Assembly: GCA_002713365.1 (NCBI GenBank)
Contig: PASR01000018.1
Location: 1-37,117, forward strand
Length of the DNA: 37,117 bases
Direction of reading: 5' to 3'
DNA from: Rhodospirillaceae bacterium
GTDB taxonomy: Bacteria; Pseudomonadota; Alphaproteobacteria; UBA6615
Shown here: piece after piece, positions 1 to 37,117 of the stretch
Position numbering within the stretch: position 1 is the stretch's first letter
How the letters are laid out: the number at the start of each line of letters is the position of its first letter
Translations under genes and position numbers: made by a program
The notes under the pieces: generated by a model
The model's database searches: none
Told to the model about the DNA's origin: nothing
Seen by the model: only the letters and a program-made list of their open reading frames with translations

Positions 1-1329
1 AAACGCCAATTGCATTTAAATTTATTTATACAATCACGAGGTCACCATGAAGCTGCGTGGAATCACCCCGGTGCATCATCAAAGTTACTTACAGATATCG
101 GTTATTATCAGGGCCTAGCCCAAAGAGCAGAAGAAGGGTTATTTGATTCCATTTTCTTTGCTGACGCTCTTTCTCTGTCGGCGGACCAAGCTCGGTCTGG
201 ACGTCTTTGGCTGGAGCCCCTAACTTTATTAGCAGCGATTGCGGTTGTTACAAAACGAGTAGGATTAATTGCCACTGGTTCAAGTACCTACACCGAACCA
301 TTTAATCTCGCCCGACAGTTTGCTTCCATTGATCATATTAGTAATGGTCGCGCTGCCTGGAACATTGTTACTTCTTGGCATCAACTATCTGCCCGTAATT
401 TTGGTGATAAGGGCCAACAAACGCATTCTGATCGTTATGTTATGGCCGAAGAATATGTACAGGTTGTCAAAGACCTGTGGGACAGTTGGGCTGATGATGC
501 AGTAATTGATGATCGGGTAGGTGGTATGTATGCCCACCCTGATCGGATACGTCCTATTGATTATAAAGGCGAGCATTATTCCGTTTCCGGACCGCTTAAT
601 TTACCACGTGGCCCTCAAGGGAGGCCCGTGTTAGTACAAGCTGGTTCATCTGAGGCTGGGCGCGGCTTTGCCGCACGACATGCTGAGGCTGTGTTTACTG
701 CACACCTTGAGAAGAATACGGCACAAGAGTTTTACGCTGACATAAAAAGGCGTGTTGTCGCGGCTGGGCGCCGTGCTGATCAAGTTATTATTTTGCCTGG
801 TTTGAATCCAGTGATTGCATCAACAGAGACAGAAGCAAAACGTATGGAGCGGGAATTAAATGAGAGTACTGATCCGGAGATTGGTCGAAGGACCCTTTCG
901 AGTCGGTTTGGTGGCCATGATTTCACCCACCTTCCATTAGATAGGCCTTTAACTCCCAAAGACTTTCCCAATCCTGCCGAAGTTGAGACGATGCGCAGTC
1001 GCGCTGAATTAGTTGTTAGTTTAGTTAGAAACGAGGGTGTTACGTTACGAGAACTTCTGGCACGGTTTGCCGGGGCGCGCGGCCATTTTACGTTTGCTGG
1101 AACACCAGAGCAAGTTGCTAATCTTATCGAGGACTGGCATCAAAATGGGGCCGCTGATGGGTTTAATGTTATGCCTCCGGTTTTTCCTGTTATGTTAGAT
1201 GCTTTTATTGAGGAAGTTATTCCTATTTTACAAAAACGCGGCCTTTTCCGGACTGCTTATGAAGGAAACACACTGCGGGATCATTATAAACTAGACCGCC
1301 CTGTGGGGCGGTTCTGGGATAGTAACTAA
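1..1329 (+). CDS. FMN-dependent luciferase-like monooxygenase, NtaA/SnaA/DszA type (5' partial)
   Basis: The protein belongs to the bacterial-luciferase-like flavin monooxygenases of the nitrilotriacetate monooxygenase (NtaA/SnaA/DszA) subfamily, which use FMNH2 from a separate reductase plus O2. Visible family marks are LHLNLFIQSRGHHEAAW at the N-terminus, ATGSSTYTEPFNLARQFAS, IDHISNGRAAWNIVTSW and a GRPVLVQAGSSEAGR segment. Length (about 440 residues) fits the family. The frame is open to base 1 (K-R-Q before a TTG at 10), and relatives usually start a few residues earlier, so I treat the gene as cut by the window edge with only a few codons missing. The likely reductase partner is the FMN reductase at 5182. 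The last 94 bases before the final codons recur inverted at the right edge. The substrate is unknown. Confidence 0.93.
   Translation, partial: KRQLHLNLFIQSRGHHEAAWNHPGASSKLLTDIGYYQGLAQRAEEGLFDSIFFADALSLSADQARSGRLWLEPLTLLAAIAVVTKRVGLIATGSSTYTEPFNLARQFASIDHISNGRAAWNIVTSWHQLSARNFGDKGQQTHSDRYVMAEEYVQVVKDLWDSWADDAVIDDRVGGMYAHPDRIRPIDYKGEHYSVSGPLNLPRGPQGRPVLVQAGSSEAGRGFAARHAEAVFTAHLEKNTAQEFYADIKRRVVAAGRRADQVIILPGLNPVIASTETEAKRMERELNESTDPEIGRRTLSSRFGGHDFTHLPLDRPLTPKDFPNPAEVETMRSRAELVVSLVRNEGVTLRELLARFAGARGHFTFAGTPEQVANLIEDWHQNGAADGFNVMPPVFPVMLDAFIEEVIPILQKRGLFRTAYEGNTLRDHYKLDRPVGRFWDSN
1228..1321 (+). repeat. Inverted repeat, left copy (3' end of monooxygenase gene)
   Basis: These 94 bases are identical to the reverse complement of 37024-37117, where the window ends. 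Identity stops at 1322 (g here, a in the other copy), three codons before the stop. The segment contains a strong GC hairpin, ACCGCCC-TGTG-GGGCGGT at 1295-1312. It is not followed by a T run, so I do not call it a terminator. Confidence 0.95.
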
Positions 1330-1366
1330 GATATATATAAAATTTTTATAAAAGAGGATAAATATA

Positions 1367-2581
1367 GTGTTTGATATACGCTTAAATGAAGAACAGAGAG
1401 CTTTTCAACAGATGGCTCGGGAATTTGCTGAAACTGAAATTAAGCCTATAGCCCTCGAACTTGATGCCAGGCCAAATTGGGAGGATCGCATCCCTTGGGA
1501 GGTTTTAAAAAAAGGATCTCAGTTAGGTTTTCGTTCATTTGTATTACAGGAAGAGAATGGTGGAGCAGGTGCATCGGACCATCTTACATCTTGTGTTGTG
1601 GCTGAGGAGCTAGCCGCAGCCGATATTGGCACAGCTTATTACTATATGCTTACTGCTAGGAGGGCTAGGGATTGGTTTGAGCTGCGTATGACACAGGAGC
1701 AAAGGGATTACTTTCTTCCGCGTTTTTTAAAAGATGATACGTATTTTACAACAATTGCAATTCACGAGCCTGACACAGATCTTGGTTTTGATTATTTTAC
1801 TGAAACCCCACCAGATGTTAAATTTAAAACTCGTGCTGTTGAACAACCTGATGGTTCTTGGGTTTTAAACGGTGCTAAAAATTATCAGACAGTGGGCTAT
1901 TTAGCTAAACTTCTTGTAGTTATGGCACAGACCGATGATGGACCTAAGGCATTTTTAGTAGAGGGGGAATCAGAAGGTTTAGTACGTCATCCAATGGAAA
2001 AAATTGGTCGTCGGATAGGCGACAATGCAGAAATATTTTTTAGTGACGTAAGTGTACCAGCTGGTCGTATTCTTCTCCCTGCTCCACCCGGTCGCACGGA
2101 TATGGGTACTCATGTTACAGTTGCTTCTATAACCCTTGGTCTTGGTAGGGCAGCATTAGAGGAAACATTGAAATTCACACAAGAAAGGGTCTCTGGGGGT
2201 AAGCCCATTATTCAGCACCAAACGGTTGGTATGTACCTTGCGGATATGGCAACTAATCTTGAGGCTGCCAGGAGATTAATATGGACGGCGGCGTGGGCTA
2301 AAGATAACCCCGAAGCTTTTGTTGATGGAAGTGCTGATTGGCAACCTTATGAAATGATGGCTTTAAAATTTGCTGGGAATGCGGTTCAGCGTTTGACTGA
2401 GCAAGGTATGGAGCTTTTTGGTGGAATGGGCGTAACCAAAGGGATGCCAATCGAAAAATACGTTCGTGATGCGCATGTACAAAAGCATATATCATTCCAA
2501 TTCCCTATGGGATTTAGGATAGCAGAGGCATTGTGTGGATTTGAGCGTTCAAAGAAGCCACTGCTTAATGAGCAATTATAG
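1367..2581 (+). CDS. Acyl-CoA dehydrogenase-like flavoprotein
   Basis: A 404-residue protein with the acyl-CoA dehydrogenase fold. The N-terminal helical domain begins FDIRLNEEQRAFQQMAREFA. A middle beta domain has LNGAKNYQTVG and a KIGRRIGDNAEIFFSDVSVP segment. The C-terminal domain carries LFGGMGVTKGMPIEKYVRDA (residues 350-369). GTG at 1367 is chosen because of AAAGAGG at 1351-1357 and because it gives the full N-terminal helix. It lies 37 bases after the monooxygenase, so the two are probably co-transcribed. Odd point: the segment that in medium-chain enzymes reads YEGT and supplies the catalytic Glu reads ISFQFP here (about 375-380). The alternative Glu position of isovaleryl-CoA dehydrogenase also seems absent. 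It may be an unusual dehydrogenase or an oxygenase-type relative. Confidence 0.88.
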   Translation: MFDIRLNEEQRAFQQMAREFAETEIKPIALELDARPNWEDRIPWEVLKKGSQLGFRSFVLQEENGGAGASDHLTSCVVAEELAAADIGTAYYYMLTARRARDWFELRMTQEQRDYFLPRFLKDDTYFTTIAIHEPDTDLGFDYFTETPPDVKFKTRAVEQPDGSWVLNGAKNYQTVGYLAKLLVVMAQTDDGPKAFLVEGESEGLVRHPMEKIGRRIGDNAEIFFSDVSVPAGRILLPAPPGRTDMGTHVTVASITLGLGRAALEETLKFTQERVSGGKPIIQHQTVGMYLADMATNLEAARRLIWTAAWAKDNPEAFVDGSADWQPYEMMALKFAGNAVQRLTEQGMELFGGMGVTKGMPIEKYVRDAHVQKHISFQFPMGFRIAEALCGFERSKKPLLNEQL

Positions 2582-2665
2582 GCCTTCATATATATTTTAA
2601 TTACCTATTAGTTTATTAAAAAAACCTTACTGAAGAACATATTATTTTATGAGACTACTTAATTA

Positions 2666-3589
2666 ATGGCTAAAAAAACAACTATACGTATGGGTGGATA
2701 CGGACCGCCGACAACAACACATAGTCGTGGGCTTAAATATATTGGGGATGAGTTAAATAAGAAGTTTGGTGATAGTTTAGAAATTAAATATATATGGAAT
2801 GTAATGGAATTGGGTTATGGATCTGATGCTGTTCTCTGGCTCACTGAATGTGGGATGCTTGATCTTGTATATATGTCAACTACGGCATTAACATCTAGAG
2901 TACCTCACTTGGAGTTTTTAGATCTCCCCTTTTTGTTTTCTGACAATAAATCTGCGCGTGAGGCTTATGATGGGGAGCTAGGTGCAAATATGCGTTTGGC
3001 AGTGGAAGAAAAATGTAATTTTCTGGTGCTAGGATATTTTGAAAATGGGTTTCGGCATTTATCAAATAGATTAAGAACAGTAAGTTCACCTGAAGACCTT
3101 TCTGGTATGAGTATTCGCACCCTAGGTAGCGAAATGCATAATCGTACATTTGAGCTATTAAATATGAGTCCAAAGTCGATGCGTCTTGATGAAGCAAAAA
3201 TTGCCATTGCAAATTATGAAGTGGACGCTCAGGAAAATCCATTTGCCAATACAATGACTTATGGAATACATAATATTCATAAATTTCACACACTATCTAG
3301 CCATTTTTATTTATCCCGAGGATTGTTTGCCAATCCCCAAAAATATGATTCCTGGCCGAGTGAAATACGTGATGAATTAAAATTAATTATAAAGAAATCC
3401 ATAGAGTATCAAAGAAAATTAGCCGTAACTGAGGAAAGTATAGCACGTGCTACGATAGAAAATGTTGGAGGATTTGTTTACGAGTTAAATGAATCTGAGA
3501 AGAAAAATTTTAGGGATTCTTTAACACCAATATATGATGAGGCTAGGAAGCGTTTTCACAAATCAATGTTTAATTCTGTTGGTTGGTAA
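2666..3589 (+). CDS. TRAP transporter substrate-binding protein family (DctP-like), no signal peptide
   Basis: This 307-residue protein resembles DctP/TeaA-type binding proteins. It has an early GYGPPTTTHSRGLKYIGDEL, then LDLPFLFSD, a FENGFRHLSNRLRTVSSPED strand region, the LSGMSIRT segment and VDAQENPFANT. In these families the protein is periplasmic and delivers organic acids to a DctQM permease. Here the start is fixed by an in-frame TAA at 2660-2662, directly before the ATG, so no signal peptide is encoded. No DctQ or DctM gene is in the window. There is no clear Shine-Dalgarno sequence. It may act in the cytoplasm, have lost export, or have been cut off from its leader. The fold assignment is firm; the role is unknown. 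Confidence 0.85.
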   Translation: MAKKTTIRMGGYGPPTTTHSRGLKYIGDELNKKFGDSLEIKYIWNVMELGYGSDAVLWLTECGMLDLVYMSTTALTSRVPHLEFLDLPFLFSDNKSAREAYDGELGANMRLAVEEKCNFLVLGYFENGFRHLSNRLRTVSSPEDLSGMSIRTLGSEMHNRTFELLNMSPKSMRLDEAKIAIANYEVDAQENPFANTMTYGIHNIHKFHTLSSHFYLSRGLFANPQKYDSWPSEIRDELKLIIKKSIEYQRKLAVTEESIARATIENVGGFVYELNESEKKNFRDSLTPIYDEARKRFHKSMFNSVGW

Positions 3590-3679
3590 TAAGTCTAGTT
3601 TTATAGCTTTTAAACCTCAGGTATTTCTATGCCTATACCTTGGACTCATTATGAACCTTAAACTATTTTTAAAATAACT

Positions 3680-3898
3680 ATGGTTAGCATTATGCTGGAT
3701 AAGTTAATTTTATTAGTCCATTGGTTAATCTTTTCTCTTTCCTTAGGATTAATTGGTGCTGGAGTTCAAGCGTCATTTTATAAAGGCGGGTTTTACTTAA
3801 TTATTGTTGGATTAGGGTTATCTATTATTTATTCTTTTTTTATATATTGCCTTAAAAGGAAAATTGTATGGTTTCCATGGAAATATAATCGTAAGTAA
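3680..3898 (+). CDS. Small membrane protein, 72 residues, unknown
   Basis: This short ORF encodes two long hydrophobic stretches (about residues 7-29 and 36-56) and ends in a basic tail (CLKRKIVWFPWKYNRK). It looks like a two-helix inner-membrane protein. I do not recognise a family. Its stop at 3896-3898 lies four bases before the ATG of the MFS transporter, or overlaps it if that gene starts at the upstream TTG, so the two are probably translationally coupled. By position between a TRAP-type binding protein and a transporter it could be a small transport accessory protein or a decayed DctQ-like remnant, but nothing in its residues proves this. An ATG at 3710 is an alternative start. Confidence 0.5.
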   Translation: MVSIMLDKLILLVHWLIFSLSLGLIGAGVQASFYKGGFYLIIVGLGLSIIYSFFIYCLKRKIVWFPWKYNRK

Positions 3899-3902
3899 AG
3901 GG

Positions 3903-5105
3903 ATGTTGCATTTGAATAAAAGGCAAACACGGTTTTTACTTCTTAATTTAGCGCACTATCTAGATCATTTTTTTATGCTGGTTTTTGCAAGTGCAGCAGC
4001 TTTAAAGTTAATACATGATTGGGGCATGAGCTATGCAGAGCTAATACCTTATGCAACTCCGGGTTTTATCGCATATGCCATTTTTTCTCTTCCATCTGGC
4101 TGGCTGGCGGACAGATGGAGTAGAGATAATATGATAATAATATTTTTTATTGGTATTGGTTTTTCTTCATTTATAACTGCACTTTCTCAAAGTCCACTAC
4201 AAATAGCTCTAGGGTTAACTTTAATTGGAATATTCGCTGCTATTTATCATCCTGTTGGTATAGCCTTGGTGATTGAGGGGCATGTTCGTACCGGAATACC
4301 ATTGGCTATAAATGGAGTTTTTGGAAATCTTGGTGTGGGAAGTGCTGCTTTGGTGACAGGGTTTTTTATCGATAATATGAGCTGGCGATCAGCATTTATT
4401 TATCCTGGACTTATATCGGTTTTTTTGGGTCTCATATACTATTATGTCTCTAGTAAATTACCTTCAAATGCCGAACAGGAAAGCCCGATGACAGATGGAC
4501 TTATTAATAATGAGTTAGGGCGCTCAACTATGTTACGAGTGTTGTTAATTGTATTTTTTTCTACAGCAATAGGTGGCCTGATTTTTCAAAGTACAACATT
4601 TGGTTTACCTAAAGTTTTTGATGAAAAACTTGCCGAGCTTGCAATTTCTGCTACAGAAGTAGGGTGGTATGCATTTCTTGTTTTTGGCGTTGCAGCGATA
4701 GGACAACTAATTGTTGGGTATTTAATTGATCGGTATTCTATAAGAATTGTTTTTGTTGGTATTGCTATTATACAAACGGTAATGTTCGCAGCGATGGTGG
4801 GAAAGAGCGGATGGGTGGCTTTACTTATTGCATTTATATTTATGTTGGCTGTTTTTGGTCAAGTGCCAATTAATGATGTTTTAGTTGGTCGTGTAGCACG
4901 TGAAGAGTGGCGTAGCCGAGTTTTAGCGATGAGATATATTTTAACTTTTTCGCTTACTGGTATAGCGATACCAGGAATAGCTTGGGTCCATGGAAATATG
5001 GGTTTTGATGGCTTGTTTGTTCTTCTATCGATTGGAGCAGCCTTAATATTATGTTCAGTAGTTATGTTGCCGCGCTTGCGTGCAATCACAATGCCCGTTA
5101 ATTAA
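3903..5105 (+). CDS. MFS transporter
   Basis: About 400 residues with twelve predicted hydrophobic segments. The loop LADRWSRDN between helices 2 and 3 is the typical major facilitator motif A, and a second-half equivalent, GYLIDRYSIR, marks the internal repeat. The overall look is that of fosmidomycin-resistance/sugar-type MFS carriers in the inner membrane. I choose ATG 3903 because MLHLNKRQTRFLLLNLAHYL begins right at the first helix and four bases after the preceding stop. A TTG at 3864 with AAGGA upstream would add 13 residues. It sits in the + strand train between a binding protein and an FMN reductase, so import or export of the pathway substrate is plausible. The transported compound is unknown. 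Confidence 0.88.
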   Translation: MLHLNKRQTRFLLLNLAHYLDHFFMLVFASAAALKLIHDWGMSYAELIPYATPGFIAYAIFSLPSGWLADRWSRDNMIIIFFIGIGFSSFITALSQSPLQIALGLTLIGIFAAIYHPVGIALVIEGHVRTGIPLAINGVFGNLGVGSAALVTGFFIDNMSWRSAFIYPGLISVFLGLIYYYVSSKLPSNAEQESPMTDGLINNELGRSTMLRVLLIVFFSTAIGGLIFQSTTFGLPKVFDEKLAELAISATEVGWYAFLVFGVAAIGQLIVGYLIDRYSIRIVFVGIAIIQTVMFAAMVGKSGWVALLIAFIFMLAVFGQVPINDVLVGRVAREEWRSRVLAMRYILTFSLTGIAIPGIAWVHGNMGFDGLFVLLSIGAALILCSVVMLPRLRAITMPVN

Positions 5106-5181
5106 GTGGATCATGGAGTTAATGTTGTTCACTTGTAGAAATAACAATAAACAAACAGATTTTTTTTAAGAAAGTGCTTTT

Positions 5182-5754
5182 ATGCTAAAACTAAACGTTA
5201 TTACAGTTAGTACCCGTCCAAGCAGGGTGGGGCCTGCCATATCAAAATGGTTTATAGATATAGCATCCGAAGAGTTTGGGAACACTTTTGATGTAGTAGA
5301 TGTTGATTTAGCAGATTTTAATTTACCGGTTTTTAATGAGCCTAAACACCCGCGCTTTAAAGATTATGAAAACGAAGCAACTAAGATTTGGAGTGCAAGT
5401 GTTGAGTCAGCCGATGCTTATGTATTTGTGACTCCCGAATACAATTATGGTCCACCTCCATCTTTTGTTAATGCTTTATCTTATTTAGCTGGAGAATGGC
5501 ACTATAAACCTGCAGCTTTCGTAAGTTATGGTGGAGTTTCAGGCGGGTTACGAGGAGTACAAATGGAAAAGCTTTTATTGACTACTTTCAGAGTAGTGCC
5601 AATTTTTGAGGCTGTACCAATACCTATGTTTGCCGAACACATTGAAGACGGTGTATTTAAAGCCAAAGAAATTCATGTGGATTCTGCGAGAATGATGATA
5701 CCTGAATTGGCACGCTGGGCGAATGCCTTAAAAGTTATGCGTAAAAAAAACTAA
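5182..5754 (+). CDS. NAD(P)H-dependent FMN reductase (flavodoxin-like)
   Basis: A 190-residue flavodoxin-fold protein. The FMN phosphate loop STRPSRVG is at residues 10-17, the flavin-contacting PEYNYG at 85-90, and SYGGVSGGLRG follows near 115-125. These are the marks of the NADPH-dependent FMN reductase family (SsuE/azoreductase-like), which makes reduced FMN using NAD(P)H. The window has a luciferase-like monooxygenase (1-1329) that needs free FMNH2, so this is probably its reductase component, although several genes lie between them. It is separated from the MFS gene by 76 bases and from the next SDR by 86 bases. Length is normal for the family. Confidence 0.9.
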   Translation: MLKLNVITVSTRPSRVGPAISKWFIDIASEEFGNTFDVVDVDLADFNLPVFNEPKHPRFKDYENEATKIWSASVESADAYVFVTPEYNYGPPPSFVNALSYLAGEWHYKPAAFVSYGGVSGGLRGVQMEKLLLTTFRVVPIFEAVPIPMFAEHIEDGVFKAKEIHVDSARMMIPELARWANALKVMRKKN

Positions 5755-5840
5755 AATAATATTTTTAATAATTAACTAATCATTATAATTTATTAAATTT
5801 GGCTTTTTATTATTAATAAAAATAATGTGCGGAGCTAGCT

Positions 5841-6599
5841 ATGAAAACTCGTTTGAGTGGTAAATCTGTTTTAGTGACGGGGGGCGAGAGTGGCATTGGT
5901 CGTGCTATAGTTTTGAGATGCTTAAACGAGGGTGCATCAGTAGTAATTGCTGGTATCAACGAAGAAGATATAAGTAAGACCATCTCAGATGCTGAGGCTG
6001 ATGGAGCCAAAGAACGTGTATCAGCCATAGTGACGGATGTTACTAATTCAGAACAAGTTCAAAATGCTATTGATTTGACAATAAATAATTACGGTAGGCT
6101 TGATGCTGCGATAGCTAATGCTGGAGCGTTTTGTGTAAGTACACCGTTTGGGGAATGGGATATAGATGAATGGGAGCGTGTAATAAACGTAAACCTTACA
6201 GGAGTTTTTTATGTTTTACATGCCGCGGCAAAAGTCTTGGTATCTCAAGGTGAAGGTGGTAGTTTGATTGCTACCGGTTCTTCTACCGGTATCAGACCTA
6301 TTTCGAATTTAATTCCTTATACCTCTAGCAAGGGTGGAGTACACCAGATGCTAAGGGGGCTAGCTGTAGAAATGGCTCCACATAAAATAAAGGTAAATAC
6401 TATAGTTCCTGGAATGGCTGAAACCAGACCAGTAATGACTCAGCAAGGTTATGTAGAGGCTGGTTTAAAGGCTGTACCTATGAATGAAATAGTAAAACCT
6501 GAAGAACTAGCTGCTTTTGTAGCTTTCTCGTTGAGTGATGAGGTGCCGCATATGACTGGAACACTGCTTAAAGTTGATGCTGGCCGAACATCGGCTTAA
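5841..6599 (+). CDS. Short-chain dehydrogenase/reductase, first of a tandem pair
   Basis: A classical SDR of 252 residues. The nucleotide-binding TGGESGIG lies at 13-20, the ANAG motif at 92-95, and the catalytic Ser147/148, Tyr160 and Lys164 (PYTSSK) are present. Members oxidise or reduce alcohols and ketones with NAD(P). The C-terminus ends LKVDAGRTSA, almost the same as the next gene, and the two proteins align end to end, so they arose by duplication. The stop is 10 bases before the next ATG. An AT-only palindrome (5804-5822) lies upstream. The pair could act on successive or stereoisomeric hydroxy intermediates, but the substrates cannot be read from sequence. Confidence 0.92.
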   Translation: MKTRLSGKSVLVTGGESGIGRAIVLRCLNEGASVVIAGINEEDISKTISDAEADGAKERVSAIVTDVTNSEQVQNAIDLTINNYGRLDAAIANAGAFCVSTPFGEWDIDEWERVINVNLTGVFYVLHAAAKVLVSQGEGGSLIATGSSTGIRPISNLIPYTSSKGGVHQMLRGLAVEMAPHKIKVNTIVPGMAETRPVMTQQGYVEAGLKAVPMNEIVKPEELAAFVAFSLSDEVPHMTGTLLKVDAGRTSA

Positions 6600-6609
6600 G
6601 GAGAAAAAA

Positions 6610-7371
6610 ATGAATTATTATAACCTTGCTGGGAAAACCTTACTAGTTACAGGTGCTGAAACAGGAATAGGCCGAGCAATTGCCATAAGGGCTGCAAAAG
6701 ATGGTGCTAATGTAACTGCGGCTGGTATTAATAATGAAGGACTTAAAGAGACTTTGGAGTTGGCTAGATCCGAGGGTGCAGAAGAACGTTTTCTAACACT
6801 AGAGGTTGATGTAAGGGATGCAGTCCAAGTCCAAAAAATGTTTGATGATACATTATTAAAGTTTTCTAGGTTAGATGCTACTGTAGCTAATGCTGGGGTT
6901 ATGATAGAACGAAGACCTTTTATAGAATCCACTCATGAGGAATGGCATCATGTATTATCAGTAAACCTTCACGGTACTTTTCATACGCTTCAGGCCGCCA
7001 CGCGAATATTAAGAAAACAAGGACAAGGTGGGGATTTATTAGTTACTACTTCCTCTAATGCTGTTCGGCCAGGGCCCCAGGCATCTTCTTACGTTGCTTC
7101 TAAGGGGGCGATTCATCAAATGGTCAGAGCACTTGCAGTTGAACTAGCCTCCGAAAAGATAAGGGTTAACGCTATAGTTCCAGGCCTTACTTTGACGCCA
7201 GGGACCCAGAATCGTCCTGGTCACATAGAAAGAGGAATAAAAAACGTACCGATGGGTGAGATAGTGATGCCCGAAGAAATAGCAGCATTAGTAGCATTTA
7301 CGCTTAGCGGAGAGGCGCCACATTTGACAGGGACAGACTTGAAAGTTGATTCAGGCCGCACTTCAGCTTAA
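6610..7371 (+). CDS. Short-chain dehydrogenase/reductase, second of a tandem pair
   Basis: 253 residues, with TGAETGIG at 14-21, ANAG near 93-96, and catalytic Ser148/149, Tyr161 and Lys165 (SYVASK). Start at 6610 is chosen over an in-frame upstream ATG at 6574 because AAGGAG sits just before it and the N-terminus then matches its neighbour. It is a paralogue of the SDR ending at 6599 and is almost certainly co-translated with it. Its 3' end overlaps the end of the convergent FAD monooxygenase gene by nine bases. Function is a probable NAD(P)-dependent alcohol/ketone oxidoreductase; the substrate is unknown. Confidence 0.92.
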   Translation: MNYYNLAGKTLLVTGAETGIGRAIAIRAAKDGANVTAAGINNEGLKETLELARSEGAEERFLTLEVDVRDAVQVQKMFDDTLLKFSRLDATVANAGVMIERRPFIESTHEEWHHVLSVNLHGTFHTLQAATRILRKQGQGGDLLVTTSSNAVRPGPQASSYVASKGAIHQMVRALAVELASEKIRVNAIVPGLTLTPGTQNRPGHIERGIKNVPMGEIVMPEEIAALVAFTLSGEAPHLTGTDLKVDSGRTSA

Positions 7372-8535
7372 CAACTTTATATTGTTGAATTTCTTGCAGC
7401 CAGTTGGGATGTGTCTGGCTGCTCTGCTATACTGTGAGGCCAGCCATGGGATTTTTCTCTCAGCATTTATGGCAAGAGGTTTCAACAATTTTGGTAGATA
7501 GATTGTAGTTCCATACAAACGAGTCCATTTTTGAGTGTGTTCTGTAAGAGGGCGTTCACGATTTTCCCAAATATTTAAAGCACTTTTTAAGTCTTTGGTT
7601 TCGTTTAATGCTACAGATAAGCCTAGACCATTCATCATTGCATGTCCTGCGCCCTGTCCTAAGTATGGAGGCATGGCGTGTGCTGCATCTCCAAGAATTG
7701 CTATTTTTCCTTCCGACCAACGTTTTAAACGAATTGTTTTAAATTGAGCCCATCTACTTTCATTCCATTGAGCGTTTTTTGCAAAACGCTCAATGAGCGG
7801 TTCCAGAGTGGGAAAAGACTTTTTCCAAGAGCTGACGTTTATAGGGGTGGTACGTCCAGCAGAATCATCTGCCATGCAGGTAAAAATTGCATAAATTTCA
7901 GATTTTGAGTTTGGGCAATACAAAATTCGTCGATTATCTGCCCAAGCTTCTACCATTGCGATGCCGTCAGAAGGGTTAGCAGGCATATCTTTGGGCAAGC
8001 TAGGAATTACCATACGCGTTCCTCCCTCTTTTTGAAAAACTTGGCTGTATGTTAAATCTAGACAATCACGAATGCGTGAATTAATGCCATCAGCAGCTAT
8101 TATTAGATCTGCTTGATGTACTTTTCCGTTAGCTAGAAATATTTCTCCTTTGGGATTAGCTTCAGTAACATTTGACCCAGTTAGAATTTCCACCCCGACA
8201 TTCTCAGCCCGCTGGGCAAGTAAAGAAATAATATGCCGTCGGCTTATCCGATACCTACCAAGTCCTGACTTAAGTCTTAATATTAATTTTCCGTTAGCGT
8301 TTACTGAATCTCGATAATCTATCTCTATGCCTCCCGCTAGAATAGGATTGAGAATACCTAAGGCATTAAAAATGCAGACCATATTATCTTGTATGGCTAT
8401 CCCATATCCTTCGGCGTTAAGCGAATTACGCCTTTCATGAACCCGGACAGTCCATCCCCTGTCAGCCAAACCTATTGCTGCTACCAATCCTCCAAAACCG
8501 GCACCAGAAATTTCAGCGTGGCGTTTTTCTAACAT
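7363..8535 (-). CDS. FAD-dependent aromatic-ring-type monooxygenase (PHBH family)
   Basis: A 390-residue group A flavoprotein monooxygenase. The FAD-binding GAGFGG is at 11-16, the second FAD/NAD(P)H contact AADGINS is near 147-153, and GDAAHAMPPYLGQG begins at 282. These enzymes (salicylate or p-hydroxybenzoate hydroxylase-like) use NAD(P)H and O2 to hydroxylate an activated ring. The gene stands alone on the - strand, convergent with the SDR pair (nine-base overlap) and divergent from the GST-like gene at 8872. The upstream region contains a -10-like TATACT (8618 to 8613 on the - strand) and a perfect inverted repeat at 8588-8611, a plausible regulator site. The exact substrate cannot be stated. 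Confidence 0.92.
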   Translation of the reverse strand: MLEKRHAEISGAGFGGLVAAIGLADRGWTVRVHERRNSLNAEGYGIAIQDNMVCIFNALGILNPILAGGIEIDYRDSVNANGKLILRLKSGLGRYRISRRHIISLLAQRAENVGVEILTGSNVTEANPKGEIFLANGKVHQADLIIAADGINSRIRDCLDLTYSQVFQKEGGTRMVIPSLPKDMPANPSDGIAMVEAWADNRRILYCPNSKSEIYAIFTCMADDSAGRTTPINVSSWKKSFPTLEPLIERFAKNAQWNESRWAQFKTIRLKRWSEGKIAILGDAAHAMPPYLGQGAGHAMMNGLGLSVALNETKDLKSALNIWENRERPLTEHTQKWTRLYGTTIYLPKLLKPLAINAERKIPWLASQYSRAARHIPTGCKKFNNIKLLS

Positions 8536-8587
8536 TTAAAATTCCTTCTAAATTCTAAAGAAAATGTAAATATAATTTTGAAATATA

Positions 8588-8611
8588 TTTAATAAGATCA
8601 CACTTATTAAA
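8588..8611. promoter_or_regulatory. Candidate operator: 9-base perfect inverted repeat
   Basis: TTTAATAAG and CTTATTAAA flank the six bases ATCACA, giving a perfect 24-base dyad. It lies directly downstream of the TATACT on the - strand, where the monooxygenase transcript would begin, which is where a repressor would bind. It is AT-rich, so part of the match could be chance, but nine paired bases on each side is longer than expected locally. A hairpin in the leader RNA is the alternative. Confidence 0.45.
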
Positions 8612-8841
8612 AAGTATAACCCCTAATGATATCAATTCTATTACTAGTTTATGGAACGGCGGCAGACTAATATGGATTTTAACATATGGTGTTGATTAAT
8701 TTATAATATATTTCTGATATCTGTTATCCAACAATAAATTTAGATACATAATTTTTGTTTTGGTTATATGATTAATTAATGAATTTAGCCCTTAAAATTT
8801 AGAAATTTGAGACTTAGTATGATCAGAATTATTGTTGAATA

Positions 8842-8850
8842 TGGTATACT
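8842..8850 (+). promoter_or_regulatory. Extended -10 promoter for the GST-like/crotonase/cupin genes
   Basis: TGGTATACT is an extended -10 (TGN plus TATACT), with no good -35. Transcription would start near 8857, so the message would begin almost at the ribosome binding site GGAGGAGGT (8858-8866), giving a leader of about 15 bases. That binding site is the strongest in the window and fixes the GTG start at 8872. Confidence 0.4.
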
Positions 8851-8871
8851 GATGGTTGGAGGAGGTAATCC

Positions 8872-9468
8872 GTGAAGCTCTATATGACTGAGATGTCAGG
8901 AAATTCTTTTAAGGTCCGTGTTTTGGCTGCAATATTAGGAGTTGATTATCAGAACATACGTATTGATTGGGAGAACAAAGAGCATAAATCGACGGACTTT
9001 CTCAAACTCAACCCTAGAGGTCAGGTGCCCGTAATGGAGATTGAGAGTAAAATCTTATGGGATTCTACTGCCCATCTAGTATACATAGCTAAGAAATATG
9101 GCGGTGATGAATGGTTTCCACCAGACCCTCTTGAGATAGCTGAGATAATGCAATGGATGTCATTTGCGCAAAATGAAGTACAATTTGGTTTACAGTGGGC
9201 GCGGGGGGTTACAATATATGGCCGTCGACCAGAAAGCTTTGCAGGCTATACAGCAGATGGTAAATTGGCATTAGAGGTATTAGAGAAACAACTCTCATTA
9301 ACGGGTAATTGGTTGGCTCTAGGACGTGTAACGCTTGCTGATATTTCTTGTTATCCGTATGTTAAACGAGCCCCGGAGGGCAATATAGCATTGGGACCTT
9401 ATCCTTCTGTGAGTAAGTGGCTTGAACGTTGTGAGTCATTGCCCGGCTGGATAGTTATGGATCCATAG
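8872..9468 (+). CDS. Glutathione S-transferase-like protein
   Basis: 198 residues with the GST layout. A thioredoxin-like N-terminal domain contains LNPRGQVPVMEIES (about 46-59), with the cis-proline in the Q-V-P turn, followed by LWDSTAHLVYIAKKY, where Ser66 takes the place of the usual glutathione-binding E-S/D-S pair. A helical C-terminal domain contains the conserved VTLADISCYPYV. GSTs in catabolic clusters conjugate or isomerise glutathione adducts, and the HCCA-isomerase domain encoded at 14723 makes a glutathione-dependent step plausible. The GTG start is chosen for the very strong GGAGGAGGT six bases upstream. It is followed by a crotonase after 53 bases. Confidence 0.88.
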   Translation: MKLYMTEMSGNSFKVRVLAAILGVDYQNIRIDWENKEHKSTDFLKLNPRGQVPVMEIESKILWDSTAHLVYIAKKYGGDEWFPPDPLEIAEIMQWMSFAQNEVQFGLQWARGVTIYGRRPESFAGYTADGKLALEVLEKQLSLTGNWLALGRVTLADISCYPYVKRAPEGNIALGPYPSVSKWLERCESLPGWIVMDP

Positions 9469-9521
9469 GATTTACATCTATCTCCGTATCTTGAGTTCCA
9501 CCTAATGGTGAAAGACAGAAT

Positions 9522-10292
9522 ATGAATGATAAATTATTAACGACTGTAGAACCTTGTGAAGGAGTTATGTTAGTAACCCTAAATAGGCCTAAAAAGCGCA
9601 ATGCGCTTTCTGCTGAACTAAAAATAGCTCTTACAGAAACTGCTAAAGCATTGTCTGAGCGCAATGATATTGGAGCAGTTATACTTACTGGAAACGGCAG
9701 TGGTTTTACCTCTGGGAACGATATATCTGAGGGTAATTCTTTCGCACAAGGGCTCTCCCTTCCCGAAGCAAGGCGGCATATTCGTTTAGGACTAGAAATG
9801 TGCAATGCATGGGAGGCAATGCCTCAACTTTCAATTGCAGCAATTGAAGGTTTTTGTGTTGGTGGTGGAATATCTCTAGCAGTTGCTTGTGACTTTCGTA
9901 TTTTACATAGTAATGCTTGGCTAAGAGCGCCGGAGGTCGAACTTGGCATAACGTTTTCTTGGGGAACACTTCCAAGATTAGTTCGATTGGTGGGGCCAAA
10001 TAGAGCTAAATTGATTGCAGCCCTAGCTAGAAAAATTGATGCCAAAACTGCTTTATCGTGGGGTCTTTGCGATAATGTAGTAGATGATGTAATGCAAGAG
10101 GCGTTAGATATGGCAAAAGAAATTTCAGCGAAACCAAGAGTGGCGCAGCAGATGATCAAAGAATCAATAAACCGATTAAAAGTTGGTTCCGATAACAGTA
10201 CACTTGAGCAGGACCAAGTATTACTTAATATGAGTGATCCAAATACTCATAATTTGCAGTCGAATATTTTAAAAGGTTTGGCAGAAAAATGA
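9522..10292 (+). CDS. Enoyl-CoA hydratase/isomerase family (crotonase)
   Basis: 256 residues. The CoA-binding start VTLNRPKKRNALS, the oxyanion-hole segments GFTSGNDISEG and GFCVGGGISLAVACDFRI, and LRAPEVELGI are all typical of crotonases. The Glu in APEVE matches the first catalytic Glu of rat enoyl-CoA hydratase. The second (Glu164 in the rat enzyme) appears to be a Leu in the segment KLIAALARKIDA, so simple water addition is uncertain and another crotonase reaction (isomerase, hydrolase or lyase) is possible. It overlaps the following cupin by four bases (ATGA), which indicates translational coupling. It fits a CoA-ester branch with the 3-hydroxyacyl-CoA dehydrogenase at 12560. Confidence 0.9.
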   Translation: MNDKLLTTVEPCEGVMLVTLNRPKKRNALSAELKIALTETAKALSERNDIGAVILTGNGSGFTSGNDISEGNSFAQGLSLPEARRHIRLGLEMCNAWEAMPQLSIAAIEGFCVGGGISLAVACDFRILHSNAWLRAPEVELGITFSWGTLPRLVRLVGPNRAKLIAALARKIDAKTALSWGLCDNVVDDVMQEALDMAKEISAKPRVAQQMIKESINRLKVGSDNSTLEQDQVLLNMSDPNTHNLQSNILKGLAEK

Positions 10293-10669
10293 TTAAAAAC
10301 GGGCAAATTAGATATCTACAAGATATAAAGAAATACACCCCCCCAGACCATACAGGGACAACCAACGCCCGATTGATTGAAAAAACGTTCTGTGAAAATT
10401 TTGAAATGATTCATGGAACTATAGAGCCTGGCTGCGGAGCACATAGGCACTCTCATGATGTTCATAGTCAGGTCTGTTATGTTCTTGAAGGTGAAATGGA
10501 TGTTAGTTTTGATGACAAAAGCCCCATAAGATGTGGTCCTGGAGCTGTCGTTGAAATACCCCCAAAAGTTGAGCACCTAATTATAAACTCTGGTGAAAAG
10601 CCCTTAAAGATTCTTGTTATATATAGCCCACCTTTGCCTCCTAGGGGAGACATCCCGATTGATTGTTAA
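10289..10669 (+). CDS. Small cupin-domain protein
   Basis: 126 residues with one cupin barrel. The first motif is GCGAHRHSHDVHSQVCYVLEGE, where the HRH/HDVH histidines are the likely metal ligands. The second motif is GPGAVVEIPPKVEHLIINSG, supplying the last His. Single-domain cupins of this size are often isomerases, dioxygenases or lactonase-like, but the family is too broad for a specific call. It is coupled to the upstream crotonase by a four-base overlap and ends 26 bases before the 3' end of the convergent GST-like gene. It is one of four cupin genes in the window, including the broken one at 35636. Confidence 0.85.
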   Translation: MIKNGQIRYLQDIKKYTPPDHTGTTNARLIEKTFCENFEMIHGTIEPGCGAHRHSHDVHSQVCYVLEGEMDVSFDDKSPIRCGPGAVVEIPPKVEHLIINSGEKPLKILVIYSPPLPPRGDIPIDC

Positions 10670-10695
10670 TGGGTTTATCTAAATTAATATGTTAA

Positions 10696-11334
10696 TTAGA
10701 CTAGTGTACTTGGCCGGCTATTTATATTTTCCAGCCACCTTCTAAGATTAGTCGCTTCTTCAGGAATTTCAAATTTTAGCCGGTCAGCAAAACTGATTGT
10801 ACAAAAGGCTGTAATATCTGCGATCGAAAAATTTTTACCAGCTATATATGTTCTATCGTCAAGAATTTTATTAACTACAGTAAAAAACCTCTTTACTCTT
10901 TCTCGTCCTCTATCAGCCAATTCAGGTATTTGCTCGTAATTATCGGGACCAGTTAATGCTCGGTTTTTAAGGCCTGGAGCAGAGTTTCTTAATGACTCAC
11001 CAACCGCCAGAAAGCCATCTATTTCCATCCTCCATTGCATGTCAGCAACCATAGCCTTTTCCTCTTTATCAACTCCCATTAACGGAGGGTTCGGATAAGC
11101 ATCTTCTAAATATCGACAGCATCCAGCAGTGCTGAAGAACCGTTCCCCTGTTTCAGTTTCGAGCACCGGAACAGTGCAATAAGGGTTAATATTTTTAAAC
11201 TCAGGACTTAATTGTTCGGCATCTCGCAGGTTCACCTCTATATTTTTAATAGAATTTGTTAATCCCTTTTCAGCAATAAACATTCTTACCTGTCGAGGAC
11301 TTGGCGCAGTTGTGCAGTCATAAAATATAATCAC
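10696..11334 (-). CDS. Glutathione S-transferase family protein
   Basis: 212 residues. The thioredoxin-like domain begins MIIFYDCTTAPSPRQVRMFI with a proline-containing active-site helix, and continues with INPYCTVPVLETETGERFFS (about 49-68), including the cis-Pro. The C-terminal helical domain has the IAGKNFSIADITAFCTI segment typical of GSTs. The usual acidic-Ser glutathione clamp is replaced by F-S-T. It resembles bacterial GSTs near MaiA-like or dehalogenase-type enzymes, but the substrate is not assignable. The gene stands alone on the - strand, convergent with the cupin at 10289 and divergent from the cupins at 11680. Confidence 0.88.
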   Translation of the reverse strand: MIIFYDCTTAPSPRQVRMFIAEKGLTNSIKNIEVNLRDAEQLSPEFKNINPYCTVPVLETETGERFFSTAGCCRYLEDAYPNPPLMGVDKEEKAMVADMQWRMEIDGFLAVGESLRNSAPGLKNRALTGPDNYEQIPELADRGRERVKRFFTVVNKILDDRTYIAGKNFSIADITAFCTISFADRLKFEIPEEATNLRRWLENINSRPSTLV

Positions 11335-11679
11335 TTGGCTTCTCCATTTATATTCAGATTATCACAGCTATTAATTTGAAAATATAGTTGGCTCTTTTTA
11401 AGGCTGGTGTGATAAAAATTATCATCGTCTTTTATAAGTGTAATTTTTCTTCTCAAGAATATTTGTATCATAGGCAATTTGCTGAATACTATGGTTAGTT
11501 ACATAAAATGTTATATTAATTGGAGGCTATAAAATAATTTTCTTAAATATTCTTAACTACCAGTTCTCGTAATACTTTCTTTAGGCCTAAACATGAGATT
11601 TTATAATTTATGTAGTTAAGGAATGATCATTATTTATTATTAACTAAATTTATAAAATCAGTTAAATGGAGAGAGACTA
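11335..11679. other. Divergent intergenic region with short palindromes
   Basis: 345 bases between the leftward GST-like gene and the rightward cupin pair, with no coding frame I can support. It holds TGATAA-AAA-TTATCA (11410-11424), an extra TTATCA half-site at 11359-11364, TTAGGCCTAA (11581-11590) and AATGATCATT (11622-11631). The ribosome binding site GGAGAGA precedes the ATG at 11680. No convincing -35/-10 pair or RNA gene was seen. Confidence 0.55.
11410..11424. promoter_or_regulatory. Candidate operator palindrome TGATAA-N3-TTATCA
   Basis: A perfect dyad with six-base arms and an AAA centre, in the divergent region between the GST-like gene and the tandem cupins. A matching half-site (TTATCA) occurs at 11359-11364. 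No regulator gene in the window can be tied to it, and the AT content makes chance palindromes fairly likely. Confidence 0.3.
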
Positions 11680-12099
11680 ATGACAGGAGATAATACAAAG
11701 CAAACCAAGACAGAAGGTGCGTATTCTGCGGGTGAAGGAAAATATTTTTTTGAGGTTTCTAATTTAACCGGTTTCAAAGCCGGCCCTAATTATGCTGATA
11801 CATACGGTTCAGTGGTTGAGGGGGAATTAACGCAAGTGGGTATTATGACAATTCCTGCGGGCATGTCATCTGATCCTCATACCCATCCAAATGAGCAATG
11901 GGTTTATTTGTTAAGGGGGCGTTTAAGTGCTGTTGTAGACGGCCAAGAAAAACAAGTTTCCCCAGGTGAACTGATGTATATTCCAGCAAATACAGTTCAC
12001 AGTGTAGATGTTTTGCCCGGTGAAGATGCCCACTTCTTTACTTGTAAGGATTTACGCCATGGTATTGCGGGTACGCCAATAGGTCCTGAACGAAAATAA
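11680..12099 (+). CDS. Cupin-domain protein, first of a near-identical tandem pair
   Basis: 139 residues, single cupin domain. The motif DPHTHPNEQWVYLLRGRL gives likely metal ligands His67, His69 and Glu72, and PGELMYIPANTVH gives His107. From residue 37 to the end it differs from the next gene's product at only six of 103 positions, while residues 1-36 match at about 16. Toward the 3' end the DNA is identical for about 80 bases, third codon positions included. Binding of a divalent metal is expected; the reaction is unknown. The pair begins a + strand train leading into a 3-hydroxyacyl-CoA dehydrogenase and an Old Yellow Enzyme. Confidence 0.9.
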   Translation: MTGDNTKQTKTEGAYSAGEGKYFFEVSNLTGFKAGPNYADTYGSVVEGELTQVGIMTIPAGMSSDPHTHPNEQWVYLLRGRLSAVVDGQEKQVSPGELMYIPANTVHSVDVLPGEDAHFFTCKDLRHGIAGTPIGPERK

Positions 12100-12131
12100 T
12101 TTAAAATAAACCTATGTAATGAGGATTAAAG

Positions 12132-12551
12132 ATGTCTAAAAAATCTACAGAAGAAACCAAGACCGATGGCGCTTATAAAGGAGGAGACGGAACTTATTTT
12201 TATGACGTGGGAAAGCTATCATATGTAAATGCTGGTCAAAATTATGCTGATACATACGGCTCAGTAGTTGAAGGAGAATTAACGCAAGTGGGCATTATGA
12301 CAATTCCAGAGGGCATGTCGTCTGATCCTCATACCCATCCTAATGAGCAATGGATTTATTTGTTAAAGGGGCGTTTAAGTGCTGTTGTTGATGGCCAAGA
12401 AAAACAAGTTTCTCCAGGTGAACTGATTTATATTCCAGCAAATATAGTTCACAATGTAGATGTTTTGCCCGGTGAAGATGCCCACTTCTTTACTTGTAAG
12501 GATTTACGCCATGGTATTGCGGGTACGCCAATAGGCCCTGAACGAAAGTAG
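12132..12551 (+). CDS. Cupin-domain protein, second of a near-identical tandem pair
   Basis: 139 residues, the same length and cupin layout as the protein encoded at 11680, with all likely metal ligands kept (His67, His69, Glu72, His107). The six changes after residue 36 are A60E, V75I, R79K, M99I, T105I and S108N, mostly conservative. It starts 33 bases after the first copy with GAGG just upstream, and ends eight bases before the GTG of the dehydrogenase gene. A recent duplication alone would not leave the N-terminal third so divergent, so gene conversion is likely. The copies may form heteromers or have divided roles. Confidence 0.9.
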   Translation: MSKKSTEETKTDGAYKGGDGTYFYDVGKLSYVNAGQNYADTYGSVVEGELTQVGIMTIPEGMSSDPHTHPNEQWIYLLKGRLSAVVDGQEKQVSPGELIYIPANIVHNVDVLPGEDAHFFTCKDLRHGIAGTPIGPERK

Positions 12552-12559
12552 TTTAAAAA

Positions 12560-13498
12560 GTGAATAAGAAATTACATGAAACTGTAGCAGTCATCGGCTC
12601 CGGTACGATAGGTGCATCATGGGCAAGTTATTTTTTGGCCCAGGGTTGTAGCGTTCGAATTTGGGATCCAGACTCTAATTTTTATGAACGAACAAAACTT
12701 TTTATCGATAACGTTTGGCCAATTATGAAAGAGCTTGGTATTGCTGAATTGGCTTCGCCAGATAATGCTATTTATTGTAAAAGTATGGCTGAAGCAATTT
12801 CAGGGTCTACATTTGTACAAGAGAGTGGACCAGAGAACGCGGAATTAAAAACAAAACTAATTGCAGACATTGATAGTATTTTATCACCAGATATTGTGAT
12901 ATCTTCAAGCTCGACCGCTCTGCCAACTAGCGAATTTCAGGGTGGGGCGAAGCATCCACAGCGTGTGGTTTTAGGGCATCCGTTTAATCCCCCGCATTTA
13001 ATGCCTTTGGTTGAAGTGGGGGGAGGAAAAAAGACTGAGGTATGGGCCGTGGATAGAGCGATTGATTTCTATCAAAAGATAGGTAAATCCCCGGTAAGGT
13101 TACGCGCTGAAATACCTGGCCATCTGGCTAATCGCTTACAAGCAGCAGTTTATCGCGAAGCAGTTTATCTGGTGTCTGAGGGGTATGCTTCTGTTTCTGA
13201 CATAGATATGGCGATGGCTCAGGGACCAGGGCTAAGGTGGGCCTTTATGGGGCCACACATGACTTATCATTTGGGAGGAGGATCTGGCGGAATATCTAAT
13301 TATTTTGATATTCTGGGTTCTAGCCAAGAGAGACGTTGGGCAGCCCTCGGTGAGCCCAAGCTTACAGATGAGGTAAAAGAAAAAATTATAGAGGGCGTTA
13401 AAGAGGAAGCAGGGGGACGTTCTTTAGAAATGTTGGCTGCTGATCGAGATGAGATTTTAGTAAACCTTTTGAAGGTATTACAAAAAAAATCTCTATAA
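12560..13498 (+). CDS. 3-hydroxyacyl-CoA dehydrogenase family (carnitine/gulonate dehydrogenase-like)
   Basis: 312 residues. The NAD-binding GSGTIG is at 13-18, with Asp36/Asp38 after the second strand (RIWDPDSN) favouring NAD. The catalytic-region signature GHPFNPPHLMPLVEV begins at 139, with the catalytic His in HPFNPP, and PGHLANRLQAA starts the C-terminal domain. A single-domain protein of about 310 residues with GHPFNPPHL looks more like carnitine 3-dehydrogenase or lambda-crystallin/L-gulonate dehydrogenase than a fatty-acid FadB. The substrate is therefore a small beta-hydroxy acid or its CoA ester. GTG is taken as the start because it gives the Rossmann strand at the usual distance. 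Confidence 0.9.
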   Translation: MNKKLHETVAVIGSGTIGASWASYFLAQGCSVRIWDPDSNFYERTKLFIDNVWPIMKELGIAELASPDNAIYCKSMAEAISGSTFVQESGPENAELKTKLIADIDSILSPDIVISSSSTALPTSEFQGGAKHPQRVVLGHPFNPPHLMPLVEVGGGKKTEVWAVDRAIDFYQKIGKSPVRLRAEIPGHLANRLQAAVYREAVYLVSEGYASVSDIDMAMAQGPGLRWAFMGPHMTYHLGGGSGGISNYFDILGSSQERRWAALGEPKLTDEVKEKIIEGVKEEAGGRSLEMLAADRDEILVNLLKVLQKKSL

Positions 13499-13531
13499 CT
13501 AAGTCCTATAAATAAAACAAAGGAGAAATTT

Positions 13532-14686
13532 GTGAGCGAAACCAATGATTCTAAACCACTTTTATTTACCCCTCTTACATTGGGTGAAGTAACACTTAAA
13601 AATAGAGTGGTAATATCTCCAATGTGTCAATATTCCGCGACCAATGGTTTGGCGAATGATTGGCATAGTATACACCTCGGACAGTATGCGCTGGGAGGAT
13701 CTGGTTTGGTGTTTTGTGAAGCTGCTGCTGTTGAAGAGCGAGGAAGGATTACTCATGGTGATTTGGGCATATGGTCAGCGGAACATGCTACTGCATTAAA
13801 ACCTATTGTATCTTTTATATCTGCTCAGGGCTCTGTCCCGGGGATACAAATAGCCCATGCTGGTCGTAAAGCAAGTATGCAACGCCCTTGGTTTGGAAAT
13901 GGCCCATTGGAAGAGAGCGACTTTAGGCGTGGTGAAAAGCCTTGGGATATAGTGGCTCCTAGTCCTGAACCAATTAATGAAAAATCCTTAATGCCCCATG
14001 AGCTATCTATTAGAGAGATAAAGGAAATACAGGAGGCGTTTGCGAACGCTACCAGACATGCAAATACAGCAGGGTTTGAGGTTCTTGAAATTCATTCGGC
14101 TCATGGATACCTTTCTCATACTTTTTTATCTCCGCTGTCTAATCTCAGGAATGATATATATGGTGGAGACTTAAACGGAAGAATGAGGTTCACTCTTGAA
14201 ACGGTAGAAAAGGTTCGCGCTGTATGGCCGGCCGGCAAACCACTTTTTGTTCGTATATCTACGATTGATGGAGCGGATGGTGGTTGGACAATGGAGGATT
14301 CGATTGCTTTAACTAATGAGATGAAAATTAGAGGAGTTGATGTTATTGATTGTTCGTCAGGGGGTATTGCGGGAACTGTGACCGCTTCTCGGGAACCTTT
14401 GCCTCTAGGGTTTCGGGTTTCTTTATCAGATGAGTTGCGCCGTAATAATAATATTTTGACTATGACTCATGGGCTTATTTTACACGCTAATCAAGCTGAG
14501 AAAATATTGCAGTCCGGCGACGCCGATCTGATAGGAATAGCTCGTGAGGCCCTATATAATCCTTATTGGGCTCGTCATGCAGCGAATGAGTTGGACTTTG
14601 ATGAAAATTACTCTGATTGGCCAGAACAATATGGTTGGTGGTTGACAAGGCGTGAAGCTCACTTGAAAAACATAGGTGTTCGTTAA
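13532..14686 (+). CDS. NADH:flavin oxidoreductase, Old Yellow Enzyme family (YqjM-like)
   Basis: 384 residues forming an FMN TIM barrel. PMCQYSA (30-36) carries the Cys that marks the YqjM/XenA class, QIAHAGRKA (about 107-115) binds flavin, HSAH (188-191) supplies the His pair that holds the substrate carbonyl, and SPLSNLRNDIYGG follows. GTG at 13532 is preceded by AAAGGAGA. These enzymes reduce activated C=C bonds of enones or nitro groups with NAD(P)H. It follows the 3-hydroxyacyl dehydrogenase by 33 bases and precedes the HCCA-isomerase fusion by 36, a tight operon. It may reduce an unsaturated ring or side-chain intermediate. Confidence 0.93.
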   Translation: MSETNDSKPLLFTPLTLGEVTLKNRVVISPMCQYSATNGLANDWHSIHLGQYALGGSGLVFCEAAAVEERGRITHGDLGIWSAEHATALKPIVSFISAQGSVPGIQIAHAGRKASMQRPWFGNGPLEESDFRRGEKPWDIVAPSPEPINEKSLMPHELSIREIKEIQEAFANATRHANTAGFEVLEIHSAHGYLSHTFLSPLSNLRNDIYGGDLNGRMRFTLETVEKVRAVWPAGKPLFVRISTIDGADGGWTMEDSIALTNEMKIRGVDVIDCSSGGIAGTVTASREPLPLGFRVSLSDELRRNNNILTMTHGLILHANQAEKILQSGDADLIGIAREALYNPYWARHAANELDFDENYSDWPEQYGWWLTRREAHLKNIGVR

Positions 14687-14722
14687 AAGTATAAAAACTA
14701 ATAATTTAAAGAAAGACTTCAT

Positions 14723-15739
14723 ATGCCATCCCCTATTCGTTTCTATTTTGATTTTGTTTCCGCTTATTCGTATGTCGCGATGAATCGGATAGATAAAGTG
14801 GCTGCAAGATATGGCCGTGAAGTTGACTGGAAGGTGGTTGTTTTACCAGATATATTAGACCATCATAATTCTATATCACCTCGAGAACAGCCAGCTAAAT
14901 TCGCCCATAACCAGAAAGATTTTCCTAGGTTATGTAAGATGCATGGACTGCCAGTTACTTTTCCACCAGAGGTTCCTCCTTATGGTGCAACCCTGCATAG
15001 ATTAGTATTTCTTCGTTTAAAAAGAACAAACATTGAGTTAGCTAAAAATTTTAGTCTAGCTGTTGGTAATCGTTACTTTGGCATGGGTAAGGAGGTTCGG
15101 ACCGCTCGTCAGTTGGCCTCTGCCTGCAGTGATTACGGTGTTCCAATCGGTATTGATGAGATAAAGGCAGCAGAAAATGATAGAACGGCGCAAAAGTCTT
15201 TATCTTCAGGCTTTAAACGTGCAATCGCCGATGGAATGTTTGGTGCTCCCTTTATGGTGTGTGATGGAGAAAAATACTGGGGGGCAGACCGTCTCGACCA
15301 CTTAGAATATAACTTAAAGAGAAAAATAAAAGTACCCCGTGGATTCGAGCCATTTCCCTTACTAAGTAATTTCACTGAACGTAATGGTCCTTTATTTCAT
15401 AGAGTGAGGAATGGTAAAATAACCTTTGCATTTAGAGTCGACGAGAGACACCTAAACCCTCGAGAAGTTGTTCATGGTGGCTGGTTAACTAGTTTTGTTG
15501 ACGTATCTATGGCAAAAACAGCAATGTTTCAAATCGGCCGTGATGGTGTTGCCCCTACTATCCATCTAGAAACCGATTTTATTGGTGCTATAAAACCCGG
15601 CCAATGGGTTGAATGTCAGGCTAATTTAGTAAATAGGACACGTTCTATGAATTTTGTTGAGGGCGTGGTAACTGCAGATGGAATACCTGTAGCGCGCTGT
15701 TCAGCAATTTTTAAAATTCCGTATAATTTACAAACATAA
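14723..15739 (+). CDS. Fusion: 2-hydroxychromene-2-carboxylate isomerase/DsbA domain plus hotdog thioesterase domain
   Basis: 338 residues in one uninterrupted frame. Residues about 1-200 match HCCA isomerase/kappa-GST proteins: IRFYFDFVSAYSYVAM at the N-terminus, with Ser13 in the glutathione-activating position, and GMFGAPFMVCDGEKYWGADR at 171-190. Residues about 215-338 form a hotdog domain of the PaaI thioesterase type: VVHGGWLTSFVDVSMAK at 249-265 with the H-G-G turn and Asp260, then HLETDFIGAIKPGQWVE. HCCA isomerase interconverts a chromene carboxylate and its open enone, a glutathione-dependent step in naphthalene-type pathways. A hotdog domain would hydrolyse a CoA or other thioester. 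I do not know this pairing as a standard architecture. Confidence 0.87.
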   Translation: MPSPIRFYFDFVSAYSYVAMNRIDKVAARYGREVDWKVVVLPDILDHHNSISPREQPAKFAHNQKDFPRLCKMHGLPVTFPPEVPPYGATLHRLVFLRLKRTNIELAKNFSLAVGNRYFGMGKEVRTARQLASACSDYGVPIGIDEIKAAENDRTAQKSLSSGFKRAIADGMFGAPFMVCDGEKYWGADRLDHLEYNLKRKIKVPRGFEPFPLLSNFTERNGPLFHRVRNGKITFAFRVDERHLNPREVVHGGWLTSFVDVSMAKTAMFQIGRDGVAPTIHLETDFIGAIKPGQWVECQANLVNRTRSMNFVEGVVTADGIPVARCSAIFKIPYNLQT

Positions 15740-15835
15740 ATAAATTAGTAGTTCTAGCTAGCAGTTTGCATTAGTAATTAAAACGTTTATGGCCAAAATA
15801 ATGCACGTCCTTTATATATACCTTTCATATAGCCT

Positions 15836-17122
15836 ATGACAGAGGCGTTGAAAAAGATTATCTGGTTTATACAGCAATCAAAATTACTTCTTATTATGGT
15901 TATGGTTCCTTTTTTGGGCTTAGCTTTTATGCTAAGCCAATTTTTAAGATCAGTGCCGGCTGTCATAGCCCCAGATTTAAGGAGTGAATTGAATTTAACA
16001 GCAATAGAACTTAGTTCTTTACCGGCGGCTTTATTTTTAGGTTCTGCTTTGATGCAACTACCTGTCGGCGTTCTTTTAGATAGGTTTGGCCCTAGAAGAA
16101 CAATAGCAATATTTCTGTTAATATCTGCAGTGGGCACCACATTGATATCTCGAGCAGAGAGCTCTTCAGTTCTAGCATTAGCGTTATTTGTTGCTGGTTG
16201 TGGCATTGCACCGGTTTATATGGGTTTGATTGTTTTGCTTTCTCGGTGGGTTCCTCGTGATCGTTTGGCTACAGCAAGTTCCATAGCAGTAGCTGTAAGT
16301 GGAGCTGGTTTATTACTATCTGCTGCACCATTTGCCTGGGCGAGTGTAGTTATCGGGTGGAGAGAGACGCTTGGTTTTGTGGGGCTTGGAGCAGCTTTGC
16401 TATCGGCTATAGTTTGGTTAGTATCGCGAGATCGGCCACCTGGAGAAATGCCGGAGAAAGTTGTACCCGAAACTTTGCGGCAAACAATTCTGGGTTTAAA
16501 ATATGTTTTAAGAGACAAGAGGCTCTATGCCCTTGCATCAGTGGCCTCAATCTCAGTTGGTTCTTTTTTAACCACTCGTGCCCTTTGGACAGGCCCCTAT
16601 CTGAATGATGTTTTTGGTCTTGATATGATAAGTCGCGGTAATGTGATATTGGCATTATCTGTAGCTTGGCTCGTTTCAGCTCTATTTTATGGGCCACTTG
16701 ATCGTTTGTTTGATACACGGCGTGGCGTTGTTAGCGTAGGAGCAATAAGTATGGCTTTATCCTTTGTATTACTCGCCGTAAATAACAGCGCATCTGTTGG
16801 GGTTGTTACAGTCTTACTTGTTTTACTTGGCTTATCATCCTCATTTACTGCACTAATTTTTGCACATGCCCGAGCTCTTTTTCCTGACACACACACAGGT
16901 AGGGCTATTACTGCAATTAACCTTTTTATTTGGAGTGGAGTATTTTTAATACAGGTTATTACTGGTTTTATAGTAAATGCTTTTCCGGCTGACTCTCAGG
17001 GCCATAGTCCAATAGAAGCCTATCAAGCAATGTTTATAACTTTGGCCATTGCATTAATTTTTGCTGTTTTTGTGTATAGGCGGATTGAAGATGTACCACC
17101 CTCTAAAGACATTGCTCATTAG
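15836..17122 (+). CDS. MFS transporter
   Basis: 428 residues with about twelve hydrophobic segments. The helix 2-3 loop LLDRFGPRRTIAI is the major facilitator motif A, and a second-half loop GPLDRLFDTRRG mirrors it. The ends are cytoplasmic and basic. The start at 15836 has no clear Shine-Dalgarno sequence, and a later Met could be used. It ends five bases from the 3' end of the convergent SDR gene. It closes the + strand train of the left block, so it may carry the substrate or a product of that pathway. Nothing in the sequence names the ligand. It is not a close copy of the MFS protein at 3903. Confidence 0.9.
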   Translation: MTEALKKIIWFIQQSKLLLIMVMVPFLGLAFMLSQFLRSVPAVIAPDLRSELNLTAIELSSLPAALFLGSALMQLPVGVLLDRFGPRRTIAIFLLISAVGTTLISRAESSSVLALALFVAGCGIAPVYMGLIVLLSRWVPRDRLATASSIAVAVSGAGLLLSAAPFAWASVVIGWRETLGFVGLGAALLSAIVWLVSRDRPPGEMPEKVVPETLRQTILGLKYVLRDKRLYALASVASISVGSFLTTRALWTGPYLNDVFGLDMISRGNVILALSVAWLVSALFYGPLDRLFDTRRGVVSVGAISMALSFVLLAVNNSASVGVVTVLLVLLGLSSSFTALIFAHARALFPDTHTGRAITAINLFIWSGVFLIQVITGFIVNAFPADSQGHSPIEAYQAMFITLAIALIFAVFVYRRIEDVPPSKDIAH

Positions 17123-17126
17123 ATAA

Positions 17127-17888
17127 TTAATTTTCGAGACCCGCTCTTAAACTTATATCGTTAAATTGTATCTGAACATGTTTTCCAACTAGGTCATCTG
17201 GAGCGTTACGTGCCAACCAGGATAATACCTTTGCTGGTCTTTCGGGCGCCTGACCATTGGTGGTAGTTAATGCTGAAGCCTTAAATTCTTTGTTGGAATA
17301 CATATCACGTACCATATCTGTATCTGTGAATCCTGGAGAGAATGCATAAATTTTAATTTTTGTACCTTCTAGATCAATATTTAGACACTGCGTCATTGAT
17401 ATAAGTGCAGCTTTAGAAGAACAATATGCGGCATAGTAACGGCCAGGAATAAAAGCGCGGGCGCTAGTTAGATTAATAATTGTTCCGCAATCGCTTTCTA
17501 TCATTGAAGGAAGTACAGCATGGATCATATTATAGGGGCCCATAACGTTAATTTTATGAACATCTTGGAAAACATCTGGGGTCATATCCTCCACACTTCC
17601 CATTTTTCCTGAACCGGCGTTATTTATTAAAACGTCGATATGACCATGTTGTTCGATTATTGTGTCCACAAGATTTTTGCTTGCCTTGGCATCTGACACG
17701 TCAAAACCATATGTCTCAACTTTAGCCCCTAAAGACTCTGCTGAAATTTTAGTTTCATGGATAGCTTCCGCAGATTGAGCACATAAAATCAACTTTGGTT
17801 TATCTGCAGCTATAAGTTTTGATGAGGCTGCACCTATTCCTCTGCTCGCTCCAGTAACTACAACAACTTTGTCTTTCAAGTTAGTCAT
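17127..17888 (-). CDS. Short-chain dehydrogenase/reductase
   Basis: 253 residues. VVTGASRGIG near 10-19 binds NAD(P), NNAGSG follows near 89-94, and the catalytic triad is in TSARAF and YAAYCSSKAAL (Tyr and Lys four apart). The C-terminus is FNDISLRAGLEN. It is a classical SDR and is not a member of the tandem pair at 5841-7371. The gene is separated from the upstream YccA-type gene by a clear terminator at 17941-17973, so it must use its own promoter in about 50 AT-rich bases. It is convergent with the MFS gene. The substrate is unknown. Confidence 0.92.
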   Translation of the reverse strand: MTNLKDKVVVVTGASRGIGAASSKLIAADKPKLILCAQSAEAIHETKISAESLGAKVETYGFDVSDAKASKNLVDTIIEQHGHIDVLINNAGSGKMGSVEDMTPDVFQDVHKINVMGPYNMIHAVLPSMIESDCGTIINLTSARAFIPGRYYAAYCSSKAALISMTQCLNIDLEGTKIKIYAFSPGFTDTDMVRDMYSNKEFKASALTTTNGQAPERPAKVLSWLARNAPDDLVGKHVQIQFNDISLRAGLEN

Positions 17889-17940
17889 TTTAATTGCCTT
17901 CTTCGACTTTGATTGTAGTAATATATAAATACATTTATGT

Positions 17941-17973
17941 AAAAAAAAACGCCCAAGGAAAGCTCGAGCGTTT
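17941..17973 (-). terminator. Rho-independent terminator of the YccA-type gene
   Basis: Read on the - strand, AAACGCTC pairs with GGGCGTTT (eight pairs, one G-T) around an 11-base loop. The transcript then runs through nine T's (the A run at 17941-17949 on the + strand). It lies 24 bases after the stop of the gene that ends at 17997. This is the best-formed terminator in the window. Confidence 0.85.
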
Positions 17974-17996
17974 CTTAAATGTTAGGTAATGTATAT

Positions 17997-18740
17997 TTAA
18001 TTGCGGTTACCAAACAGCCTTAGCAATAATAAGAAAAGATTTATAAAGTCCAAATATAGTGATAGAGCGCCCATTATGGCTTTTTTTCCTGCAATCTCTG
18101 AATCATCTAGAGAATTATACATTTGCTTTATTCTTTGAGTGTCGTGGGCAGTTAGTCCAACAAAAATTAGAACTCCCAATACCGACACGACAAACTGGAT
18201 CATTGAGGATCCAATAAACATATTAACAACACTTGCAATGATAATACCGAATAAGCCCATCATTAAAAATGACCCCATACCAGTTAAATCACGCTTAGTA
18301 GTGTAACCGTATAGGCTCATAGCAGCGAAAGTAGCAGCAGTAATAAAGAAAACCCTCGCTATGCTTTCACCAGTATAGACAATAAAAATATTGCTTAAAG
18401 ATAAGCCCATCACTCCGGCAAACAGCCAAAAAAGAAGCTGACCCGTGGATGATTTCATTCGGCTAATCCCAAATGAGAGTACTAACACGAACGCCAATGG
18501 GGATAGCATGGCAATCCAACCAAGCGGCTTTGTTGAAAGGTACCCTTGTGGGGTTATGGCATAAAAAAGCCCCAGTAAAGCAGGCGTAGAAGCCACAAAA
18601 TAAGCTACTACTCCGGTTAATGCCAGGCCCGTCACCATATAGTTGTAGACCCGTAACATATGGGCTCTCAGGCCTTCATCTATCTGGGAATCTACTCCTG
18701 TTCGATTAGACATTACGCCGTGGTTAAACTGGTTAGACAT
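17997..18740 (-). CDS. Bax inhibitor-1/YccA family inner-membrane protein
   Basis: 247 residues with seven hydrophobic segments after a polar N-terminus. IDEGLRAHMLRVYNYM, the LTAHDTQRIKQMY segment and SLYLDFINLFLLLLRLFGNR at the C-terminus are typical of bacterial BI-1/YccA (TMBIM) proteins. They include the conserved Asp residues of the pH-sensing/calcium-leak site near the last helices. In E. coli YccA is a substrate and modulator of the FtsH protease. This is the one housekeeping-like gene in the window. GAGGTATAT before the ATG supports the start. A perfect TATAAT lies upstream and a strong terminator downstream, so it is probably monocistronic. Confidence 0.95.
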   Translation of the reverse strand: MSNQFNHGVMSNRTGVDSQIDEGLRAHMLRVYNYMVTGLALTGVVAYFVASTPALLGLFYAITPQGYLSTKPLGWIAMLSPLAFVLVLSFGISRMKSSTGQLLFWLFAGVMGLSLSNIFIVYTGESIARVFFITAATFAAMSLYGYTTKRDLTGMGSFLMMGLFGIIIASVVNMFIGSSMIQFVVSVLGVLIFVGLTAHDTQRIKQMYNSLDDSEIAGKKAIMGALSLYLDFINLFLLLLRLFGNRN

Positions 18741-18786
18741 ATATACCTCATAATCTTTGTATTTAATTGTGCTCGATTAGAGCAGT

Positions 18787-18792
18787 ATTATA
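18787..18792 (-). promoter_or_regulatory. -10 element for the YccA-type gene
   Basis: A perfect TATAAT on the - strand, 46 bases upstream of the start codon. No good -35 is seen at 16-18 bases. A small dyad, TGCTC-GATTA-GAGCA (18770-18784), lies over the expected transcription start. Confidence 0.4.
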
Positions 18793-18858
18793 CTATGAAT
18801 ATGGTCATTCTAAGCTTGAAAAGCAACAGCGAGTTATACTGGCTTATTTAGCTGTCAA

Positions 18859-19599
18859 CTATTTACGTATTTTATGAATGTGATTATATACGAGAGAAAA
18901 CCTGATTTCTGTAGCACCCGCCGCAAGACATAGACCAAGAGATATTAAAATAAAACCAAGAGCTATTTGTGACGTAATTATAGGCAAAAGAGCCAAGGTT
19001 ATTATAATTATCATCCCTAAGCGCAGGAAGGGATACCAGCTCTTCAACGGTTTTTTGTAATGATTAGGAAATATCAGTGTGTAAAATAAGGTTGCATGGT
19101 TGATTACGCCTATGGCGATTACCCATCCACTAACCTTTCCGCTAGCATATATAAATAATGCTATTGAAAAAAATAAAACACCGTTTATTTGTCTTTCCAA
19201 CTGTTGGCTGAACGCACTGGAATATTGTACTTTTTCTGTGAGCCATATCTCTATTGTTGAAATTATTATTGAAGTAGTCGCTATAATCGAAATGCTCCAC
19301 AACATCATAATTGGTATCTCAGGGGGAGGATGGACAGCTACGCCCCCTAATAAGCAAGTTAAACTGATGTGTGCTAACGAAAGCCGGGTACCAATTGATG
19401 ACATGGAGTGAAATTTAGAAGTGAAAATAGCAACTAAAAACACTACCGATAAAAAAATGCATATGCTTATTACGATTGGCATATAACCTAGTTTAAATGC
19501 CAAGGAAAATAACCCCGATAAACTGATAGTAATAAACAAACACAATGGAAGATGAACTACATTCAGTGCGCCATCAGATAAACCTTGCCCTATCTTCAT
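18859..19599 (-). CDS. Multi-pass membrane protein, unrecognised
   Basis: 246 residues with about seven or eight hydrophobic segments joined by short loops, and a basic C-terminal tail (YNHIHKIRK). A conserved-looking loop has VAVHPPPEIP near residues 90-100, and another is FPNHYKKPLKSWYPFLRL. I do not recognise the family. It is neither an MFS nor an ABC permease and lacks the metal-binding motif of CDP-alcohol phosphotransferases. It lies between the YccA-type gene and the end of the Rieske train, all on the - strand, but 183 bases separate it from the latter. Whether it belongs with either neighbour is unclear. Confidence 0.65.
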   Translation of the reverse strand: MKIGQGLSDGALNVVHLPLCLFITISLSGLFSLAFKLGYMPIVISICIFLSVVFLVAIFTSKFHSMSSIGTRLSLAHISLTCLLGGVAVHPPPEIPIMMLWSISIIATTSIIISTIEIWLTEKVQYSSAFSQQLERQINGVLFFSIALFIYASGKVSGWVIAIGVINHATLFYTLIFPNHYKKPLKSWYPFLRLGMIIIITLALLPIITSQIALGFILISLGLCLAAGATEIRFSLVYNHIHKIRK

Positions 19600-19782
19600 T
19601 TGTAATAATTTAGCTTGAACTGATCAAATACAGATATTGCCGTAATGATGTTCATACGAAAGTTTTTATTCATTATAATACCGAATAGAACCGATCTTTT
19701 AATATTTAGTTTGTATCTTTTATTATTTAAAGGGTGCAGCCATTACGTTTTCTAAATTAGAACAAATAGAAAAACATCAGTT

Positions 19783-20259
19783 TCATATGGGTGTAGACAA
19801 CATGTGTGGTATGGACCAATTTTCGACAATTACAGTTTTAGATAAAAATTTAGGAACGTTTTTATTAAAAAACACCTCATCTATGTAGGTTCCAAAACTG
19901 TAGAGGCTGCCATTACCCTCATTGTCTGTTTGGAATAATGCATAATTTGCCTCCACCATCATGATATTCGCGTCTACTTCCGCCTTGATACACACATTAC
20001 TTATTAAATGTTTGTCAGTGTGAATGCTATATTCATTAGCTTGACGCAGAGATACGATTCTATCGCGGAGCATGTTTTTGTTTTCACAAAGCATTAGTGT
20101 TACTGGTAGCCCAAGGGTTACGTTTTGTTTGGGCGTAATCTTATATACACATTTTTCAACGAACAGATCTAACCATTCTTCTAGTTTATCATTATCCAGA
20201 CAAGAACCGTAAGCAGAATACAGATCCTCGATAGCGAAACGTTTTTCTACTTCTATCAA
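19783..20259 (-). CDS. Aromatic-ring-hydroxylating dioxygenase, beta subunit
   Basis: 158 residues with the SnoaL-like alpha-beta barrel of ring-hydroxylating oxygenase small subunits. The first helix region reads FAIEDLYSAYGSCLDNDKLE, followed by EWLDLFVEKCVYKI, and later VEANYALFQTDNEG. These subunits build the alpha3beta3 hexamer and do not carry the catalytic metal. The start overlaps the end of the alpha-subunit gene by four bases, which shows the pair is co-translated. It is the last gene of the leftward train that begins at 29622. No ferredoxin or reductase gene follows it. Confidence 0.88.
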   Translation of the reverse strand: MIEVEKRFAIEDLYSAYGSCLDNDKLEEWLDLFVEKCVYKITPKQNVTLGLPVTLMLCENKNMLRDRIVSLRQANEYSIHTDKHLISNVCIKAEVDANIMMVEANYALFQTDNEGNGSLYSFGTYIDEVFFNKNVPKFLSKTVIVENWSIPHMLSTPI

Positions 20260-21512
20260 CGAAAGGCTCCATCTGGTTCAATTCCCATTAACTCAGCATA
20301 ATATGACCAGAAACCTCTTATTGGTACGTCATTAACTCGGTAGGCTCTATCAGAAATTTCACCTTTCCCCCCCACCTCTATAACTGTTGATGAATCCCGT
20401 TCCTCTGAAAAACTGGCCTTGTGAGCGATCTCAATAGCTTCAGCGTCTTCCATTGAGACCAGGCCGCCTGGGCCAAATAAATTTAATTGGCGTAACCTAT
20501 GGTTGGTCATATCTGTATCGTCGTCTGTGTAACCAAAATAAGTCCATATCAAGTCAAAAGCGTTAACTCCTTTTGGTTGAATCTGTCTGGTCGCCAGAGA
20601 ATTATTTAATTGTTGAAATGATGCGTTTGGGAACATTGTGGAAATAGCTAAATTGCGGTCATCTGTATACTCTTGACGAAACTCCAGTAAACTGGGGTCT
20701 AGCAACTTTAACTTATCACTATTAATTTCGTGTCCGCCATAAGCTTCCTTAGCATCCGAATCATTATCAGAGGAGGCGTGGGCATAAGTAAGGTTATGCC
20801 GGTGTCGTTCGTCCATCTCAACCCCTCCCTTCTGAGTTGCTCTATCTAAGCCAAAGGTTACTAAGAATTCATGCAGAAGACTTGCGTGGTAGGTGTCTCT
20901 TAAATTCTCTAAATAGAGCTTCCAATTCCCATGTATTCTTTGGCGTTGATAACCAAGAATCTTTATTGGTTTACAAAATAAGCGGGTGATATGACCTTGC
21001 ATCATGGGGCCTAGATAATCTTCTAAATCTTCGCTGTCTTCAGAGAAAGAACCAAATATAATGCCTTGGTAGCAAGCCACACGTAGTTTACGAAGTCCGT
21101 GATCTGCTTTATCAAAATCATCATCCATCCCCCCCATACCCTGTATTCCTCGTTGGAAAGGAATGCCAATTAAATTGCCAGTTAAGTCATAACTCCATCT
21201 GTGATAAATACAGGTGTGAACTTTAGTATTTCCCTGGGCATGTCGACACACTGCAGCTCCACGATGCGCACAACGATTGACAACGGCATGTATTTTACCA
21301 TCTTTGTTTCGGTTTATGAGTATTGGGGTATCACCTACCCAAGTAGTTTTAAAGTCACCTACCTCAGGTATTTCTGCTTCAAGGCAAAGATAGGACCAAG
21401 TTGTTCCCCTAAATATTAGTTTTTGTTCATGATTGTAAAGGTCAGTATCATGATACAACCAATAGGGAACTCGAGAGTAATCGCGTCGCTGCCATTCCAC
21501 ATTTAGTGACAT
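20256..21512 (-). CDS. Rieske aromatic-ring-hydroxylating oxygenase, alpha subunit
   Basis: 418 residues. The Rieske cluster is bound by Cys81/His83 and Cys101/His104 (NRCAHRGAA and CIYHRWSYD). The mononuclear iron site is ENLRDTYHASLLH, with Asp206 as the bridging acid and His209/His214 as ligands. The N-terminus (YWLYHDTDLYNHEQKLIFRG) and Rieske surroundings look closest to the anthranilate dioxygenase/salicylate 5-hydroxylase branch, from memory of those proteins only. The enzyme would add oxygen to an aromatic or similar ring using electrons from a reductase. None is encoded nearby. AAGGATAACTG supports the ATG. It lies 58 bases after the ABC ATPase gene. Confidence 0.93.
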   Translation of the reverse strand: MSLNVEWQRRDYSRVPYWLYHDTDLYNHEQKLIFRGTTWSYLCLEAEIPEVGDFKTTWVGDTPILINRNKDGKIHAVVNRCAHRGAAVCRHAQGNTKVHTCIYHRWSYDLTGNLIGIPFQRGIQGMGGMDDDFDKADHGLRKLRVACYQGIIFGSFSEDSEDLEDYLGPMMQGHITRLFCKPIKILGYQRQRIHGNWKLYLENLRDTYHASLLHEFLVTFGLDRATQKGGVEMDERHRHNLTYAHASSDNDSDAKEAYGGHEINSDKLKLLDPSLLEFRQEYTDDRNLAISTMFPNASFQQLNNSLATRQIQPKGVNAFDLIWTYFGYTDDDTDMTNHRLRQLNLFGPGGLVSMEDAEAIEIAHKASFSEERDSSTVIEVGGKGEISDRAYRVNDVPIRGFWSYYAELMGIEPDGAFR

Positions 21513-21570
21513 CAGTTATCCTTTACAAAAGCTTCAAGCGTTATTTTTCTTAATCATTCCGTATGAATCA

Positions 21571-22698
21571 CTATTCTATCAAAACTGATATATCAGTAGG
21601 CCTCCAGGATAATGTAACTGTATCACCTTCTGATATTGACTGGGCAGAATGTTTGTTAGGGGCATCGGCAGTTAGTTCCGTGCCATCTTCTGTTATATTT
21701 TTAAACCTAAACATCCCCCCTAAATACATTTTTTCGGTCACCAAAACTGAAATACTAGTGCCGTTTAATTGTTCAGTTGTATTTTCTACACTGACATCCT
21801 CAAACCGTAATGCAATCGAAACTGGCTGTCCTTCAGTTAGCCCGTCTGGGGTAATACATCGAAAAACTAAATCTAGACTAGAAACTAAACATTCACCATT
21901 CTCTTCGATTTTTGTTACATTTCCATCAAAAACATTTGTGTGCCCAACAAAGTCAGCTACAAAACGCGTTTTTGGTGTCTCGTAAATGTCTTCAGGTGTT
22001 CCAACTTGAAGAATATGTCCTTGGTCCATAACAGCAATTCTATCTGACATTGCCATTGCTTCACCTTGATCATGCGTTACAAAAATAAAAGTGTTTCCAA
22101 GCGATTTATGTAACCTTCTTAATTCGTCTTGCATTTGAAGTCTTAATTGAAGATCAAGTGCGCCCAATGGTTCATCAAGTAATAGAACAGAAGGATTGTT
22201 GATAAGGGCACGTGCCATTGCTACCCTTTGTTTTTGTCCTCCACTTAGTTGATCAATTTTGCGTTGGCCGTAACCTTCAAGTCGGACCAGTTCAAGTGAT
22301 TCTTGTACTTTTTGATCAATGGTATCAGATTGAAAGCTCTTCATTTTTAGACCGAAGGCAACATTTTCTATTACGTTCATATGCGGAAATAGTGCCAAAT
22401 GCTGAAAAATCATGTTAGTGCTGCGTGCGTAAGGTGGTTCCCCAATAGTATCTGTGCCGTCAATTAATATCTGGCCCTCGCTAGGGGATTCAAAACCACC
22501 AATCATTCTTAACAATGTTGTTTTTCCGCAACCTGAAGGGCCAAGAAGAGAAAAGAATTCACCTTGTTGTATATTTAAAGAGACGTTGTCTAAGGCAGCA
22601 ACCTCGCCAAACCATTTTGATACGTTACGAATTTCGACAGTTGGTTCTGACTTTGAGGAGGTTTTACCTTGTATCTTATTATCTATATCAATCGACAA
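21571..22698 (-). CDS. ABC transporter ATP-binding protein, spermidine/putrescine type
   Basis: 375 residues. Walker A GPSGCGKT is at 53-60, the signature LSGGQKQRVAMARA starts at 151, Walker B VLLLDEP is at 171-177 and the switch His is at 209 (FVTHD). A C-terminal TOBE region follows, as in PotA. It would energise the two permeases encoded at 23987 and 24845. The start is a TTG supported by AAAGGA seven to twelve bases upstream. The gene comes after the binding-protein gene, separated by a strong hairpin (22737-22765). The substrate may be a polyamine, amino-acid derivative or other small organic molecule; the neighbours favour the compound degraded here. Confidence 0.93.
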   Translation of the reverse strand: MSIDIDNKIQGKTSSKSEPTVEIRNVSKWFGEVAALDNVSLNIQQGEFFSLLGPSGCGKTTLLRMIGGFESPSEGQILIDGTDTIGEPPYARSTNMIFQHLALFPHMNVIENVAFGLKMKSFQSDTIDQKVQESLELVRLEGYGQRKIDQLSGGQKQRVAMARALINNPSVLLLDEPLGALDLQLRLQMQDELRRLHKSLGNTFIFVTHDQGEAMAMSDRIAVMDQGHILQVGTPEDIYETPKTRFVADFVGHTNVFDGNVTKIEENGECLVSSLDLVFRCITPDGLTEGQPVSIALRFEDVSVENTTEQLNGTSISVLVTEKMYLGGMFRFKNITEDGTELTADAPNKHSAQSISEGDTVTLSWRPTDISVLIE

Positions 22699-22736
22699 AT
22701 TTTTTCCTTTATCACACTATTAAGATTTATCAGCAA

Positions 22737-22765
22737 AGTAGTCGCAACATAAAGTTGCGACTACT
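22737..22765 (-). other. Strong intra-operon hairpin after the binding-protein gene
   Basis: AGTAGTCGCAAC pairs perfectly with GTTGCGACTACT around a five-base loop. It sits 16 bases beyond the binding-protein stop and 38 bases before the ATPase start. Only three T's follow on the - strand, so it is a weak terminator at best. Hairpins at this place in ABC operons often protect the binding-protein message or dampen expression of what follows. Confidence 0.7.
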
Positions 22766-22781
22766 AGCTTTGAGAGTGGAA

Positions 22782-23918
22782 TTAAGCCGTTTTAATTATA
22801 TTCCAAGATTCAACCCATTTATCCATATTAACAGGGAAACTTAGCCCATAAAGCTTGACACCCCGATCAACCAAATCAAGGCCTAGCTTACTTTTTTGTT
22901 CTTTACTGAAAGTAGCAGCAACCTCGGCAGAAGTTGATGGATAATTAGTTACTTCTGTGAGTTTTATACCAAAATCTTTTGATAACATTGCATTTATTAC
23001 TGCTTCTGCATTGGCAGCATTAGGGGAATCTTTAGGCACAAATCCAGATTGATGCCAGAATAACAGACCGTCACTTGGCCAATTATTCACAACATTAAGA
23101 CCCTTTCCTTGTAGAACTCTTCGCATTGCAATCCAGCCGTACATGGCATCAACTTCGCCTGATGAAATGAGGTTTACCGCTTCACCAAACTTAGTCCACA
23201 TTGTTCTGACATTCTTCTTTTTATCAATTAAATAAGCTGTCATATCCTTAAGATCGCTGGCATCCATGCTAACGGGGTCCGGATGCCCTCTGTGAAGAGC
23301 GGCAGCCATAATCATACCGTGCGCATCGTCCCTCCAGGCTATACGGCCTTTATATTTATCGGAGAATAAAACCCCCCAAGATTGAGTGAATGGATCATCA
23401 GTAGGAATTTTATCGGCGTTGTAAATAACTGAATCATAGCCCCAGACTATCGGAACCATGTAAGTTTTTCCGCCTCTAGTCACTATGTCTTTTTTAAATA
23501 GAGGACTGAGTTTCTGGGCATTAGGAATTTTGCTCATGTCTAGAGCATGTAATCGCTCGTCACCATCTTTAGCACCCAAAGCTGGACCTTTAACAAAATT
23601 GGTGAGACTAATCATCATATCATAATTTTTTGTCCCGCCTGGTGCCATCAGTTTAGCGAGTGTGTCAGTCGGAGAAACGTATGGAGCATTTTCTACCTTT
23701 ACACCTGACATGCTTTCTACAATAGGACGCCCCTGCTTCGGCATGAAAACACCAGGCATGATTGCAACCACTTTTTTGGACTGCGCTAGTGCTGTTGACA
23801 TAGGAAGTGCACTTACAGCAAGTCCTCCAAGGCTCGCCACACCCGCTTTTTTAATGAAAGCTCTCCGATCTGATTGCTTTTCTTCAATAAAATTTGATTT
23901 ATTAGTTTTATTTTTCAT
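22782..23918 (-). CDS. ABC transporter substrate-binding protein, PotD-like, Tat-exported
   Basis: 378 residues. The leader SDRRAFIKKAGVASLGG carries the twin arginine at 18-19, followed by a hydrophobic stretch and an A-L-A cleavage site near residue 45, so export by the Tat route is likely. The mature part has the extracellular solute-binding fold: KNYDMMISL, KTYMVPIVWGYDSVIYNADK, WGVLFSDKYKGRIAWRDD and GEVDAMYGWIAMRRVL. These are typical of spermidine/putrescine-type (PotD) proteins. GGAGGGAGGATTT upstream is a strong ribosome binding site, in keeping with high expression. The ligand is unknown. Confidence 0.92.
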   Translation of the reverse strand: MKNKTNKSNFIEEKQSDRRAFIKKAGVASLGGLAVSALPMSTALAQSKKVVAIMPGVFMPKQGRPIVESMSGVKVENAPYVSPTDTLAKLMAPGGTKNYDMMISLTNFVKGPALGAKDGDERLHALDMSKIPNAQKLSPLFKKDIVTRGGKTYMVPIVWGYDSVIYNADKIPTDDPFTQSWGVLFSDKYKGRIAWRDDAHGMIMAAALHRGHPDPVSMDASDLKDMTAYLIDKKKNVRTMWTKFGEAVNLISSGEVDAMYGWIAMRRVLQGKGLNVVNNWPSDGLLFWHQSGFVPKDSPNAANAEAVINAMLSKDFGIKLTEVTNYPSTSAEVAATFSKEQKSKLGLDLVDRGVKLYGLSFPVNMDKWVESWNIIKTA

Positions 23919-23986
23919 TATAAATCCTCCCTCCAGAGAGTGTTAAGTTTATTAAGCACATAAATTTCTTCATCTCATTTGCTGAA

Positions 23987-24841
23987 CTACGTTTTTGTAC
24001 TGCGTGAAGCACGATGCATAAAAACAAACCCAACAAAAGAACTAAAGATTGAAATCACGATGATTAAAACTGCCATCGCGGGTAACTGAGGGGCTAATTC
24101 ATCAACTATTAAACCCCAAAACTGAACCGGTATAGTACGATCATAACCGGTAACAAAAATAGTTCTTATGAATTCATCGAATGATAGACTAAACGAAAAT
24201 AAAGCTGTGGCAATGATGCCTGGTCTAATAATTGGAAATACGACACGAAAAAAAATTTGCAGAGGTTTTGCACCAAGATCCATCGCAGCTTCTTCTAGTG
24301 CTCGGTCAAATCCGTGTAAGCGCGGGAAAAGTGTTAGAAATGCGAACGGTAATACCCAGTTAACATGTGCAACTAGTACAGTTGTCCAGAGAGATGATCG
24401 CACGCCAGAAAAACCAAAGAAGATTAATAAAACTATACCACCTATAATTCCTGGTATAATTATTGGTACGAGAATAAGGTACAAAACTATCGATTTTCCT
24501 CGAAAATCATGTCGAAAGCCCATGGCTAAGGATAATGCTAGAATTGTTGCTATAGTTGCTGAAAGAAAACCGACTCCCAGACTATTTAGAAGGGAATCTA
24601 GGAGTTCAGGACTAGAGAAAACCACCTCATACCAGCGGATAGTAAAGCCACGAAACGGAAACCCAACTATCTCTGAGTCGTTAAATGATAGTAAAACGAT
24701 CATTAATAACGGGCCGTAAAGAAATGCGTAAAATGCCCCAGCATATATCCATAAAGCTGTTTTGTATCCTCTATATGGTTCTTTAGTTTTGAGGCTAGCT
24801 CGTCCAAGGGACTTTTTGTTATCTAGATTTTTATAAGTCAT
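23987..24841 (-). CDS. ABC transporter permease, PotC-like
   Basis: 284 residues with six hydrophobic helices after a polar N-terminus. The EAA loop that docks the ATPase reads EEAAMDLGAKPLQIFFRVVFPIIRPGI (about 187-213). It is the second of two permeases of the polyamine-type importer. Its start is three bases from the stop of the PotB-like gene, so they are translationally linked. A 68-base gap separates it from the binding-protein gene, which has its own strong ribosome binding site. Confidence 0.93.
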   Translation of the reverse strand: MTYKNLDNKKSLGRASLKTKEPYRGYKTALWIYAGAFYAFLYGPLLMIVLLSFNDSEIVGFPFRGFTIRWYEVVFSSPELLDSLLNSLGVGFLSATIATILALSLAMGFRHDFRGKSIVLYLILVPIIIPGIIGGIVLLIFFGFSGVRSSLWTTVLVAHVNWVLPFAFLTLFPRLHGFDRALEEAAMDLGAKPLQIFFRVVFPIIRPGIIATALFSFSLSFDEFIRTIFVTGYDRTIPVQFWGLIVDELAPQLPAMAVLIIVISIFSSFVGFVFMHRASRSTKT

Positions 24842-24844
24842 TTT

Positions 24845-25765
24845 CTAGCGATCCCTGCCCCCCGTAAATACATGCTGCACCCCAATCCATCTAGAGCTTA
24901 TAAGAAGTAGCAATAGTACTATTATGATTAGGGTTATTGAGAGAGCAGATCCAAATGCCCAGTTATTATTAGCTAAGAACTGGCTGGCAATGACGTTTCC
25001 ATACATGATGCCCGATGCACCACCAAGTAACTGAGGAGTTACGAATGCGCTGATTGATAAAAGAAAAACCATAATACAGCCTGAAAGAACCCCGGGCCAG
25101 CTAAGCGGAAGAATAATTCGTCTAAATATTGAGCCTGGTTTTGCACCAAGGTCAGTAGCAGCTTCAATCAATGCCGGGTCGATTTTTTCTAGAGAAAGAT
25201 AGATAGGTAGCGTCATAAATAGTGTGTAGACATAAACCAAACCTAAGAAAACGGCCCCCTCATTGTAGAGCAGCCAATCTATTGGAGTGTCAATCACCCC
25301 TAAAGCCTGAAGAATATTATTGATTGCTCCGTGGCGACCTAGGATTGGAAGCCATACAAAAGCGCGAATTACATAGCTGGTCCAAAATGGTAGAAACATC
25401 ATTAGGACAAATAGCGCTTTCTGCATTCCTTTTAGTCGTGAAAGTAAATAAGCAACTGGATAAGAGATTAACACGGTAAGAGCCGTCGTCATAAAAGCTA
25501 TTCTTAAAGTTTTAAAAAGTTGATCTCTATAAAGGTCAGTAATAATTACTCTGGCATAATTATCAAAAGAAAAATCAGGTTTGGTGCCGAAAATAGTAGA
25601 GGTCCAAAATGACATCATTAACATAAATGCTAGAGGGGCTAGACCAAATAACAAAAGCCAGATAACGCCAGGACTAAGCAACCAAATTGGGCGTCCAATA
25701 GGTTTTACTCCTCCACTGAACGCAGATTTGCGTTGCCTTGGATTATTATGAAAGATAGTTGTCAT
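24845..25765 (-). CDS. ABC transporter permease, PotB-like
   Basis: 306 residues with about six hydrophobic helices. The first, PIWLLSPGVIWLLLFGLAPL, is typical of PotB/FbpB-type permeases, and the EAA loop reads EAATDLGAKPGSIFRRIILP (about 192-211). The start overlaps the hydantoinase B-like gene by four bases (ATGA), which ties this transporter to that enzyme. This is a good argument that the imported compound is the hydantoinase-type substrate. Confidence 0.93.
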   Translation of the reverse strand: MTTIFHNNPRQRKSAFSGGVKPIGRPIWLLSPGVIWLLLFGLAPLAFMLMMSFWTSTIFGTKPDFSFDNYARVIITDLYRDQLFKTLRIAFMTTALTVLISYPVAYLLSRLKGMQKALFVLMMFLPFWTSYVIRAFVWLPILGRHGAINNILQALGVIDTPIDWLLYNEGAVFLGLVYVYTLFMTLPIYLSLEKIDPALIEAATDLGAKPGSIFRRIILPLSWPGVLSGCIMVFLLSISAFVTPQLLGGASGIMYGNVIASQFLANNNWAFGSALSITLIIIVLLLLLISSRWIGVQHVFTGGRDR

Positions 25766-27492
25766 GCCATCTTTTTTCGTAAAAGTTCAGTTGCTTGGAT
25801 ATCTACTTCTAAAACATTAGGGTTAATAACTACCCCGTAATCTTTTTTAGCATTTTCAATTGATACGTATCCTTGAACTACATCTTCTAAAACCCTCGCT
25901 GTTTCTCTTTGTAAGGCATCTCCATATCCTCCTCCTCCACTCAATATAAATTGAATTTTGTCATTGGGAGATAAACGACGGTATATTCCATGGTCAACGG
26001 TCTCACCATTAGCCCACATTCCGCTACCACGACCATTTCCCCCCCCGCATCTACCGAATACTGGAAAGGTACCATCTTCAGTTCTACCACTTAAGCGAAC
26101 GGAACTTTCAACGTCATGAGCAAACTCTTTATTACCATCTAAAATACAAAACTCGACTTTTTGTCCTAGACCTCCGCGATTAAAACCAGGCCCCCCCGAG
26201 TCAGGAAGAAGTTCTTTATGGGTATAGTACATCCTTGCTTCATTTTCAGTTACCTCTATGGGGATGTTACGTGTGTTATTAGGAAAGCATAAACAAGAAT
26301 AACCGTCGTATTGGGCACTGGCCCCGAACCCCCCGCTATGCTGAGCAATAGCCATAAACGACCTTCCATCTGTATGTCGCCCGTGCAAATAAACCTCGTT
26401 AGCTGGCGATCCCCCATTTGAAGCAAGAATGGTGTCAGGCATAATATTTTCCATGGCAGCAAAGACAATTTCTGGGAATAGATGAGATATCATCGTTCGC
26501 CCCCAAGTGGCTGCAGGAGGCCGGGAATTAACAACGGTTCCTTCTGGAGCGATAACTTTTATCGGCCTTAAGCCACCGTCATTATTTGGGATGTAGGGGT
26601 CCAATGCTAATTTAATAGGGTAGGATGAGTAAGACCTGGTCATGTTATAAGAGCAATTTATTGCTGCCCCAACCTCCCCTGAAGAACCAGAATAGTCTAT
26701 TATTACTTCGTCATCTATAACTGTTATTTCGGCATTAATTCTAATCTCGTCCTCGCAACCAGGAATTTTAGGAAGCAAAACATTATTTTTGTAAGAGCCA
26801 TTGGGTAACGCTGATATTTTTTTTCGTAGGCTGGATTCAGTACGATGAATAACCTCTGCCCCCAATTCTTCTAACCCATCTAATTTATATTCATCGAGTA
26901 AGTTTTTAAGTCCGCGTGTACAAACATTGTTGGCAACTAATTGAGCCCTAAGATCTCCTAAAACTTTATCAGGGACACGTATGTTAGCTTTAATAAACTC
27001 GAATATTGTTTGATCAAGTGTTCCTTCTGTAAATAATTTCAGAATTGGGATTTTTAGTCCTTCTTCATACATGTCTTTAGATTCTAATGTCGACATACGC
27101 CCACCCATATCCAAATGATGAACTATACATAGGGTATAGCCGACGATTTTATCACGATGAAAGATTGGGGACGCAATTGATATATCGATGAGATGGCCAC
27201 TCGCAATCCAAGGATCATTAGTTATGATAGCGTCCCCTGGTTTTAAACTTTCTGGTGGATGTTTTTTTAGGAAATTACGCATTACTTCTGGCACTATTCC
27301 CAAAAAACCAGCTGTTGTAACAGTTGAGTGGGATAGCATTTGAGCGTTCGTGTCAAACAAAGCACAACAAAAATCATGGTATTCTTTTACAGATGGGGTG
27401 TAAGCTGTTCGCATCAGTCCCGTTGCTGCTTCGTCGACTATTGTTATGAGTCGACTCCAGAGAATTTGTATTGTCACTGGGTCTAGTTGCAT
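25762..27492 (-). CDS. Hydantoinase B/oxoprolinase family protein
   Basis: 576 residues, a normal length for HyuB/acetophenone-carboxylase-type subunits. Visible family segments are the N-terminal LDPVTIQILWSRLITIVDEA, GDAIITNDPWIASGHLIDI, the metal-like HHLDMGG and the C-terminal glycine-rich GRCGGGNGRGSG and SGGGGYGDAL. With the A subunit these proteins perform ATP-dependent opening of hydantoin-like or pyroglutamate-like rings, or ATP-dependent carboxylation of ketones. It starts three bases after the A subunit stops and overlaps the PotB-like permease by four. Which reaction occurs here cannot be decided from sequence. Confidence 0.93.
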   Translation of the reverse strand: MQLDPVTIQILWSRLITIVDEAATGLMRTAYTPSVKEYHDFCCALFDTNAQMLSHSTVTTAGFLGIVPEVMRNFLKKHPPESLKPGDAIITNDPWIASGHLIDISIASPIFHRDKIVGYTLCIVHHLDMGGRMSTLESKDMYEEGLKIPILKLFTEGTLDQTIFEFIKANIRVPDKVLGDLRAQLVANNVCTRGLKNLLDEYKLDGLEELGAEVIHRTESSLRKKISALPNGSYKNNVLLPKIPGCEDEIRINAEITVIDDEVIIDYSGSSGEVGAAINCSYNMTRSYSSYPIKLALDPYIPNNDGGLRPIKVIAPEGTVVNSRPPAATWGRTMISHLFPEIVFAAMENIMPDTILASNGGSPANEVYLHGRHTDGRSFMAIAQHSGGFGASAQYDGYSCLCFPNNTRNIPIEVTENEARMYYTHKELLPDSGGPGFNRGGLGQKVEFCILDGNKEFAHDVESSVRLSGRTEDGTFPVFGRCGGGNGRGSGMWANGETVDHGIYRRLSPNDKIQFILSGGGGYGDALQRETARVLEDVVQGYVSIENAKKDYGVVINPNVLEVDIQATELLRKKMA

Positions 27493-27495
27493 AGC

Positions 27496-29622
27496 TTAAC
27501 TCTCCCCGATATAGGAATTTATCGATTGATCATCACTTTCTTTCGTATTAGTAGACGATTTAGCCAAGTCTATTTCAAGGCAGCCACGGTTATTAACGGT
27601 TAATTTATCTCCATCACCAATAACTGTTGTAGATTCGCGTTCTTCTACAATTGCAGGGCCCATGATTAATTGTCCTATACAAAGATCGGTTCGTTCATAT
27701 ACCGGCACTGTTGCTGTACCGGTTTCTGATGAAACGTAAACGTCTCTAACTGCTTTTGGTTCAGCGTCCGTAGTTGCAGTTGGTTTAGCAATATCAAGAT
27801 GGGGCATGGGTTGGCTAACATAAACACGGATACTGGCCAGTTCTATTGGGTTTTCGTCGTCTACTTTTCCATAAAGTTCATTATACTCAGCTTCGAAACT
27901 GCCTTCCCAATCGGTTTTAAGTTTTTCGTTAACTGTCGGCTCTTCTATATCAATTTCTAAGGGATAATCCTGACCTGAGTATCTTAAATCAACTGTTCTT
28001 CTTACTAATAATTCACTACCCTCCGGCATTAGAGAACGAGCTTCCTGTTCTAACTCCCTATAAAACTCATGAATTTTTGTAAGATCAACATTACGTAAAA
28101 TTTGTCGAATAGTTCTGCTGCGCTCAAAAGCAACAGGAGCAGCTAATAACCCCAGTGAGGACATTACTCCTGAAAACGGCGGTACAATAACTTTAGGACA
28201 GCCTAATTTGCGTGCCAGACCCAAAGCGTGAACGGGCCCGGCCCCCCCGAAAGCGACGAGGGACAGTTTAGAAGGAGCTTGCCCTTTTTCTGCGACATAA
28301 ACACGTGCTGCAGACGCCATGTTTTCGTTCACAATTTCGTGAACCCCGGCTGCGGCTTCAATTGGGGTAAGTCCTGTTTTTTCTGAAAGGGTATTTCTAA
28401 TTGCTCGCTCAGCAGCGTCTCTATCAAGACGCATTTGACCGCCAAGGAAGTAGTCGGGGTTAAGGTAGCCTAATAATAAATCCGCGTCTGTTACGGTTGG
28501 TTCTTGACCATTCAATCCATAACTTGCGGGTCCCGGGTCTGAGCCAGAACTATCAGGACCTACTTGCATTAACCCTAGATCATTCACCCTAGCGATACTT
28601 CCCCCCCCAGCACCAATTTCAAGCAGGTCATAAACTGGAACTGCTGCCGGCAAGCCACTTCCCATTTTAAAGCGATGTACTCGGTCAACTTCGTATGTTC
28701 GTGTTCTAGCTGCTCGACCATTTTCGATTATACAAAGTTTTGCGGTTGTTCCTCCCATATCAAAGGATAACATCGGATCAATGTTCATAAGTCGTCCAAA
28801 ATATGAAGCTGCTTCTACGCCCGCAGCGGGCCCTGATTCAACAATTTGTACTGGGACGCTCTTAGCTGTTTCAACCGTTGCAGTTCCTCCATTTGAGAGC
28901 ATAACAAAAAGTCTATTTCTGTAACCTCGGCTCTTCAAGCCTTCTGACAATTGATCTAAATATCCTTCGGCAATGCCTTTTACGTATGCGTCAATGACAG
29001 TTGTTGATGTTCGTTCATATTCCTTAGGCTCGGGGTGAACCTCGTGAGATAGCGACAATATTACATTTGGTAACTCACTTTTTAATATCTCTCCAGCTCT
29101 TATCTCATTTGAGCTATTTTGATACGAATGAAGAAATGCTACTGCGACGGCTTCAACGTCAGCTTCTCGAAATATCTCGGCTGCTTTGCGAACGCTTGCT
29201 TCATTAAGTGGGTTTAGAACCATACCACTAGCTAAAATACGTTCTTCAGCTCCCAAACGTAAATTTCTTGGAACCATTGGCTCCGGTAAGCGAATAAACA
29301 TATCAAATATGTCATAACGGACCTCTCGAGCAATTTCGAGAATGTCTGTGAAACCCTCAGTCGTTAAAAGGCCTGTTTTTGATCCTTTTCTCTCGAGAAT
29401 AACATTAGTTATTAATGTAGTTGCATGAATAACTTCTTTTGCCTCAGTTAACATGTTCGGGATAGTTTCAGATAAGAGATCTACTCCTTGGATCACAGTT
29501 TTTTCCGGAGCACTGGAAGATGTTAACATTTTTTCTACTCTGACTTCGCCAGAAATAGCATCAACCAAAGAAAAATCAGTAAAAGTTCCACCAATGTCGA
29601 TACCTAGCCTATATCGAGACAT
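27496..29622 (-). CDS. Hydantoinase A/oxoprolinase family protein
   Basis: About 708 residues. The ATP-binding DIGGTFTDFS is at 9-18. LSFDMGGTTAKLCIIENGRA is the second phosphate loop, and EIGAGGGSIARV and GPGPASYG-like SDPGPASYG follow. VAFGGAGPVHALGLARKLG is typical of the family. I choose the ATG at 29622, which has AGGA at good spacing, over one five codons upstream. This is the first gene of a leftward train ending with the Rieske beta subunit. It has a run of eight C's (+ strand) near 28611-28618 coding for a conserved Gly-rich turn; the frame is intact. Confidence 0.94.
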   Translation of the reverse strand: MSRYRLGIDIGGTFTDFSLVDAISGEVRVEKMLTSSSAPEKTVIQGVDLLSETIPNMLTEAKEVIHATTLITNVILERKGSKTGLLTTEGFTDILEIAREVRYDIFDMFIRLPEPMVPRNLRLGAEERILASGMVLNPLNEASVRKAAEIFREADVEAVAVAFLHSYQNSSNEIRAGEILKSELPNVILSLSHEVHPEPKEYERTSTTVIDAYVKGIAEGYLDQLSEGLKSRGYRNRLFVMLSNGGTATVETAKSVPVQIVESGPAAGVEAASYFGRLMNIDPMLSFDMGGTTAKLCIIENGRAARTRTYEVDRVHRFKMGSGLPAAVPVYDLLEIGAGGGSIARVNDLGLMQVGPDSSGSDPGPASYGLNGQEPTVTDADLLLGYLNPDYFLGGQMRLDRDAAERAIRNTLSEKTGLTPIEAAAGVHEIVNENMASAARVYVAEKGQAPSKLSLVAFGGAGPVHALGLARKLGCPKVIVPPFSGVMSSLGLLAAPVAFERSRTIRQILRNVDLTKIHEFYRELEQEARSLMPEGSELLVRRTVDLRYSGQDYPLEIDIEEPTVNEKLKTDWEGSFEAEYNELYGKVDDENPIELASIRVYVSQPMPHLDIAKPTATTDAEPKAVRDVYVSSETGTATVPVYERTDLCIGQLIMGPAIVEERESTTVIGDGDKLTVNNRGCLEIDLAKSSTNTKESDDQSINSYIGES

Positions 29623-29861
29623 TTTAATTCCTAACATTTATGCTTATACAATTAACTATTTAACCAAAGCGAGATCGAGCGGTAACTACCAGTAAAATTA
29701 TAAAAATAAGAAATATATATTAGTAAACATTATCAAAAAAAGTAAAGGCTCCTAAAGCGTATTCCCTCTATATGGTATAAATATCTTTTCCTGAAGAACA
29801 TTGACAGTGTTAAGAAAGAGGATTTACCGTTAGTTTCTAAATATTGTTACATATTAAGGTC
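29623..29861. promoter_or_regulatory. Divergent promoter region of the two right-hand trains
   Basis: About 240 AT-rich bases between the leftward hydantoinase train and the rightward RraA train. Rightward candidates are an extended -10, TGGTATAAA at 29773-29781, and a consensus -35 TTGACA at 29801-29806 with only a poor -10 partner. Leftward there is a perfect TATAAT at 29697-29702 (- strand) with a weak -35. No long dyad or RNA gene was found. Shared control of both trains from here is likely. Confidence 0.4.
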
Positions 29862-30494
29862 ATGGATTTTTTAATGACACCCGATGAGATAGCCTATTGC
29901 TTAGGAAAATTTCCTACAGCCACGATTTATGAGGCAGCAGGGAAGTTTGGTGATATGGGGCCGGAAATCATACCTATGGTCCCAGACGCAGGCTTTAGTG
30001 CAATTGCATATACTGTAAAAACGTTTCCTAGCGATACGACAGCAGTTATCCGTGCTCTAGACACTGCACCTGAGGGTTCGGTTTTAGTAATTGATTCTGG
30101 GGGCACTAATCGAGCTGCTGTTTGGGGAGGCACTTCTTCTTTGGTTTGCAGCATCCGAGGTTTGGTTGGTTGCGTAACAAATGGGTGTGTTAGAGACACT
30201 TCAGAGTTAATTAAATTAGGTGTTTCTGTTTATGCTGCCGGGATTTCTCCAAGAGGCACGTTAAAGAATCATGAAGGATGGTGTGGATTACCGGTATCTG
30301 TCGGAGGTGTTAGCGTATCTACTGGTGACTATGTTGTTGGTGATAATGATGGTGTTATGGTTGTTCCTGCTGAAAATGGTGAACATATATGTGAACTAGC
30401 TAGACAACAACGAAAGAAAGAGGAAGAACGCGATAGAAGAGTGCGTAATGGGGAAGCCCTGTCAGCTATAATTGGTTTGGATGAAATAGGATAG
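29862..30494 (+). CDS. RraA family protein (4-hydroxy-4-methyl-2-oxoglutarate aldolase-like)
   Basis: About 210 residues in the RraA/HMG-aldolase family. The signature region runs GGTSSLVCSIRGLVGCVTNG, followed by C-V-R-D with Arg111 and Asp112, the residues that bind the substrate and the divalent metal. Enzymes of this family split 4-hydroxy-4-methyl-2-oxoglutarate or 4-carboxy-4-hydroxy-2-oxoadipate to pyruvate, or decarboxylate oxaloacetate; some are RNase E inhibitors. In a catabolic train the aldolase role is more likely. Start at 29862 follows AAGG; a TTG at 29844 or the ATG at 29874 are alternatives. It ends six bases before the LeuC-like gene. Confidence 0.85.
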   Translation: MDFLMTPDEIAYCLGKFPTATIYEAAGKFGDMGPEIIPMVPDAGFSAIAYTVKTFPSDTTAVIRALDTAPEGSVLVIDSGGTNRAAVWGGTSSLVCSIRGLVGCVTNGCVRDTSELIKLGVSVYAAGISPRGTLKNHEGWCGLPVSVGGVSVSTGDYVVGDNDGVMVVPAENGEHICELARQQRKKEEERDRRVRNGEALSAIIGLDEIG

Positions 30495-30500
30495 GAGCAT

Positions 30501-31760
30501 ATGGGCAAGACTATTACAGAAAAGGTGCTTTCTAGAGTAACTGGTGGAGATGTTTCAGCAGGAGAAATAATTTATCCTGAACCTGAGTTAATAACTGTGC
30601 ATGACTGGTATGTAGTTAACTTTGATAAAGCGCTTAAAGAACTTGGAGTTGAGAAACTTTACGAGCCAGATAAAGTAATCATTTCTACTGATCACGAACC
30701 CGTAGCCGTTAGTCCTCAGGCATCAGAACGACAAAAACAAGTGCGCGAAATCGTTAAAAAATATGGAATTAAGCATTTTTATGATTCAGGGCGTGGAGGA
30801 CATGGCCATATTTTTCCGGTTGAGATGGGTTTTGTTAAGCCGGGAATGTTTGTAGAGGCTTATGATGTCCACGTTACTAATTTTGGAGCAGTAGGGGCTC
30901 TTGCTATACCCGTTTTAATTGAAATCACTGAAGTACTGGCTTGCGGCTCGGTATGGCTAAAAGTTCCAGAAACAGTTCGCGTTAATCTTACTGGTTCTTT
31001 ACTCCCTGGTACTAATATGCGTGATGTGGCACAAAAATTAATTTGCGACCTAGGCGCAGAGCGAGTTGATTATGCAGTAGTTGAATTTGGGGGGGATGCA
31101 ATGCCTTCAATTGATATTGCAGGCCGACATACACTCTGTAATACGCCAATTGATATTGGAGCAAAGTCAGTATTAGTAGAACCTGACCAGTCAACACTCG
31201 ATTACTTAGCTGGAAGAGTTAATGGTCCTATAGATCTTATTTCTAGTGATTTAGATGCAAATTTTCGAGAGATCATTGACTATGACCTTAATGTTTTGGA
31301 GCCGCAAATTGCGATACCCCCAACACCAGATTGTGTGGTGGGTGTGTCTGAAGTTGTTGGCAAAGAAGTGCACCATGCCTTTATCGGTTCGTGTGCTGCG
31401 GCGAACCTTAGTGACCTAAGAGCTGCAGCCGAAATACTGAGAGGCAATCGAATTCATCCACAAGTGCGGTTTATTATAACTCCAGGAACTCAGGAAATAA
31501 TGTCTGCGGCCGAAGAGGAGGGTCTTATTGGTTTGTTTGCAGAAGCTGGAGCAATGATTACACAACCTGGTTGTGGCCCTTGTGCTGGTGGACGCATTGG
31601 AGGAATGGCTGATGGAGAAACCTCGATAAATACAGGAACAAGAAATGATTACGGTCGTTTGGGAGCAATGAAATCTGAAATTTATCTAGGTAGTGCCTCT
31701 ACGGTTGCTGCCTCGGCAATTCAAGGGAAAATTACTGACCCAAGAGATTTTTTAAATTAA
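30501..31760 (+). CDS. Aconitase/isopropylmalate isomerase family, large subunit (LeuC-like)
   Basis: 419 residues, the length of the short LeuC/homoaconitase-type large subunits. The 4Fe-4S ligands are visible as Cys298 (IGSCAAANLSDLR), Cys358 and Cys361 (PGCGPCAGG). HEPVAV, DSGRGGHGHIFPVE and TNFGAVGAL correspond to the substrate and cluster environment. These enzymes dehydrate and rehydrate hydroxy-di- or tricarboxylic acids. True leucine synthesis is unlikely here, because LeuA and LeuB are absent and the neighbours are catabolic. A hydratase step on a substituted malate or maleate, feeding the RraA-type aldolase, is a reasonable inference. Confidence 0.9.
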   Translation: MGKTITEKVLSRVTGGDVSAGEIIYPEPELITVHDWYVVNFDKALKELGVEKLYEPDKVIISTDHEPVAVSPQASERQKQVREIVKKYGIKHFYDSGRGGHGHIFPVEMGFVKPGMFVEAYDVHVTNFGAVGALAIPVLIEITEVLACGSVWLKVPETVRVNLTGSLLPGTNMRDVAQKLICDLGAERVDYAVVEFGGDAMPSIDIAGRHTLCNTPIDIGAKSVLVEPDQSTLDYLAGRVNGPIDLISSDLDANFREIIDYDLNVLEPQIAIPPTPDCVVGVSEVVGKEVHHAFIGSCAAANLSDLRAAAEILRGNRIHPQVRFIITPGTQEIMSAAEEEGLIGLFAEAGAMITQPGCGPCAGGRIGGMADGETSINTGTRNDYGRLGAMKSEIYLGSASTVAASAIQGKITDPRDFLN

Positions 31761-31784
31761 CCCTTGTTAATATTAGGAATAACT

Positions 31785-32300
31785 ATGGATTGGATCTATA
31801 AGGGAAAGTGCTGGAAATTTGGCGATAACCTTGGCATTGACGGTGACGTTATGCCGTTACGTTTCGCATTAGAACGCGAGCTTGATAAAAATATTCTTCG
31901 AGATTATCTAATGGCAGGTGTTGATCCTGAGTTTCCCCAAAAAGTATCGCCAGGTGATATAATCGTTGCGGGAAAGCGGTTCGGTCAAGGGAATCCGCAT
32001 ATTCAAGGGTTTCTTGGTATAGTTGGGCATGGGCTAGGTTTGGTAGCTGAGAGTATTCCAAGAGGTAGTTTTCGAAATGCGATAAATGCGGGTCTACCTT
32101 TTCTAAATGGATGCGATGGAGTGGGCAATGATGTGGATACGGGGGATGAACTTGAAGTCAACTTTTTAACTGGAGAATTCAATAATTTATCACGCAATAT
32201 TACGCGTCAATATATGCCGCTGGATGCCAAACTTAGAGAAATTATACAGGCCGGTGGTTGGGCGCCGAGTTTAGAAAAACGTCTCTCACATGTGCGCTAG
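31785..32300 (+). CDS. Aconitase/isopropylmalate isomerase family, small subunit (LeuD-like)
   Basis: 171 residues starting at the ATG that has AGGAA upstream; an in-frame TTG at 31764 is less likely. It opens with a swivel-domain strand, YKGKCWKFGDNLGIDGDVMP, and later has VAESIPRGSFRNAINAGLPF, the usual end of the active-site loop. The usual G-S-S-R-E motif of LeuD/aconitase swivel domains is replaced here by G-N-P-H-I after KRFGQ, so the substrate contact is changed. It partners the large subunit 24 bases upstream. A true isopropylmalate role is therefore doubtful. Confidence 0.88.
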   Translation: MDWIYKGKCWKFGDNLGIDGDVMPLRFALERELDKNILRDYLMAGVDPEFPQKVSPGDIIVAGKRFGQGNPHIQGFLGIVGHGLGLVAESIPRGSFRNAINAGLPFLNGCDGVGNDVDTGDELEVNFLTGEFNNLSRNITRQYMPLDAKLREIIQAGGWAPSLEKRLSHVR

Positions 32301-32375
32301 CATTATTTTTGATTTCTTAGAAAACCTTCCAGATGAAGCCAACAAAAAAAGAAAAATAGCTATGGAGGAATTTAA

Positions 32376-33263
32376 ATGCCTTATGTAACCGCCACTGACG
32401 GAGTTGAACTATTTTATGAAGAAGCGGGCTCAGGTACTCCAGTAATCTTTGCGCATGAATTTGGTGGTGATTATAGGCATTGCGAACCCCAGATGCGTTT
32501 TTTCTCGCGTTCACATCGCTGTATAGCTTTTAATGCCCGTGGATATCCACCATCAGGTGTGCCAGAAGATCCAGATATGTATAGCCAAAATAGTGCACGT
32601 GACGATGTGCTTGCAATACTGAACGGATTGGATATTGATAAGGCACACATAAATGGTTTGTCGATGGGTGGGTTTGCTAGCCTACATTTTGGTTTTGAAT
32701 ACCCAGATCGTGCTCTATCACTAGTGGTGGCTGGCTGTGGTTACGGCGCAAAGTCTGACCATAAAGAACAGTTTGTTCGTGAGACAACTGAAGTAGCTGA
32801 CCGAATTGAAAACGAAACGATGGCTGTATTTGGAAAAGTTTATGCTTTAGGCCCTACTAGAGTTCAATTTCAAAATAAAGACCCGCGTGGTTGGCAAGAG
32901 TTTGAACAGCAGATCTGTGAGCACTCAAGCATTGGTTCAGCTAACACTATGCGCGGCGTTCAAAGGAAACGCCCATCATTATACGATTTAGAAGATAAGA
33001 TGCACGCTCTTAAGGTTCCCACTTTAGTAATAAATGGAGATGAGGACGACCCTTGCTTGGATGCTGGGCTATACATGAAAAGAAACATTGTATCGTCTGC
33101 ACTAGTTCTCCTTCCTCGCACTGGCCATCTTTGCAATCTTGAGGAACCTATTCTGTATAATCAAATTTGTGGCGATTTTATGCAAAGAGTTGAATCTGGT
33201 AGATGGGAGATGCGTGATCCTCGTTCAATGACTACTGCTATTATATCAACCCCAGGAATGTAA
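32376..33263 (+). CDS. Alpha/beta hydrolase
   Basis: 295 residues. The nucleophile elbow NGLSMGG has Ser96, an acid is in INGDEDDPC (Asp222 or Asp224), and the catalytic His is at 251 in RTGHLCNLEEP. The oxyanion region is AHEFGGDYRH (27-36). The shape is that of 3-oxoadipate enol-lactonase or C-C hydrolase-type enzymes, which act on ring-cleavage products or esters. GGAGGAA upstream fixes the ATG. It lies 75 bases after the LeuD-like gene, in the same train. The substrate is unknown. Confidence 0.9.
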   Translation: MPYVTATDGVELFYEEAGSGTPVIFAHEFGGDYRHCEPQMRFFSRSHRCIAFNARGYPPSGVPEDPDMYSQNSARDDVLAILNGLDIDKAHINGLSMGGFASLHFGFEYPDRALSLVVAGCGYGAKSDHKEQFVRETTEVADRIENETMAVFGKVYALGPTRVQFQNKDPRGWQEFEQQICEHSSIGSANTMRGVQRKRPSLYDLEDKMHALKVPTLVINGDEDDPCLDAGLYMKRNIVSSALVLLPRTGHLCNLEEPILYNQICGDFMQRVESGRWEMRDPRSMTTAIISTPGM

Positions 33264-33378
33264 TAATTGACGAAAGATAAAACCTAACTAAAGTATGTTA
33301 CTCTAACTACTAAATATAGGGCCTGTTAACATAGTATTAGATCATGAAAGTCATTAAAAAACCTTAAGGAGTGATGTC

Positions 33379-34377
33379 ATGAAATATAAAAAAAATGAGG
33401 CGAAAGAAGCCGGCCATGAAATTCTAAGAGGGGTCTGGACGGCTATGCCTTATTGCTGGAACGCTGACGATGAATTTGATGATAAAGCAAACAGCAGTAA
33501 TATGGAGCATATTATCACTGGCCTTAAGATAGATGGACACTACTGCTCAGGTAATATTGCCGAATTTTGGTCAATGCCAAACAATGAACGCATGCACGCT
33601 CATGAGGTAATGATTGATGCAGCATCGGGGCGAATACCTCAAATAGCGGGCTGTCATCATCAGTCAGTAAAAGATGCAACTATGTTAGCTCAGCATGCTT
33701 GGGATGTGGGGTTTGATTTTGTAATAATTCTAACACCTTATGTTGCTGCTGGTAATGATGATTCTGTTTTTGCTTTTTATGAATATATATGCGAGCGAAC
33801 TGACATAGGGATAATTCTTTTTAATGTACCGGGTCAATGCCACCCAATAGGCCCTGAGCTAGCAAGTCGTCTGGTGGCTTTACCAAACATTGTGGCAATT
33901 AAGCAGGCTGACGCGACTCCTTCTGCCACTTTTTCATTAGAAGCCGCAGTAGGTGATAAAGTTGTAATATCCGTAGCGGATGAAGCCCCCTGGCTTCATA
34001 ACATGACACAGTTAGGCCATAAGTGGCTGATAAACTATAATCCCCACTTATACCAAGTGCCAGGCTATCTTCCAATTAAAGAATATACTGAGCTAGCACT
34101 TGCTGGAGAAATTGCTAAAGCCACAGAACTTGCCTCAACTCTCCGACCTTTGCGTGAATTACATGCTAAATGGATTCAAGGCTATTGGCGTAAGGGGCGT
34201 ATGCCAATGGCTGAAATGAAACTTTGGCAAGAGTGTATAGGAATGAATGGTGGTTTAGTGCGGCCGCCTATTGTAAATATGGGGGATAAAGCTAAGGCCC
34301 AATTTAGAGATGATTTTGACGCAACTGGTTTAATGGCCAAACATAATGGTTTTTTAACAGAAGCAGCAGCTGAGTAA
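33379..34377 (+). CDS. DapA/N-acetylneuraminate lyase family protein (class I aldolase)
   Basis: 332 residues, slightly longer than typical DapA. The Schiff-base lysine is Lys175 (VAIKQAD). The conserved Tyr of the family is Phe148 here (ILFNVPGQ). The pyruvate carboxylate-binding G-T-T-G-E loop reads SGNIAE (58-62). The barrel is otherwise complete. With Tyr and both Thr changed, dihydrodipicolinate synthase activity is unlikely. A related lyase, hydratase-aldolase or decarboxylase acting on a 2-oxo acid is the better guess. AAGGAG precedes the ATG. The gene is between the hydrolase and the Gfo/Idh/MocA gene. Confidence 0.88.
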   Translation: MKYKKNEAKEAGHEILRGVWTAMPYCWNADDEFDDKANSSNMEHIITGLKIDGHYCSGNIAEFWSMPNNERMHAHEVMIDAASGRIPQIAGCHHQSVKDATMLAQHAWDVGFDFVIILTPYVAAGNDDSVFAFYEYICERTDIGIILFNVPGQCHPIGPELASRLVALPNIVAIKQADATPSATFSLEAAVGDKVVISVADEAPWLHNMTQLGHKWLINYNPHLYQVPGYLPIKEYTELALAGEIAKATELASTLRPLRELHAKWIQGYWRKGRMPMAEMKLWQECIGMNGGLVRPPIVNMGDKAKAQFRDDFDATGLMAKHNGFLTEAAAE

Positions 34378-34497
34378 ATATAAAATATGGCTAACTGACG
34401 ACTAAATTATTTTTTAATAAACGTATTATAACAATCCTAGCCGATAATGCTTTTGTTTTCCTTCAGTTTTTTGAAAAACACAAACTAGGAGATAAAT

Positions 34498-35595
34498 TTG
34501 GGTAATAAAATAAGGCTAGGATTGATAGGTGCCAGTATTAAAGGGAGTTGGTCCGCACGCTCTCATCTGCCAGCAATCTTAGCGAATAATGAAATAGAGT
34601 TAACAGCTGTTTGTACTACTAAAGCGGAAAGTGCAGAGGCAACACGTGAAGCATATGGCGCTAGTTTTGGATTTAGTGACTATCGGGAGATGCTGGTATC
34701 TCCCGACATCGATGCTGTCGCAGTGGTTGTTCGTGTGCCATCCCATTATGAGCCTACTAGAGCAGCTTTGGAGGCCCAAAAACATGTTTATTGTGAATGG
34801 CCGCTTGGAAGGACGACAAAGGAAGCTTTAGAGTTATTGGAGCTTGCTAAAGATAAGGGTGTAAAAACAGCAACTGGGTTGCAGGCTAGAGTTAACCCCA
34901 CATTGATCCATATGAAAAATCTTATTTCAGATGGATACGTAGGCCGAGTTATGTCAGTACAAGTGAGCTTAATGAGGGATGGTATATTATCTCGACCGTC
35001 TAATAGGAGTTGGCAACGTGATGAAAGCCTGGGTGCTAACACGTTAACTATTGCTAACGGTCATACGATAGATGCTATGCGCTTTGTTGTTGATGATTTT
35101 AGCCGTCTTTCTGCTATGATAAGTACACAAGTGGATAAGTGGTTTGAAACAGACACCAATGAACTGGTTAGTGTTAGTTCGCCTGATAATGTAATCATTA
35201 ATGGCTTTTTATACTCTGGTGCAATTGTATCCTCACAAGTAAGTGAGGTACCGTTCGCTGGCAGTGGGTATCGTATGGAAATTCATGGTAGTGAAGGAAC
35301 ATTAGTGGCAACCAGTCGAAATGCTCCTCAATTAGGAGAGGTTTTCTTGAGTGGAGCTAAGAAAAAAAACAAACTTTCTATAATAACAGTGCCGGATATT
35401 TTAGGTCATGCCGTTGGAGAAAAAGTAGTAGGCGAAGCATTAAATGTGGGCCTGATGTATTCAGCTTTTGTTGAATCTATAAGAGAAAATAAAACTAGTC
35501 ATCCTACATTTGAAACAGCCTTAGAATTACATCGACTTATCGATGGTATTAAACAATCATCGGATAGCGGTCACGAAATAGAACTTAAAAAATAA
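34498..35595 (+). CDS. Gfo/Idh/MocA family oxidoreductase
   Basis: 365 residues. A Rossmann start, LGLIGASIKGSWSARSHLPA (7-26), binds NAD(P), and the domain boundary motif is CEWPLGR (99-105). The second domain includes NTLTIANGHTIDAMRFVV. In most active members the boundary motif is E-K-P with a catalytic Lys. Here it is Glu100-Trp101-Pro102, as in Gal80-like members, so dehydrogenase activity is not assured. The TTG start is supported by AGGAG six bases upstream. Gfo/Idh/MocA proteins usually oxidise sugars or polyols, but the substrate is open. A broken cupin gene follows 40 bases downstream. Confidence 0.9.
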   Translation: MGNKIRLGLIGASIKGSWSARSHLPAILANNEIELTAVCTTKAESAEATREAYGASFGFSDYREMLVSPDIDAVAVVVRVPSHYEPTRAALEAQKHVYCEWPLGRTTKEALELLELAKDKGVKTATGLQARVNPTLIHMKNLISDGYVGRVMSVQVSLMRDGILSRPSNRSWQRDESLGANTLTIANGHTIDAMRFVVDDFSRLSAMISTQVDKWFETDTNELVSVSSPDNVIINGFLYSGAIVSSQVSEVPFAGSGYRMEIHGSEGTLVATSRNAPQLGEVFLSGAKKKNKLSIITVPDILGHAVGEKVVGEALNVGLMYSAFVESIRENKTSHPTFETALELHRLIDGIKQSSDSGHEIELKK

Positions 35596-35635
35596 TTATA
35601 CTTGCATTAATAGATCAATTCATAGGAGTAGAATA

Positions 35636-36193
35636 ATGGTACTTCCTGTTCATAAGCCAAAACGAGAAGAAATATTAAAATGCGTTGCTAGGTTTGAAGA
35701 CATTTCGCCAGCTGATACAGGCCTTCCTGATCAAGAGGTGGATGGTTACCGACGAACATTTTATAATGCTTTAGGTTTTTCTCAACCTGCTGGAGAAGGT
35801 TCATATTCACCATTGGGTGATGATGCAAAACCTTTAATTAGTCATCTTAGTCCTGGATTTAACCTTGGTTATGTTGAGGCCGCTCCCGGGCAGGGTGTTA
35901 TGATGCACAACCATGATACTAATTAAACTTTTGTAGTTATTTCAGGGACCTGGATGTTTGAATGGGAAGGTCATCAAGGTGATGAGAGTGTTATATTAAA
36001 AGAGCGTGATATAGTTTCATTTGAACCAGGTATGCAGCGTAGGTTTGAGTGTGTGAGTTCTGCTACTAATGCCGATAAAGGTGTTATTTTAGGAGTGATT
36101 GGAGGAGATAATCCTGCGGCAGAGTTTTCTCCAGAATCCATTGAAAGACTTAGAGAGCTTGGGGTAGAAGTTCAGCAGGCTGCTGCAGAGTAA
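35636..36193 (+). pseudogene. Cupin-domain protein interrupted by one in-frame TAA
   Basis: A single frame of 186 codons that would encode a cupin protein of about 185 residues, broken by a TAA at 35924-35926 (codon 97). The first part ends GQGVMMHNHDTN. The same frame continues directly with TFVVISGTWMFEWEGH, DIVSFEPGMQRRFECVS and an intact C-terminus. In cupins of this type the residue after HNHDTN is Glu, a metal ligand, so a single G-to-T change (GAA to TAA) explains the break. Either a recent nonsense mutation or a base-call error is likely. The downstream half could restart at the ATG at 35954. AGGAG precedes the first ATG. Confidence 0.85.
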
Positions 36194-36238
36194 TTTTATT
36201 TTCATTATTTAATAAAAAATTAATTAGCCTGTAAATTT

Positions 36239-36976
36239 ATGAACCTTCTTAAGAACATAATTGTTGGTGACCCAATATTTATTTTAACAGGTGCTGGAAT
36301 TTCTAAAGAGTCAGGGTTGGCTACATTTCGTGACCCAGATGGGGTCTGGTCTAAATATCGGATAGAAGACGTGGCTACGCCAGAAGCTTTTGCCCAACAT
36401 CCTAAGCAGGTTCTCGATTTTTATAATCTGCGACGTCAGCAGATGAATGACACTCTGGTAGTTCCTAACGCAGCGCATAAAGCTCTTGCAAAACTAGAAA
36501 GTTTTTGGCCAGGAGAGGTGTTATTAGTTACCCAAAATATTGATAACTTGCATGAGCGTGGAGGAACGGCAAACCTTATTCATATGCACGGAGAACTCAA
36601 TAAGTCACGGTGTGGTAATTGCGATAATCTAGTTTCAAATGAAGGCAATTTAACTACCGACATGGTTTGCAAAAAATGTGGTTTGAAGGGGGGCATAAGA
36701 CCCCATGTTGTTTGGTTTGGGGAAATGCCACTTTTTATGGATGAAATTATTACTTTTTTAGATCGCAGTAGGTTGTTTCTTTCTATTGGAACCTCAGGTA
36801 ATGTATACCCAGCGTCCGGCTTTGTTCAAAGGGCAAGGAGTGCAGGTGGCCAAACAATAGAACTTAACCTTGAAAAATCAGAGGGTGCTTCACTATTCCA
36901 TGAAGCCCATTATGGTTTGGCAACAGAGTTGGTGCCAGCTATCGTGGATGAGCTAGAAAAAATGACTCAATTTTAA
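36239..36976 (+). CDS. cobB: Sir2 family NAD-dependent protein deacylase (CobB-like)
   Basis: 245 residues. LTGAGISKESGLATFRDPDG (16-35) binds NAD, QNIDNLH starts at 99, the catalytic His117 is in HMHGEL, and the zinc is held by Cys125, Cys128, Cys144 and Cys147. Tyr62 and Arg65 (FYNLRR) form the Y-x2-R pair that in SIRT5 and E. coli CobB recognises succinyl- or malonyl-lysine, so desuccinylase/demalonylase activity is possible. It follows the broken cupin by 45 bases and ends the rightward train. It may remove acyl marks produced by reactive CoA esters of the pathway. The symbol is by family resemblance. Confidence 0.9.
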   Translation: MNLLKNIIVGDPIFILTGAGISKESGLATFRDPDGVWSKYRIEDVATPEAFAQHPKQVLDFYNLRRQQMNDTLVVPNAAHKALAKLESFWPGEVLLVTQNIDNLHERGGTANLIHMHGELNKSRCGNCDNLVSNEGNLTTDMVCKKCGLKGGIRPHVVWFGEMPLFMDEIITFLDRSRLFLSIGTSGNVYPASGFVQRARSAGGQTIELNLEKSEGASLFHEAHYGLATELVPAIVDELEKMTQF

Positions 36977-37015
36977 TTCGATAATTATTATAAATCTTGT
37001 GTGCTAATTTAATTG

Positions 37016-37117
37016 TTAATTATTATCCCAGAACCGCCCCACAGGGCGGTCTAGTTTATAATGATCCCGCAGTGTGTTTCCTTCATAAGCAGTCCGGAAA
37101 AGGCCGCGTTTTTGTAA
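37016..37117 (-). CDS. Second copy of the luciferase-like monooxygenase, C-terminal end only (partial)
   Basis: Read on the - strand, these bases encode 33 residues beginning LQKRGLFRTAYEGNT and ending GRFWDNN before a TAA at 37018-37016. The residues equal the C-terminus of the monooxygenase encoded at 1-1329, except for Asn in place of Ser as the next-to-last residue. The rest of the gene lies beyond the right edge. It converges with the sirtuin gene. The different last codons and the wholly different downstream sequence show a separate copy, not a repeat of the same locus. Confidence 0.85.
   Translation of the reverse strand, partial: LQKRGLFRTAYEGNTLRDHYKLDRPVGRFWDNN
37024..37117 (-). 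repeat. Inverted repeat, right copy
   Basis: Identical in reverse complement to 1228-1321 over all 94 bases to the window edge. It carries the same GC-rich hairpin at 37033-37050. The match probably continues beyond the edge. Confidence 0.95.

Follow-up and report, generated by a model that had tools for sequence, protein, structure and literature searches.

Conserved linkage of cupin, dehydrogenase, Old Yellow Enzyme and isomerase–thioesterase fusion genes in a marine alphaproteobacterial family: a probable catabolic operon

The window analysed here, a stretch of 37,117 nucleotides that makes up the whole of contig G000:C18 in a 2.5-Mb genome of 19 contigs, carries a tight same-strand run of genes (cupin, cupin, HADH-type dehydrogenase, Old Yellow Enzyme (OYE), a two-domain fusion and an MFS transporter; 11680–17122) whose grouping goes beyond chance. 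We regard this core as probably a family-specific catabolic operon, cupin(s)–HADH–OYE–[isomerase::thioesterase], with a terminal MFS gene in the host lineage, and we infer both its co-transcription and its chemistry. A first-pass annotation had read positions 1–17122 as one catabolic block matching no standard pathway. The catabolic reading holds, with cupin–HADH–OYE–fusion linkage conserved, and still no standard pathway fits; as a single block, only the core proved linked, and the 17 kb resolve into at least three modules.

Results

Profile searches recovered, within 1–17122, every enzyme class named in that annotation, together with a DctP solute-binding protein and two MFS transporters that its list lacked. 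The features are as follows.

1–1329, plus: P0001, NtaA/DmoA-family FMN-dependent monooxygenase (TIGR03860, 538 bits, above the cut-off of 279.7; first codons lost at the contig end); separate module
1367–2581, plus: P0002, acyl-CoA-dehydrogenase-fold flavoprotein (Pfam/NCBIfam); separate module
2666–3589, plus: P0003, DctP-type TRAP solute-binding protein (PF03480)
3864–5105, plus: P0004, MFS transporter, MFS1 (PF07690)
5182–5754, plus: P0005, NAD(P)H-dependent FMN reductase (PF03358)
5841–6599, plus: P0006, first SDR of a pair (PF13561; 51% to P0007)
6574–7371, plus: P0007, second SDR of the pair (PF13561)
7363–8535, minus: P0008, PHBH-type FAD monooxygenase, FAD_binding_3 (PF01494)
8872–9468, plus: P0009, zeta-like GST, GST1 (maiA profile 65 bits, below the cut-off of 171)
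9522–10292, plus: P0010, crotonase-family protein (PF00378)
10289–10669, plus: P0011, cupin A (PF07883)
10696–11334, minus: P0012, GST, GST2 (PF00043/PF13409)
11680–12099, plus: P0013, core cupin B (PF07883)
12132–12551, plus: P0014, core cupin C (PF07883; tandem duplicate of P0013, 81% identical)
12560–13498, plus: P0015, core HADH-type dehydrogenase, carnitine/L-gulonate dehydrogenase branch (PF02737/PF00725)
13532–14686, plus: P0016, core class-III-like OYE (PF00724, 236 bits)
14723–15739, plus: P0017, core fusion DSBA+4HBT (PF01323+PF03061)
15836–17122, plus: P0018, MFS transporter closing the core run (PF07690)
17127–17888, minus: P0019, third SDR, convergent and adjoining the core (PF00106)

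Of 24 genomes in the host's family, 19 have the full-length fusion, against none of 71 others in the class; a scan of named genomes gave 17 full-length fusions, all from the host's group, and every named carrier is a metagenome-assembled genome (MAG). None of the five family genomes without the fusion has an OYE match above 55%. In the comparison of order and strand, from which matches below 90 bits were dropped, HADH, OYE and fusion kept both in all 17 relatives with the three genes on one contig, as did a cupin upstream of HADH in 16 of 16 informative relatives; the two congeneric genomes (G001, G002) likewise have two core cupin copies. The cupin, HADH, OYE and fusion genes are spaced by 8–36 bp in the window. 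Among the relatives the HADH–OYE gap is 51–154 bp (17 of 17) and the OYE–fusion gap 40–149 bp in ten and 604–867 bp in seven, while cupin and HADH are at most 465 bp apart in 12 and separated by 4.4–5.6 kb in four. In at least six relatives the gene of an IclR-type regulator either separates OYE from fusion or immediately precedes the fusion. One genome, G022, looked like an exception, with neither OYE nor P0019 near its fusion, but its contig begins inside an IclR-type gene like the upstream one of the others, so that anything further upstream is missing; its 3.9 kb downstream hold other genes, some common to G007, G019 and G020.

Core proteins are 61–82% identical across informative relatives, dN/dS was 0.02–0.14 for the five genes tested (pairs with saturated dS yielding no value), which indicates purifying selection, and the likely catalytic residues of OYE, HADH and cupin are invariant. 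These observations bear on the possibility that chance assembled the block, given a genome with many catabolic flavoenzymes. The genome is indeed rich in them, with 26 PF00296 matches and a second flavin-rich locus on contig C16, and four of the outer genes (P0001, P0002, P0003, P0005) are unlinked to the core. However, the order of the core in all informative relatives, its protein identity and the presence of the fusion in 19 of 19 aligned members already contradict chance for the core; it may yet account for outer genes, and as an explanation of the whole block we consider it the least probable of those weighed here. Conservation extends to the flanks: P0019 is found in 15 of 18 relatives, a P0018-like MFS gene follows the fusion in five of 18, and further flanking genes, BI-1-like ones among them, are likewise retained, which makes the synteny partly general in the family. 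Adjacency alone is thus no proof of a shared pathway.

Outside the family, no adjacent OYE and HADH pair was seen among the matches listed for 289 genomes of the class, whose positions were compared by eye, a weak negative given that at most six or seven candidates were scored per genome; the closest pair noticed lies about 17 kb apart in G225, both proteins being only 46% identical. The neighbourhoods of 15 OYE and five HADH matches outside the family (20 stretches) held no recurring partner, in a table that was limited, like the one for relatives within the family, to ORFs of at least 100 aa and that false ORFs spoiled in high-GC genomes.

P0017 consists of a kappa-GST/HCCA-isomerase domain (residues ~1–200) followed by a PaaI-type hotdog thioesterase domain (~205–335), as seen in profiles, a 19-member alignment, a predicted model and fold matches. 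The model is of moderate quality (mean pLDDT 78, pTM 0.64), with pLDDT below 50 at residues 52–62, 80–87 and 248–251, the last of which touches the HGG motif. The first domain has the thioredoxin-like fold with helical insert of HCCA isomerases and kappa GSTs, and matches kappa GST 1r4w (Z 20.1) and NahD 2imd (Z 17.9) over 197–200 residues, with 23–31% identity to HCCA isomerases. Its S13, a serine instead of CxxC, aligns with the serine in the DFLSPFSY stretch of 2imd, which we take to be the catalytic serine of NahD. The hotdog domain matches thioesterase 2hbo (Z 15.5), and its H251-G-G253 and D260 presumably fill the motif roles of PaaI-type thioesterases. These residues, together with S13 and W186-G-A-D-R190, are invariant, both domains are under constraint by dN/dS, and the two-domain arrangement is preserved in all 19 members. 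The domain pair is unusual: literature searches found no isomerase–thioesterase fusion, and a Cupriavidus plasmid match covering 85% of P0017 was rejected as one, its 223-aa ORF having the isomerase domain only.

P0016 belongs to the FMN-binding barrel family and has invariant C32, Y34, K113, H188, H191 and Y193, in which the Cys/Tyr and His/His/Tyr sets presumably play the roles of the class-III OYE motifs. The invariant residues of P0013 are H67, H69, Q73 and H107. The best solved relative of P0015 is lambda-crystallin (3ado); free acids are the substrates of HADH-family relatives such as lambda-crystallin/L-gulonate dehydrogenase, a point against the reading favoured here.

Conserved linkage does not extend to the outer genes alike. 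P0001, P0002, P0003 and P0005 are unrelated neighbours of the core. In relatives, P0001 (65–75%) and P0002 have their orthologues on contigs that do not carry the core, side by side in G014; in G001 and G002 some 22 kb separate the P0003 orthologue (67–70%) from the core; and the stretches compared around the core in 18 relatives contain nothing matching P0005. This comparison left out hits that covered less than 40% of the query or overlapped a better hit. At 26 PF00296 matches in 2.5 Mb, about 0.4 would be expected in any 37 kb, so the FMN monooxygenase is not beyond chance. P0002 is doubtful as a canonical acyl-CoA dehydrogenase: its C-terminal loop, QKHISFQFP/QKHISFPFP in an alignment of itself and four orthologues, apparently departs from the usual catalytic Glu loop. 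In both congeneric genomes the vicinity of the core includes MFS1 (on the same side of it), the SDR pair (77–78%), the FAD monooxygenase (63–65%, on the core's strand there and on the minus strand in the window), GST1 (76–78%), crotonase, cupin A and GST2. Two sister genera, represented by three genomes, have only scattered pieces of this set near the core, and the remaining 13 relatives have nothing of it there (crotonase also in G014, cupin A in G010, GST2 in five of 18 relatives altogether); the set is accessory at genus level.

Discussion

It had been proposed that the whole 17 kb serves a single pathway, acting on a polycyclic, terpenoid or chromene-like compound, in which the FMN monooxygenase and its FMN reductase come first. 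All parts are present by profile, the accessory set and the core occur together in G001 and G002, and in several relatives of other genera a flavin reductase, an amidase-like protein and another NtaA-type enzyme (40–43% to P0001) are encoded upstream of the core. Yet in the host this other module sits on C16, the orthologues of P0001 and P0002 lie off the core's contig, and P0005 is unmatched near it. The substrate guess finds no support either: a LigB-family ring-cleavage dioxygenase is absent from the genome, which shows one Ring_hydroxyl_A (Rieske oxygenase) match and, away from the block, only sub-cut-off matches to TIGR03213, and P0017 resembles HCCA isomerases at 23–31% identity. Profiles found no extradiol dioxygenase and hydratase-aldolase of a naphthalene-type upper pathway beside the isomerase in 1–17122, and a DHDPS-family protein at 33379–34377 reaches no NCBIfam cut-off. 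Elsewhere in the genome a relative of the isomerase domain stands alone (G000:C10:105505-106110, 30% identity), downstream of carboxylase, crotonase and acyl-CoA-dehydrogenase genes in what looks, on reading the sequences, like a leucine-degradation/acyl-CoA locus. Because the partners are lacking and this relative stands beside leucine-degradation-like genes, we reject a naphthalene or chromene pathway as the best reading, and a single 17-kb pathway seems to us improbable.

Alternatively, the core could serve electrophile detoxification, with the OYE and the GST-like domain clearing reactive enones and the hotdog domain recycling trapped CoA or glutathione thioesters. XenA/YqjM-type OYEs and kappa GSTs, the relatives of P0016 and P0017, are often stress or detoxification enzymes. 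However, the constant company of an HADH-type dehydrogenase and cupins, often with an IclR-type regulator, looks catabolic, and no stress regulator was seen; we think this role unlikely, if somewhat less so than the single pathway.

That four neighbouring genes have been kept together with intact active sites suggests a real breakdown route for a carbon compound. The catabolic operon that we favour most likely acts on a CoA-linked unsaturated acid by redox editing, isomerisation with the help of glutathione, and hydrolysis of the thioester. The substrate would be one unsaturated, hydroxylated acid, CoA-linked at some point and probably cyclic or branched. A metal cupin may make or tautomerise an enol or ketone, P0015 would oxidise a secondary alcohol with NAD, and P0016 would reduce a conjugated C=C with FMN and NAD(P)H. 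The S13 site of P0017 could activate glutathione for reversible addition to an electrophilic intermediate, leading to isomerisation, after which the hotdog domain would hydrolyse the thioester and release the free acid. We saw neither a CoA ligase nor a CoA transferase in the block, which leaves the source of the CoA thioester unexplained. More tentatively, P0017 might be a new bifunctional enzyme in which a glutathione- or CoA-linked intermediate, formed or isomerised by the kappa-GST/HCCA-type domain, is handed on to the fused thioesterase. Together with cupin, HADH and OYE, this enzyme could constitute a route not described before, confined to a single uncultured marine family of Alphaproteobacteria, that handles dissolved organic matter of carboxylated alicyclic or branched type. 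Searches found only MAGs for this family, and our results single out a small, testable set, conserved across it, whose four to five proteins each have a known fold. Should the route act on recalcitrant dissolved organic matter, that debated function would gain a concrete biochemical handle.

Uncultured marine SAR202 offers a parallel, in that two reports describe expansions of FMNO paralogues and 114 luciferase-like monooxygenases in one genome (PMC5395668, PMC6946804). The host is also an uncultured marine lineage with many such enzymes; unlike SAR202, it is alphaproteobacterial, has far fewer of them (26 vs 114) and has none in the core.

The core proteins resemble known systems, each with its differences. 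L-carnitine and L-gulonate 3-dehydrogenases give the best profile and structure matches of P0015, but its 272 bits fall short of the NCBIfam equivalog cut-off of 414 for carnitine dehydrogenase, and no carnitine genes were seen adjoining it. P0016 reaches no NCBIfam cut-off and keeps family-specific gene company, yet it matches class-III OYEs such as XenA and YqjM over its whole length, with their Cys/Tyr and His/His/Tyr set. The hotdog domain is the C-terminal part of a fusion with no phenylacetate genes adjoining; it nevertheless shares with PaaI-type thioesterases (2hbo, 1j1y, 1psu) the 4HBT fold, the HGG motif and an Asp nine residues past the motif His. Finally, the isomerase domain differs from NahD and kappa GSTs (2imd, 3fz5, 1r4w) in its fused thioesterase, in lacking a naphthalene-type ring-cleavage or aldolase partner in its block, and in being only 15–25% identical in structural alignments, but it has their fold, the serine replacing CxxC, and FGxP and GxDR motifs that align with theirs.

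Results

All the enzyme classes that the first-pass annotation listed for positions 1-17122 are present there, together with a DctP solute-binding protein (P0003) and two MFS transporters; the NtaA/DmoA-type FMN monooxygenase (P0001) is cut at the contig end, apparently by a few residues. The window, in which no tRNA was found, is the complete contig C18 of a host genome (G000) of 2.5 Mb in 19 contigs. Contigs C9 and C12 of this genome share two match pairs with the same offset and identical scores (C9:56945/C12:243937 and C9:64459/C12:251451), so that at least some 7.5 kb of sequence occurs twice, maybe as an assembly duplicate.

That annotation took positions 1-17122 to be one catabolic block, a reading that the neighbourhoods of 18 relatives bear out for a conserved four-gene core (cupin, P0013/P0014; HADH, P0015; OYE, P0016; isomerase-thioesterase fusion, P0017), but not for all of the remaining flavin enzymes, some of which are no more than neighbours. 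The four genes form a real and conserved module that includes a domain fusion.

When the P0017 protein was searched in G000 and 94 relatives, the full-length fusion was found in 19 of the 24 genomes of the host's family (63-100% identity, one match per genome at the threshold used) and in none of the 71 other genomes of the class; one of these 71 matches at 35%, over residues 1-196 only. The five family genomes without the fusion (completeness 93, 61, 79, 96 and 74%) also have no OYE match above 55%. A scan of named genomes found 17 copies of full length, every one in a MAG whose title is Alphaproteobacteria, Rhodospirillaceae or Proteobacteria bacterium; ALOHA, MarineAlpha12 and TaraRedSea are among the sample names. 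These MAGs are genomes of the set searched above and not extra ones. The scan also returned an isomerase-only match in Henriciella (29%).

We mapped the 37 window proteins onto the surroundings of the P0017 copies in all 18 relatives. In the congeneric G001 and G002, MFS1, both SDRs, the FAD monooxygenase, GST1, the crotonase, cupin A and GST2 all lie beside the core, in a grouping that also takes in the cupin pair, HADH, OYE, fusion, MFS2 and the convergent SDR P0019. Three relatives from two sister genera (G008, G010, G014) retain the core, MFS2 and GST2; one of them also keeps the crotonase, another cupin A. In the remaining 13, where the contig extends, what is left is limited to the core, P0019 and the flanking BI-1-like P0020, P0021 and Sir2 protein P0037, apart from an NtaA-type monooxygenase that shares only 40-42% identity with P0001 and from distant ABC-ATPase and hydrolase matches. 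These retention patterns separate a deep core from a surround that is younger and specific to the genus level. Near the core of G001 and G002, a TcuA-like flavoprotein and a TcuB-like membrane protein (L026 and L027, named by eye) adjoin the FAD monooxygenase; no such ORFs occur at the corresponding place in the window.

P0001, P0002, P0003 and P0005 belong to neither core nor surround. In relatives, P0001 and P0002 orthologues lie on contigs other than the core's, adjoining each other on G014:C301; P0003 is about 22 kb from the core in G001 and G002; and the FMN reductase P0005 has no match in the stretches fetched around the core of the 18 relatives. Acyl-CoA dehydrogenases usually carry a catalytic Glu loop where P0002 (1367-2581) and four orthologues (83-85%) have QKHISFxFP, and to judge from this motif P0002 is probably not a plain dehydrogenase.

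In all 17 relatives having both, HADH is separated from OYE by 51-154 bp; the distance between OYE and fusion is 40-149 bp in 10 of 17 and 604-867 bp in 7. The cupin, always on the fusion's strand, lies 23-72 bp from HADH in eight of 16 relatives, 307-465 bp in four and 4.4-5.6 kb in four; contig ends leave G013 without information on the cupin, and G022 on cupin, HADH and OYE. Intergenic gaps in the window run 11680-17122 are 32, 8, 33, 36 and 96 bp. An IclR-type ORF was clustered in five genomes, and the G022 contig begins with the end of one. P0019 was found in 15 of 18 relatives. Of the three where it was not, G020 and G023 have at most 0.9 kb of contig beyond the fusion in that direction, and in G022 the 3.9 kb downstream hold other genes. 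From one genus to another the genes ahead of the cupins change, whereas the core does not. Since the BI-1-like neighbour and other flank genes are kept too, part of this conservation is ordinary synteny.

For the cupin, HADH, OYE, the fusion and P0019, NG86 dN/dS lay in the range 0.020-0.142 in those related pairs whose dS was not saturated, with both halves of P0017 under constraint. Invariant residues include, in P0017, S13 and W186-G-A-D-R190 of the first half and N245, H251-G-G253 and D260 of the second; in OYE, C32/Y34/K113/H188/H191/Y193; in HADH, S117/H140/E152; and in the cupin, H67/H69/Q73/H107. Their catalytic roles are presumably those of the respective families.

The AlphaFold2 model of P0017 (mean pLDDT 78, low patches at 52-62, 80-87 and 248-251) has a pTM of 0.64, so the relative placing of its two domains is unreliable. 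Structural matches are kappa GST 1r4w (Z 20.1; 200 residues at 3.2 A) and NahD 2imd (Z 17.9) for residues 1-201, and thioesterase 2hbo (Z 15.5) and PaaI-type 1psu/1wlu (Z 12.3) for residues 203-338, in agreement with Foldseek.

Elsewhere in the window, a Rieske oxygenase pair (19783-21512), which contains the single Ring_hydroxyl_A match of G000, is nearest to anthranilate dioxygenase AndAc/AndAd, below cut-offs (457 of 750 and 143 of 230 bits). A hydantoinase A/B pair (25762-29637), its A subunit nearest to caprolactamase alpha (510 bits, cut-off 1000), adjoins a PotD-like solute-binding protein and ABC transporter genes. A 96-aa ORF without a Pfam match (35636-35926), whose stop falls right at an HNH motif of cupin type, resembles a cupin that has been truncated or broken in frame.

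Discussion

A chromene-like substrate had been among the first guesses, and the isomerase half of P0017 need not imply one: it is 23-31% identical to HCCA-isomerase-type proteins. G000 has no LigB-family dioxygenase, only sub-cut-off matches to the extradiol dioxygenase model, and one Ring_hydroxyl_A match, inside the window at 20412-20939. Acyl-CoA chemistry is indicated by the fused acyl-CoA-thioesterase fold and by the neighbours of a free-standing relative of the isomerase domain in G000, read from their sequences as apparent carboxylase, crotonase, MerR-regulator and acyl-CoA-dehydrogenase genes. This leads us to favour a scheme in which HADH would oxidise an alcohol, OYE would reduce a C=C bond, P0017 would combine glutathione-assisted isomerisation with thioester hydrolysis, and the metal cupin would act as a tautomerase, hydrolase or oxygenase; the order of steps and the substrate are guesses. 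Weak relatives of the core cupin include quercetinase and KdgF, a likeness that would fit ring or enol chemistry and is evidence for neither. Full-text searches of the open-licence literature for an isomerase-thioesterase fusion, an HCCA isomerase with thioesterase, or an isomerase with acyl-CoA dehydrogenase and leucine returned no paper, and we found no report of this domain fusion there.

A second conserved module comprises an NtaA-type monooxygenase, a divergent flavin reductase and a large amidase-like protein (L103/L104, L101/L102, L099/L100) and was seen on G001:C5, G002:C11 and G000:C16. In several relatives from other genera it precedes the core. Because it is located on C16 in G000, it has no fixed tie to the core. 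The monooxygenase frame on C16 is split by TAG.

With 26 PF00296 matches in the 2.5 Mb of G000, one such gene per 37-kb window is expected by chance; counts alongside were 0 to 28 in 14 family members and 0 to 11 in nine genomes of other families. The number in G000 recalls the flavin-monooxygenase expansions of SAR202, for which a role in oxidising recalcitrant alicyclic matter has been proposed (PMC5395668, PMC6946804).

Follow-up and report, generated by a model that had tools for sequence, protein, structure and literature searches.

A two-domain protein conserved across an order

A single gene in the window (the whole stretch of DNA that was analysed, 37,117 nucleotides of contig PASR01000018.1 from a Rhodospirillaceae bacterium) joins an HCCA-isomerase/kappa-GST-type domain to a hotdog domain, and this join is real and conserved within the order to which the genome belongs. 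The gene lies at 14723-15739 on the + strand and, as an earlier note made from the sequence had stated, is one uninterrupted frame that translates into 338 aa without a stop. The unbroken frame was recovered from 19 of the 24 genomes of the order that were examined, all from one family, with 62-82% identity; the other five, some of which are incomplete assemblies, gave no match. The order is largely marine and little known, being represented here mainly by metagenome-assembled genomes, and four of the carriers are named in the genome_contigs collection as alphaproteobacterial metagenome-assembled genomes, the names including MarineAlpha12_Bin1 and that of an ALOHA isolate. Mean pairwise identity was 76% in the first domain and 72% in the second, and candidate active-site residues of both are invariant in the 19 proteins. 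The low dN/dS of each half (about 0.025-0.19 in the 12 closest pairs) indicates that both are under purifying selection. Given the number of genomes, the invariant residues and the selection on both halves, the join is not an assembly error.

Both domain assignments were confirmed by profile searches, with scores above the curated Pfam cut-offs. DSBA (PF01323) matched residues 5-198 (14735-15316, + strand) with 94.5 bits against a cut-off of 25.6, and the hotdog profile 4HBT (PF03061) was found in the second half, as had been predicted, at residues 249-320 with 44.7 bits against 20.6; each of the 19 fusion proteins from the order matched both families. The hotdog domain had been placed from about residue 215, which did not hold. 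Stand-alone hotdog relatives begin to align at fusion residues 199-204 and the Caulobacter protein 2hbo at 200-203, so the unit starts near 203 and runs to about 333 (15329-15721, + strand). The best stand-alone isomerase-type relatives, for their part, mostly stop at residues 195-202, so the two domains are both complete and have hardly any linker between them. That the hotdog half might also be translated on its own from an internal start was considered and rejected, since residues 181-245 offer a single in-frame start codon, a GTG at 228, which lies within the domain.

The isomerase-type domain

An AlphaFold model was good only for most of residues 1-200, and together with the PF01323 match it identifies a DsbA-type thioredoxin fold with a helical insertion over about 200 residues. 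The best structural match was kappa GST (1yzx; Z 23.9, rmsd 2.2, 200 aligned), followed by HCCA isomerase (2imd; Z 21.5, rmsd 3.5, 200 aligned), with DsbA and FrnE proteins ranking below both. In sequence the domain resembles the HCCA-isomerase-type chains more closely than kappa GST: phmmer searches of solved structures with the first half led to 3fz5 and 2imd, and a family profile returned the same matches as phmmer with better leading scores and added kappa GST.

Ser13 (codon 14759-14761, + strand), which the earlier note had singled out, is indeed in place, aligning with a Ser both in Pseudomonas HCCA isomerase (2imd, residue 11) and in rat kappa GST (1r4w, residue 16). It is followed by Ala14, whereas both 2imd and 1r4w have Pro at the equivalent place, making the pair Ser-Ala in the fusion and Ser-Pro in 2imd. 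Neither a CXXC motif nor a Cys is present at the active site, where residues 11-16 read FVSAYS, which sets the domain apart from the DsbA disulfide oxidoreductases. In this family glutathione is contacted by the cis-Pro loop, the Asp of WG-DR and Asn53. The cis-Pro loop FGAP (173-176) and the motif WGADR (186-190) are invariant in the 19 proteins; the counterpart of kappa-GST Asn53, at fusion position 50, is variable in the order. HCCA isomerase 2imd and Rhodobacter 3fz5 thus share with the fusion the fold and its length of about 200 residues, a catalytic-type Ser, an FG-P loop and a WG-DR motif, but they are stand-alone proteins of about 200 aa, and the fusion locus has no naphthalene-type operon. 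The kappa GSTs (1yzx, 1r4w) have the Ser at the same place and provide the top structural match, but are without a hotdog domain, are less similar in sequence and have an Asn53 that is not conserved in the fusion.

That kappa GSTs match the model somewhat better than HCCA isomerase does, and that the window contains two further GST genes (8872-9468 and 10696-11334), would suit a true glutathione transferase. Such a domain would add glutathione to a reactive intermediate, or transfer an acyl group to glutathione, leaving the hotdog domain to hydrolyse the glutathione (or CoA) thioester; the protein would be a detoxifying or salvage enzyme and not an isomerase. We regard this as unlikely, as the sequence is nearer to 3fz5 and 2imd and the other GSTs of the window lie outside the order-wide core. 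With no Pro behind Ser13 and no conserved counterpart of Asn53, the domain may bind glutathione differently. This would fit a pathway in which the hotdog domain alone is catalytic and the isomerase-type domain serves to present the substrate, as a scaffold for binding or dimerisation. With Ser13, the cis-Pro loop and WGADR all invariant, and dN/dS as low in this half as in the hotdog half, a scaffold seems somewhat less probable still than a transferase. An isomerase-type domain acting with glutathione is the reading preferred here, and a glutathione synthase is encoded in the genome from which the window comes.

The hotdog domain

The HGG turn at residues 251-253 and Asp260 are where they had been claimed to be, and both are invariant in the 19 fusion proteins. 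So is Asn245, six residues before the HGG histidine, at a position that is occupied by a catalytic Asn in THEM2-type hotdog thioesterases. Searched with phmmer against solved structures, the second half led to 2hbo, whose alignment spans the whole hotdog domain, and to other hotdog proteins. AlphaFold gave this half a mean pLDDT below 50 in two runs, which is attributed to an input limited to near-identical sequences, and the hotdog assignment accordingly rests on the profiles.

The label of a PaaI-type domain, used in the earlier note, stands at the superfamily level. Membership of the hotdog superfamily and the HGG and Asp support it, but the strict PaaI cut-offs were missed: NCBIfam TIGR02286 (PaaI, hydroxyphenylacetyl-CoA thioesterase equivalog) scored 24.3 bits against 118.9 and TIGR00369 27.5 against 36.6. 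The PaaI-type thioesterases (Caulobacter 2hbo and the PaaI proteins of E. coli and Thermus) have in common with the fusion an HGG-x6-D motif and an Asn six residues before HGG; they are stand-alone proteins, and the fusion falls clearly below the PaaI equivalog cut-off. An HGG motif with a catalytic Asp has been described for hotdog thioesterases (PMC516016, PMC2698920), and 2hbo, reported to be a dimer, has the PaaI active-site motif including the catalytic Asp (PMC2698920). As the nearest solved relative is a reported dimer, a dimeric two-domain enzyme is plausible.

Occurrence outside the order and stand-alone relatives

The earlier note did not know the fusion as a common architecture, and its rarity was borne out. 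No fusion was detected in 385 genomes of the class, 398 of the phylum and 369 of the class of genome G624, samples that overlap to a total of roughly 1,000 genomes; the limits were E-values of 1e-20 to 1e-34, at which a fusion built from very distant relatives would be missed, and the search of the 369 genomes was without a positive control of its own. The best matches outside the order were single-domain proteins with up to 43% identity. Plasmids yielded no fusion either, a Cupriavidus plasmid match reaching residue 287 proving to be isomerase-type only. A match extending to residue 276 (L005) and the longer-looking G206/L084 were likewise stand-alone isomerase-type proteins of about 200-210 aa.

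An HCCA-isomerase/hotdog fusion was not found in the open-access part of the literature. Hotdog domains fused to pathway partners have already been described, in a text that makes no mention of thioredoxin, DsbA or glutathione (Dillon and Bateman 2004, PMC516016). The precedent is the 3HCDH-hotdog fusion of Agrobacterium, of the carnitine 3-dehydrogenase type (Dillon and Bateman 2004, PMC516016), whose dehydrogenase family has a relative in the window operon. In Agrobacterium the hotdog is joined to the dehydrogenase, whereas in the window it is joined to the isomerase-type domain and the dehydrogenase is separate. Both domains belong to known superfamilies, and it is their pairing that appears to be new.

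In a survey of neighbours, of the kind that the earlier note had proposed, the nearest 3HCDH, isomerase-type and hotdog genes outside the order do not lie together, with the exceptions of two loci, L103 and L131. At L131 an isomerase-type gene is beside a 3HCDH gene. At L103 (1017-2094) separate hotdog and isomerase-type genes are convergent with overlapping ends and adjoin a fumarylacetoacetate-hydrolase-family gene; the pair is a possible unfused counterpart of the fusion. Tandem pairs of stand-alone isomerase-type genes were also seen in two other alphaproteobacterial genomes (L149 4693-5894 and L152 6200-7425). Of 43 stand-alone isomerase-type genes, 15 had an acyl-CoA dehydrogenase gene no more than 1.5 kb away, as against none of 32 control loci, the controls being hotdog and 3HCDH loci (Fisher p 8e-5). 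Part of the isomerase family thus sits among acyl-CoA enzymes, a setting in which fusion to a thioesterase makes sense.

Operon context

In the window the fusion is the last of a run of genes on the + strand separated by gaps of 8 to 36 bp: two tandem cupins (11680-12099 and 12132-12551), a 3HCDH-family dehydrogenase of lambda-crystallin/carnitine-dehydrogenase-like type (12560-13498) and an old-yellow-enzyme-type reductase (OYE; class III, YqjM/XenA-like; 13532-14686). The second cupin, the dehydrogenase and the reductase are conserved partners. Across the order the set is cupin, 3HCDH, OYE, in some genomes an IclR regulator, and the fusion last, and the cupin either adjoins the run or lies up to about 7 kb upstream. 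3HCDH, OYE and fusion genes are neighbours in 18 of the 19 carriers, the contig of the remaining one (G022) being broken. The 19 genomes with the fusion are also those with 3HCDH and cupin, all three genes being missing from the other five, and OYE follows this pattern apart from a more distant homologue in G003; since the genomes belong to one order, shared ancestry confounds this co-occurrence. Downstream of the fusion are an MFS transporter (15836-17122, + strand), common to the nearest genera only, and a convergent SDR oxidoreductase (17127-17888, - strand), which most genomes of the order keep next to the operon. The SDR and Bax-inhibitor-type block that is shared beyond the fusion in most of them suggests that the region is vertically inherited.

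A chance join, in which two domains with unrelated substrates owe their continued association solely to inheritance of a single fusion, would agree with confinement to one order, which makes a single event possible, and with the rarity with which the two families are neighbours elsewhere. Neither a re-split fusion nor a decayed single domain was seen among genomes of the order, and the fusion gene keeps the same operon partners, so we consider this the least probable explanation and improbable in itself.

The OYE is close to thermophilic reductases and xenobiotic reductase A and also resembles the C-terminal half of PRK08255. The nearest relatives of the 3HCDH partner are lambda-crystallin, which acts on a free hydroxy acid, and a pyridoxine-pathway dehydrogenase, which acts on a free acid. 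The free hydroxy acid used by lambda-crystallin counts against the function proposed below, as does an order-wide core that lacks a CoA ligase, an acyl-CoA dehydrogenase and an enoyl-CoA hydratase. A salicylyl-/aminobenzoyl-CoA-type pathway was rejected despite the likeness to PRK08255, the core having neither monooxygenase nor ligase. Literature searches on that pathway, and on carnitine dehydrogenase and betainyl-CoA, gave nothing useful, and no relatives of the cupin were found on plasmids.

Several other features of the window were observed. The tandem cupins (11680-12551) share 82% protein identity and are found in all three genomes of the window's genus, to which the duplication is restricted, the gene being single elsewhere in the order. 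A block at 7363-10669 (FAD monooxygenase, GST, enoyl-CoA hydratase, cupin) is shared whole only with two genomes of the window's genus, with single genes of it occurring elsewhere in the order. An anthranilate-dioxygenase-like Rieske oxygenase pair (19783-21512; AndAc/AndAd models, below cut-off) adjoins a spermidine/putrescine-type ABC transporter (21571-25765), next to which are hydantoinase/oxoprolinase-like A and B genes (25762-29637). A large aconitase-family gene and its small LeuD-like partner (30501-32300) belong to a second catabolic-looking cluster.

Proposed function and significance

We propose, with about an even chance of being right, that a gene fusion in the ancestry of the order produced a bifunctional catabolic enzyme in which glutathione-assisted isomerisation is coupled to thioester hydrolysis within one pathway. 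The N-terminal domain would bind glutathione on the thioredoxin fold next to Ser13, and the glutathione thiolate would serve, in the manner of HCCA isomerase, as a transient nucleophile in the isomerisation of an unsaturated oxo-compound. The hotdog domain would hydrolyse a thioester, most likely of CoA, built on the same carbon skeleton, the water being positioned by Asp260 and Asn245. The earlier suggestion that these are two steps of one pathway finds indirect support in the conservation of the fusion, its operon context and the co-occurrence of its partners. The note's alternative, with one domain holding the acyl group on behalf of the other, drew no separate support from these data.

The class III OYE, together with a dehydrogenase nearest to the lambda-crystallin and pyridoxine-pathway enzymes, suggests that the operon's substrate has an unsaturated oxo- or hydroxy-acid skeleton. 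On that skeleton the OYE would reduce a conjugated C=C and the 3HCDH-family enzyme would oxidise a 3-hydroxy acid. A more speculative extension, which we consider doubtful, is an undescribed catabolic pathway of the order. In it, one protein would isomerise an unsaturated acyl thioester with the help of glutathione and release it as the free acid, before OYE and then 3HCDH (at the 3-position) act on it.

Two enzyme families, both with many stand-alone members that mostly lack a known substrate, are brought together in the fusion, which suggests a role on, or next to, acyl thioesters for proteins that carry the HCCA-isomerase annotation. For an order known mainly from metagenome-assembled genomes, it also provides one small operon that is amenable to testing.
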